Source: a virus. Taken from it: DNA of 42,066 nucleotides. The DNA is taken from IMG/VR virus record IMGVR_UViG_3300036851_000630, positions 1 to 42,066 of that record; one strand, 5' to 3'. The notes beneath the pieces were generated by a model. That model was not told where the DNA came from and did not search any database. It saw only the letters and a program-made list of their open reading frames with translations. A program made the position numbers and the translations under genes. Position 1 is the stretch's first letter. Each line of letters begins with the position of its first letter. Below are positions 1 to 42,066 of this stretch, piece after piece.

Positions 1-76
1 CGCACCACCGGCATCGGATGCCGTAGGTCTCGACCTCGGGATCGAGGACGTCACGGCCGCACGCCGGACACGTCAT
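1..76 (-). CDS. Small zinc-ribbon-like protein, 5' part (continues at the right end of the window)
   Basis: The ATG at 76-74 overlaps the TGA of terS (75-73) in an ATGA arrangement. The first 25 residues contain CPACG near the start and CRWC at the left edge, a CxxC...CxxC pattern typical of small zinc ribbons. The frame runs off the window after 25 codons plus one base. Joined to base 42066 it continues in frame for 13 more codons to a TGA at 42028-42026, giving about 38 residues. This is one of the arguments that the window is a complete circular phage genome. The function is unknown; a small accessory protein between terS and the next membrane protein. Confidence 0.6.
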   Translation of the reverse strand, partial: MTCPACGRDVLDPEVETYGIRCRWC

Positions 77-720
77 GCGTCGCGCACCGCCGGCAGCAGG
101 ACCGGCACGGGAATGATGGTCCCGCCCTCGCCGTCGCCGCCAAACGGATTCGATGGCTTGATGAACTTCCGCAGCCGAGCGAGGATCTCGATCGCTTGGA
201 GCTTCGGATGCAGTTTCACGCCCATCCGCCGGTGCAAGATCGTCGTCTGGACTTGGATTTGCTCGCCGGCTTCCGCCCCTGAAAGCACCTTCGACTTTTC
301 CTCTTCGACGCGCTCTTCGCATCGGATCTCGACGAGCGCGGCCGCGCTTTCGGCGGGAATGTCAGCCGACGAGCGCACAACGATGCCGTCGGGACCGAAC
401 TCGACCAGGTCACGCAGGTCGGCGAAGGCCACGGCCGCGAGCTCGTTCTCGAGCCGAGCCTGCGTCACGCCTTGTGCGGCCTCGAGCTCGGCGACGAGCT
501 TCGCGACGCGGGCGCGGATCTTCGCCGACATCGGCGCGCGGCCGCCGGTGCCGTGCAGCAGCTGGTGAGCGGATTGTTTGGCCGAGCCGGCGGCGTAGCC
601 GGCGCGGATCGCCGCCTGGGCGGCCGAGGGCGCGCGCACGAACTCGAGGCAGAACCGTTCTTGTTGGTCGGTGAGCGGACGGCGTTTCGAGGGCCGCCTG
701 CCGGGACGCTTGGGGGACAT
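73..720 (-). CDS. terS: Phage terminase small subunit (TerS)
   Basis: A 215-residue protein that would recognise phage DNA and load the large terminase for packaging. After a basic N-terminus it has LTDQQERFCLEF and AAIRAGYA near residues 17-45, the helix-turn-helix signature of Terminase_2-type small subunits. A coiled stretch follows at about 65-100, then a beta-rich C-terminal part. The ATG at 720 has GAGGA four bases upstream. It is the first gene of the leftward late unit, facing the 762-bp control region. The large subunit lies about 5 kb downstream across the circular junction instead of directly next to it. No frameshift is seen. The family call is based on motif and context; the class of packaging (headful or cos) cannot be read from it. 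Confidence 0.85.
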   Translation of the reverse strand: MSPKRPGRRPSKRRPLTDQQERFCLEFVRAPSAAQAAIRAGYAAGSAKQSAHQLLHGTGGRAPMSAKIRARVAKLVAELEAAQGVTQARLENELAAVAFADLRDLVEFGPDGIVVRSSADIPAESAAALVEIRCEERVEEEKSKVLSGAEAGEQIQVQTTILHRRMGVKLHPKLQAIEILARLRKFIKPSNPFGGDGEGGTIIPVPVLLPAVRDA

Positions 721-961
721 GAGTCCTCGTCCAGTGGGCAGTGAGGCGAGCGGGCAAGGAGTCGGCGACCTGTACTCGTCGTGAGCTACGAGGCGTCTCG
801 AACCTGTCTGCCGAGCCTTGGAGCGACGACTCCCCTACGTCCCGATCGAAGCATCTATGACGGCAGCCCGGATGTGGCTTTCGGACGGGCCTGGTATCGT
901 GGTAGCCTGGCGGCCCCGAACTTACACCCTGCCCGTCCTACCGGCCCCCGGGATCCTGCGG

Positions 962-972
962 GACAATCTGTC
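962..972. promoter_or_regulatory. GACA palindrome box 1 (GACAATCTGTC)
   Basis: An exact copy of the dispersed 11-bp palindrome GACA-R-N-Y-TGTC, in the control region between terS and the early promoter. The bases after it (GAGCCGT) are also found after the box at 8505, so those two share 11 bases beyond the inner palindrome. It is placed where a repressor could act on leftward transcription of terS. The binding protein is inferred, not shown. Confidence 0.6.
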
Positions 973-1349
973 GAGCCGTCGCCCCGAACGCAACCCGTAC
1001 TGGCGCGCGTTTGGGCTGATCGCTATCGTGGGGGCCCCGGCGTCTCGGACACCGTTCGCCGGTGCGCGCCAGCCAGGGCGCGCGCTCACTCAACGGGATG
1101 ATCGTCGACGTGCAACTTCCAAAATCGGGGCAACGCCGGCCTGCGACCCCGTCCGGCCTGATCCACGTCGCGTCGCGGGTGACACCCGCGCGGGGGCTTG
1201 AGCTCCCGTAAACGACAGAGGGGCCGGCTCACCGTCTGGTAGACCCCCCAGCCGGGCCATGCCCCCCGATCGACTCCTGCCACTGGCACCGCCCCCGCGG
1301 TGCGTGTCCCCTACTCGCATCTCGAAGATAGCCGTCCTCCCCCAGGCCG

Positions 1350-1376
1350 GCAACTGGCGGGGTCACGCCCAGTTGC
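1350..1376. promoter_or_regulatory. 8-bp dyad upstream of the early promoter
   Basis: GCAACTGG (1350-1357) and CCAGTTGC (1369-1376) are perfect inverted repeats separated by 11 bases, with further CG pairing inside. There is no T-run on either strand, so an intrinsic terminator is unlikely. It lies about 50 bp upstream of the -35 box, a plausible activator or repressor site, and differs in sequence from the GACA palindrome. Confidence 0.4.
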
Positions 1377-1379
1377 GAA

Positions 1380-1416
1380 TTAAGGGGGCTTTAATACCCC
1401 ATAAATACTCCCTTAA
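1380..1416. promoter_or_regulatory. AT-rich island with TTAAGGG/CCCTTAA inverted repeat
   Basis: TTAAGGG (1380-1386) and CCCTTAA (1410-1416) are 7-bp perfect inverted repeats flanking an AT-rich core. It ends 10 bp before the -35 box of the early promoter. The core also allows a short GGGG/CCCC hairpin. It could be an operator, an UP-like element or a melting site for replication. No DnaA box is evident. Confidence 0.35.
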
Positions 1417-1426
1417 GACCCGGTAC

Positions 1427-1455
1427 TTGACTTCTCGACGCCTCCAGTGTAGGAT
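1427..1455 (+). promoter_or_regulatory. Sigma70-type early promoter
   Basis: TTGACT (1427-1432) and TAGGAT (1450-1455) are separated by exactly 17 bases. They match five of six and four of six positions of the bacterial housekeeping consensus. Transcription would begin near 1462, about 20 bases before the GTG start of the first early gene. This is the only clear sigma70 promoter I found and it drives the whole rightward unit. Confidence 0.65.
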
Positions 1456-1482
1456 GGGGTGTCCCGAACCTCGTGAGGCCTT

Positions 1483-1806
1483 GTGCCCAAGAAGACCGTT
1501 GACATCCGGATCGAGTTCCCCTCCCAAGGTGAGACGTACAGCCGCGACGAGTACGGCGTGTATGAGTACAGCACCTACCCGCGTAGCAGCGTTCTCGCTG
1601 GCCAGGAGCGTCGCAGCTTCCTCGACTCATTCGAGACGCTCGAGCAAGCGCAGGCGAAGTACCCTACCGCCGATATCTCCGGCTGCGGGTATCACGTGCC
1701 GTCGCTCGGCCATCTTCCCGACGAAGACGACGACCACGTCGCGAGCCGCGAAGAGCAGTACGGCCGCTACCTCGACTGCGGCCCACAGAATTGGGACGAT
1801 CGCTAA
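1483..1806 (+). CDS. Hypothetical early protein
   Basis: A 107-residue acidic protein that opens the early unit. The GTG at 1483 is preceded by GAGG at 1475-1478 and lies just after the promoter, so the leader is only about 20 bases. The sequence is soluble with many aromatic residues; the C-terminus ends in DCGPQNWDDR. I do not assign a function. It ends in TAA directly against the ATG of the next gene, so the two are translationally coupled. As the first product after infection it could be a host-takeover or regulatory factor, but that rests on position only. Confidence 0.65.
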   Translation: MPKKTVDIRIEFPSQGETYSRDEYGVYEYSTYPRSSVLAGQERRSFLDSFETLEQAQAKYPTADISGCGYHVPSLGHLPDEDDDHVASREEQYGRYLDCGPQNWDDR

Positions 1807-2268
1807 ATGCGCTACCTCATCGACACCCCATGGGGCCGCTTCACGCGCAAGACGAACCGCGAATACGAGTTCGTCGTGATCGCCTGCGGCCAGAGCGAGT
1901 TGCACATCCGCTAGCGCGCCGAGCAGGAACGCGTCGAGCTCGAGAACCGGCGCGCCATCTACCAGGAAGGCATCCGCACCGGCAAGATCCCGCTCGGCGC
2001 ATACCAGTTCTACCGCGTCGAGAAGTACGTCGACTACGTCGCCAGCATCGACGTGCGCCTCGTCGACTGGCAGCCGAACCTCGACAAGCGCCTTGCCCGG
2101 AACGCCGAGCAGATCCGCACCAAGAAGGGCCAGACGATCGGCTGGTGCGGCCGCCGCGAGCTCGCCGATGCCGAAGCGCGCCGCGCGATCCGCTCGGGCT
2201 ACGTGAACGTCCACGTCTACAGCGTCGTCGATCACCCGCCGTACTTCGTCGGCCAGGAGGTCGCATGA
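1807..2268 (+). pseudogene. Hypothetical early protein interrupted by an in-frame TAG
   Basis: The frame starts at ATG 1807, directly after the preceding stop, and runs 153 codons to TGA 2266-2268, but codon 36 (1912-1914) is TAG. The protein sequence on both sides looks continuous and coding: ...SELHIR, stop, RAEQERVELENRR.... Downstream residues are charged and aromatic and the gene ends in an ATGA overlap with its neighbour, as an intact gene would. The TAG is one base from TGG (Trp) and CAG (Gln). The options are an amber mutation, a sequencing error, amber suppression, or two shorter products with restart at GTG 2053. TAG is used as a normal stop by several other genes here, so a genome-wide code change is not supported. 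Confidence 0.6.
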
Positions 2269-2534
2269 AACGCGTTGCGATTGTCGCCGTCGAGACCAAT
2301 CTGCTCGGTCGTATCGTCGAGCCACCCGGCGCGGCGAACGACGCTGGCAACGGGCATCTGTGGCCGTTCCGCTCAAGTGAGACAACGTACAGTGACGACC
2401 GCGCCGAGATCGTCGGCGCATTTGTCGGCGATCTCGACGAAGGCGGGCAGATCAAGTTTGTGCTGCGCGGTCTCACCACTGGCCTCGTGAGGATTTCTTA
2501 CCACCACGGCTTCGTCGTGAAGGAGGTCGCATGA
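2265..2534 (+). CDS. Hypothetical early protein (89 aa)
   Basis: The ATG at 2265 overlaps the TGA of the previous gene (ATGA) and a GGAGG lies a few bases upstream. The 89-residue product begins MKRVAIVAVE and has alternating hydrophobic strands, suggesting a small beta-rich fold. It ends with YHHGFVVKEVA, and its stop overlaps the next ATG. The function is unknown. A longer frame upstream (from 1791) is a shadow of the neighbouring gene. Confidence 0.6.
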   Translation: MKRVAIVAVETNLLGRIVEPPGAANDAGNGHLWPFRSSETTYSDDRAEIVGAFVGDLDEGGQIKFVLRGLTTGLVRISYHHGFVVKEVA

Positions 2535-2794
2535 ACATCGCCGAGGAACTGAAGGAGCTTCGCGACAAACTCGACGATGCGCAGCGCGAGGCGCGAAGCT
2601 CTGGCGCACGCCAGGTGATTGCCATCGTCCAAGAACGTCTGACCAACATCGCCGGCGAGCTGACGCGGAACGCTGGCATGATCGCTCGAGCGATTCAGGG
2701 CACGCGCGTGTCGTACCTGAACCGGGCGGATCGTCTCGAGCTTTCAGCGCTCCTCCCGCGTCTCACGGGTTACCAGATCAAGGGAGGCCTATGA
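2531..2794 (+). CDS. Small coiled-coil protein
   Basis: An 87-residue protein starting MNIAEELKELRDKLDD. The first 50 residues form a clear charged heptad-like helix, followed by a second helical part. The start overlaps the previous stop and GGAGG precedes it. There is no catalytic motif. It may oligomerise or act as an adaptor or antitoxin-like helper; the function is not known. Confidence 0.6.
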   Translation: MNIAEELKELRDKLDDAQREARSSGARQVIAIVQERLTNIAGELTRNAGMIARAIQGTRVSYLNRADRLELSALLPRLTGYQIKGGL

Positions 2795-3171
2795 GCCTCT
2801 GCCCGCACGGCTACACCGCGTTCTACGACTGCCCCAACTGCGAGGAACCGATGGGCACGAAGCCAGCAGGCCTGAACTCTGATACCGGCCCACAGTGGGT
2901 CGAGCTCCGCGAGCTCGCGCCCGGCGCACGCTTCATGTTTGCCGCCGCCGATCTACCGAACCGCGGCCCCTGCACCCTGATCGAAAAGGGCGCTGGTGTC
3001 GCGATCATCGAGTACGCCCCGCACGACGTCGTGAAGACGTTCAAGTCGCGCTACCGCCACGGCCAGATCGTCGAGAAGACGATCACCCAGACGCTGTCCG
3101 GGCGCTCCCACTGCGCGCTCGGAGCCCAAGTCGTTGAGCTCCCCAACCCTCCGGAGGTATCCCATGCCTGA
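2791..3171 (+). CDS. Small protein with N-terminal cysteine cluster
   Basis: A 126-residue product. The first 20 residues contain CPHG, then CPNC (C4, H6, C13, C16), enough ligands for one zinc ion. A beta-rich domain of about 90 residues follows. It starts by ATGA overlap after an AGGGAGG-type site and its 3' end overlaps the next gene by 8 bases. Related small early zinc proteins are frequent in this genome. A function in nucleic-acid or protein binding is likely for the class but is not shown. Confidence 0.6.
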   Translation: MSLCPHGYTAFYDCPNCEEPMGTKPAGLNSDTGPQWVELRELAPGARFMFAAADLPNRGPCTLIEKGAGVAIIEYAPHDVVKTFKSRYRHGQIVEKTITQTLSGRSHCALGAQVVELPNPPEVSHA

Positions 3172-3721
3172 CACACGCATCGGCACGCACACGGACGTGG
3201 AAGTCTTTCTGCGTGCGGACGGCATCTTCTACGCGACCGTCGACGCGTTGCTGCTCACCGACAAGACGCTTGCCGGCCTGAAGAAGCGGATCGACAACTA
3301 CCGGCGAGCGAACACGCGCACCCGGGCCGCCGCGGTACAGGTTGCCGTGCTCGTGCTCGGCAGCGAGTGGGTCGACAACGACACGCGGCGGCCGACGGCG
3401 ACGTGGCATCGCGGCCTCTTCGGCGGCGTGAACGCGCACACCGGCGTTATCACCATCGTCAACGCCGGCGGCCAGAAGGAAACGATCGACGACGCGGCTT
3501 GGTTCTTTCGGGCCGACAGCGCCGAAGCGATTGCGCGAGTGCAGGTGCTGATCGAGGAACGGATTCGTACTGAGGCAGTGGCTGCCCTGGCGAAGCGCCG
3601 GCTGCAGGACGAGCTCACAACGCACGCTCGCCACGTGGGGGGGCACTACGACTCACGAGGCACCGAGAAGGCCGCCAAGGTCGAGGACGAGCTGATTACG
3701 GCGCTCGAGGCGAGGCCGTGA
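3164..3721 (+). CDS. Hypothetical early protein (185 aa)
   Basis: I chose the ATG at 3164 because GGAGG (3153-3157) stands seven bases upstream; a longer frame from 3134 has no such site. The protein has a beta-strand-rich N-terminal half (to about residue 110) and a helical C-terminal half rich in Glu, Arg and Ala. No motif is recognised. It is coupled to the next gene by a GTGA overlap at 3718. Confidence 0.6.
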   Translation: MPDTRIGTHTDVEVFLRADGIFYATVDALLLTDKTLAGLKKRIDNYRRANTRTRAAAVQVAVLVLGSEWVDNDTRRPTATWHRGLFGGVNAHTGVITIVNAGGQKETIDDAAWFFRADSAEAIARVQVLIEERIRTEAVAALAKRRLQDELTTHARHVGGHYDSRGTEKAAKVEDELITALEARP

Positions 3722-3996
3722 AGAGTCCACCCATCTATACCGACGTGCGGCACCAGCGCACGGCCGAGCTCTTCGCGCGCTACGGTATCAAAAGCGGGAA
3801 GGATCTAGACGGCTGCACGCTCACCGAGAAGCAGCGCGCGGCCGTCTGTATGTATCTGGGGCTCGACGGGCTCGCGCCCACGTCGATGCCGTCGATCGCG
3901 ATCGTCACGAAGACGACCAAGCAGGCGGTCTACCAACTGCTCACGGCCGCCCTGCGCAAGGTGCGGACCTATCGCTACCCGACGAAACCCGAATGA
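3718..3996 (+). CDS. Sigma-70 region 4-like DNA-binding protein
   Basis: A 92-residue protein whose C-terminal 50 residues read like region 4 of a housekeeping sigma factor: LTEKQRAAVCMYLGLDG, then a helix-turn-helix with TTKQAVYQLLTAALRKVR. This matches the family pattern of a GLDG turn, a recognition helix and ALrKLR at the end. Regions 1 to 3 are absent, so it cannot be a complete sigma factor. Known small phage proteins of this design redirect host RNA polymerase or bind -35 elements. Here it lies mid-early unit, which fits a switch to late transcription. The start is GTG in an overlap with the previous stop. The role is inferred from homology and position. Confidence 0.65.
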   Translation: MKSPPIYTDVRHQRTAELFARYGIKSGKDLDGCTLTEKQRAAVCMYLGLDGLAPTSMPSIAIVTKTTKQAVYQLLTAALRKVRTYRYPTKPE

Positions 3997-4208
3997 CGCG
4001 CTGGCTTGCGTGGCTCCTGCTCGATCGTCGATATGGCCTCCGCGACGGCCGCTACGCTGTCCAGCTCTATTGGTGGAGCACCTGGCGGCCGGTGCGCCTC
4101 GTCAAACACGTCGCCGAGCTCCACATGACCGACGAAATGCTCAACCAGCTATTGCCGAAGCCGCCCCCAACACAGACTGGCGCACCCACCGCCCCCAACG
4201 TAGATTAG
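3993..4208 (+). CDS. Small basic protein, Trp-rich N-terminus
   Basis: A 71-residue protein starting MTRWLAWLLLDRRYGL, with four more tryptophans in the first half and a Pro/Thr-rich tail. The N-terminus could be a short amphipathic membrane-contacting helix. It overlaps the previous stop by four bases and ends in TAG at 4206-4208. Function unknown. Confidence 0.5.
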   Translation: MTRWLAWLLLDRRYGLRDGRYAVQLYWWSTWRPVRLVKHVAELHMTDEMLNQLLPKPPPTQTGAPTAPNVD

Positions 4209-4242
4209 GGGTACCTGATTCCCTTGAGCCCCGGAGGTCATC

Positions 4243-4590
4243 GTGGATCCGTCCAACAAGCCGTTTCAAGCCGCCCTCACCAGGTACCGCGACGTCGGCA
4301 CTCAGGCTGCCCAACTGCACAAGCAGGTCGGCGAACAGGAGCGCAAGGTTCGCAAGCTGCTCGCCCTCGACGCGATGGAGCTCGTCGCCAGCAGCGCCAC
4401 CAACCCGCTCACCGCCAAACCGCATAGCTGGACGTCGGCAGTCGAGGCCGTCAAAGACTCCGAGCACGCGGACCAGCTGTCCGAGTTGCTGCTCGAGCTC
4501 CGCTACACGACCGAACTCGCCGAGATCGAGGCAAAGATGGGCTGGGCTGAAGTGCTGTTCCTGGTGCGGAGCGAGACCAATGGCAACTAG
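4243..4590 (+). CDS. Helical hypothetical protein
   Basis: A 115-residue, largely helical product. The GTG at 4243 is preceded by GGAGG. Residues 10-45 form a charged coiled-coil-like helix (QAAQLHKQVGEQERKVRKLL), and a second helix pair lies near the C-terminus. It ends in TAG, overlapping by 11 bases the start of the SSB-like gene, so the two are probably co-translated and may work together in DNA metabolism. Confidence 0.6.
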   Translation: MDPSNKPFQAALTRYRDVGTQAAQLHKQVGEQERKVRKLLALDAMELVASSATNPLTAKPHSWTSAVEAVKDSEHADQLSELLLELRYTTELAEIEAKMGWAEVLFLVRSETNGN

Positions 4591-5485
4591 CACGCTCAAG
4601 CTGCGCACCAACGTCCCGCTGACCGGCTTCGTGAAGTACGCCAACTACTGGAAAGGCAAGCCGTGGGCGGATCCGGAGAAGGGCGGCGCGATCAAGCAGC
4701 TGCCCGACCAGATCCAGCTGAAAGGCAGCTGGGACGGCTCGACCGACGAGGGGCTCTTCCTGCCGATCTCCCTACTTGGAACGATGTTCGACATGGGTCT
4801 GCTGCGACAGGAAACAGTCAACGATGAGCGTGGCAATCCGAAGTACACGGTGATGAACGGGGCGCGCAAGGTGCGCGTGCTGAAGAGCGAAGACGGCAAG
4901 AAGAAACCGATCTACATCAGCTGGGCCGATGCGCCGCCCCCCGAGCAGCAAGCAGCTGCCCCGGCGGCCGCGAGCCCCGCGGCGGCCCCGCAGCCGGCGA
5001 TCTCCCCACCGCCGGCGAAGAAGGCCGCTCCGCCGGCCATCGGGAACGGTGAGCAAGAGAAGTTGCGCAAGGAACACCGCCGGCGGCTCAAGGTCATTGG
5101 CGAGACCCAGGCGAACACGTGGCGGCTCGCCAAGGCGGCGATCGACGAGCTGCTCGGCGAGTGGTCGATCGAACGCACGAAGATCCCGACGCACGTCTAC
5201 CTCGACCTGATCGCGCGGTTCGCCGCGACGTCGTCGATCGAGGCGTTCCGGCAGCAGCTCGTCGTGGAGCACAAAAAGAAAGACGTCCCGGCCGCGGCCC
5301 CGGGCGCGCCCGCGCAGGCCGGCAGCACGCAGGGCGCGGGTGCACTGAAGCCCATCACGGGCGATCCGACGTATCCGTCGAGCGAACCGCCGGTGCCGAC
5401 GCCAACGGAGCTCCGCGCCGACGATGCGGGGCCCGTGGACAACGCGGACTTCTGGCCGGAGGAGGAAGACGAATTGCCGTTCTAG
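4580..5485 (+). CDS. Putative single-stranded DNA-binding protein with SSB-like acidic tail
   Basis: A 301-residue protein. Residues 1-110 are a compact beta-rich domain (LKLRTNVPLTGFVKYANYW near the start) that could be an OB-type fold. Residues 115-150 are a Pro/Ala-rich linker, then comes a helical domain (about 155-220), a second flexible linker, and the end DFWPEEEDELPF. That end copies the acidic, Pro-Phe-terminated tip by which bacterial SSB recruits partner proteins. The start is ATG 4580 inside the previous gene's last codons. The downstream neighbour after the tRNA-like element is a HerA-type ATPase, in keeping with DNA processing. DNA binding is inferred from the tail and layout; I cannot confirm an OB fold from sequence alone. 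Confidence 0.5.
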   Translation: MATSTLKLRTNVPLTGFVKYANYWKGKPWADPEKGGAIKQLPDQIQLKGSWDGSTDEGLFLPISLLGTMFDMGLLRQETVNDERGNPKYTVMNGARKVRVLKSEDGKKKPIYISWADAPPPEQQAAAPAAASPAAAPQPAISPPPAKKAAPPAIGNGEQEKLRKEHRRRLKVIGETQANTWRLAKAAIDELLGEWSIERTKIPTHVYLDLIARFAATSSIEAFRQQLVVEHKKKDVPAAAPGAPAQAGSTQGAGALKPITGDPTYPSSEPPVPTPTELRADDAGPVDNADFWPEEEDELPF

Positions 5486-5504
5486 GGGCTCCCTAGGGCG
5501 GCTA

Positions 5505-5633
5505 GTTGCTGGGGCACCGGTGAAGCGCCCATAACGCGACGCCGGCGGGCGAAGAGGCGCGGTGACGTTCACGACAACGCGACGGCACGCGCGTGCAGGC
5601 GGAGGCAGCGGGTTCGAGTCCCGCACCAGCAGT
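5505..5633 (+). ncRNA. tRNA-like element (canonical T arm and acceptor strand, abnormal length)
   Basis: The 3' part is a textbook T arm, GCGGG-TTCGAGT-CCCGC (5608-5624), followed at once by ACCAGCA (5625-5631) and a T-run (5637-5642). Six bases of that strand, CCAGCA, pair with TGCTGG at 5507-5512, exactly as an acceptor stem would; two wobble pairs can extend it at 5505-5506. The distance between the strands gives about 125-129 nt, too long for a normal tRNA, and I cannot fit a convincing D arm and anticodon loop. Internal hairpins occur at 5562-5572 and 5586-5597. It may be a tRNA with an insertion, a decayed tRNA, a tRNA mimic acting as a riboregulator, or a tRNA-derived attachment site, though no integrase is present. 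It fills the gap between the SSB-like gene and 5657. Confidence 0.35.
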
Positions 5634-5656
5634 CACTTTTTTGATGGGAGGTTGTT

Positions 5657-6199
5657 ATGACAGCCACGTTGAAGGAACGCGCCCTCGTCGAGCACGAGGC
5701 TCTGCGGCTGAAGAATGAGCAGTATTACGCCGAGCGTGCCGAGCGGGAACGCACCGAGATCGTCGCGGGATGCGCATCCTTCGTGCGGACACAGCTGCAG
5801 CTCGACGGGCCGTTCAGCTTCGTCATCGAGGGCTCGATGGTGTACTTCGAGGCGGAAGGTCTGCCCCTCGGCTACAACACCAGCCATGCCGACTACCGCT
5901 ACCGTGAACAGCTGTACCTCGGTCTCACCTGTCCCGCAGCGGCGACCTCTGATCCGGCCGTGCATCACGACCTGATTTACGAGCGCTTCGACGGTCTTGC
6001 GGACCTCGGCAACCTCTTGAGCCAGCCGCTCATCGGCAAGCAGCCCTGCTGGGCCTGCCAGGTGCGTGACGAGGAACGGGCCGACAGCCTGAGGGCCGCG
6101 ACGCTAATTCCGCGGGCCCCGACGCCGCTCGAACGCATCGGGGAGGCGCTCGACGAACTCGTGCGCCAAGCCGTCGCCGACTACTACGCGCAGGAATGA
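5657..6199 (+). CDS. Hypothetical early protein (180 aa)
   Basis: The ATG at 5657 follows GGGAGG (5646-5651) five bases upstream, a strong site. The 180-residue product has a charged N-terminal helix (about residues 5-45), a central domain with a lone CWAC near residue 133, and a helical C-terminus. It overlaps the ATPase start by four bases, so the two are co-translated and may form a complex. I do not recognise the family. Confidence 0.6.
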   Translation: MTATLKERALVEHEALRLKNEQYYAERAERERTEIVAGCASFVRTQLQLDGPFSFVIEGSMVYFEAEGLPLGYNTSHADYRYREQLYLGLTCPAAATSDPAVHHDLIYERFDGLADLGNLLSQPLIGKQPCWACQVRDEERADSLRAATLIPRAPTPLERIGEALDELVRQAVADYYAQE

Positions 6200-8076
6200 A
6201 GCTCGCGATCTCACCCACGCTCAAGCTGCCGACCGACGTCGTCACGTCGACGGTGATCGTCTACGGCGGCAAGGGCATGGGCAAGACGAACTTCGGCAGC
6301 GTGCTCGCTGAAGAGTGCGACGCCGCCCGAATCCACTACGCGATTGTCGACCCGATGGGCGTGTGGTGGGGCCTGCGCCATAGCCCCGACGGCAAGGGCC
6401 GCGGCGTCGAAGTCCTGATCCTGGGCGGGATCCACGGCGACATTCCGATCGAGCCGACGGGCGGCGCGGTCGTGGCTGACCTGGTGGTCGACGAGGCCGC
6501 GAACGTCATCGTCGACATTAGCCGTCGGCCTGACGGCACGATGTGGGCGATCGCCGAGCGCGTCCGCTTCGTGCGCGACTACTGCAAGCGCCTGTATCAG
6601 CGCCAGGGCGAGAAACGCCGGCCGATCCTGCAGTTCATCGACGAGGCCGCGCGCTTCATTCCCCAAATCATTCACAAGGACGACTCCGACGTCGCCGCGT
6701 GCATGGGCGCGATCGCGGTGCTCGTCGAAGAGGGCCGGAACGTCGGTGTCGGGGTCGTACTCATCACCCAGCGCAGTGCGAAACTCAACAAAGACGTCGC
6801 CGAGCTGGCGGACTGCATGATCGCGTTCCGCACCGTCGGCCCGAATAGCCGGCGCGCGGTGCTCGACTGGCTGGGCGAGCACGTCGAGAAGGAGAAGATC
6901 AAGGGCTACGATCAGCAGGTGCGCGCCCTGCCTCGCGGCACGGCTCTCGTCGTCTCGCCAGGCTGGCTCGAGTACGAAGGCATTGCGCCGATGCGCGCGC
7001 GCCGCACGTTCGACTCAAGCGCCACCCCGAAGGGCGGCAAGCAGCTGCGCGCGAAGGGGCCTGGCGCAAAGCCAGATCTCGTGAAGTATCAGCAACTCAT
7101 GGCCGCGACGATCGAGAAGGCAAAGGCCGAAGATCCCAAACTGTTGAAAAAACGGATCTTCGAACTCGAGCAGCAGGTAAAGCGGGAGCAATCGCGTGGG
7201 ACCGCCCGCGAAGTGCTCGGCATCGCTAAGAACCTCAAGGTCACGCCCGAGCGCATCGTGAAGGTGCCGGCGCTGTCGGCCGCCGATCGCCATCTGATCG
7301 CCCGGGCCCTGATGGTGCTCAGGCGTGGCGAGCAGGTTGGCGAGCGACTGCACGTGCTCGAGGCCGCCTACCGGCAGGTGGGACCGCTGTTGTCGACCGT
7401 ACGCGCGCTGCTCGAGCGCCTACAGCAAGTGAAGGCACTCGCCCCACTGAAGGTAACGATCACGAAGGAAATGATCGACGCGACAAAGGCAAAGGCTGGG
7501 GCCTTCCTCGATTTTGCCGGCGGGGCCGAGATCGAGCACGCGCTCATCAAGAAGGTCAACGCCGACGTTGATCGTATGCTGCGGCCAGCCACCGACGACG
7601 GCGTGAAACTGAAACCCGGCGCACGCCGCATGGTCGAGCAACTTGCCATCTGGTACCCGCGCCGGCTAACGAGCGGCCAGCTGTCGATGCTCGCGATGGT
7701 GAAGCGTGGCGGCACGTTCTTCTCCTACCTGTCGAACATCCGCCGCGCCGGCTATCTCGACGAGCAGGACGATACGTTTACGCTCACGCCGGCGGGTCAC
7801 GTGGCGGCCGGGCCGGTCGACCGACGCCCGACGTCGACGCCCGATCGGGTCGCCCTGTACATGAAGCGCCTGAAGCCGGGTGCGCAACGGATGCTGCAGG
7901 TGCTCGTCGAGCAGTACCCGGACCACTGCACCGGAGCTGATTTGGCGGCCGCAGCGCAGGTGAAGCCCGGGGGGACGTTCTTCTCGTATCTCAGCAACCT
8001 CCGGACGGCGGGACTTATCGATGAACGGAACGGCAAGATCTCGGCCGCCGCCGACCTTTTCATGGAGCGGACATGA
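6196..8076 (+). CDS. HerA/FtsK-superfamily ATPase with tandem C-terminal winged-helix repeats
   Basis: A 626-residue NTPase. The Walker A motif is GGKGMGKT (residues 24-31) and Walker B is ILQFIDEA (D149, E150). A later LITQRS segment fits the sensor region of HerA/VirB4-like motors. A coiled middle part (about 310-440) links to two related repeats of about 60 residues near 473-540 and 556-620. Each contains KPGA(R/Q)RM and the identical GGTFFSYLSN. The repeats look like winged helices, so the motor is probably tethered to DNA by its own tail. No NurA nuclease partner is seen next to it; the late DnaQ-like exonuclease (40574) is the only other DNA-end enzyme. The likely role is phage DNA translocation, recombination or replication in place of a classical helicase. 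Confidence 0.75.
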   Translation: MKLAISPTLKLPTDVVTSTVIVYGGKGMGKTNFGSVLAEECDAARIHYAIVDPMGVWWGLRHSPDGKGRGVEVLILGGIHGDIPIEPTGGAVVADLVVDEAANVIVDISRRPDGTMWAIAERVRFVRDYCKRLYQRQGEKRRPILQFIDEAARFIPQIIHKDDSDVAACMGAIAVLVEEGRNVGVGVVLITQRSAKLNKDVAELADCMIAFRTVGPNSRRAVLDWLGEHVEKEKIKGYDQQVRALPRGTALVVSPGWLEYEGIAPMRARRTFDSSATPKGGKQLRAKGPGAKPDLVKYQQLMAATIEKAKAEDPKLLKKRIFELEQQVKREQSRGTAREVLGIAKNLKVTPERIVKVPALSAADRHLIARALMVLRRGEQVGERLHVLEAAYRQVGPLLSTVRALLERLQQVKALAPLKVTITKEMIDATKAKAGAFLDFAGGAEIEHALIKKVNADVDRMLRPATDDGVKLKPGARRMVEQLAIWYPRRLTSGQLSMLAMVKRGGTFFSYLSNIRRAGYLDEQDDTFTLTPAGHVAAGPVDRRPTSTPDRVALYMKRLKPGAQRMLQVLVEQYPDHCTGADLAAAAQVKPGGTFFSYLSNLRTAGLIDERNGKISAAADLFMERT

Positions 8077-8276
8077 CGACACATCCGTGCCCCGTCTGTG
8101 GCCGGCCGCGGAAGTGGTACATCCGCCAGAGCGTGCGCGGCCCCAACACTAAAAGTGGGAAGCACCACGCGGGCGAGCAACGCAATCGGCGCGAGCTCCG
8201 CGCGACGTGCGGGCGGAAGCTCTGTCGGCAGATCCAACGCGGCCGATCGCTACTCGCCGGCCAGGGGGGACCATGA
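8073..8276 (+). CDS. Small zinc-ribbon protein
   Basis: A 67-residue very basic protein. CPVCG at residues 6-10 and CGRKLC near residues 46-51 form two cysteine knuckles of a zinc ribbon. The ATG overlaps the stop of the ATPase gene (ATGA). Its charge suggests nucleic-acid binding. The exact family is not recognised. Confidence 0.6.
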   Translation: MTTHPCPVCGRPRKWYIRQSVRGPNTKSGKHHAGEQRNRRELRATCGRKLCRQIQRGRSLLAGQGGP

Positions 8277-8488
8277 ACGATCCGTTCGCCGGCTGTCTCA
8301 TCCGTGGCTGCCAGGAAGAGACCATGCCCATCGACCTTTTCTGCCCGATGCACGCGGCCGTCGTCCCCGACGATGTCCAGCGCGCGCTGGACGACTATCT
8401 TCGCCAGAAGACATCGCCGTCGATGCTGCGCTGGCAGCAGCTCGTCCGGCAAGCAAACGACGCCGTGACCGCGACGACGACACCATGA
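8273..8488 (+). CDS. Small zinc-binding protein (C..C..CPMH)
   Basis: I chose the ATG at 8273 because it overlaps the preceding TGA and follows a GGGGG-type site; a longer upstream frame is a shadow. The 71-residue product has CLIRGC and FCPMH in its first 25 residues, then a helical tail. This C/C/C/H arrangement is common in small phage proteins. Function unknown. Its stop is followed by the triple GACA array. Confidence 0.6.
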   Translation: MNDPFAGCLIRGCQEETMPIDLFCPMHAAVVPDDVQRALDDYLRQKTSPSMLRWQQLVRQANDAVTATTTP

Positions 8489-8504
8489 CCTTGGCGATCG
8501 CCAC

Positions 8505-8583
8505 GACAGTTTGTCGAGCCGTGGACGCCCACGGCTGCTCGTGACAACTTGTCCCCTGGATCTCGAGTAACCGACAGATTGTC
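8505..8583. promoter_or_regulatory. Triple GACA palindrome array upstream of the HTH gene
   Basis: Three exact boxes lie in the 119-bp gap before the helix-turn-helix gene: GACAGTTTGTC (8505-8515), GACAACTTGTC (8543-8553) and GACAGATTGTC (8573-8583). Centre spacings are 38 and 30 bp. The last box ends 24 bp before the GTG start. This is the densest cluster in the window and the usual place for autoregulation by a phage repressor. I did not find a clear -35/-10 pair in the gap; a weak TTGTCC...TACACC pair overlaps the last box. Confidence 0.65.
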
Positions 8584-8607
8584 CTTCGCTGCAGAAGGCG
8601 CTACACC

Positions 8608-8946
8608 GTGAGCTACCGGAACGACCCGGTCCGACAGGCCCGGGCGCACCGGCAACGCGCCTGGTGGGCGTTCCGGCGCAAGGTGGGCCTCCTCGACGAC
8701 ACCCTGCTCGCCGAGCTACTCGGCGTGAGCACCCGGTCCATCCAGCGCTATGAGACCGCCGCGAGACCGCCGGCGTGGTACCAGGCCGCCCTGCTCGGGC
8801 TCGTCGAGACGTTCCCCGACCGGGTCTTCGCCCGACGTGGCAAGCCCAGGAAACCGAAGCTCAATCGGTGGGGCAACGATGTCACGCCTGAGCCGTCGAA
8901 CCCCTACTACGCGACCAGGTGGACGACAGGCGGCAAGTTGCTCTAG
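8608..8946 (+). CDS. XRE-type helix-turn-helix regulator, candidate GACA-box binder
   Basis: A 112-residue basic protein. Residues 30-55 read LLAELLGVSTRSIQRYET, a standard helix-turn-helix of the Cro/CI-XRE type. The C-terminal third is Arg/Lys/Pro-rich (GKPRKPKLNRW) and may add minor-groove contacts. It is the last gene of the early unit, starts with GTG, and is separated from the preceding gene by three GACA palindromes, the only such array in the window. An 11-bp palindrome suits a dimer of this fold. Its stop shares a CTAG with the convergent spanin-like gene. Whether it is a lysogeny-type repressor is open: no integrase is present. Confidence 0.65.
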   Translation: MSYRNDPVRQARAHRQRAWWAFRRKVGLLDDTLLAELLGVSTRSIQRYETAARPPAWYQAALLGLVETFPDRVFARRGKPRKPKLNRWGNDVTPEPSNPYYATRWTTGGKLL

Positions 8947-9491
8947 GGCAGCAGTGGAAGGCGAAAGAGGCGGCAGCCGAGACTGAAATTGGCGGCGAGC
9001 AACCGGCCGCCATCATGAAACACGGTCGGGCCCAACCCCACAAACAGTCCACACCGATAATCGCGCACCGTCAGCTGGCGCTCGAGCTGGCGCGTGAGCC
9101 GCTCAGCCTCGGCCTCGGCATGATCGGCGCGCTGCTGACAGGTCCGCACGACGAGTGAGCAGCCCTGGAAGGCCGTCGAATCTTGGCGCGCGATCTCGAC
9201 GAGCACCGGCACGGTGTCGACCCGCGCCCCACGCGCGAGCGCTGCGCGGAGGGAATCGGCCGCGCTGTGCGCCGCGGCCGCCAAGACAGAATGTCGCCGT
9301 TCGACCGCGGCCAGCTTGTCGCGATAGCGCACCAGCGTCGCATGGATCTTCGCCATCGCGCGCGAGCTGTCGCTGACGACGCGATCCTGATGCAAGAGAT
9401 AGCCGTCGATCTTGCCGAACACGTAGAAGACGAGTCCGACAGCCATCGCCCCGGCGATCAGGATTCCCGTGATTCGCCCCGTGGCCTTCAT
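8943..9491 (-). CDS. Rz-like inner-membrane spanin (candidate)
   Basis: A 182-residue protein with one N-terminal transmembrane helix (ILIAGAMAVGLVFYVF, about residues 8-25), then a long charged helical region (about 35-140) and a short hydrophobic tail. This is the layout of i-spanins, which link inner and outer membranes at lysis. The ATG at 9491 overlaps the lysin stop (ATGA); a longer start in the lysin gene is less likely. It is the last gene of the late unit. No separate o-spanin lipoprotein is seen nested within it. The stop overlaps that of the convergent early unit. Confidence 0.55.
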   Translation of the reverse strand: MKATGRITGILIAGAMAVGLVFYVFGKIDGYLLHQDRVVSDSSRAMAKIHATLVRYRDKLAAVERRHSVLAAAAHSAADSLRAALARGARVDTVPVLVEIARQDSTAFQGCSLVVRTCQQRADHAEAEAERLTRQLERQLTVRDYRCGLFVGLGPTVFHDGGRLLAANFSLGCRLFRLPLLP

Positions 9492-9940
9492 CGGCTGAAC
9501 GGATCGAGGCAGGTCACCCACCCGAGCACCGCAGGCCGGATCTTCACGTACGCGTTATCGGCGACCGCGTGCGCCAGGTCGATCTCGGCCGAGCTGCCGC
9601 CCGACGCCCCGATCGTGAACACCTTGCCGCCGACCACGGCGTAGACGATCTCGACGTGGCCGATCTTTGGCGGCGCTCCCCGATTCCAGAAGAGCAGCGA
9701 GCCGGGCGTGAACGACCGGACGTCAACGAGCCGCGCGTAGTCCTTGAAGACTCCGTTCGCGAGCTGCTCGGCTGACCAGTCGCCCTCGCGGGGCAAGATC
9801 CCCGCCGCCTTCAGCCCTTCGATCACGAGCCCCGAGCAGTCGAAGCCGACGAGCGGATCGTCGCCCCCCCAGCGATATGGCTGGTTCAGTTGACGCTCCC
9901 ACACGAGCTGCGCGATCTCGCGAAAACTGGTCGGTTCCAT
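9488..9940 (-). CDS. NlpC/P60-family cell-wall peptidase (endolysin)
   Basis: A 150-residue enzyme predicted to cut peptide bonds in peptidoglycan. YRWGGDDPLVGFDCSGL carries the catalytic Cys35 with the family's G-x-x-FDCSG setting, and GHVEIVY supplies His95; the third polar residue lies further on. The length equals a bare catalytic domain, with no wall-binding domain and no signal peptide, so it would need a holin or act from the virion. It follows the giant ejection gene with no gap and overlaps the spanin-like gene, a lysis pair at the distal end of the late unit. Confidence 0.8.
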   Translation of the reverse strand: MEPTSFREIAQLVWERQLNQPYRWGGDDPLVGFDCSGLVIEGLKAAGILPREGDWSAEQLANGVFKDYARLVDVRSFTPGSLLFWNRGAPPKIGHVEIVYAVVGGKVFTIGASGGSSAEIDLAHAVADNAYVKIRPAVLGWVTCLDPFSR

Positions 9941-12900
9941 TTAGGGCTCCTGGGCTTGTCGTTGCCGCCGGCGCTCTTCGAGCCGGCGCAGGCGTTGGCT
10001 CTCGACGGCGCTGCGGCGCTCGCGTACCTGCGCCCGAATCGCCGCACGTCGGTATTCATCCTGTGCCTGCTTAGGGTCGATCGGCTTGATGTTGACGCCA
10101 GCGAACTCCTTCAGGAACTCAAGATACGGATCGTAGGCAGGGACGAGCTGCCGACCGCCCATCGCCGTCCGCGGCTCGCCGCGCGACAGGCCGTAGTGAT
10201 TCAGCACCGGCTCAGGCACCGGCACGGCGTAGAGCATCGACTCGGTGAAGGTCTCTTGCTTGCGCCGCGTGGGATCGACCATCCGCGTCGCCGTTTCGAG
10301 CGGCCGGTGGAACGGGATCCAGCTACGCGCGAAGTCGCCGGCGATTGCCGAGCTATTCCGGTACGTCTGGTAGCGGTTGCGCACCTGGCGCAGGTAGTCG
10401 GCGGCCTGGAAGCCCGGCCCCACTGAGTAGAACTCGGACACATAGTTCTTGGCTTCCGTGAGCGTCCGGTCGTGTACCGTGTGACCGATCACCGCTCCCA
10501 GGCCGTAGAAGCTGTACTGATTGGTCCGCAGCCATTCTTCGAGCCCCTGGTCGTTGAGGCCGATGTAGACGCGCCCGGAACGGTCGAAGTCGTACTTCAC
10601 GCCCTGGCCCGGGTCGATCGTCTTCGCCTTCCCCTCTTCGTCGCCCAGCCACGTCAACACCGCCGGCAGCCCGAAGATGATGATCGCCGCGAGCGCCTTC
10701 TGCAGATCGCCAGCCCGCCCCTTCATCCGGGCCAGCCGGCCGATCGCGCCGGTGTAGCGGCCGACGTGGCGGCTGAACTTGTAACCGTAGATGGGGAACG
10801 GGATGAGCGACTTCCCGATCGCGCCCCTGTTCATCTTCTTCAGGGCGAGCGGGATGTTGTTGTAGTTGTAGGCGAACGCGTCGCGCACGAGCTCTTCCGA
10901 CGCCCGCATCTCGAACGTCGGCGCGTGGAAGAGCTCGGACATGACGCGCTTCAGCTGGTCTCTGGTGATCGTTCCCGCCTCGAGCATTTCTTTCGCGATC
11001 CGTTGCGCCTCGAGCTCACGCGTCGCCAGTGTCAGCGCCCGCTTGAAGTAATTCTCGACCATCCCGAACGGGACCAGCGCTGTGTTCATGAACGCGCGGA
11101 GCCAGCCGTGTGCCTCGTCGAGCGTCCGCAGCGTTTTCGTGCTCGCTCCAAACTCCGTCGTCGGCAGCGCCCGTACATTCGCTGGCGCAATGGCACGCGC
11201 GAGCGCCAGCAGGTGCTTCTGAGCCGCGTACAGGTCGCCGCCCGCCAGATCTTCAGCCACGAGCGAGGCGTACTGGATCGCGCCGCTGTAGAAGTTACGC
11301 AGAGCCGTGCCCACCGAGAGCAGCTGGTTCAGCGCCCAGTAGTAGATCGCCCGTGAGACGCCCTTCGTGGTGGCCGCCCACGCCTTATTCGCCAGCGCGT
11401 CGGTTGTCGGCGCTTGCGGGGGCTGCTTCGCGAAGAACTCAAGCTCCCGATAGACCGTGTTCGCCACCGCGAACCGCTGGCCCTTGAGCTCACCGAAACG
11501 CCCGAGCACTTCCGTGAATCCGTCTGGCAGGTCATCGTCGATACCCAGGGGCCGCACCAGGTTGGGATCTGGGGTGGTGAACATCACCCGCTCGAGCGCC
11601 TCGGCGAACTCGTTCTGCAGCTTCTGCAGCGACAACGGCAGGCCGCCGTGCAACCGCGCGCCTTCCAGATGCCGCTTGAATCCTTCGGCTCCACCGCGGA
11701 ACTGCCGCGCGCCGGCGATCAGCTTCTTCCGGCGCAGGGCCGAGCCGAACCAGAGCACCATCGCGCCCTCATCTTCGAAGCCGTAGTGGTGCACGTAGGC
11801 CTCGATGTCCGACGAGATCTCGTATTCGAGCTTCGCGAGCTCACGGTTGACGTGTGCCTCAAGCCCGCGCTGCTTGGCCCGATCGGCATCGAGCCCGAAC
11901 CGGCGCACGATGGACTGCTCGGTCTTTGAGAGCGCCGCCCACCGGCGACGGGCCTCGGCCCCGGTGATCCGGACCTGGCCCGCTTCCCGACCTGTCGCCT
12001 TCGCATCGTAGGCCCGCCGGAACGCCCGCAGGTTCGACCAGCGCGCCCGCAGCACTTCGTCCTGTTCCTTCGCCTGGGCACGCAGCTCGCGCCACTTCAC
12101 GAGCTTCGTCTCGAGCTCCTGCAGCTTGGCCGGCAGATCCTTCGGACTAACCGGCGGGCCCGGCGGCGTGCGGCCGCTTACTACCCCTTCGAAGCGCGAG
12201 ATCTGGGCGCGGAGCTCGTTGAGCTGCTTCTCCAAGCGGCCGATCTCCGCCGGCAGCGCTGCCGCCGCATCGTCGTCCAAGATCCCTTCCTTCGCGTGCA
12301 GATCCCGCGAGGCGCGCAGCTCCTGCAGCTCACTCTTCGTGACGTTGCGTTCCGTCTTCAGTTGCGACAGGATCTGGGCGGCCGCGCCTTTCTTGGCCTC
12401 CTGGTTCGCCCGCTGGCCGAGCTTGAATCGCTCGACGGCGTAGGCCGACGGGGACAGCGCGATCGACGAACGTCCCATGTCGGCACGCAGCTTGTCGATC
12501 GCCTGGCGCAGCTGCGTCACTTCGAGCTCGAGCTTTGCGGGATGGCCGTAGATCTTCAGCAGCCGGTCGTAGCCCACCTGGTCGAGCTCGCCCGAGCGCT
12601 CGAGCACGTCACGGAACACCGGCTCGCCGTCGGGCCCGAACTCGGCAATGGCCTCGGCGGCGTTGAAGAGCGCCTCTTGTCGATCGGGCGTCACGCCAAG
12701 CTGCTTGCCGACGACGCGCGGCAGTTTGTCGCGCAGGAACGCCAGCACCGTCACGGCACGAAACTCCGTGAAGTACGGCAGGCCAGCGAGGAAATGCACC
12801 GCCGACCGATTCAGGGATTCTTGGACGATGTCCTTCTGCACGAGCTGTTCGAGCTCGGCGCGCTGGCGTTCGTATTCGACGAGCACGAGATGCAGCGGCG

Positions 12901-15900
12901 CTCCGATCTGTTCCATCCGGGTGCCGGCGAACGACGTCAGGAGCTTGCCGATCGTCCCTTCGGCCGCCGGCGCGATCCCCAGCTTCTCGGCCGCGTCGAT
13001 CGCTTCCTGCGCAATCACGCTTGCGGTGTTCGGCAACCCGTCCTCGCCGTAGCCAGGGCCCACCGCTTCGCGCACGGAGAGCGGGCCGTCGACCAGCAGA
13101 CCGGCTGGCAGCTGATAGGAGCGAGAGCCCTGCACGGCCGGATCCGTCGTATAGCCCGGCTGCCCGCGCCAGGGCACCGCCATCGGGCCGGACTCGTGGA
13201 CACGGCGACCGACCATTGTTGCCGCCCACTGCTGTTCGAGCGCATCCTTGACCCCGTGGCGAATCCTGCCGATCTCCGACGCTGAGATCCAGCGTACGAG
13301 TCCCGTCCCCTCCTGCAGGTGCGTGGTCACGATGTCGAGCACACCCCGCTGCAGCGGCGTCGACTCGCCGTAGAGCCGCAGCACCTGGTCGTAGAGCTCA
13401 CGATCGTGCACGCCGATGATCGTCTCGGCCGCCCCGTAGCGTTCCATCGCCGATGCGAGCTGGTCGATCAGCGGCGACTGGAATCCGAGCGCAACGTCGG
13501 CCGGCGTGAACGGATCGAGCCCGACGATCTTCCCTCTGCTCCCAAGGTGAATGAGGTACCCGTTGTGCGCCTTACCCAAGCGGTGTACGACGGCCGCTAT
13601 CTGGTCGGGTTTCGTAATCGCCTCACTGAACCCCGTCGCCGGCCGGAACCAGGGTACCTTCGGGCTGTAGCGATACGGCAGGAACTTGGGCGTCGCGCGC
13701 CACCCAGTGCCATCCGGCGCTTCCGTCAACTCGGTGATCGTGTACTCGTTGTCGTCGATGACCAGGTTGTTGCCCGGCGTGAGCCCGTGGCGCTTCGCCG
13801 CGTTCGCGAAGCCGCCCCACATCGAAATGTCATAACCGATGCCTGACGGCGTGGGATCACCGGACGGGTGATTGTGCGCGGTATGAACGTGTGTTGCGCC
13901 GGCCGCCACAGCCTCTTCAAGGAACATACGCCGGAGATCTGCCCCAGCTTTCCCTTCGGCGCTCACAAAGGACAGCGCCCCCGACGTGAGTACGTGCGAG
14001 ACGACAATCTGATCGTTCCGCGTCGCGAAGAGCACGAGCGTCTCGAGGAACGGCGAGCGCAGCGTCTGCAGCATGGCCCCGACGCCGTCAACGAGCTCGC
14101 GGTACTTCGCGAACTTAGCCGCGTCCAGTACCTGATGCACGGTTTCTTCTGGTCGCGTAGGACCAGCTCGACCCGTAAGCGGCGAAACGATCTTCGGCTG
14201 CGCGCCGGCCGGCCAGACGTTCGGGAACTGCCGGCCGATCCAGGTCGCCTGTCCCTTCGCGAGATCCGTGGCGATCTGGCGTGCCACGACGGCCCGCGTG
14301 CGGTAGTGCGCGATCGCGCGCACGCCCTTCTCGAGATCTTCTGGCTTCGCTTTGGGCTCGGGCTTCAGCTGCAACTGCTCGACGGCCTTGTCGAGCGCCA
14401 TCTCGAGCTGCCGCTCACCGCCGAACGCCGCCTCGGCCTCGGTGACGCGCTCGCGTGTCTTCAGCCAGGGCGACGAGAGGATCGACGGCTCGGCGACGTA
14501 GAGTCCCTTCTCGCGCACCGTCTTGCGCACCGCGTCAGGGATCTCGACCGACCAGACCGGCTGCTCAGATGGCTGCTCTGGGTACGGTACGCCACTCTCC
14601 CGTCTGAGCCGACGGCTCGTCTCGTCGTACTCGCTCGTCGGCACATCCATGAACGGCTTCTCGATCTCGACCTTCCCACCGCCGAGCTTGCGCAGCTGCT
14701 CGCGGATGAGCTTCGGAAGGATCTGATCGTAGAATACGCGCTGTCCTTGGCCCCCGATGGTGATGTCCGCGCCCTCCACCTGCACAGAGTCGGTGAGGCG
14801 CGACTCGTCAGCGGCTTGCGCCCGTAGTTTATCGGCGACCTCTTTCCCTACGATCGCGTCGAGATCTTCCGACGCTTTAGTATGTTCAGGAAGCCCGAGT
14901 TCTTCGAGATTCAGCGGCCTATTGTTCTTGAATATCGACAGCTGACCGCTCGTTGGATTCCATCGAATCCGGTCGATGTGCTCCTGTATGGCCGTGTCGT
15001 ACCGCTCGGCCTGTTGCTTGCCCGTCGTCCACGCGAGCCGCTTCTTCCCCGTCAACACCGCCGCGTCGATAGCGCGGCGTACCATCAGGCCAGCCCAATC
15101 TTCGGTACGGGCCAGCGGGAGCCGCGGTACCCCACCCCGCGCGTTGTCCCAGGCCTGCGACGCCTTGTCGAACTCCTCCTCTGCCCGCTTGATGTTTGCC
15201 CACGCCTCGCTATCCGACGGTCGCACTACGAGTCCCGACGTCATGATGTCCGACAACGCCCCGCGCGCGACGCTGTGGTAGGACGGCGTCTCTTCGAGCT
15301 TAACGCGCAACTGCTGCAGCGCCTCTTCAGCATTGCTTGTGAACGTGCTCATGTTCTGCACGGTGTTGGCGAACGCCCAGATCACCCAGCCACGTTGATC
15401 GTATTGGCCTTCATGCTTCAAGCGATCGGGGATCTTCGGGTTCGCCGCCCCTGACGGCCACAGCATCATATCGCCGAGCGTGTGTCCGTCGACACGGAGC
15501 TTCGCGACCTTCGTGACTTCGGGGTGGCCGGGGTTCCACGGCGGATTCGGAACCGTTTCGTCATGGAGATCTTCCACGCGAAGCCGCTGGGCAATGTCGC
15601 GGCCCACACCCTCGACGAGCTGCTGGCGATACTCGACCGCGCGGTCCACCGCGTCGCGCAGCTGCCGCATGTCCGCCGGCTTCCGGTAGTCCTCTTCGCG
15701 GCCGCGCTGGTGCACATCGCTTTGAATCTCTTCGATGAACAGCGTCGGCTCTCCGCGTACCGTGCGATCGGTGATCCGCAGGTGCCCGACCGGATTCACC
15801 ACGCCCGACCAATGCGGTGACGTGTAGCTCAGGCCGATCTCTTTTTCGGCCTTGTCGTAGTACCGCTGTCGGCCGTTTGGCCCCAAGGTCTCCCAGTTCT

Positions 15901-18466
15901 CGCCGTTGCGCTCGGCCATCGACCGTGCGAGCTCGCGCTGGGCTTCGGCCCCTGCGGCAGACCCGCGCGCCCCTTCCGGCCCCGTCGGTGGCGCGACGAC
16001 AATGATCTCGCGGTAGTTCTGGCCGCCCGGCAGTGTGTACTCGCCGTACGCCGTCTCGCGGTGACCCTCGACCCCAATGCCGTGCTTGGCCTCGAGTTCC
16101 ACGACCTTCCGGCGCGCTGCCCACAACGCGTCGGCGAGGCTCTTCAGGTCGTCGACCAAGGCGCGCGCTGGGAAGGATTTCGGCACCGAGGCCTGGTACA
16201 GCGACTGGTTGACGTCGGCAAACTCGATCACATCCTGGGCATAGGATCCCGAGAGGCCGCGCGCACCGAGCTCGGCCCGGTAGGTCTCGTAGGCGCGCTC
16301 TTCCGCCGCCCGGGCGGCGTCGACCTCGGGCCGCGATTGCTTGCCATAGACGACCTCTTCGAGCTTCAGCGGCTGACGCTCGATCTGGAACTGCAGCTCC
16401 TGCTGATAGACGGGCTTGTCGCGGTTCGCCTCGAGCAGCGCCTGAATCCCCGTCTGTTCGCGCTCTTCGCGCGACGTGCCGCCTGGTACCTTCTCGAGAT
16501 AGGCGAGCCACTGCTGACCCGTGCCCTTTTCGAACGGTGAAGCCGCGAGCGCGCGGCGCACGCGCGAGTAGAACTGGCCGATCTCGCGCACCCGGTTCGG
16601 CGGCTCCATCTCGGCCTGCAGCTTGGCAAGCTGACGCTCGATCCGTTGACGTCGCGTCACGTAGTCGCCGCGCGGTTCGCGCACATCGAAGCTGACGTCG
16701 CCGCCAGGCACCCCTTCAAGCTCCATCGCGCGCCGCTCAGCCGTCTGCTCAGCCGACTGTTGCAGCTCTTGGGCACGTGCGAGATAGCGGTCCACGACAT
16801 CGTGAGGATTGATGCCCCGCGCTTGAAACTCGCGCTCGAGTTCCGTGAGGATCCGCTTGTCGTCCTTGATGCGCCCAAGCGCGCGGCCGGCAGCTCCCGT
16901 CACGGCCGTGCCGGTGATCGTACCAAGATCGGGCAGTGTGCGCGCCCAGACGTTGATGCCCTGGCCAGCTTCACCTGCCATCTGCTCGAGTCGATCGTTG
17001 ATCTGGATCCAGCGCGCTTCAAGCGCCTGGTCGTCGTACTTCTGGAAGTTCTTGCGCCGCGGCTGCGGCAGCGTGCCCTCTTCGCCTGGCTTCGGCAACC
17101 GGGCCTGACGCTCTTCCTCAGTGCCGCCCAGCACTTCAGGCGCTCCTTCGGGCAGGCTGGTGCGGGACGCCGGCCGCGGCGTCGCCCGACGCTCAGGGAA
17201 GAATGTTGGGGCTTCGGCCGGGATCTCCCGCTCGGGAAGTGCGGCCGCACTTGGCGGCACGTGCGGCTCAGGCGGCGGTGGCTCAGCCTGCCGCACCATC
17301 GCCTGCAGCTCAACCATCCGAGCCAGATCCTCGTCGGTCTTGTTCGGCTTGAGCGACAGCGTCGCCAGCTCGTTCCCGGCAGCCTGCAGCGCGGGGTCAG
17401 CGATCGGCGCGACAATCTGTCCTGGCGGCCGCGGCGCGGGTGGGGCTTGGCCCACGAGTTCAAGCGCCACGCGCTGCGCCGCACCGGCGGTCGCCACGTG
17501 CTCAGGCATCCCCGCGGCGGACACTGGCTCGGGCGGTGGTGGCAAGAGCCGTGGAGCTTCCGGCGTCGGAATCGTGCGGCCTCGCACCGGGACTTCGATG
17601 CCGGGTAGATTCGCGCGCGCCATCCGACGCAGCGTTGAACGGATTCCGAGGGCCAGCAGCTCGCTCGACGCCTGACCCCCTGCGCCGAAGGCCGCTCCCC
17701 CAGCTGCACCACCGAGACCGCGCGCGGCGATCTCTGCCGGTGGCCGGCGTTCGGCCGTTGCCTTGCCCGCCTCGAGCGCGCCGAACCGACCGGCCTCGAC
17801 GCCGGTGGCGCGCGCCAGGCGACCGGCCAGCGTACCTGTCGCTTCACGCTCAGCCGTGGCCACGACGCGACCACCAGCGTCGAAGAGTCCGCGCGTTCTG
17901 GCCGCACCGGCGATCCCTGGCTCACGAAATACACGCCCGATGGGCCCGGGCAGCCGGCCTAGCGTCTCCAACTCGAGGTAGAGCTCGCCGACGTCGGACG
18001 CCAGCCCGGCGACCGGATGCGCCTCGCGGGCCAGCCGCTCCTCTTCACCGTGTCGTTCAGCCGTACGCTGGAACTGTTCGCCGACGCCGCCAGGGAGGTT
18101 CGCACCGAGGATCCGCTCGGCTTCCGTCGCCGCCGCGGCCGCGCCAGGAATACCCAGCAGCCGCGCCGTGCCGCGTCGGCGTGCACGTCCCGCCTCAACG
18201 CCAGCTGCCGCGGCGAGGCGCTGCTCGAGCGGGCCCGGCTGTGGTTCGAGAACTGCGGGGAGCCGTGTCGCCGGCGGCGGCCCAATGGGCGCAGTCGCCG
18301 CCACGTCGGGGAGCTGGCGCGGGGTGGCCTCGAGCGGCGGCGGTGGCAACTCGACTTCGGGCACTGGGGGAAGCCCAGCCTTCCGGCCGAGCCGCAGGTA
18401 GCGCCGATCGGACAGCAGCCGCAGCCGCTGCGCCGCAGGTGTATCGGGCCGAACCGGCGAGCTCAT
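9941..18466 (-). CDS. Giant large-polyvalent/ejection protein with RadC-like JAB domain
   Basis: A 2,841-residue protein, 20 percent of the genome. The N-terminal 450 residues are Pro-rich and disordered. Near 809 and 909 it carries GGQNYRE and FIEEIQSD, and near 1245 FYDQILPK, signatures of domains found in phage large polyvalent proteins. Around residue 1530 it has HNHPSGDPTPS, the metal-binding motif of RadC/JAB-type domains. Long helical stretches follow (about 1900-2200), then hydrophobic segments near 2375 and 2595 that could cross a membrane. The family is thought to be carried in the virion and injected with the DNA, with defence-countering or processing enzymes along the chain. It is coupled to the upstream gene by ATGA and ends in TAA. 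Opposite-strand frames in it are shadows. Confidence 0.75.
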   Translation of the reverse strand: MSSPVRPDTPAAQRLRLLSDRRYLRLGRKAGLPPVPEVELPPPPLEATPRQLPDVAATAPIGPPPATRLPAVLEPQPGPLEQRLAAAAGVEAGRARRRGTARLLGIPGAAAAATEAERILGANLPGGVGEQFQRTAERHGEEERLAREAHPVAGLASDVGELYLELETLGRLPGPIGRVFREPGIAGAARTRGLFDAGGRVVATAEREATGTLAGRLARATGVEAGRFGALEAGKATAERRPPAEIAARGLGGAAGGAAFGAGGQASSELLALGIRSTLRRMARANLPGIEVPVRGRTIPTPEAPRLLPPPPEPVSAAGMPEHVATAGAAQRVALELVGQAPPAPRPPGQIVAPIADPALQAAGNELATLSLKPNKTDEDLARMVELQAMVRQAEPPPPEPHVPPSAAALPEREIPAEAPTFFPERRATPRPASRTSLPEGAPEVLGGTEEERQARLPKPGEEGTLPQPRRKNFQKYDDQALEARWIQINDRLEQMAGEAGQGINVWARTLPDLGTITGTAVTGAAGRALGRIKDDKRILTELEREFQARGINPHDVVDRYLARAQELQQSAEQTAERRAMELEGVPGGDVSFDVREPRGDYVTRRQRIERQLAKLQAEMEPPNRVREIGQFYSRVRRALAASPFEKGTGQQWLAYLEKVPGGTSREEREQTGIQALLEANRDKPVYQQELQFQIERQPLKLEEVVYGKQSRPEVDAARAAEERAYETYRAELGARGLSGSYAQDVIEFADVNQSLYQASVPKSFPARALVDDLKSLADALWAARRKVVELEAKHGIGVEGHRETAYGEYTLPGGQNYREIIVVAPPTGPEGARGSAAGAEAQRELARSMAERNGENWETLGPNGRQRYYDKAEKEIGLSYTSPHWSGVVNPVGHLRITDRTVRGEPTLFIEEIQSDVHQRGREEDYRKPADMRQLRDAVDRAVEYRQQLVEGVGRDIAQRLRVEDLHDETVPNPPWNPGHPEVTKVAKLRVDGHTLGDMMLWPSGAANPKIPDRLKHEGQYDQRGWVIWAFANTVQNMSTFTSNAEEALQQLRVKLEETPSYHSVARGALSDIMTSGLVVRPSDSEAWANIKRAEEEFDKASQAWDNARGGVPRLPLARTEDWAGLMVRRAIDAAVLTGKKRLAWTTGKQQAERYDTAIQEHIDRIRWNPTSGQLSIFKNNRPLNLEELGLPEHTKASEDLDAIVGKEVADKLRAQAADESRLTDSVQVEGADITIGGQGQRVFYDQILPKLIREQLRKLGGGKVEIEKPFMDVPTSEYDETSRRLRRESGVPYPEQPSEQPVWSVEIPDAVRKTVREKGLYVAEPSILSSPWLKTRERVTEAEAAFGGERQLEMALDKAVEQLQLKPEPKAKPEDLEKGVRAIAHYRTRAVVARQIATDLAKGQATWIGRQFPNVWPAGAQPKIVSPLTGRAGPTRPEETVHQVLDAAKFAKYRELVDGVGAMLQTLRSPFLETLVLFATRNDQIVVSHVLTSGALSFVSAEGKAGADLRRMFLEEAVAAGATHVHTAHNHPSGDPTPSGIGYDISMWGGFANAAKRHGLTPGNNLVIDDNEYTITELTEAPDGTGWRATPKFLPYRYSPKVPWFRPATGFSEAITKPDQIAAVVHRLGKAHNGYLIHLGSRGKIVGLDPFTPADVALGFQSPLIDQLASAMERYGAAETIIGVHDRELYDQVLRLYGESTPLQRGVLDIVTTHLQEGTGLVRWISASEIGRIRHGVKDALEQQWAATMVGRRVHESGPMAVPWRGQPGYTTDPAVQGSRSYQLPAGLLVDGPLSVREAVGPGYGEDGLPNTASVIAQEAIDAAEKLGIAPAAEGTIGKLLTSFAGTRMEQIGAPLHLVLVEYERQRAELEQLVQKDIVQESLNRSAVHFLAGLPYFTEFRAVTVLAFLRDKLPRVVGKQLGVTPDRQEALFNAAEAIAEFGPDGEPVFRDVLERSGELDQVGYDRLLKIYGHPAKLELEVTQLRQAIDKLRADMGRSSIALSPSAYAVERFKLGQRANQEAKKGAAAQILSQLKTERNVTKSELQELRASRDLHAKEGILDDDAAAALPAEIGRLEKQLNELRAQISRFEGVVSGRTPPGPPVSPKDLPAKLQELETKLVKWRELRAQAKEQDEVLRARWSNLRAFRRAYDAKATGREAGQVRITGAEARRRWAALSKTEQSIVRRFGLDADRAKQRGLEAHVNRELAKLEYEISSDIEAYVHHYGFEDEGAMVLWFGSALRRKKLIAGARQFRGGAEGFKRHLEGARLHGGLPLSLQKLQNEFAEALERVMFTTPDPNLVRPLGIDDDLPDGFTEVLGRFGELKGQRFAVANTVYRELEFFAKQPPQAPTTDALANKAWAATTKGVSRAIYYWALNQLLSVGTALRNFYSGAIQYASLVAEDLAGGDLYAAQKHLLALARAIAPANVRALPTTEFGASTKTLRTLDEAHGWLRAFMNTALVPFGMVENYFKRALTLATRELEAQRIAKEMLEAGTITRDQLKRVMSELFHAPTFEMRASEELVRDAFAYNYNNIPLALKKMNRGAIGKSLIPFPIYGYKFSRHVGRYTGAIGRLARMKGRAGDLQKALAAIIIFGLPAVLTWLGDEEGKAKTIDPGQGVKYDFDRSGRVYIGLNDQGLEEWLRTNQYSFYGLGAVIGHTVHDRTLTEAKNYVSEFYSVGPGFQAADYLRQVRNRYQTYRNSSAIAGDFARSWIPFHRPLETATRMVDPTRRKQETFTESMLYAVPVPEPVLNHYGLSRGEPRTAMGGRQLVPAYDPYLEFLKEFAGVNIKPIDPKQAQDEYRRAAIRAQVRERRSAVESQRLRRLEERRRQRQAQEP
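17411..17421. promoter_or_regulatory. GACA palindrome inside the giant gene
   Basis: GACAATCTGTC on the plus strand, an exact box within the Pro-rich N-terminal linker of the giant protein. In the coding frame it reads CAG ATT GTC preceded by GGA (G-Q-I-V). The protein here is low in constraint, so the site could be kept for DNA binding. No promoter is evident. Confidence 0.5.
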
Positions 18467-19590
18467 TTGCGCGCCAGGATCACATCAATCTGTGGATCCG
18501 TGTAGCCGGCAGCCGTCAGCTCCGCGCGGGCGTCTTCAAGATCGAGATCGGCGATCATATCGAGCGCCGCTGTGACCTCGTCGTCCGACAACTCGTCGCC
18601 AGTCTCGTCCACCGTTCCTTCGTCCGACCTGGTGTCGATCGAATCTTCCAGGTCCGTAGCCGTCTCGGGAACCGCCGGCGAGCTCGGCGCGACAGATTGT
18701 CCCGGCCTCGAGGCCGGCACACCGCGGCCGCCCTTCGAGCGCAGGTAGTTCTCGAGGATCGACTGCACACCCGCTGGCAAGCTGAGGGGATTAGGCGCTG
18801 GCGCGGTCGGCGCACGCGGCACGCCGAGCGTGGGATTGATGAGGTTGGCGACGGCCGTCGAGTCCGCGACGTAGTTCGGGTCGATGCTGCGCCGGATCCG
18901 GGCGCGAATTGATTTCTCTTCCGTTGGCTGCAGGGGATCGCGGTAACCCCGGGCGGCTTGTGTACGCTCCGCCTCGACTGCGCGATTCGCACCGACGTCG
19001 GCGCGCTCCGTGCGCCCCAGCACGAAGCGATCGGCCTGGCTCACCTTGCCCTGGTTGCCGTGGCTCGCCTGACGTCGACGAAGGTCGGCTGCCGTGCGCA
19101 ACCGCTCGGTCAGGTGGCCGTGCCGCACGTTCTCGAGCTCAAGCCGATCCGCCTGCGTGATCCCCCGGGTCGGTTGGACGTGTGCACGCCCGCGGTAGTA
19201 TTCGGCCTGCGCAGCCCGTAGATCCCGTTGCGATTCCTGCTCGAGTGCCTTGTCCTGCTGCACCTGCTGCTGGCGGGACATCTGCTGACCGCGCGCAAAC
19301 GTGTTGACGGCCGTCCCGAAGAAGGACTCGGCCCCGCTCTCGGAGTTTGGATTGAGCGAACCCGCCGCACTCTCAACAGCTGTCGCGAGCCGGTTGCGAA
19401 GCGACGACGGCCCAGCCGCCCGAGGGCGCGGCGTGCTCGCGGCGACTTGGTCGGGCTGGAACATCGGCCCGGGCAGGAAGGCCGGATGCTTCTGCGCGAA
19501 CAGGCTCGTGCCCGGTGGCTGCTGGCGCAGGAAGCCGGGATCGAGCGGCGGCCGCGGCCGCGGGCGCAGGTAGGTGGGCTGGGGACTCAC
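18463..19590 (-). CDS. Probable internal virion (ejection) protein
   Basis: A 375-residue hydrophilic protein. The N-terminal 60 residues are Pro-rich. A Gln/Arg/Glu-rich coiled coil spans about 95-145 (MSRQQQVQQDKALEQ), and the C-terminus has a short helical domain ending YTDPQIDVILARK, like a UBA-type helix bundle. It starts by GTGA overlap and runs by ATGA into the giant ejection gene, the arrangement seen for internal core proteins of podoviruses. The specific family is not recognised. Confidence 0.5.
   Translation of the reverse strand: MSPQPTYLRPRPRPPLDPGFLRQQPPGTSLFAQKHPAFLPGPMFQPDQVAASTPRPRAAGPSSLRNRLATAVESAAGSLNPNSESGAESFFGTAVNTFARGQQMSRQQQVQQDKALEQESQRDLRAAQAEYYRGRAHVQPTRGITQADRLELENVRHGHLTERLRTAADLRRRQASHGNQGKVSQADRFVLGRTERADVGANRAVEAERTQAARGYRDPLQPTEEKSIRARIRRSIDPNYVADSTAVANLINPTLGVPRAPTAPAPNPLSLPAGVQSILENYLRSKGGRGVPASRPGQSVAPSSPAVPETATDLEDSIDTRSDEGTVDETGDELSDDEVTAALDMIADLDLEDARAELTAAGYTDPQIDVILARK
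18691..18701. promoter_or_regulatory. GACA palindrome inside the ejection-protein gene
   Basis: GACAGATTGTC, an exact box. In the leftward coding frame it reads GGA CAA TCT GTC (G-Q-S-V), in a Pro/Ser-rich linker (RPGQSVAPSSP). The codon phase is the same as for the boxes at 17411 and 35876. Confidence 0.5.
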
Positions 19591-20177
19591 GGTCCCGCTC
19601 CGACGCCAGACCTGATGCCGCTGCCGGGCAGGAAGAAGTTGCCAGCGACGCCCAGCCCGGTGCCCAAGATCTTCGCCAGGGCGTTCCCGCGCTTCAGCTT
19701 GGTCGGGTCGAAACCCCGCAGCAGGTCGTCGAGCTCCGACGTTGCGCCGCGCGCTGCGCCGCCGAGCTCGCTCGTGTAGTTCTGACCCAGCTGAGCCGCC
19801 TGGGGCGCAAGCCGCGCCAGGGCCTCGGCGAGGTTGCGCGAGAAGAGATCCGACGTGTTGTAGGTCTGCCGGCTCTCCTCGCTCGAGGCGTTGCCGCCGA
19901 AGCGCGCGGCGGTGTTGGCCTGCACGCCTGACAACGTATTCGTGAAGTCGCGCATCGCCGGTGCCGTGATGCCCCGTGCGGCTTCGTCGAAGAAGCCTTG
20001 AAACTTGTGCCCGGCAGCCGCGGGATCCGCCAAGGCGGATCCGTACAAATCGTACAGCCCCGCTGAGCGGCCGTAGCGTTGGCCGATGTCGGCGTACTGC
20101 TGCTTGGCGAAGCGCTGCTTCGCCCGGTTCCCCAGGCCCGTGTACGGGTTGCGCGCTGGCGCATACGGTGCGGTCAT
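19587..20177 (-). CDS. Probable internal virion protein
   Basis: A 196-residue product, mainly helical with Gly/Ala-rich ends. GTGLGVAGNFFLPGSGIRSG near the C-terminus is a small hydrophobic, glycine-rich segment like those in phage ejection proteins. It lies between the membrane proteins and the two larger ejection candidates and is coupled to both by four-base overlaps. The function is inferred from position. Confidence 0.5.
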   Translation of the reverse strand: MTAPYAPARNPYTGLGNRAKQRFAKQQYADIGQRYGRSAGLYDLYGSALADPAAAGHKFQGFFDEAARGITAPAMRDFTNTLSGVQANTAARFGGNASSEESRQTYNTSDLFSRNLAEALARLAPQAAQLGQNYTSELGGAARGATSELDDLLRGFDPTKLKRGNALAKILGTGLGVAGNFFLPGSGIRSGVGAGP

Positions 20178-20425
20178 CCGGCTCCCCCTCCTGCCGGCGG
20201 CGGCGGCGTGTTCCCGCCGCGCCAGGCTCTGAGAAGATCGAGAATGAACCCAGGCGAGATCAGCCCGGCCCCGATCACCAGCATCACGTGAACGATAGCA
20301 TCGCTCGGCCGATTCGCCGCTGGCAGCAGCAGCTCGATGGCAGTGACCAACGCCAGCAGCGCGAATCCGCCGATCGTCGCCGGCTTCTTCCAGCGATCAC
20401 CAGCCCGTTGGAAGGTACCCGTCAT
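20174..20425 (-). CDS. Two-helix membrane protein, candidate holin
   Basis: An 83-residue protein with two transmembrane segments (about residues 17-35, IGGFALLALVTAIELLL, and 45-66), a charged N-terminus and a Pro/Gly tail. Size and topology fit a class II holin, which would release the lysin. It lies 10 kb from the lysin, separated by the ejection genes, so a structural or other membrane role remains possible. Confidence 0.45.
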   Translation of the reverse strand: MTGTFQRAGDRWKKPATIGGFALLALVTAIELLLPAANRPSDAIVHVMLVIGAGLISPGFILDLLRAWRGGNTPPPPAGGGAG

Positions 20426-20829
20426 GGTTTCGCGCCCTCAAGATGCCGGTGGAGCCGCTCTTCCATCCGGGCCGTGCGCTCACGCATTTCGTCGTACCGC
20501 GTCATCACCCGAATCTCGGCCTCGCCGACGATCCCCGTTAGCTCGTTGCGCACCAGGTGGCGGCTGCTCTCGATCCGCTTGTCGACCGTCCGAGTCTCCT
20601 CGTCGAGCTTGTCGATGTCATCCTTGTTCCGCTTTGAGTAGGCCTCAAGTGCCGCCAGCCGATTGCCCTGCCGGATGAACATCGAGAACAGGAAGACCGA
20701 GATCCCCGACAGAACACCGGTCAGAACTGTCACCGGCGATGGTGTCTGCCCTACCGCCTGCAACAGCCCGGCGAAGACACTGCCGCTGACCGTCGCGATT
20801 ACGAGCGCGCCCTTCCACGGGCCGGTCAA
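20422..20829 (-). CDS. Membrane protein with coiled-coil tail
   Basis: A 135-residue protein with two hydrophobic segments (about 8-28 and 33-53) and a long charged helix from about 55 to 130. It starts with TTG in an overlap with the preceding stop and overlaps the candidate holin. The layout could be a holin-like or spanin-like helper. No signature motif is present. Confidence 0.5.
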   Translation of the reverse strand: MTGPWKGALVIATVSGSVFAGLLQAVGQTPSPVTVLTGVLSGISVFLFSMFIRQGNRLAALEAYSKRNKDDIDKLDEETRTVDKRIESSRHLVRNELTGIVGEAEIRVMTRYDEMRERTARMEERLHRHLEGAKP

Positions 20830-21227
20830 TCGATCCTCATCCAGTTGGCCCCATCCGATTGCACCGTCACCCGATCGTACTGCGCGGCGAGTACCGCGGT
20901 GGCCGCTCCGTCGATCGTCTGACCGCCGGTGGTGGCGACGGTCACGTTGTTCGCGCCAGCGTTCAGGCGTTTCACCGTGTAGATCCGGCCCTTGACGCCG
21001 ACGGCTGTTGGCAGCGTCACGCTGAAGGCCCCACCGACCGCGTCGGCCAAGACCGTCGAGTCGATCTCTATCACGCTGTACGCCGCCGTGACGCGAATCA
21101 CCCCGGTCGCGAGCGGCCCGGCGATCACGACCTTCCGAAACGGCAGTGTCCCGTTCTGCAGGCGCTCGAAGTAGCTAACGAGCTCCTCAAGCGTCGTGGG
21201 CCGCACCTGCCCGTAGGGCGCGGTCAC
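20826..21227 (-). CDS. Tail-fibre-like structural protein
   Basis: A 133-residue protein. Residues 65-130 hold a beta-strand module (SVTLPTAVGVKGRIYTVKR ... TIDGAATAVL ... DGANW) of the type repeatedly seen at the ends of phage tail or head fibres. The N-terminal half may be the attachment part. The GTG start overlaps the previous stop. The ligand is unknown. Confidence 0.6.
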   Translation of the reverse strand: MTAPYGQVRPTTLEELVSYFERLQNGTLPFRKVVIAGPLATGVIRVTAAYSVIEIDSTVLADAVGGAFSVTLPTAVGVKGRIYTVKRLNAGANNVTVATTGGQTIDGAATAVLAAQYDRVTVQSDGANWMRID

Positions 21228-21703
21228 GGCACCCCAGCCACCGCGGGCGCGGCAAGCTCGAGCGGCAGATGTGCCGCCTGAATCGGGCCAACTTCGACGA
21301 GCCCTGTCCGCGACAGCACATCGACGATGACGCCCAGGTACGTGCCCACTCGCGCGAGCCTGTACTCGAGCACTCGCTTCTTCGGCGTCGACGTCGTGGG
21401 CAGGAGGTACTGCACGGCCCCGAGCTTCGTGTTGAAGTCGACCACCGGCGTGATCGCGAGCACCGGCGCACCGTCATCCCAGCCGACCGTGACGTAAATC
21501 CGGCGAAACCGTGTGCGCGCCGACAAGCCAGCGATCGGCACATCGTCGGTCTGGATCCGCAGCAGCGAGTCGCTCGCGCCCGGGATGCCGCTCACTTGCT
21601 GACCGTAGGTGCCCTCCGACAGCCGATAGAGCTCTGAGCCCGCACCGCCGGGCAGGGCCGCCGTCGGGTCGCCGATCTGGCCTGCCATCAGGAACTCGGC
21701 CAC
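21224..21703 (-). CDS. Hypothetical tail protein
   Basis: A 159-residue beta-rich product beginning with GTG directly after the stop of the 613-residue tail gene. It has no catalytic motif. Its place between the tail protein and the fibre-like protein suggests a tail component or chaperone. Confidence 0.5.
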   Translation of the reverse strand: MAEFLMAGQIGDPTAALPGGAGSELYRLSEGTYGQQVSGIPGASDSLLRIQTDDVPIAGLSARTRFRRIYVTVGWDDGAPVLAITPVVDFNTKLGAVQYLLPTTSTPKKRVLEYRLARVGTYLGVIVDVLSRTGLVEVGPIQAAHLPLELAAPAVAGVP

Positions 21704-23545
21704 CTAGGCCCCCGTCGGCGTGATGGGGAATGGTGCGCATTGGACGTAGTTGCCGTGATTGCCGCTGCCGTCTGTGGCTTCGGTGCGGAGCCAGTAGTAC
21801 ACCGCGACGCCCACGCGCTGCTTCGAGGGATCGATGACCTGGCCCGTGCCAGGGCTCGCCTCCGCCTGCACCGGATCCGCGCCGGTCGGCGTATTCGAGT
21901 CACTGCGCCGATAGAGACGCACCAGCGTGTTCGGCGCAGTGAATGGCGTCCACGTTGCTTGAATCTCGGAGTAGGTGACGCCCTTGATGATCTCGGTGTT
22001 CCCCGTTTCGACTACTGTCGGCGATGCCGGATCCGGCGTCGCCGCACCGGACAACGTCGTAAACAACGCCGTGGCCGTCGTGTACGCGGAGACCTGGCCG
22101 TTCCGGACTTGACGCACCCGCACATCGTAGAGCGTCGACGGCACGAGGCTCGAGAGCTGGCGGCTGTAGGTCGTCGGCGGCGTCGTTCCGCCATCAAGCC
22201 ACGTGCTCGTGCCGTTCGGCCGATACTGCACTTCGAACGTGACATCGGGTGCGGTGTCCCCGGGCGTCCAGCTGATCGTCGCAAGACTTGAGCCGATGCC
22301 ACTCGCGCTGATCCCCGAAACCACACCGGTCGGCCCCGCAAGATCGAGACCTGGTCCTCGGATCGTCCCGACCGAGAAGATCGGATTGGGCAGGCTCTGC
22401 ACGCCGAACTCGTTGCGCAGGTAGTCCCACCAGAAGAGTTCGGTCAGATAGACGTTCGAGACGAGATCGCCGTCGTCGTCCTCCTTCCGGCGCACGCCGA
22501 ACACCACGCGATTGCGGGCGCTGTCATGCGCCGCCCAGCTCCGCGACAAATCGAGATAGGACAGGAAGCGTCGTGTCACGCGGTCAACGCTCAGGAGCTC
22601 GATCGGGTTGCCGCCGACCGAGATCACCGGCCCGTAGAGACTCATCCACACCGCCGCGTCACCAATCGACACCATCGCCACCGTCGAGACCGGGCCTTTC
22701 TCAGCCCCGATCTGGCGGTAGTAGAACTGAGAACTGAAGTCGCCATCGAACGCGAAGATCTCTTGCGCCTTGCCGACGATCGACACCTGGCCGGCCATTG
22801 CGCAGGCAATGATCGCCAGATTCAGCGTGCCGATCGGGACGAAGCCGGCCGTCTGGTCGGTCGTGTCAGGCAGCCACGTGTCCGGCGCACCGTAGCGGCA
22901 ATAGCGCAGGATGTGCGGCATATCGATGAAGCCGGTTTCCTCGTTCTGGTAGCCCCAGCCGAAGATCGTCGCGCCGCGGTGCTTGGAGATCCCGCGAAAG
23001 CGCAGCAGGGCCGCGCCAGCGCCGCCGGCCACCAGGTCGAACGTCGGATGGCTGATCGTCCCCGCCCCGGCGGGATCGAAGACGGAGAATCCCTTCCGCG
23101 ACGCGGCGGCCTCGAAGGCCTGCGCGCAGTAGTAGAACTTCCCAAACATCTCGAAGCCCGTGATCTGAGGCGGCAGCTGCTCGGTGTACGACGTGAATGC
23201 CTCGAAGCGCCGCATCGACACGCCAGTTTCGGAGATCTGGTGCAGGTACACTTTGTCGTCGTCCCCGTTGAAGCTGAAGGCGACGCCGGCGGACGGGCTC
23301 GAGGCCCCGCCCTGGGTGCTGAACGGGAAGATGCCACAGACCGCATGACCTTCAACCGGCGTAGCGTTCTTCAACGTGTCGGCCAACAGCCAGTCGGGCA
23401 CGTGCCGCACGAGGCCGGGCCCGACGAGCAGCGCATTGCGCAGCAAGCGAACACGCGGCGCATCGACCAGGCCAGGGCCAGCGTCTCGTTGTTCACCGCC
23501 GAGCCCCGTCGGCAGGATCGGCGCGATCGTCCACCGCTTGGGCAC
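21704..23545 (-). CDS. Tail protein with C-terminal fibronectin type III repeats
   Basis: A 613-residue structural protein. Residues 1-400 are built of repeated beta-strands and aromatic turns, with blade-like periodicity as in podovirus tail-tube or stabilisation proteins. Residues 420-500 and 510-605 look like two fibronectin type III domains (ATISWTPG, PSTLYDVRVRQV, IQATWTPF). Such domains help surface attachment. The ATG at 23545 touches the stop of the upstream connector gene, and it ends in TAG. Confidence 0.65.
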   Translation of the reverse strand: MPKRWTIAPILPTGLGGEQRDAGPGLVDAPRVRLLRNALLVGPGLVRHVPDWLLADTLKNATPVEGHAVCGIFPFSTQGGASSPSAGVAFSFNGDDDKVYLHQISETGVSMRRFEAFTSYTEQLPPQITGFEMFGKFYYCAQAFEAAASRKGFSVFDPAGAGTISHPTFDLVAGGAGAALLRFRGISKHRGATIFGWGYQNEETGFIDMPHILRYCRYGAPDTWLPDTTDQTAGFVPIGTLNLAIIACAMAGQVSIVGKAQEIFAFDGDFSSQFYYRQIGAEKGPVSTVAMVSIGDAAVWMSLYGPVISVGGNPIELLSVDRVTRRFLSYLDLSRSWAAHDSARNRVVFGVRRKEDDDGDLVSNVYLTELFWWDYLRNEFGVQSLPNPIFSVGTIRGPGLDLAGPTGVVSGISASGIGSSLATISWTPGDTAPDVTFEVQYRPNGTSTWLDGGTTPPTTYSRQLSSLVPSTLYDVRVRQVRNGQVSAYTTATALFTTLSGAATPDPASPTVVETGNTEIIKGVTYSEIQATWTPFTAPNTLVRLYRRSDSNTPTGADPVQAEASPGTGQVIDPSKQRVGVAVYYWLRTEATDGSGNHGNYVQCAPFPITPTGA

Positions 23546-24231
23546 TACGCCTCCCGATCTTCGGTCGTCAGCACCGTGGCCTCGATGCCGATGTGCTTCG
23601 CCAGGATCGCCACCGCCTCGAGCAACTCGTCTTTCAGCGACGCCAGCTCTTCCGGATCCCGGTCGCCCGCCTTGCGCGCGAGGTACAGCGCCAGCCAGGT
23701 CACAAGGAACGGATTGCCGGCGGCATCAGGCCAGGCGGTCGTGCTCGCATCGCTTGGCGTCACCGCCCCGATGTAGTGCCCCGAGCTCGTCATGAGGCCC
23801 GGCACCGGCGTGTAGCGAACCGTGAGCAGCGCGCCGATCACCGGATCACCCGGCCGGCCGGCGCTCAAGAGCTTTTGTTGCTCGATGAGCACCGCGGGCG
23901 GCATTTCGGCCACACCATCGACGAGGTCGGCGCGCGTCACCGTCGCCACGCGGACGCCGCTGCTATCGCTGATGATGTGGCGGAACGCCGCCACGGGCAG
24001 CGCGACGGGCGACGCTGCCACCGCGACCAGGGTACTGGCGGCGAAGAAATCGCCTTGGCCCATCCCGCCGTCGTCTGACGGCGTCCCGGCCAGCACGTAC
24101 AGCTGCTGCAGCTTTCGGTTCAGGACGTTCAGCAGCTCGGCCGTATCGGACGAGAGATCCGAGCTCGCCGCGTCGTTCGCGAGCGAGGTCTTGACCGCAC
24201 CGTCGATGATTGTCTGCGCCTGGGTGCTCAT
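23545..24231 (-). CDS. Probable tail adaptor/connector protein
   Basis: A 228-residue protein. An N-terminal helical region rich in Ser and Asp (residues 1-50), a beta-rich middle and a long C-terminal helix fit head-tail or tail-tube adaptors of podoviruses. It sits between the tailspike and the large tail protein, and the downstream gene starts on its last base. The family is not certain. Confidence 0.5.
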   Translation of the reverse strand: MSTQAQTIIDGAVKTSLANDAASSDLSSDTAELLNVLNRKLQQLYVLAGTPSDDGGMGQGDFFAASTLVAVAASPVALPVAAFRHIISDSSGVRVATVTRADLVDGVAEMPPAVLIEQQKLLSAGRPGDPVIGALLTVRYTPVPGLMTSSGHYIGAVTPSDASTTAWPDAAGNPFLVTWLALYLARKAGDRDPEELASLKDELLEAVAILAKHIGIEATVLTTEDREA

Positions 24232-24257
24232 CTACAGCCGCCAAGCCCCTTTCGTCA

Positions 24258-25862
24258 TCATAGCGGTACCTTGAACGCGATCCCCGCAAAACTCAGCGAT
24301 GTATTGACGCCCACCATGATCTGCACATTGCCACCAGAATCGACGCGCACCGACGCGAAGGTCGTCCCCGAGACCGATGCAAAATCCAGGTTGGTGTCGG
24401 GCCGGAACCCTGCGGGTAGAGTGAAAATCGTTGTGCCGGCCGTGACGGTCCCATCTTTGACCTTGCCTTCGATTCTGACGACACCAGCCTCGTCGCGGTA
24501 GAACCGAACCGGGAAGTTGACAGCATCAAACGCGACCCATGCGTTGGAGAACGACGACTGCGCGTAGGGCACGCCGATTGTCTGCACGCCGGCGTTATCA
24601 ATCCGCAGGATGCCGCCGCCCGCCCCGCTCGTGTAGCCCGTGTTGTCGTCCGCAATGCGCGTGCGGGTGGCGTTCGCCGTCACATTGATATGCTTGTCCG
24701 TAGCGTCTGCGTCGAGAATGTTTCCCCGAATCTTTGTTTCGACGGCGTTGTCGACGCTGATGTTATAGGCCAGGCGGTCGAGCGAGTTGACGTTGTTCTC
24801 CTCAATGTGCGCCTCCGCTACCTGCCCGACGTCGCCCTTGATGACGATGTTCGCGACTTCCGCCCCGGTGTAGGCGACGTTCTGCTCGATCTGATTGCGC
24901 CGAATAAAAATCTGGGCTCCACTGCGAATGACGACCGCCCCGCCAGCGTTCGTGATGTTGTTGTCATCCACATGGATCTGCCGCGCGCCAGAGACCATCG
25001 AGAGATCAATACCGATGTTCGCGCCGGTCAGCGTGTTGCGCAGGATGTGCAGGCTGTCGCCCGCGCGCTCCATCATGATGCCGTTGTAGATCAGCGAGTC
25101 TTTGATCGTCGACGTGAAGAACCCGTCGGTGTTGGTCGGGTTCGTGAGATTGAACCCCTTGCCGCCCAGCGCGTCGAGCCAGAGCTCTGCAAACGTGACA
25201 TCGGCGAGGAAGGCCCCGGACGCCGTCAGGTCGACGTGAATCGCATGACGGCCGGGCGTCCCCGACTGCTTGGTGATGACGAAGTTCGCGAACCGCTGCC
25301 GCCGGATGGCGACGCCAGCCCCAGGGATGATCTTCAGCGCATCGACCGTGCCCGCAACCCCACTGCCCATCACGAGCCGGCTTTCGTAGCCCGAGCCCAA
25401 CATTGACATATTCGTCGTCACGGTAAGCGCCGCCGTGAAGAGGAACCGTCCGGGCGGCACCACTGTAGTGCCACCAACCAGCTGCGCGGCAGTGAATGTG
25501 GCGAGGATCGCGCTCGTGCTGTCAACGGTCAGATCATCCTTCGCGCCGTAATCAACGAGCGAGAAGAACTTCAGCGCCTCCCACGTCTGCAGCCGAAACC
25601 AACCAGTCGAGTTGCCGTCGCCGATCGCCTTCGTCCACACGACGCGCGCGTCTGCCGCATCTTCTTGGATGAAGAGATCCCCGCGTCGCCCAACGCTAGC
25701 GCCGTTAGGATCCCCGCTGCCCCACAGAATCTCGGGCGCGTCGCTCTCCGTCGGTGTGGCGTCCGTCGCGAAGGGCAGTTGCACCGACTTGCGCGCAAAG
25801 CCGGCGCGGCCGACGAGGGCGGGCAGGCCAGCAAGACCAGGCCAGGTCGCTTGCGTCGTCAT
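24258..25862 (-). CDS. Tailspike with right-handed beta-helix
   Basis: A 534-residue protein. The first 65 residues are an anchor domain shared with the upstream gene (WPGLAGLPAL, RKSVQLPFATDA, DAPEILWGSG). From about 100 to 420 it has regular short strands with N/D/V-rich turns (IHVDDNNITNAGG, ILRNTLTGANIG), typical of pectate-lyase-like beta-helices. The C-terminal 100 residues are a beta-sandwich-like trimer domain. Such spikes bind and often cut host surface polysaccharide. No catalytic residues can be named from sequence. Confidence 0.75.
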   Translation of the reverse strand: MTTQATWPGLAGLPALVGRAGFARKSVQLPFATDATPTESDAPEILWGSGDPNGASVGRRGDLFIQEDAADARVVWTKAIGDGNSTGWFRLQTWEALKFFSLVDYGAKDDLTVDSTSAILATFTAAQLVGGTTVVPPGRFLFTAALTVTTNMSMLGSGYESRLVMGSGVAGTVDALKIIPGAGVAIRRQRFANFVITKQSGTPGRHAIHVDLTASGAFLADVTFAELWLDALGGKGFNLTNPTNTDGFFTSTIKDSLIYNGIMMERAGDSLHILRNTLTGANIGIDLSMVSGARQIHVDDNNITNAGGAVVIRSGAQIFIRRNQIEQNVAYTGAEVANIVIKGDVGQVAEAHIEENNVNSLDRLAYNISVDNAVETKIRGNILDADATDKHINVTANATRTRIADDNTGYTSGAGGGILRIDNAGVQTIGVPYAQSSFSNAWVAFDAVNFPVRFYRDEAGVVRIEGKVKDGTVTAGTTIFTLPAGFRPDTNLDFASVSGTTFASVRVDSGGNVQIMVGVNTSLSFAGIAFKVPL

Positions 25863-26554
25863 GTCTCAATCTCCAAACTCGCCCGTATGTCCGCCGTCGT
25901 TGGCGACCAGCTCCCGTCCGTGGTGATGCGCAGTTCGAGCTCGTCGCCAGCGGCAAAGGCGTCGACGTCCTTCGCCTGCGTCGTGGCCTTGAATGCTGTG
26001 TTCGTCCCGTCGAGCACGGCCGTCAGCGTGCCGAGGGCTGCGCCATTCTTGAAGACTTTCACGGTGAGCGTCCCGGCCACGCGCGCTTCATTCGATTTGA
26101 CGTTCACGCCTGTCATGGAGCCGGCGCGCACCGCGATCCACCGTGTCGGGGCTTCCGTCGTCGTCGCGAGGCGCGTTAAGGCGACGTCTGTTTGCGAAGC
26201 GGCGACGTTTTCCTGGTACCAGCCGTCGATCGTCTGCCGAAATCCGCCAGCGATCACCACTTGGTCGAGATCCGTCGCGGCATCGAGCGAGGCAACTGCC
26301 CGCCAGCCCGTCGCCGTAGCGACCCCGGAGCGCTTCTCCCACAGACGCACGGTGTCTTGCTGCACGTAGGTGTCGCCCAGCGTTCCGACTACGGCGTTCT
26401 CGGGCGAGCCGGTGCCCCACAAGATCTCGGGGGCGTCGGTCTCTGGCGGAATCGCATCCGAGGCGAACGGCAGTTGGATCGACTTGCGCTGCCACAGCGC
26501 CCGCGACGGCAGCGCTGGCAGTCCCCCAATCCCCGGCCACGCGGGTGTCGTCAT
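25859..26554 (-). CDS. Short tail fibre sharing its anchor domain with the tailspike
   Basis: A 231-residue protein. Residues 1-65 are clearly related to the N-terminus of the tailspike (WPGIGGLPAL, RKSIQLPFASDA, DAPEILWGTG). After that come different beta-rich domains (about 95-230) resembling a jelly-roll-type fibre tip. It overlaps both neighbours by four bases. The shared anchor suggests both proteins attach at equivalent tail positions or compete for one. Confidence 0.6.
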   Translation of the reverse strand: MTTPAWPGIGGLPALPSRALWQRKSIQLPFASDAIPPETDAPEILWGTGSPENAVVGTLGDTYVQQDTVRLWEKRSGVATATGWRAVASLDAATDLDQVVIAGGFRQTIDGWYQENVAASQTDVALTRLATTTEAPTRWIAVRAGSMTGVNVKSNEARVAGTLTVKVFKNGAALGTLTAVLDGTNTAFKATTQAKDVDAFAAGDELELRITTDGSWSPTTADIRASLEIET

Positions 26555-27351
26555 CGATTCCTCGTCGTCCGGTGCTGTTTGATGATGCGGTGGTCGAGCA
26601 CCGCGCCGCTGCGCGCGCGCTCGCCCGCCGCAGTCGCTTCACTGAGGTAAAACTGCAGCAGCCTCGCCGGGAACTCCTTGTTCATCGCCGCCTCATGCCG
26701 CGCCATGAACGCCGCAAGCTGCCACTTGAGGCAGTGCCCGTAGACCGTCGGGATCAGGATCTCCTGATCGAGCGTCTCGAGGCGCTCGTCGTCGAACTCG
26801 GGCGGCTCGGGGATGTAGGCGACCGTGATCGACTCCACCGCATCCCACAGCGTGCCGATGCCAGTCGGGTTGACCAGCGGCGTCAGCTGGAAGCCGCTCA
26901 CCGTCGCCACGAGGCCGTCGCCGGTCCCGAATTGCGCCTTCTTCGCGATCGGCAGCCAGCGCACCGGCACCCGCTGGTGCGCCGTCGTGAGGGTCGCCCA
27001 GATCGCGATGATCTGCAGCGAGTCGGCCGGCAGCGTGTAGTCGCCCTGCGCAACCAGTGGACTCGCGAGGTAGGCTACCCCATCGGCGCGGCCGACGGCA
27101 ATCGCGTGACCATCCGAGCCGTCAGCGACCGCATAGGGAATCCCGTCCGGTCCCACGGCTGCCAGGGCGTTCGATTCGAGCAGCAGCTCAACCGACAGCC
27201 GATCCTTCAGGTCGTCGGCGAGCTCCTTGTAGTAGACCCGGTGCCGCTCCGACAGATAGCCCACGCACGAGCGGTTCGAGTGCCGCTCGCGCGTGAACGC
27301 CGGATGCTCATTCCGCGCATCGAGAATAATGTCGCGAACGAGCAGGTTCAC
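26551..27351 (-). CDS. Probable head-tail connector protein
   Basis: A 266-residue protein beginning MNLLVRDIILDARNEHPAF. The first helical region, a beta-strand middle and a C-terminal helix pair (YGHCLKWQLAAFMARHEAAM) resemble podovirus head-tail adaptors. It lies between the small DUF6496-like protein and the fibre genes. The call is contextual. Confidence 0.5.
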   Translation of the reverse strand: MNLLVRDIILDARNEHPAFTRERHSNRSCVGYLSERHRVYYKELADDLKDRLSVELLLESNALAAVGPDGIPYAVADGSDGHAIAVGRADGVAYLASPLVAQGDYTLPADSLQIIAIWATLTTAHQRVPVRWLPIAKKAQFGTGDGLVATVSGFQLTPLVNPTGIGTLWDAVESITVAYIPEPPEFDDERLETLDQEILIPTVYGHCLKWQLAAFMARHEAAMNKEFPARLLQFYLSEATAAGERARSGAVLDHRIIKQHRTTRNR

Positions 27352-27539
27352 CGCTTGCCCTTGAAGCGGAACCGGCGCTTTGGCTTCGGTTTCGGCTTCA
27401 CGTAACGGCCGGCGCGGCGCTCTTCGTCGAGCCCGATCGCGATCGCCTGCGCCCGGCTCTTCACGATCGGTCCCTTCTTCGAACCCGAGTGGAGCGTCCC
27501 GGCCTTGAACTCGTGCAGCGTCCCTCGGATACCTGGCAT
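27348..27539 (-). CDS. DUF6496-like small basic protein
   Basis: A 63-residue protein starting MPGIRGTLHEFKAGTLHSG and continuing with QAIAIGL, the signature of the DUF6496 group found in many phages and bacteria. The tail is very basic (KPKPKPKRRFRF). I chose ATG 27539 because GGGAGG lies a few bases upstream; a longer frame from 27857 crosses the previous gene. Function unknown. Two GACA boxes lie directly upstream. Confidence 0.7.
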   Translation of the reverse strand: MPGIRGTLHEFKAGTLHSGSKKGPIVKSRAQAIAIGLDEERRAGRYVKPKPKPKRRFRFKGKR

Positions 27540-27560
27540 CGCACCCTCCCTCGAGGTACG

Positions 27561-27596
27561 GACAATCTGTCCACAGGATCCGGCCGACAACTTGTC
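27561..27596. promoter_or_regulatory. Pair of GACA palindromes in a late intergenic gap
   Basis: GACAATCTGTC (27561-27571) and GACAACTTGTC (27586-27596), 25 bp centre to centre, both exact. They occupy most of the 70-bp gap (27540-27609) between two late genes, a gap that is unusual because most neighbours here overlap. Binding could block or pause late transcription (stoperator-like). No -10/-35 pair is evident. Confidence 0.6.
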
Positions 27597-27609
27597 GTCT
27601 ACGAGCTGC

Positions 27610-27912
27610 TCACGCCTTCTCGATGATCGTCGATACGTGCACCCGGTCACCGAGTGCCAAGTCGCGTGCCTGGGCCTTCGGCACTTCGACGTCGAACCGC
27701 CGTCTGTAGCTCGGACTCGGCGCGATCTCGCCCTTCGTGTGCGTCTTGAGCTTGGGCGGCTTGGCTTCGTCCTCGAGCTCAATGCGCGCAATGTCCTTGC
27801 GGTCGTAGTGCTCGGACACGCCCACCACCTTCCCGGTGCGCGTCTTCCGGTGCCCACCGTCGCCGCGCAGCTGGCGGATCCGATCGTGCAGGGGATCCTT
27901 AGTGCTATGCAT
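27610..27912 (-). CDS. Hypothetical late protein (100 aa)
   Basis: A basic 100-residue protein with a Lys/Arg-rich first half and strands toward the end (FDVEVPKAQ, DRVHVSTIIEKA), suggesting a small beta-barrel. It lies between the capsid-proximal genes and the GACA pair. No motif is recognised; it is probably a minor head or connector component. Confidence 0.5.
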   Translation of the reverse strand: MHSTKDPLHDRIRQLRGDGGHRKTRTGKVVGVSEHYDRKDIARIELEDEAKPPKLKTHTKGEIAPSPSYRRRFDVEVPKAQARDLALGDRVHVSTIIEKA

Positions 27913-27921
27913 CGTGCCCTC

Positions 27922-28464
27922 TTACTTGTTCGGGTTCGCGTACCCGTAGCGCGCCAGGATCCGCTTGATGGGCTCGCGGCCTCCGTCGGGTCGACCGTAC
28001 TCCGCCTGTGCTATCTGCTTGAGCGCCGCGTCGGCCGCCTTCTTGGTCATCTTGTCGCCCTTGGCGGCGGTCGCCTCGCGATTGAGCTGGCGGATCTGCA
28101 ACTTGTCGCGCTCGAGCGCGGCGTTCGCCTGCGCGATCGCTTCCGTTGCCGCAGCCGGCTCGACCGCAGGACCGAAGCGCCGACCCTCGATGTCGGGCAG
28201 CACGTCAGCCACTTCCTGCTCACCATCGGCACCGCCAGTGATCGCCTGACCGATGTTGCCATCGTCAAGCTCGGTGCCCGCTTCACCCGCCGGGGGTGCT
28301 GTCGGTTGCGTCGCCATCACCGGCGGCTCGCTGCCCTGACCCGTCACCAACGGACCGTACTTGATCTTCTGGCCGTGGCCCGGCAGGTCCGTCTGGATGT
28401 TGTCGGGGTTCGCAATCTTCCCCGTGTCCTGGTCGACCCATCGGTTCCCCGTGGGTGCGGTCAT
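27922..28464 (-). CDS. Hypothetical late protein (180 aa)
   Basis: A 180-residue product with a disordered, Gly/Pro/Thr-rich N-terminal half and a helical C-terminus rich in Ala, Lys and Gln (about 105-180). AAGGAG lies seven bases before the ATG at 28464, strong support for the start. It overlaps the upstream frame by 182 bases, far more than any other pair here. Confidence 0.6.
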   Translation of the reverse strand: MTAPTGNRWVDQDTGKIANPDNIQTDLPGHGQKIKYGPLVTGQGSEPPVMATQPTAPPAGEAGTELDDGNIGQAITGGADGEQEVADVLPDIEGRRFGPAVEPAAATEAIAQANAALERDKLQIRQLNREATAAKGDKMTKKAADAALKQIAQAEYGRPDGGREPIKRILARYGYANPNK

Positions 28465-29047
28465 CGCTCGGCTCCTTCGTGAGTGTGGCAGTTACCTGTT
28501 CCAGTGCGCCGCCCGAAACGTTCCGATAGAACTCGAAGGCGACGTCGCGGACAAAGCCCGCGAACTCCGGATTATCGTACATCTCGTCTTCGGCCTGCGC
28601 CGCCGCGAGATCGTCCTGCGTCGCGGCGCGGGCTGCTTTCTTGAGCTCGAGCTGATACATCGCTTCGCCTTGGCGCAGCTGCTCAAGCATCGCCTGCTCG
28701 CCCCATTCCGCCCGCTCATACGAGCGGATCAGATAGAGGCCGGCGGCCATGTACTCCGCCTCCCACCAGCTCGCAATGCGCCGCTCGAGCTCTTTGCGCG
28801 GCCGCTTCCACAGCCGTCCGAGGCGGTAGCGGCCCGCCTCGCGCCGCAGGTAGTCGGCCCGCGTCCCACTCTTCTGCTCGTGAATCCACCACAGCGCCGG
28901 CCGGGTGATGTGCCCGTCGTGTTCGACCGCCGGCGTGAAGCTCACCCGAAAGTTTGGGTTGATGCGTTTGATCGCTTCCAGCAGCGATACTGCGGGGCTG
29001 TTGGCTCCCCGCAGCATCGCGACCAGAAGGACGTCTGCTGCGCTCAC
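28283..29047 (-). CDS. Hypothetical late protein with suspicious 3' end
   Basis: A 254-residue frame directly after the capsid gene. Residues 1-190 are well formed: a helical protein with WWEAEYMAAGLYLIRSYERAE and an acidic helix near 150-170. The last 60 residues are Pro/Gly/Arg/Asp-rich and lie antiphase to the next gene. A TGA in another frame overlaps the next gene's ATG at 28464, exactly where a normal ATGA overlap would stand. The true product may therefore end near residue 195, with a one-base frame change in this sequence. Position suggests a head-tail connector. Confidence 0.5.
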   Translation of the reverse strand: MSAADVLLVAMLRGANSPAVSLLEAIKRINPNFRVSFTPAVEHDGHITRPALWWIHEQKSGTRADYLRREAGRYRLGRLWKRPRKELERRIASWWEAEYMAAGLYLIRSYERAEWGEQAMLEQLRQGEAMYQLELKKAARAATQDDLAAAQAEDEMYDNPEFAGFVRDVAFEFYRNVSGGALEQVTATLTKEPSDDRTHGEPMGRPGHGEDCEPRQHPDGPAGPRPEDQVRSVGDGSGQRAAGDGDATDSTPGG

Positions 29048-30520
29048 CTAGGCCTGGGCTTCGCTGAGCCCGCTGATTTTGCCGTGCTTCTGCGGGTCAG
29101 AGTTGCCGAGCTCCATGATCGTTCGGCCGTAAGCGAAGAACGCATCTTGGATCCCTGCCCCGATCGCCACCTGACGCCAGATCGCGCCGGTCGTGTCGTC
29201 CCACTCGTAGCCTTCCAAGTGGTAGCGCTTGAGCACCGTGCGATCGAGCATGAACGCCCGGCCGGGGAACAGCTTCGACACGGCCCGGAACTCGACCTGT
29301 CGATCGCCCAGCCAGATTTTGATACCGCGCGTCCCAGCCCTGTTGTTCTCGGGCGAGAGCAGCGCGCCGAATCCGGCGAAGCCGCGGATCTGGACGTAGA
29401 TGTTGCGGAACACGGCCCGCGTCACCAGCGCGTGCGTTGCGCCATCGCCGCCGCCCAGCTCGACGATGTCGTCGTTCAGCTGCATGAACGCTGTGTCCTT
29501 CGCGAGCCCCGAGTACGGGGCGGCCGACCCATCGAGCGCCTGTGACTTCCACTCGGGGTAGGTCGTGCGCGGGATGTTCTGGAACGTCTCGAGAATCGAG
29601 CCGTCGTCCACTTGGCCCTCGATGCCGATCATCTCGACTTCGACGCCCTGGAACGGCGCGTTCGAGCCAAGATCGTCGCCCTTGAAGACGTAGTCGTTGT
29701 CGACTACGCCCACCGGGATGTGATCGACGGTGAGGATGCCCCCGCCGCCGTTGCCGGCTTTGTTCACCGACAGCACGGTGCAGGCCTCCCCGTTGTTGCG
29801 GAGGTTCGACCCGTCGGGGTTGGGCCCGAACACGAGCGACGTGCCGCGCCGGATACCGGGCAGCCAGCCCTTCGTGTCGTTCGCGAGCCCGTAGGGGGCG
29901 TCGATCGGAATCGTCGCCGGTGGGCCCGCCGCCGGTGCGCCATCGACCCGGCACAGAATCCCTGAGCCGTAGCCGATCGCTTGCCGGTCGAGATCATCGC
30001 GCAGGCTCTTCTCGGTCTTGGTGAGCTCGGCTTCCGCCCAATCGGCGAACGCCGCCTTCGACCGCATCGCCTGCTTCATCACGTCGTAGGTCATCTGCGC
30101 AACCGCCAACGTTTTCTTCAGCTTCACCCGGCCGTTGACGAACGTCGGGTTACCGGGCACGGGCAGGAAGCCGCGCTCGTGGCGCGCCCCCACTGCTTCG
30201 TTGTACCCGAACATATTCGAGAGCTCGACGTAGCGGCCGTGCGGACCTTCCCGCACGTTCGAGTTCTGCTCGAAGATGTCAAGCACGTCGCTGTGCGTCA
30301 CCACCGAATCGAAGAAGGCGTCATCGCTGACGACCTTCAACATGGCATCGGCGGCCGCCGTATCGAACGTCGCCCCGATCGCGAACAGCGCGAGCAGTCG
30401 GGGATCGACGTGGGTGCTGGTCAGGGCCATTGAGCCCGGATCGCCCCCGGAGGCAATCGACCAGATGGCCACGAGGAGCAGGGCCAGCACGGTCGACCAC
30501 CGGAAAGTGCGGAGAGTCAC
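29048..30520 (-). CDS. Major capsid protein with a possible hydrophobic N-terminal leader
   Basis: The core from ATG 30430 (460 residues, MALTSTHVDPRLL) has the mixed alpha/beta, aromatic-poor sequence of HK97-type capsid proteins and follows the scaffold gene. However, the best ribosome binding site, AAAGGAG (30529-30535), serves a GTG at 30520 in the same frame. This adds 30 residues with a hydrophobic stretch, STVLALLLVAIW. Translation from 30520 must pass through the ATG, so a leader-bearing form is expected unless the leader is removed or the internal start dominates. A capsid with a membrane-anchor-like leader would be unusual. It ends in TAG against the next start. Confidence 0.75.
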   Translation of the reverse strand: MTLRTFRWSTVLALLLVAIWSIASGGDPGSMALTSTHVDPRLLALFAIGATFDTAAADAMLKVVSDDAFFDSVVTHSDVLDIFEQNSNVREGPHGRYVELSNMFGYNEAVGARHERGFLPVPGNPTFVNGRVKLKKTLAVAQMTYDVMKQAMRSKAAFADWAEAELTKTEKSLRDDLDRQAIGYGSGILCRVDGAPAAGPPATIPIDAPYGLANDTKGWLPGIRRGTSLVFGPNPDGSNLRNNGEACTVLSVNKAGNGGGGILTVDHIPVGVVDNDYVFKGDDLGSNAPFQGVEVEMIGIEGQVDDGSILETFQNIPRTTYPEWKSQALDGSAAPYSGLAKDTAFMQLNDDIVELGGGDGATHALVTRAVFRNIYVQIRGFAGFGALLSPENNRAGTRGIKIWLGDRQVEFRAVSKLFPGRAFMLDRTVLKRYHLEGYEWDDTTGAIWRQVAIGAGIQDAFFAYGRTIMELGNSDPQKHGKISGLSEAQA

Positions 30521-30545
30521 TGAGTGCGCTCCTTTGCGCGGCGCG

Positions 30546-31748
30546 CTAGAGCTTGCCAGCGCGCAGCAGCTTGATCCGTTCGCCGAGATCGCGCGGCATC
30601 TTCGTCTTCTTGATCCCGGCCGGCCGAACCCCTGTGCCGGTGCCACCGCCCCGGACTTTGCGGAAGCGGTCGACGTTCTTGGCTCGGTCAGCCATCTGCT
30701 CGCGCGTGAGCCCCTCCCTACCGGCCTGGCCCTTGACGCCTTTCTTGGCCTTCGCCGGCGGAGCTCCGGTGAACTTCCGGACAAGCGGCTGAATCAGGGT
30801 GGCGAGCTCAGTCTTTGTCATGTACGGCGACTGACGGGCCTGGATGCGGCGCTCCATCTCCGCCACGATCCGCGCACCCGCGAGCTGTTCAAAATCGGCC
30901 CCGTCATCCGCATCGAGGGCGAGCGAGGCGACGAGGTCGCCGACGACGCCCTTCGACCGATCGATGAACTCGGCTTTCGTCGAGTCCTGGTCGATCGCAT
31001 CGTAGGCCTGGGCGAGCTGCTCGCGCGATTCCTTCGCGGCCAGCTTGCCTCTCAGCTCGAGCTTCTCTTCATCGGTCTCGTCGATCTTGAGCGCCTTGAT
31101 GAGGGCCTTGGTGGCCTTGGGGTTCTGCAAGATCCACGATTCGACGAACTTCGTCGCGAACTCCGGCTTCTCCACGGCCACGAGCCGCATCGCGTTCAGC
31201 GGATCGGCCTGGTAGAAGCGCGCAATCGTCTCGAGCTCGCGCGCCTGATCCAGCCGTTGGAGCACCCCATCGAGCTGCTGCGACCGCTTCACGTGACCGT
31301 TGATCGCGTCACGGAACTCTTGAGGTACACCTTCCAGCTTCAGCACGGCCCGGCGCTTGCCAGCGCCCGGGCTTCCGTCATCGAGGGTGGGAATGTCGAC
31401 GTCGAACTCGCGTTCGCGTCGGTCGGCCGGGGTGTCGTCGCCCTCTTCGGCCTCCTCGGCCTCGGCTCCCGTCTCCTCTTCTTCCTCGCCCGCGGGCGTC
31501 TCGTCGGTTTCCTCGCCCTCGGCCTCTTCGGCTCTTGCCGTCTCGTCGCCCTCAACCTCTTCTTCTTCGGCGTCGTCGCCGTGGGTCTCCGCCTCTTCCA
31601 GCGACCGCTCACCCGCCGCGGGCTTGTCTTCGTCAGGCTGTTCGCCGACCCCGTCCCGAAAATCCCGCAGCCGCTCCTTCAAGGGAGACGGAGGAGTGGG
31701 GACGATTTCGACCTCTTTGCCCTCTTGACCTTCGCCGTCACCAAACAT
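30546..31748 (-). CDS. Scaffold protein
   Basis: A 400-residue protein just upstream of the capsid gene. Residues 40-120 are extremely acidic (Glu/Asp runs), the middle is helical (about 130-320), and the last 70 residues are basic (AKAKKGVKGQAG, MPRDLGERIKLLRAGKL). An acidic body with a basic capsid-binding tail is the standard scaffold design. A TAG stop lies 25 bases before the capsid's GTG. Confidence 0.8.
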   Translation of the reverse strand: MFGDGEGQEGKEVEIVPTPPSPLKERLRDFRDGVGEQPDEDKPAAGERSLEEAETHGDDAEEEEVEGDETARAEEAEGEETDETPAGEEEEETGAEAEEAEEGDDTPADRREREFDVDIPTLDDGSPGAGKRRAVLKLEGVPQEFRDAINGHVKRSQQLDGVLQRLDQARELETIARFYQADPLNAMRLVAVEKPEFATKFVESWILQNPKATKALIKALKIDETDEEKLELRGKLAAKESREQLAQAYDAIDQDSTKAEFIDRSKGVVGDLVASLALDADDGADFEQLAGARIVAEMERRIQARQSPYMTKTELATLIQPLVRKFTGAPPAKAKKGVKGQAGREGLTREQMADRAKNVDRFRKVRGGGTGTGVRPAGIKKTKMPRDLGERIKLLRAGKL

Positions 31749-31770
31749 CAGGACTCCCGCGTGAGAGTGA

Positions 31771-31795
31771 GGGCCGGCCGAGCGTGCACCGGCCC
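31771..31795 (-). terminator. GC-rich hairpin between late genes (attenuator or processing site)
   Basis: GGGCCGG and CCGGCCC (31771-31777 and 31789-31795) can form a 7-bp stem with an 11-nt loop in the 63-bp gap between the 243-residue protein and the scaffold. There is no T-run, so full termination is unlikely; it could be an attenuator or RNA-processing site that sets scaffold levels. Confidence 0.3.
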
Positions 31796-31811
31796 ACCGC
31801 CGTCAGCCTGT

Positions 31812-32543
31812 CTACCGCGCGACCTCGAAGAACGCCTGCATATGCACCAGGCCGCCCGTCGTGGTCTTCGCCGTCGTCAGCCGCAGGTAGTTGCCGCTCC
31901 GGATGGCGTTCAGCGCCGTCGCGAACGACAACCGCCGCACGCCGTTCGCGCTCGAGAGCGGGAACGAGATCGCGACGTCCATCGTCACGCCGGTGTACAC
32001 GTCATTCTCACCGATCGCCGGCACGATGGTACCGGCGTCCGTCCCGCCGAGCACCGACGTCACAACCGCCTGGACCGCGAGCAGCCGCCCGTTAAACGCG
32101 ATCAGCTCCGCGTTGTCCGACTGCTCAGCCGTCACGAACGACCCCTGCAGATCGAGCTGCTCGATCACGCCGTGGGGCGAATCGCGGCGGAGGTCGGTCA
32201 CCGACGTGATGTTCGAGCCATCGGTCACGACCTTGGCGATGAACTCCGAGTTCACGCCGATGTCGGCGATCGTCGGCTTCGCCGCCCCCAGGGTCTTCTC
32301 GATCTTCTGCAGCACGCCGTTCGCGTCCACGTACAGATAGGCGTCCTTCGACGCCGTGATCGCGATCGTCGAACCCGACACGACCTTTTCCACGATCGGC
32401 ACGGGCAAGTTACCCGAGCCGACGCGCACGAATCCGCCGTCGTAAGTGGCCGTGAGGCCCGACGCCGGCTTGCGGACGACGAGGCCGAACAGCACGCCTC
32501 GATCAGCTCCGCTCAGGAGATACGATCTGTTGGCACGTTCCAC
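31812..32543 (-). CDS. Probable head decoration or fibre protein
   Basis: A 243-residue beta-rich protein between portal and scaffold. Many short strands (YDGGFVRVGSGNLPVP, AYLYVDANGVLQKI) and a Thr/Val-rich composition fit a capsid-surface or fibre protein. GTG at 32543 with GGGAGC upstream. No known motif; the role is by position. Confidence 0.5.
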   Translation of the reverse strand: MERANRSYLLSGADRGVLFGLVVRKPASGLTATYDGGFVRVGSGNLPVPIVEKVVSGSTIAITASKDAYLYVDANGVLQKIEKTLGAAKPTIADIGVNSEFIAKVVTDGSNITSVTDLRRDSPHGVIEQLDLQGSFVTAEQSDNAELIAFNGRLLAVQAVVTSVLGGTDAGTIVPAIGENDVYTGVTMDVAISFPLSSANGVRRLSFATALNAIRSGNYLRLTTAKTTTGGLVHMQAFFEVAR

Positions 32544-32586
32544 GGTCTGTTGCTCCCTGCGCTACCGGTCGGCCCGGCTTGCGCGA

Positions 32587-34950
32587 TTAGGTATGGAGCG
32601 CGGCGGTCGCGCGAGGATCCGACTCGCCAGGAGCGCCACGCCCGGCCTCGAGATCGGCACCCCGGGGAGCCTTCTTCTCGCCACCGGCGAATCGCTCGCC
32701 GGCCTGCTTCCCGTTGCCACCGTTCCCGCCACCAGGGGCGGCACCGCCGCCTGCTAACGATGCAGCACTGCCCGCAGCAAACGCCTGGGCTTGGGCCACT
32801 GGGGCCGTCAGGCCAACTTGCCGGATCTGCTCTTGCTGCAAGAGGATCTCATGCATCCGCACGTGGGCACGCATCGACGCCTGAACGTTGGGCGGTGCAT
32901 TACGGTACTCCACACTCTGCTGCCGGCGCTTGTGATTCAGCAGATGCGCCGGGTGATCGTGCTCCGGCAACACCGGCGGATACCCGCCGAGCAGCATCTC
33001 GAGATTCTCCCGCTCAGCCATCGCCCACGCTGGGCCGCCAGGACGCGTGAGGCGCGCGAGATCGGGATACCCGAGCAGCTCGACAAAGGTCTCGGGCGGA
33101 ATCATAGGGAACGCGGCCGCGAGCGAGAGCAGCCGGTTTTGCTTTTCCTGCCGCGTCTCGAGCACCATCGACTCGGGCAGGGGGAAGGCGTGCACCGTGC
33201 CGCGGAAGAGCTCGGGCTCAACGGCGATGAAGTCCCAACCGTTGTCCTCGCCGGACAGCGAGAAAATCCGCGCCGAGTCCATGACAGCCGACAGGATGCC
33301 GATCATCTTGACCGAGTAGCGCGCCCACGCGTAGCCGTGCTTGCGCAGCGTCGCGCCCCAAGCGCGATCGGTGTCGAAGCGTACCTCACGCTGCAACTCG
33401 CCCGATGGATCTGTCGTGACAGGGAGGCCCTCGGACCCGAGCGGCTGGCTGCCGAGCATCTGCATCCAGTTCTGCAGCAGGTTCGCGAGATCGACCGAGG
33501 CGCGCGGCAGCTCGCCGGCGGCCATGCGCTCGAGCGGCGCGCGACCGTTGGTGTCGGTGTACTCAACCGACGCGCCGGGCTTGTTGAGCTGCTCGTCGTC
33601 TTCTTCGATGCTCGCCTGGCGTTTCTTCAGGATGATGGGCTGCTCGTTGAAGTCGACGGCATCCATCGCGCCGCCGAGCCGGCGATTGATCGCACGGTTG
33701 ATCGGACTGATGATCTCGAGGTCGGATGTCCCCTCTTGGCGGAACGGGTACTTCACCAGGTCGAACGCTTCGAACGGCATCACCGCTTCTTCATGCCGCC
33801 CTTCGACCCAGTACGGATTCAGGTCGTCGTAGCAGACTTCGTCGCCCGCGCAAATCGTCAGCCGGCCGCGCGACAAAATCTCGTGCCCGGGCTGGTCCCG
33901 ATGCCAGAGCTCGTAGACCATCGCCATGTCGCGCACGCTCACTTCGGTCAGCCGCGTGATACCGAGTGCGCCGGTGCCCTTCCCCGGCATCCCGTAGTGC
34001 GTGCCATACTGCAGCTTGAGCTCGAGGACGTCGTCGAACGTCAGGCCCTCGGGCTCGACAGCGACGCCCCAGCGTTCCTCGATCTCTTCGACGTGCATCG
34101 GGTACGCGTGGCAGTACCAGGGCTTTTTGTGGAACGGGACGGGACTGTGCGGCGTGATGACGCCGACGGAGGGAACAATGACCGTTTCGAGATCGCCGAG
34201 CCGATCGCGTGATGGCGGCCCGAACTTGAGGCCCTGCTCGCCGTCCTGTGCTGGTAGGAAGACCGGCAGCCCCGTCTCGGGATCGACGAGCGGCGCACCA
34301 GCCGGCCCGGGCGCGAGCTCGTTGAGCAGGTGCGGCATGAACTCGCCGTCGCCCAGGTGCAGATAGGGCGCGTCAGAAAGCTCGCGGCGGAAGATGCCGT
34401 CGCCGGTGAGCAGGCTCACGACGCTCGGCCCGTGATAGTCTTCGGCGGGTCCGAGATCGGGATTCCACACCAGCTTCGCGATCCCGCGTGCCGAGGCGAT
34501 CACCCAGCCGTACAGGTCGAAGACGGCCTCCGGCATATCCATCCGCCGCCAGCAGCTCTTGAACACCGGCTCCATCACCTGCGCGAGCCGCGCGTCGATC
34601 TCGTCGGGCGTTGCCGGCAGGTAACCGATGCCTGGCGGGTTCTCGGTCAACTTCGAGAGGGTGAGCTTGTAGTAGTGCGCCACCCAGTTGAAGACGGGGT
34701 AGCGCCGCCAGCGCTCGTCGTCGACGGCGAAATACGCCGAGAGATCGACGAAGTCATTCAGGCCCTCGATGTATATATCCCACTGTCGGCCCGACAGCAT
34801 CCGCACGTTGTCTTCGACCTGCCGCCACCACGGCCGGTAGGCGTCATGCCAGTCGCGCCAGCAGCGTTCCTTCACCCACTGCAGGATCTCGGTGGGCTCT
34901 TCCCGCTCGAGGAAATCGGGAATCTTGGTGCGGAGCTCGTCGCGGGCCAT
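32587..34950 (-). CDS. Portal protein
   Basis: A 787-residue portal, larger than most. The N-terminal region WRDWHDAYRPWWRQVEDN ... LSGRQWD is typical of podovirus portals, which form the DNA channel at the packaging vertex. A long central region and Gln-rich helices near 720-760 follow, then a Gly-rich tail. I prefer ATG 34950, where TGATG couples it to the previous gene. It lies between the packaging genes and the scaffold/capsid block, as in standard phage order. Confidence 0.85.
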   Translation of the reverse strand: MARDELRTKIPDFLEREEPTEILQWVKERCWRDWHDAYRPWWRQVEDNVRMLSGRQWDIYIEGLNDFVDLSAYFAVDDERWRRYPVFNWVAHYYKLTLSKLTENPPGIGYLPATPDEIDARLAQVMEPVFKSCWRRMDMPEAVFDLYGWVIASARGIAKLVWNPDLGPAEDYHGPSVVSLLTGDGIFRRELSDAPYLHLGDGEFMPHLLNELAPGPAGAPLVDPETGLPVFLPAQDGEQGLKFGPPSRDRLGDLETVIVPSVGVITPHSPVPFHKKPWYCHAYPMHVEEIEERWGVAVEPEGLTFDDVLELKLQYGTHYGMPGKGTGALGITRLTEVSVRDMAMVYELWHRDQPGHEILSRGRLTICAGDEVCYDDLNPYWVEGRHEEAVMPFEAFDLVKYPFRQEGTSDLEIISPINRAINRRLGGAMDAVDFNEQPIILKKRQASIEEDDEQLNKPGASVEYTDTNGRAPLERMAAGELPRASVDLANLLQNWMQMLGSQPLGSEGLPVTTDPSGELQREVRFDTDRAWGATLRKHGYAWARYSVKMIGILSAVMDSARIFSLSGEDNGWDFIAVEPELFRGTVHAFPLPESMVLETRQEKQNRLLSLAAAFPMIPPETFVELLGYPDLARLTRPGGPAWAMAERENLEMLLGGYPPVLPEHDHPAHLLNHKRRQQSVEYRNAPPNVQASMRAHVRMHEILLQQEQIRQVGLTAPVAQAQAFAAGSAASLAGGGAAPGGGNGGNGKQAGERFAGGEKKAPRGADLEAGRGAPGESDPRATAALHT

Positions 34951-35216
34951 CAGGGACTCCACCCGACGAGGCGCACGTTGTCATGGAACTCGCAGGCCGG
35001 CGAAAGATCGGGCGTCGATCCGTCATAGGCGCACACCAGCGACGGCTCGACGGTACCGTCCGCTTTGATCGTGTGGTCGGACAACGAGACAGGGCGGCCA
35101 CATTTCGGGCATGAGGCGTTCGCCGAGCGAACGCCGCTTTCAGGCAGTGTCCCACGCCAGCGGCCCGGTGTCTTGAGCCACGGATCGTCAGCCGGGGTTT
35201 CGAGAAGTTCGATCAC
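34950..35216 (-). CDS. Small zinc-binding protein
   Basis: An 88-residue protein with CPKCG near residue 36, a later isolated Cys (PSLVC) and the end SPACEFHDNVRLVGW. The Cys/His pattern suggests a zinc-stabilised fold common in phage proteins with a CxFH tail. It overlaps the portal gene start. Function unknown. Confidence 0.6.
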   Translation of the reverse strand: MIELLETPADDPWLKTPGRWRGTLPESGVRSANASCPKCGRPVSLSDHTIKADGTVEPSLVCAYDGSTPDLSPACEFHDNVRLVGWSP

Positions 35217-35593
35217 GAGCTCGACTTCACCGCGCCACGGATCTTCGACGCACCCTGGCTCGCCCCGACCGTCGCCTTCTGCTGGAACTTGTAGAACAGG
35301 AAATCAGTCGGCGTGATGTGTACGTGGCGCGAAGCGGCGGCCGCGATTGCGGCGCTCGCGACGATGACTTCCCAGTCCGCGTCGGCGAGCGTGAGATCGT
35401 TGGAGCCGAGGACGCGTGAATCGATGCTGTTGGCCCCGGTGTTCTTCCAGTCGGCCGAGATCTGGCCCCCAGATTCGGCCATCACGTGCGCGAAAAGGAC
35501 TTTGGGGTCGGCCGAGATCATGAGGACGTCGGCGAACGCGTCGGTCGACGCTGGATCGGCTGCGGGTGTTGAAAAACTGCGGCTGCCGAGCAT
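35213..35593 (-). CDS. Hypothetical late protein (126 aa)
   Basis: A 126-residue protein with Ala/Ser-rich strands and helices (VLFAHVMAESGGQISADW). GGGGAG six bases before ATG 35593 is a strong site. It ends within the next gene by a four-base overlap. It may be a minor head component. Confidence 0.55.
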   Translation of the reverse strand: MLGSRSFSTPAADPASTDAFADVLMISADPKVLFAHVMAESGGQISADWKNTGANSIDSRVLGSNDLTLADADWEVIVASAAIAAAASRHVHITPTDFLFYKFQQKATVGASQGASKIRGAVKSSS

Positions 35594-35644
35594 CGATTGC
35601 TCCCCGGGGAGAGGGCTCGAGCCGCCGCCAGAATATAGGGGGCC

Positions 35645-35974
35645 CTACGGGATTCGCGCCAGCGCCGCCCGTCCCTTGGCCAAGATCTCGTCGGCGATCG
35701 TCCGCCGCCGCTCAGTCGTCATGCGGGGGAACTCTTTGGCGAGCTTCTCCATCACCTTATTGCGTTGATCCTTCAGCCACCGCGCCTCTTCTTTCGCGTG
35801 CAGCTCGTGCTCGGGAAGATCCACCCGGACGAGCTTGGTGGACGGGCCGACAACCTGTCGCTGGCTCGAGGCGGTGACAGATTGTCCCACCGATCGCCGG
35901 CGCAGCTCGCGGAGGATTAAGAGCAGAACGCTGACGTTGGCGAGCCCGACCAGAGTCACGAAGATCCAAATCAT
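35645..35974 (-). CDS. Single-pass membrane protein with cytoplasmic tail
   Basis: A 109-residue protein with an N-terminal transmembrane helix (MIWIFVTLVGLANVSVLLLIL), then a charged helical tail. Two exact GACA palindromes lie in its linker (SVGQSVTASSQRQVVGPS). The start overlaps the previous stop by four bases. It may serve membrane exclusion or lysis timing, but nothing in the sequence proves it. Confidence 0.6.
   Translation of the reverse strand: MIWIFVTLVGLANVSVLLLILRELRRRSVGQSVTASSQRQVVGPSTKLVRVDLPEHELHAKEEARWLKDQRNKVMEKLAKEFPRMTTERRRTIADEILAKGRAALARIP
35849..35886. promoter_or_regulatory. Pair of GACA palindromes inside the membrane-protein gene
   Basis: GACAACCTGTC (35849-35859) and GACAGATTGTC (35876-35886), 27 bp apart, both exact. 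They fall in the unstructured linker after the transmembrane helix, where amino-acid constraint is low. The encoded residues are R-Q-V-V and G-Q-S-V in the same codon phase. Confidence 0.6.
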
Positions 35975-36279
35975 TGCGCCTCCGTCTCATAGTAGCCCGA
36001 CGGAACGGGAATCGACTGCACGATGTACTCGCACTCCGGCCGGCCGTAGGACAGCACCGGCGCAGCCGCTATGTGCTCATGCCGAACGAGCGCCGCCGCC
36101 TCCATCCGCTTCCGATGCCGTGCGCACAGGTTCAAGACGGGCGCGACGGCGGGGATGCGCACGAGCCACGTCGTCGGCCGACCGCAGTGCACGTGCACGT
36201 TGAACTGCCGCGGCCGGAACGCATCTTGGAGGCGACGCTCGAGGCGAGCGACGTTCACCTGATCTACACCAATTCCCAC
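35971..36279 (-). CDS. Hypothetical late protein (102 aa)
   Basis: A 102-residue basic protein with a lone CARH near residue 52 and several His residues. It starts GTG in an overlap with the large terminase and overlaps the membrane protein by four bases. It may be a packaging accessory; unrecognised. Confidence 0.55.
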   Translation of the reverse strand: MGIGVDQVNVARLERRLQDAFRPRQFNVHVHCGRPTTWLVRIPAVAPVLNLCARHRKRMEAAALVRHEHIAAAPVLSYGRPECEYIVQSIPVPSGYYETEAQ

Positions 36280-37841
36280 GGTTCCCTCCGCTTACGCTTG
36301 ATCTCGAGGTCTTGCAATGCCGGCAAGCGCTTCCGCTTCGCACGCTCAAGTTGCGCCGCGATCGCCGTCCGCGGATCGCGAACGTACACGTCGCCCAGCA
36401 TCGCCACCATGATCTCCGACGGCCGCGGCTTCGGCGGCTCGGGACGCGACTGTGCCCAGTAGCGCAACGCCGCCAGGCAATCGTCGGTCTGGCCCTTGGC
36501 CGGCAGCTCGATGTCTTCGGGCGGCTCACCGCGCACGATCGACGTGAGCTCCTTCCAGAGCTGCTTGCAGTTGTCCATGATCTCGAGCAGCGTGCCGTCG
36601 GCGCGGAACGGCCAGAACCAGGTATGCAAGAGCGAGATCCCGTGCTTGACCGACTCCGCGCCCTTGGTCGCGCGCTCGAGCACGATGCCCGCGGCCCGAA
36701 AGATCGGCTCCATCTGCTCGCCCGGCGAGGGGCCCCCATCCTGCGGCGTCGCCCACGCAGCGGGGTCGAGCACGGCACGGCGGATGTTCTCACCCACGCA
36801 CCGGCTCACGACCTGGACGGCGAAGACCGGCGGCGGCGTGGCGTTGATGACGTACTCGCGATAGACGCGCGCGTGCTGATCGTGCTCCTGCTCGATCCAC
36901 AAACAGACGGCGTTGTGATTGTAGCCCCAGTCGAGGGCGAGCTCCTTCGCCGTGCGTGCCTGCGGGGCGCGCTCGGGCACTAGGTGCGTCGTCCGACGAA
37001 CCTCACTGAACAGCACGCCAGACGCGATCGACCAGTCGGCAAACCGCAACGCGCGGCGGATCTCGGGATCAGGATGGGCGAGAATGGCCGTCTCGTAGGC
37101 TTTGCCGTCGGCGTTCAGCAGGATGTCGTTCGAATCGAGCGTCGCCGGCACAAGGCAGCGCTGATAGGTCCGGCCGTTCGCCGTCCGAAACGTCCGCGGC
37201 TTGAACGGCTGCGCGTGTTCGATGAAGCGTTCCTTCACCCAGCCATGCCCGGGACCGCCCGGGTTCGAGGCCGAGCGGATGTAGCAGCGGATCCCTTGGC
37301 CCTGGTAGAGCGGCCGACAACGGGTGAACAGATAGGTGTAGACAGCATCGGTCGCAAACTGCGTCAGCTCGTCCCAGGCGATGTACGCGTACGCCTTGCC
37401 CTGGTAGCGCAGCTTATCCTTGTCGCGTTCACAGTAGGCGAGGCGATAAGCCGCGCCCGAGGGGAAGCGCCAGATGTGCTGTGAGCTGTTGTAGCGACCG
37501 CCGAGGTTCGGGAAGATCTCGTAGGCGTACTCTTCGACCTGCTCGAGCTCAGGATAGGACCGGCGGAAGAAGATCGCGCGGTACGCGGGGATGTGGATCT
37601 GGCGCAGGCCTTCGCACAGCAGGGCGATCGTCTTCCCGGGCCCGGCTGCACCGCCGAAGAAGACCTCCCACCAGGGTGCGCTGTGAAAGAACTCTTGCTC
37701 GGGTGAATAGGCACAGTAGAGATGCTCGTCACCATGTCGGCAGTACGGATTGCGGATCTGCTCGTTGATGACGGCGTGCTGCGCCGATAAGGTGTCGACA
37801 CGTGCACGCAGCTTTTTGCGGCCGCGGGCAGCGGCCTTCAC
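36264..37841 (-). CDS. terL: Phage terminase large subunit (TerL)
   Basis: A 525-residue packaging motor. Walker A is GAAGPGKT (residues 64-71), Walker B is YIAWDE (D157, E158), and a coupling motif follows (RSASNPGGPGHGW). The C-terminal RNase H-like nuclease shows LALDWGYNHN, VLDPAAW and TDDCLAAL, the expected acidic residues for DNA cutting. The length is normal. It lies well downstream of terS across the circular junction, with an HNH nuclease 1.4 kb upstream, a combination seen in some packaging modules. Confidence 0.9.
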   Translation of the reverse strand: MKAAARGRKKLRARVDTLSAQHAVINEQIRNPYCRHGDEHLYCAYSPEQEFFHSAPWWEVFFGGAAGPGKTIALLCEGLRQIHIPAYRAIFFRRSYPELEQVEEYAYEIFPNLGGRYNSSQHIWRFPSGAAYRLAYCERDKDKLRYQGKAYAYIAWDELTQFATDAVYTYLFTRCRPLYQGQGIRCYIRSASNPGGPGHGWVKERFIEHAQPFKPRTFRTANGRTYQRCLVPATLDSNDILLNADGKAYETAILAHPDPEIRRALRFADWSIASGVLFSEVRRTTHLVPERAPQARTAKELALDWGYNHNAVCLWIEQEHDQHARVYREYVINATPPPVFAVQVVSRCVGENIRRAVLDPAAWATPQDGGPSPGEQMEPIFRAAGIVLERATKGAESVKHGISLLHTWFWPFRADGTLLEIMDNCKQLWKELTSIVRGEPPEDIELPAKGQTDDCLAALRYWAQSRPEPPKPRPSEIMVAMLGDVYVRDPRTAIAAQLERAKRKRLPALQDLEIKRKRREPWELV

Positions 37842-38023
37842 GGCCAGGGCCGACCTTCAGCCTTCGCTTCACGCGCCTGCACGGCTGAGACCTCACGCAC
37901 GCACCGCGCGCACACCGGCGCTTTCCGCGTCCCGATGTAGCCGGCCGGCCGCTCGCTCTTCTGGCGCGGCCGGTTGCAGCGCGTGCAGCGCCAGAGATTA
38001 CGGCTCGCCATGAAACCCGGCAT
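37838..38023 (-). CDS. Small treble-clef/zinc-ribbon protein
   Basis: A 61-residue protein (start at 38023; an internal ATG at 38011 is an alternative) with CTRC and CARC spaced by about 24 residues, a classic two-knuckle zinc site. It overlaps the large-terminase start by four bases. A role in packaging or regulation is possible. Confidence 0.6.
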   Translation of the reverse strand: MPGFMASRNLWRCTRCNRPRQKSERPAGYIGTRKAPVCARCVREVSAVQAREAKAEGRPWP

Positions 38024-38408
38024 CGTCGAACGTCACGCGATCCGGAATCTGTGGATCGTTCCCCGACGACCAGTTGTGGCCGCCGAGCAAGGCGACGAAG
38101 TGCCCGCCACACGACGCGCCATCGAAGCGCGTCCAGGGACGCACGTAGCCCACGTGCCAGCGGTACCCGGCAACGCCCGGGGCGACCCATCCGAACGAGC
38201 TACTGTCCTGGCCAGGAGGATCCCACCACGCCACGAGCGGGAGCAGCCGGTAGAGCCAAGCGATCGCGCGGGGCGCAAAGTACGTCACGTCCCGGTCGAG
38301 CTGGTACCAGACCGGCCGCCAGGTCGGATTATCGACCGGCAACCCCCAGTGCGGCCGATAGCCCTGCACCGCCCACATGAGCGGCAGCACGGGGAAGAGA
38401 CCGTCCAT
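37998..38408 (-). CDS. Trp-rich hypothetical protein
   Basis: A 136-residue protein with 14 tryptophans and several Pro-rich turns (WPVWYQL-type segments), ending PDRVTFDDAGFHGEP. I chose ATG 38408 because AGAGGA lies upstream; a GTG at 38426 overlapping the previous stop is an alternative. Tryptophan-rich, soluble-looking. Unrecognised family. Confidence 0.5.
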   Translation of the reverse strand: MDGLFPVLPLMWAVQGYRPHWGLPVDNPTWRPVWYQLDRDVTYFAPRAIAWLYRLLPLVAWWDPPGQDSSSFGWVAPGVAGYRWHVGYVRPWTRFDGASCGGHFVALLGGHNWSSGNDPQIPDRVTFDDAGFHGEP

Positions 38409-38422
38409 GCGGAAGAATCCTC

Positions 38423-38665
38423 TCACAGCTCGAGCGCCTCCCTGAGCGCGTTGATCCGCTTGTTCATCTCGCGCGTTGCAAACACCACACCCTCCTCGTC
38501 TTCTGGATCCCTCGAATCGAGCACGTCCCACCATCCGACAACCGCGCGGACGGCGTCGCGCAGCCTCGATCCCCTGCCCTTCACGCCGTGCTTCTTCGCC
38601 CGATGCTGCGCTAGGGATAGCGCGTGGATTCGCTCGCTCCCACACTCGGGACAGATCAGGCTCAT
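38423..38665 (-). CDS. Small C2H2 zinc-finger protein 1
   Basis: An 80-residue protein starting MSLICPECG. The ligands follow C-x2-C-x12-H-x4-H (CPEC...LAQHRAKKH) with Leu at the usual core position, the spacing of classical eukaryotic-type fingers rather than Ros/MucR bacterial fingers (x9). After the finger comes a helical domain with an acidic stretch. Start by ATGA overlap with the upstream gene. Likely to bind nucleic acid or protein; the target is unknown. Confidence 0.65.
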   Translation of the reverse strand: MSLICPECGSERIHALSLAQHRAKKHGVKGRGSRLRDAVRAVVGWWDVLDSRDPEDEEGVVFATREMNKRINALREALEL

Positions 38666-39045
38666 TCGAGCCGCCCGTCCCAGTCGGGGCCGACGACATA
38701 CAGCCGACCCGGTTGGCAGCGAAGATCGGCAACGACGTCGATCCCGAGAATCTTCGCTACCACGTTGAACAGCGGGGCGAACCGCGGCGCGATCAGCAGC
38801 CGCGTCGGGCGCACGCCAGTGCGGGCAAGATACTCGTCGATCACGGGCCGCACGTCTTCCAGTAGCCAGTTCTGGATGTGCGGCATCGCCAGCCGTCGCG
38901 CCCCGACGTCCACGAGCGCCTGCGGAGTTCGGAGGTAGCGGCAACCGTCGATGTGGGCAAAGCGCGCATCGTACTCGACACCATCGACCACGCGGCCGCC
39001 ACCACATTCGGGGCAGGGGGCCGGGCCCGGCGCGAGCAGCTGCAT
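38662..39045 (-). CDS. Hypothetical protein with CPEC zinc knuckle
   Basis: A 127-residue protein. CPECGGG near residue 12 and a further Cys around residue 36 could bind zinc. The rest is a mixed alpha/beta fold with RLLIAPRFAPLF and VVADLRCQPGRLYVVGPDWDG at the C-terminus. It begins with TAATG coupling to the preceding zinc finger. Unrecognised. Confidence 0.55.
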   Translation of the reverse strand: MQLLAPGPAPCPECGGGRVVDGVEYDARFAHIDGCRYLRTPQALVDVGARRLAMPHIQNWLLEDVRPVIDEYLARTGVRPTRLLIAPRFAPLFNVVAKILGIDVVADLRCQPGRLYVVGPDWDGRLE

Positions 39046-39257
39046 TAGTGCTTGCGCGCCCGGTGCGATCCCAGCGCGCCTCCCGTCTTGAAGACGCCGC
39101 CACAGGTGCCGCACTTGAACGTCGCCTTCCGTTCGATATGCGCAGGCCTGACGCCGTCGCCGGCGAACTTGCGCAAGACTTCGAGCGCCTCGCCGATCCG
39201 CGCGTATTCGGCCTCGAGCTCGTCGATCGCCGTCTGCACCGCTTCAGTAGCCGCCAT
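39045..39257 (-). CDS. Small C2H2 zinc-finger protein 2
   Basis: A 70-residue protein. Residues 1-45 are a helical region (AVQTAIDELEAEYARI). Residues 47-70 form one finger, CGTCGGVF ... LGSHRARKH, with C-x2-C-x12-H-x4-H and Phe and Leu at the canonical core positions. The ATG at 39257 lies in the end of the HNH gene and follows AGAGG. This and the product at 38423 are likely related zinc proteins in the same cluster. Confidence 0.65.
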   Translation of the reverse strand: MAATEAVQTAIDELEAEYARIGEALEVLRKFAGDGVRPAHIERKATFKCGTCGGVFKTGGALGSHRARKH

Positions 39258-39660
39258 CGCCCGCCTCTTTCTGTGAGGCGCGACCACCGTTACGACGGCC
39301 GCGCTTGTACTGGTCGCTGATGTTCTCGCCCTGCGTCCCCGGCTCCGTGTGCCAAGGGTTGCCACAGTTTTCTCGATCGCACGTGTGCCGCGGCACGAGC
39401 CCGGGCGGCATCGGGCCGCGCAGCGCCTCGTAGGTCAGTACGTGCACGCGCGTCGGCTTGCCCTTCCCGTTCTTGCGGACGTAGCCGTAGCCGCCCCGCA
39501 CGGGCGTCGACCACGGCCGTTTCCATGTACCGTTCTTCGCGCCGATCCACAGCCAGCAGGGCTCGCGCGGCCAGTCCGCCGGCGCGTCGGTGCGAACGAC
39601 GCCGTTCACCGTGAACCGTTGCCACAGAGATAGCGGCCAGCGCAGGTAGAGGCGGCCCAC
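39244..39660 (-). CDS. HNH endonuclease
   Basis: A 138-residue protein (GTG 39660) with the HNH_3-type layout: CWLWIGAKNGTW, a strand region GGYGYVRKNGKG, HVLTYEALRG, then the catalytic LVPRHTCDRENCGNPWHTEPGTQGEN, in which His and Asn/His residues bind metal. HNH nucleases beside terminases often take part in genome packaging; free-standing ones can be homing enzymes. The close spacing to terL makes packaging the more likely role. Confidence 0.8.
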   Translation of the reverse strand: MGRLYLRWPLSLWQRFTVNGVVRTDAPADWPREPCWLWIGAKNGTWKRPWSTPVRGGYGYVRKNGKGKPTRVHVLTYEALRGPMPPGLVPRHTCDRENCGNPWHTEPGTQGENISDQYKRGRRNGGRASQKEAGDGGY

Positions 39661-39661
39661 G

Positions 39662-39919
39662 CTAGACGCCCACGCGCGCAAGCGCCTCGTCGGCCTGCCG
39701 ACGTTCCTCCGCCAACCGCACCGCGCGGTTGACCAGGGCGTGCTCCTTATCGAAATCGGGATCGGGCTCCACCACGTAGTCGACCAGGTGCTCGATCGCT
39801 TGGCGGCGCGCAACGACGAGCCGTCCTCGCTCGTGGCTTTGACACCGACGCAGCTGCTCGCACACCCCAACGAGCTGCTCGGCGAGCATCAAGATGTGGC
39901 GATTCGCGAGGCCGTGCAC
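39662..39919 (-). CDS. Helical hypothetical protein (85 aa)
   Basis: An 85-residue, highly charged helical protein (RHILMLAEQLVGVCEQL at the start; EERRQADEALARVG at the end). The GTG at 39919 has no clear ribosome site; an internal start is possible. Its TAG touches the HNH start. Probably a small accessory factor of the packaging-proximal cluster. Confidence 0.5.
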   Translation of the reverse strand: MHGLANRHILMLAEQLVGVCEQLRRCQSHERGRLVVARRQAIEHLVDYVVEPDPDFDKEHALVNRAVRLAEERRQADEALARVGV

Positions 39920-39941
39920 GGTCAGTCAGAGTCAGTCGGTC

Positions 39942-40343
39942 TCATGGGACCCCTCCCCGGTCTACCCGCACTTGGGCAGCACGCTGAATCTCGTCGCGAG
40001 CTGCCGTCGCCTCGCGTTCGATAAGCGCCAGCGCCCGCACCACGGGCTCAACCGCTTCTTGAATCTCTCCCGGCTGCGATTTGAGCCACTCCCGTTTCGG
40101 GACCACGAGTCCCAGAATCCGATTGAGCGCGAAGTAGGCCGGCGGAATGTCGGCACTTGGCTCCCTGGGGGCGCTGGGGAGGGCCACCCGCACGTCGGGT
40201 TCACCTTGGGCGTTCACCGGCGCGACCGCGTGCGCTCCATCGGCACGCAGCAGCAAAACGCGGCGCCCGCAGAACACGCAGCCCACGTCGTCACCATTCG
40301 GGGTCTCCGGTCCTTCCCGCTCGGCACCCAGAGAATCCGTCAT
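39942..40343 (-). CDS. Hypothetical protein with CVFC knuckle
   Basis: A 133-residue product from ATG 40343, which overlaps the TGA of the frame above (ATGA). CVFCGRR near residue 23 is one cysteine knuckle, followed by beta strands and a helical C-terminus (VVPKREWLKSQPGEI). The longer in-phase frame from 40532 would give 196 residues, but base use in 40343-40532 favours a different frame. Confidence 0.55.
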   Translation of the reverse strand: MTDSLGAEREGPETPNGDDVGCVFCGRRVLLLRADGAHAVAPVNAQGEPDVRVALPSAPREPSADIPPAYFALNRILGLVVPKREWLKSQPGEIQEAVEPVVRALALIEREATAARDEIQRAAQVRVDRGGVP

Positions 40344-40532
40344 CGCTCGCCTGCCTCCCGCAGATACTTCGCCAGCAGCATCCGCGCGTTGATGCATCCC
40401 TGACAGGAACACGGGGCGCGATGCCGGTCTAGGCCATCGAGCGCGGCGGCCAGCAACGGGGCGAGTGAGGTCGCGACCGCGCACCGACAGCGCGAGCGCC
40501 TGAAGATCGGGTAACGCTTTCCTGTCGTTCAT
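40340..40532 (-). CDS. Small Cys-rich protein with a probable frame change
   Basis: AAGGAG precedes ATG 40532 and the first 15 residues (MNDRKALPDLQALAL) fit that frame. Beyond that, the +1 frame is more coding-like (about 76 versus 55 percent GC at third positions) and encodes LAPLLAAALDGLD, PCSCQGCINARMLL and AKYLREAGER, ending in a TGA that overlaps the next ATG. A one-base shift between the frames would give a coherent protein of about 63 residues. It may be a sequencing indel, a natural mutation or programmed frameshifting. Confidence 0.45.
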
Positions 40533-40577
40533 TTACGCGCTCCTTGTGGGGGCGACGGAACCCCGTTGGTCGGTCAT
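40533..40577 (-). CDS. 14-codon mini-ORF between exonuclease and next gene
   Basis: ATG 40577 overlaps the stop of the exonuclease gene and the frame ends in TAA right before ATG 40532. The peptide would be MTDQRGSVAPTRSA. It is too short to judge; a leader peptide keeping ribosomes moving onto the next gene, or chance. Confidence 0.25.
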   Translation of the reverse strand: MTDQRGSVAPTRSA

Positions 40578-41350
40578 GGCGTCTTCCTCCGTCGATCGCC
40601 GAAGGGCCATTCGCCTGACACTCGCCACGCCTTGCCCTTCTTCGCGTTGTAGGCATTCAGGCCGTCGCGCCAGTCGCTGTACCAGGAGCGCTGACGCTGC
40701 TGCAGCTCGTCGATCGACAGCTTCCGCAGGAGCTCGTAGCGCGTCACTTGGGCCCGCAGGATGCTGGCAGCCATGACGCAATCGCCCGGCGCGTCGTGGG
40801 CATCCGCTACCGTCAGACCATATCGCTTCGCGACGTCCGACAGCTTGTTCGAGTAGTGGCCCTTCGAGATCCCGTTGAATTGGCGCTCGATCACGAGCGG
40901 GTCGAGCAGCTTCACATCAGCGAGCGGATCCGTCCAGACGAGGTCGGTGCGGCCCAGCTCTTCCCAGATGAGCGGCCAGTCGAACGGGGCGTTGTAGATC
41001 ACCACCGGCGAGAGCCGCGCCCAGCGATCGAGCCGGCGCAGCACTTCGTAGAGCGCGTCGGTCAGCGGGATCCCTTCGTTCAACGTGCGCGCTTGCGAGA
41101 TCCCGTGCACGGCGACGACCTCGTCAGGAATCGGGACGCCGGCGTTCACGATCGTCTGGTAGCTCGAGTCCGAGACCTTCCCGTCGGGGTAGACGGCGAG
41201 GCACGCCACCTGGACGATGCGAGCCTCGAGGGGGTCAGCCGACGTCGTCTCGGTATCGATCACGACGAGCGGCAAGTTCCACCAGGCGGCTACACCAGCA
41301 AGTTCGGCGCGGTGTTCGTCGGGGGTGACGGCTTCGGGTTCACTTCCCAT
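40574..41350 (-). CDS. DnaQ-like 3'-5' exonuclease (DEDDh)
   Basis: A 258-residue enzyme with the full set of DEDDh residues: VVIDTETT (D32, E34), IYNAPFDW (D124) and HDAPGD (H185, D190). The family removes nucleotides from DNA or RNA 3' ends. There is no polymerase in the window, so it is not a proofreading domain. GGGAG lies eight bases before ATG 41350. It may work with the HerA-type ATPase in DNA end processing, or trim host nucleic acid; that link is inference. Confidence 0.85.
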   Translation of the reverse strand: MGSEPEAVTPDEHRAELAGVAAWWNLPLVVIDTETTSADPLEARIVQVACLAVYPDGKVSDSSYQTIVNAGVPIPDEVVAVHGISQARTLNEGIPLTDALYEVLRRLDRWARLSPVVIYNAPFDWPLIWEELGRTDLVWTDPLADVKLLDPLVIERQFNGISKGHYSNKLSDVAKRYGLTVADAHDAPGDCVMAASILRAQVTRYELLRKLSIDELQQRQRSWYSDWRDGLNAYNAKKGKAWRVSGEWPFGDRRRKTP

Positions 41351-41730
41351 ACGATCGACTCCCGATGTGAGTCACTCAGGATGACACGCTGACCAGAATC
41401 CCGCAGCAGCGTGAGCTCGACGAGCTCGTGCCGACGGGTGCGGATCCCCGACTCTTTCTGCTTCACGCCGTGCAGCTTGGCGCGGCGCACGATCTCTTCG
41501 TCGTGCGCGGGCCCGAACAGGGACAGCAAGCGGAAGATGTCGTACTGATAGGCCTTCAGCTTCGCGACGTAGAACGCGGCCGCCGCGTCCTGCGACGTTT
41601 CGGGATCCGTGGCACGCGCTCGGGCGCGCGGACTTGCGCGGCGCGCTGCCGGGCTTTGTGGAGGCGGCGCTGACGGCGGGTGAGGCTCGTCGAGCAAATC
41701 ACGCTGGTCTACCACCGGTCGCGGGCCCAA
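41290..41730 (-). CDS. Winged-helix DNA-binding protein
   Basis: A 146-residue protein. After a Pro-rich N-terminus, ARATDPETSQDAAAAF and a later recognition helix region (GVKQKESGIRTRRHELVEL) fit a winged-helix family common in phages. Start is TTG 41730 with no clear ribosome site; a GTG at 41715 is an alternative. It overlaps both neighbours. Likely a regulator of late or packaging genes; the target is unknown. Confidence 0.6.
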   Translation of the reverse strand: MGPRPVVDQRDLLDEPHPPSAPPPQSPAARRASPRARARATDPETSQDAAAAFYVAKLKAYQYDIFRLLSLFGPAHDEEIVRRAKLHGVKQKESGIRTRRHELVELTLLRDSGQRVILSDSHRESIVWEVNPKPSPPTNTAPNLLV

Positions 41731-41858
41731 TTGAGCAACAAACCGGCCCAGTGCTCGAGCTGCTCGAGCAAGAGACCGGCGAAGTACCAGCCGAAGCGAA
41801 CCGCAATCACGATCCAGAAGACCCGAAACACGGTCAGGTGCTCCACGAGAAGGTCCAT
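41709..41858 (-). CDS. Small membrane protein (49 aa)
   Basis: A 49-residue product starting MDLLVEHLTVFRVFWIVIAV, with one or two membrane-spanning helices (residues 9-30 and perhaps 38-43) and four Trp. It is translated from ATG 41858 and shares 22 bases with the next frame. Possibly a holin-like or antiholin-like protein; too small for certainty. Confidence 0.45.
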   Translation of the reverse strand: MDLLVEHLTVFRVFWIVIAVRFGWYFAGLLLEQLEHWAGLLLNWARDRW

Positions 41859-41897
41859 GCGTCCCGCCTTACGGTGGGGGCGTCTTACAAGGTACCG

Positions 41898-42029
41898 CTA
41901 CAGCGCCGTCCGCGCCAGGGCGCAGGCCCCGAGGACGAGCAGGGCGAGGCTCAGACCCACGCGCATCAGGGTCCGGAGCGGGGTCAGGGTCGCCGGTGGG
42001 GCCGCCTGGAAGGCGAGCAGGATGCTCAC
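41898..42029 (-). CDS. Small membrane or lipoprotein-like protein (43 aa)
   Basis: Starts with GTG 42029 overlapping the TGA of the wrap-around gene (GTGA). The 43 residues hold one hydrophobic segment, LSLALLVLGACALA, with a lipobox-like LGAC. It ends in TAG 41898-41900. Function unknown; its tight coupling supports the circular join. Confidence 0.45.
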   Translation of the reverse strand: MSILLAFQAAPPATLTPLRTLMRVGLSLALLVLGACALARTAL

Positions 42030-42066
42030 ACGAACGCCAACCACTCAATGAGGCTGTTATCGAGCG
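42026..42066 (-). CDS. Small zinc-ribbon-like protein, 3' part (continues from the left end)
   Basis: When base 42066 is followed leftward from base 1, the frame begun at 76 continues as ALDNSLIEWLAFV and stops at TGA 42028-42026. Thirteen codons plus the shared split codon are seen here. The next gene's GTG overlaps the stop. Confidence 0.55.
   Translation of the reverse strand, partial: LDNSLIEWLAFV

Follow-up and report, generated by a model that had tools for sequence, protein, structure and literature searches.

The best-known operator systems that span a whole genome are those of mycobacteriophages, and the phiC31 repressor reads conserved inverted repeats, palindromic sites that are dispersed through the phage genome. 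In phage L5 many repressor sites are found genome-wide, in promoters and short intergenic spaces; they are asymmetric 13-mers oriented with transcription and read by a two-domain monomer (PMC9283540). XRE-type HTH dimers read GAC-N5-GTC operators. Among them, C-proteins recognize GACTTATAGTC, contacting the bases of GAC/GTC (PMC3758141, PMC4321490), and occupy operators in their own promoters as cooperative neighbouring dimers (PMC3758141, PMC4321490, PMC3695355). M.SsoII and M.Ecl18kI bind AGGACAAATTGTCCT as well, by means of an N-terminal HTH part similar to C-proteins (PMC3695355, PMC3978073).

We analyzed the IMG/VR virus record IMGVR_UViG_3300036851_000630, which exists as metagenome sequence only; the window is the whole record (positions 1–42,066). 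An 11-bp palindrome, GACA-R-N-Y-TGTC, is dispersed through it. We estimate a probability of about two in three that these palindromes serve as operators for an XRE-type protein that the phage itself encodes (8608–8946), which would autoregulate its gene and occupy predicted early, late and intragenic sites. All ten exact copies are 11-bp GAC-N5-GTC palindromes like the operators of C-proteins and M.SsoII-type enzymes, and an XRE-type HTH dimer is the candidate reader here. Three of the sites (the triplet at 8505–8583) immediately precede the gene at 8608; if its product is the binder, they would lie in its own promoter, as the C-protein and M.SsoII-type operators do. However, the C-protein and M.SsoII operators are confined to the promoter region of restriction–modification genes, whereas those of the phage extend over 35 kb, are paired 25–27 bp apart and have fixed flanking palindromes. 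A sequence-only reading of this DNA had likened the sites to mycobacteriophage stoperators. The likeness is plausible for their dispersed use, many copies of one site being spread through the genome, but it fails for the site itself: the core is palindromic and lacks the asymmetry and transcription-oriented arrangement of the L5 sites (PMC9283540). The phage's sites are also fewer than those of L5 and partly intragenic, and repression at them is presumed. Dispersed repressor sites and XRE-type GAC-N5-GTC operators are each already known; what is new, as far as our searches go, is that one genome combines the two and adds a second palindrome element at a fixed offset. If true, this would be an independent genome-wide operator system, in a phage without a near relative among the isolated phage records searched, and a simple model for one small HTH protein possibly controlling early, late and intragenic sites.

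Palindromic sites in the window

The encoded proteins identify a tailed phage, with small and large terminase subunits, a P22-like portal and a capsid protein as well as a tail-associated NlpC/P60 protein and a DnaQ-like exonuclease. Genes run rightward between 1.5 and 8.9 kb and leftward between 8.9 and 41.7 kb; the gene for the small terminase subunit (73–720) is leftward too. The control region between the two sets carries a promoter-like TTGACT-17-TAGGAT at 1427–1455; sigma-70-like promoters were found neither at the triplet nor across 27300–36300. For positions 1–25000 no near DNA matches to phage records were obtained. The giant 2,841-aa late protein (9941–18466, minus strand), which bears a RadC/JAB-like domain near residues 1479–1575, found zero relatives, and an early 626-aa FtsK/VirD4/terminase-like ATPase (6196–8076, plus strand) has one weak relative among viral contigs (L016, 28%). 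Pfam scans covering most ORFs yielded no methyltransferase families, and PHROGs gave HNH endonuclease matches only.

GACA-R-N-Y-TGTC occurs in ten exact copies, while 100 dinucleotide shuffles gave 0.10 on average and never more than 1. We searched for GACA-N(k)-TGTC with k = 0–8 and found only k = 3, in 11 copies (the eleventh is GACAGAATGTC at 9285), with zero copies at gaps 0–2 and 4–8. This repeat outranks every other 4-bp inverted repeat with a gap of 0–12 (11 copies versus 0.41 expected; p = 9e-13, uncorrected for ~3,300 tests). The sequence-only reading had listed the same ten positions, seven of them clustered, and we found both statements to be correct: the clusters have spacings of 25, 27, 30 and 38 bp. 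A pair scan over spacings of 14–59 bp, allowing up to three mismatches in total, detected pairs at these four distances only and extended that list by one degenerate pair (9285/9310, 25 bp apart, one mismatch each). The list was complete for exact copies, but had missed this pair and the flanking palindromes described below. Altogether 10 exact and 2 degenerate copies cover 35 kb, from 962 to 35886 (Table 1).

Six of the ten exact copies are noncoding (one in the control region, three before the HTH gene, two before the DUF6496 gene), although only 3.5% of the window is noncoding in our own gene set; the enrichment relative to this set amounts to p = 3e-7 per site and 8e-4 per cluster. The triplet lies inside a 119-bp gap directly upstream of the ribosome site of the HTH gene. 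The earlier placement of copies in the control region, before the HTH gene and in linkers holds, whereas the 35849/35876 pair is not intergenic and lies in a linker of the 35645–35974 protein.

Table 1. Positions and surroundings of the palindromic sites and associated features in the window
Feature	Position	Context	Flanking or midway palindromes
Noncoding control region	721–1482 (760 bp)	between terminase small subunit gene (73–720, minus) and rightward early genes	
Core GACAATCTGTC	962–972	in noncoding control region	GGATCC 951–956
Core GACAGTTTGTC	8505–8515	triplet no. 1, upstream of HTH gene	TGGCGATCGCCA 8492–8503
Inverted repeat GAGCCGTGG...CCACGGC(TG)CTC	8516–8542	between triplet nos. 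1 and 2	
Core GACAACTTGTC	8543–8553	triplet no. 2	GATC 8559–8562
Core GACAGATTGTC	8573–8583	triplet no. 3, 24 bp before GTG start	CTCGAG 8562–8567; CTGCAG 8589–8594
XRE/lambda-repressor-like HTH protein, 112 aa (candidate binder)	8608–8946 (+)	GTG start	
Degenerate pair GACAGAATGTC / GCCAGCTTGTC	9285–9320	25 bp apart	TCGA midway, 9301–9304; GCGGCCGC on left, 9274–9281
Core	17411–17421	proline-rich linker of 2,841-aa late protein	CGATCG 17401–17406; GCGGCCGC 17425–17432
Core	18691–18701	proline-rich linker of 375-aa late protein	CGAGCTCG 18679–18686; CCGGCCTCGAGGCCGG 18702–18717
Core pair	27561–27596	25 bp apart; fills gap before DUF6496 gene (27348–27536, minus)	GGATCC exactly midway, 27576–27581; CCTCGAGG of 27561 core, 27549–27556
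Core pair	35849–35886	27 bp apart; linker after hydrophobic N-terminal helix of 109-aa one-helix membrane protein (35645–35974, minus)	CTCGAG exactly midway, 35865–35870; CGATCG outside, 35891–35896

Flanking palindromes and conservation in related contigs

An alignment of all copies revealed GATC or TCGA at fixed offsets from the core. Each of the ten exact cores is accompanied by one or more palindromes (≥4 bp) with the axis exactly 12.5 or 13.5 bp away from the centre of the core. Against a background of 2.7%, 6-bp palindromes were found at 5 of 19 flank axes located 7.5 bp outside the core (p = 1.3e-4) and at 7 of 19 located 8.5 bp outside (p = 4.2e-7); these p-values are uncorrected for the 23 scanned axes and should be multiplied by about 23. 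Two flanks share the mid element of a pair, and axes that coincided entered the count a single time. The scan of 23 axes showed no comparable concentration of 6-bp palindromes at other offsets. Since the hexamer CTCGAG is common in the window (73 copies), the flank signal was compared with the frequency of palindromes in the window itself. The sequence of the flanks is variable (GGATCC, CGATCG, CTCGAG, CTGCAG, GAGCTC, GCGGCCGC); the mid element stands exactly midway in both kinds of pair and is GGATCC or CGATCG at 25-bp spacing and CTCGAG at 27-bp spacing.

The sequences that first drew attention to the 12.5/13.5 offsets were also those used to test them, and the nearest to independent checks are an additional core in the related contig L017 and a bacterial control. 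In L017, 6-bp palindromes were present at 4 of 8 and 2 of 9 axes at 7.5 and 8.5, respectively, and the layout also occurs in the relative L002. The control consisted of 410 flanks around identical cores in GC-rich bacterial loci; there, palindromes occurred at these axes at a rate of 0.7–1.5%, which argues that the flanking layout is a property of this phage lineage among the sequences examined. Because the flanking palindromes stand at fixed offsets, the predicted operator is a composite of about 31–33 bp. More tentatively, palindromic symmetry itself rather than sequence might be selected at ±12.5/13.5 bp, and the regulator might form an alternating dimer array over core and mid palindromes that is used at genome-wide roadblocks; such a two-symmetry operator, if it is one, is not described in the literature we found. 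The layout would offer a clean means of finding the regulator's sites in metagenomic relatives.

L017 (15.7 kb) and L002 (4.9 kb) encode terminase and portal proteins (L017 also a capsid protein) 79–90% identical to those of the window. Both are fragments from outside the HTH gene region, and conservation was judged on the late-region pairs that they cover. The sequence-only reading had pointed to conserved positions in related phages as a check, and the late-region pairs are indeed kept at spacings of 25 and 27 bp. The 35849/35876 pair is retained at spacing 27 in L017 and L002 despite a diverged linker; at this place L017 carries three cores, spaced 25 and 27 bp, the extra one in a different reading frame. 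The 27561/27586 pair before the DUF6496 gene is found in L017 at the same place with spacing 25. In the coding copies, which read G-Q-x-V, the third codon specifies Ser, Pro, Val or Ile while the letters of GACA and TGTC stay constant. Letters within the core and neighbouring codons vary and the extra L017 copy sits in another frame, so that, judged from these comparisons, the constraint is on DNA.

The stretch CCCTATATT followed by GGCGGCG (35594–35660), in the gap before the gene 35213–35593, is likewise kept between the window and L017 and is a possible promoter element. Distant relatives of the large terminase subunit or the ATPase (G003, G007 within its first 40 kb, and G009) were inspected and set aside: the core is not their top inverted repeat. 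G009, a 46.5-kb contig with a distant ATPase relative, contains CGGTA-N4-TACCG three times (24407, 24435 and 26368, the first two 28 bp apart), possibly another operator system.

The candidate binder and competing explanations

The 8608–8946 protein yields the sole HTH_3 match in the record (8704–8772, E = 4.9e-4, below the curated cut-off); its Pfam matches are sub-threshold and XRE-like. An AlphaFold single-sequence model reaches a mean pLDDT of 64, a moderate confidence, with a helical HTH at pLDDT ~82–84. The top fold matches of this model are Aca1, C.Kpn2I, SinR and other XRE repressors, all weak and none reaching E 0.001. The protein had earlier been described as of unknown type; several tools, though sub-threshold in Pfam, agree on a small XRE/lambda-repressor-like HTH protein as its predicted type. 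Searches of viral contigs, genome contigs and phage records detected no homologues. Some core clusters in unrelated viral contigs (L038, L043, L094, L096, L102, L106, L107) are followed 37–162 bp downstream by the start of a small XRE-like gene; the similarity of these genes' products to the 8608–8946 protein (best phmmer E 0.05 among 336 ORFs) is too weak for kinship. We infer that this protein is the likely binder because it is the sole HTH_3-type match, is encoded directly downstream of the triplet, matches the site geometry and has XRE-like counterparts beside the core elsewhere. A second early HTH-like protein (3718–3996, plus strand) shows weak similarity to sigma region 4; its fold model was too poor in quality for use.

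In the proposed mechanism, a dimer of the 8608–8946 protein would read GAC-N5-GTC (GACA-RNY-TGTC). To judge from their positions, the three operators in its own promoter would serve autoregulation and the one in the divergent early/late control region would exert control there, while the operators that stand alone or in pairs along the leftward late genes could act as roadblocks or local transcription switches. Neighbouring dimers 25 or 27 bp apart would meet over the short mid palindrome, where oligomers may form, and binding would presumably repress or stop transcription.

That the palindromes are a genome-wide regulatory DNA site, as had been proposed, is well supported by the conserved positions and spacings, the noncoding enrichment and the triplet in front of the one gene with a detected HTH_3-type match. 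A different protein might still read them, either a host regulator or another phage protein such as the sigma-region-4-like HTH protein or the small subunit of the terminase. In favour, the early genes encode a second HTH-like protein and core pairs also occur in many bacterial genomes, some of them probably bound by host proteins; however, the flanking palindrome layout is confined to this phage lineage among the sequences examined and it is the XRE gene, rather than any of the remaining candidates, that has the triplet upstream, and we regard this explanation as unlikely. It is hardly credible that the repeat arises by chance or at the protein level, the coding copies representing a repeated G-Q-x-V peptide or repeat-rich coding such as RTX nonapeptides. 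Four coding copies do share one frame, and by eye the alphaproteobacterial copies spaced 27 bp apart seem to arise inside RTX-like repeats, but the six noncoding copies refute a peptide origin, and the encoded peptide varies, with the L017 copy in another frame.

Partition and replication were considered as further explanations. The sequence-only reading had named partition besides regulation; in such a system a ParB-type or other centromere-binding protein could segregate or condense an extrachromosomal prophage via dispersed centromere-like sites. If the 17.4- and 18.7-kb sites are merged and the genome is treated as a circle, the palindromes are nearly evenly spaced (7.2–9.5 kb; p = 2.7e-4, post hoc); the evenness is gone when all seven clusters are retained (p = 0.09), and the triplet occupies a promoter position before the XRE gene. 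Neither ParB_N nor the ParA-like AAA_31 has a match in the record, which may be incomplete; a partition system is unsupported, and we consider it very unlikely. Quite unlikely, too, is that the sites are iterons bound by a replication initiator. Many viral contigs do carry tandem GACARNYTGTC arrays, often spaced 21–23 bp, inside HTH_36 or initiator-like genes, but such arrays are local (in two other contigs six cores each fall within 190 bp) compared with 35 kb here, and HTH_36 has no match in this possibly incomplete record. Integrase and resolvase profiles gave no match in the record either. As integrase, resolvase, ParA, ParB and HTH_36 went undetected, with the same reservation about completeness, a classical integrating prophage appears less likely, as do partition and iterons; with no integrase detected in the record, a role as a classical lysogeny repressor would be speculative. 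The operator reading, with the 8608–8946 protein as binder, is the one that we prefer.

The same core in other sequences

The core recurs in viral loci L018–L134 (for example L133:5189–6127, L062:1999–2934 and L059:5608–6597) as tandem arrays with spacing peaks at 21–23 and 31–32 bp. Many of them lie inside HTH_36 or initiator-like genes, in phages of widely varying GC content, and are probably in-gene replication origins. The core is identical to that of the window, but the arrays in HTH_36 genes are single, local and in-gene, and they represent a different use of the same core sequence. In AT-rich contigs (L023, L040, L053, L085 and similar ones), core pairs ~31–41 bp apart stand directly upstream of genes resembling, by eye, ClpA/B and Hsp20 small heat-shock genes. 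Many 27-bp-spaced copies are present in L165, L175, L209 and L258, from alphaproteobacteria and relatives; they probably encode RTX-type D-S-L-S-G-G nonapeptide repeats and are a source of false positives for the motif. A conserved pair TGCGACAACTTGTCGTA-N-TACGACAAGTTGTCGCA with 26-bp spacing occurs in L147, L149, L151, L163, L170, L188 and similar loci, mostly from Paenibacillus, Cohnella and Brevibacillus, and looks like a chromosomal operator of some regulator.
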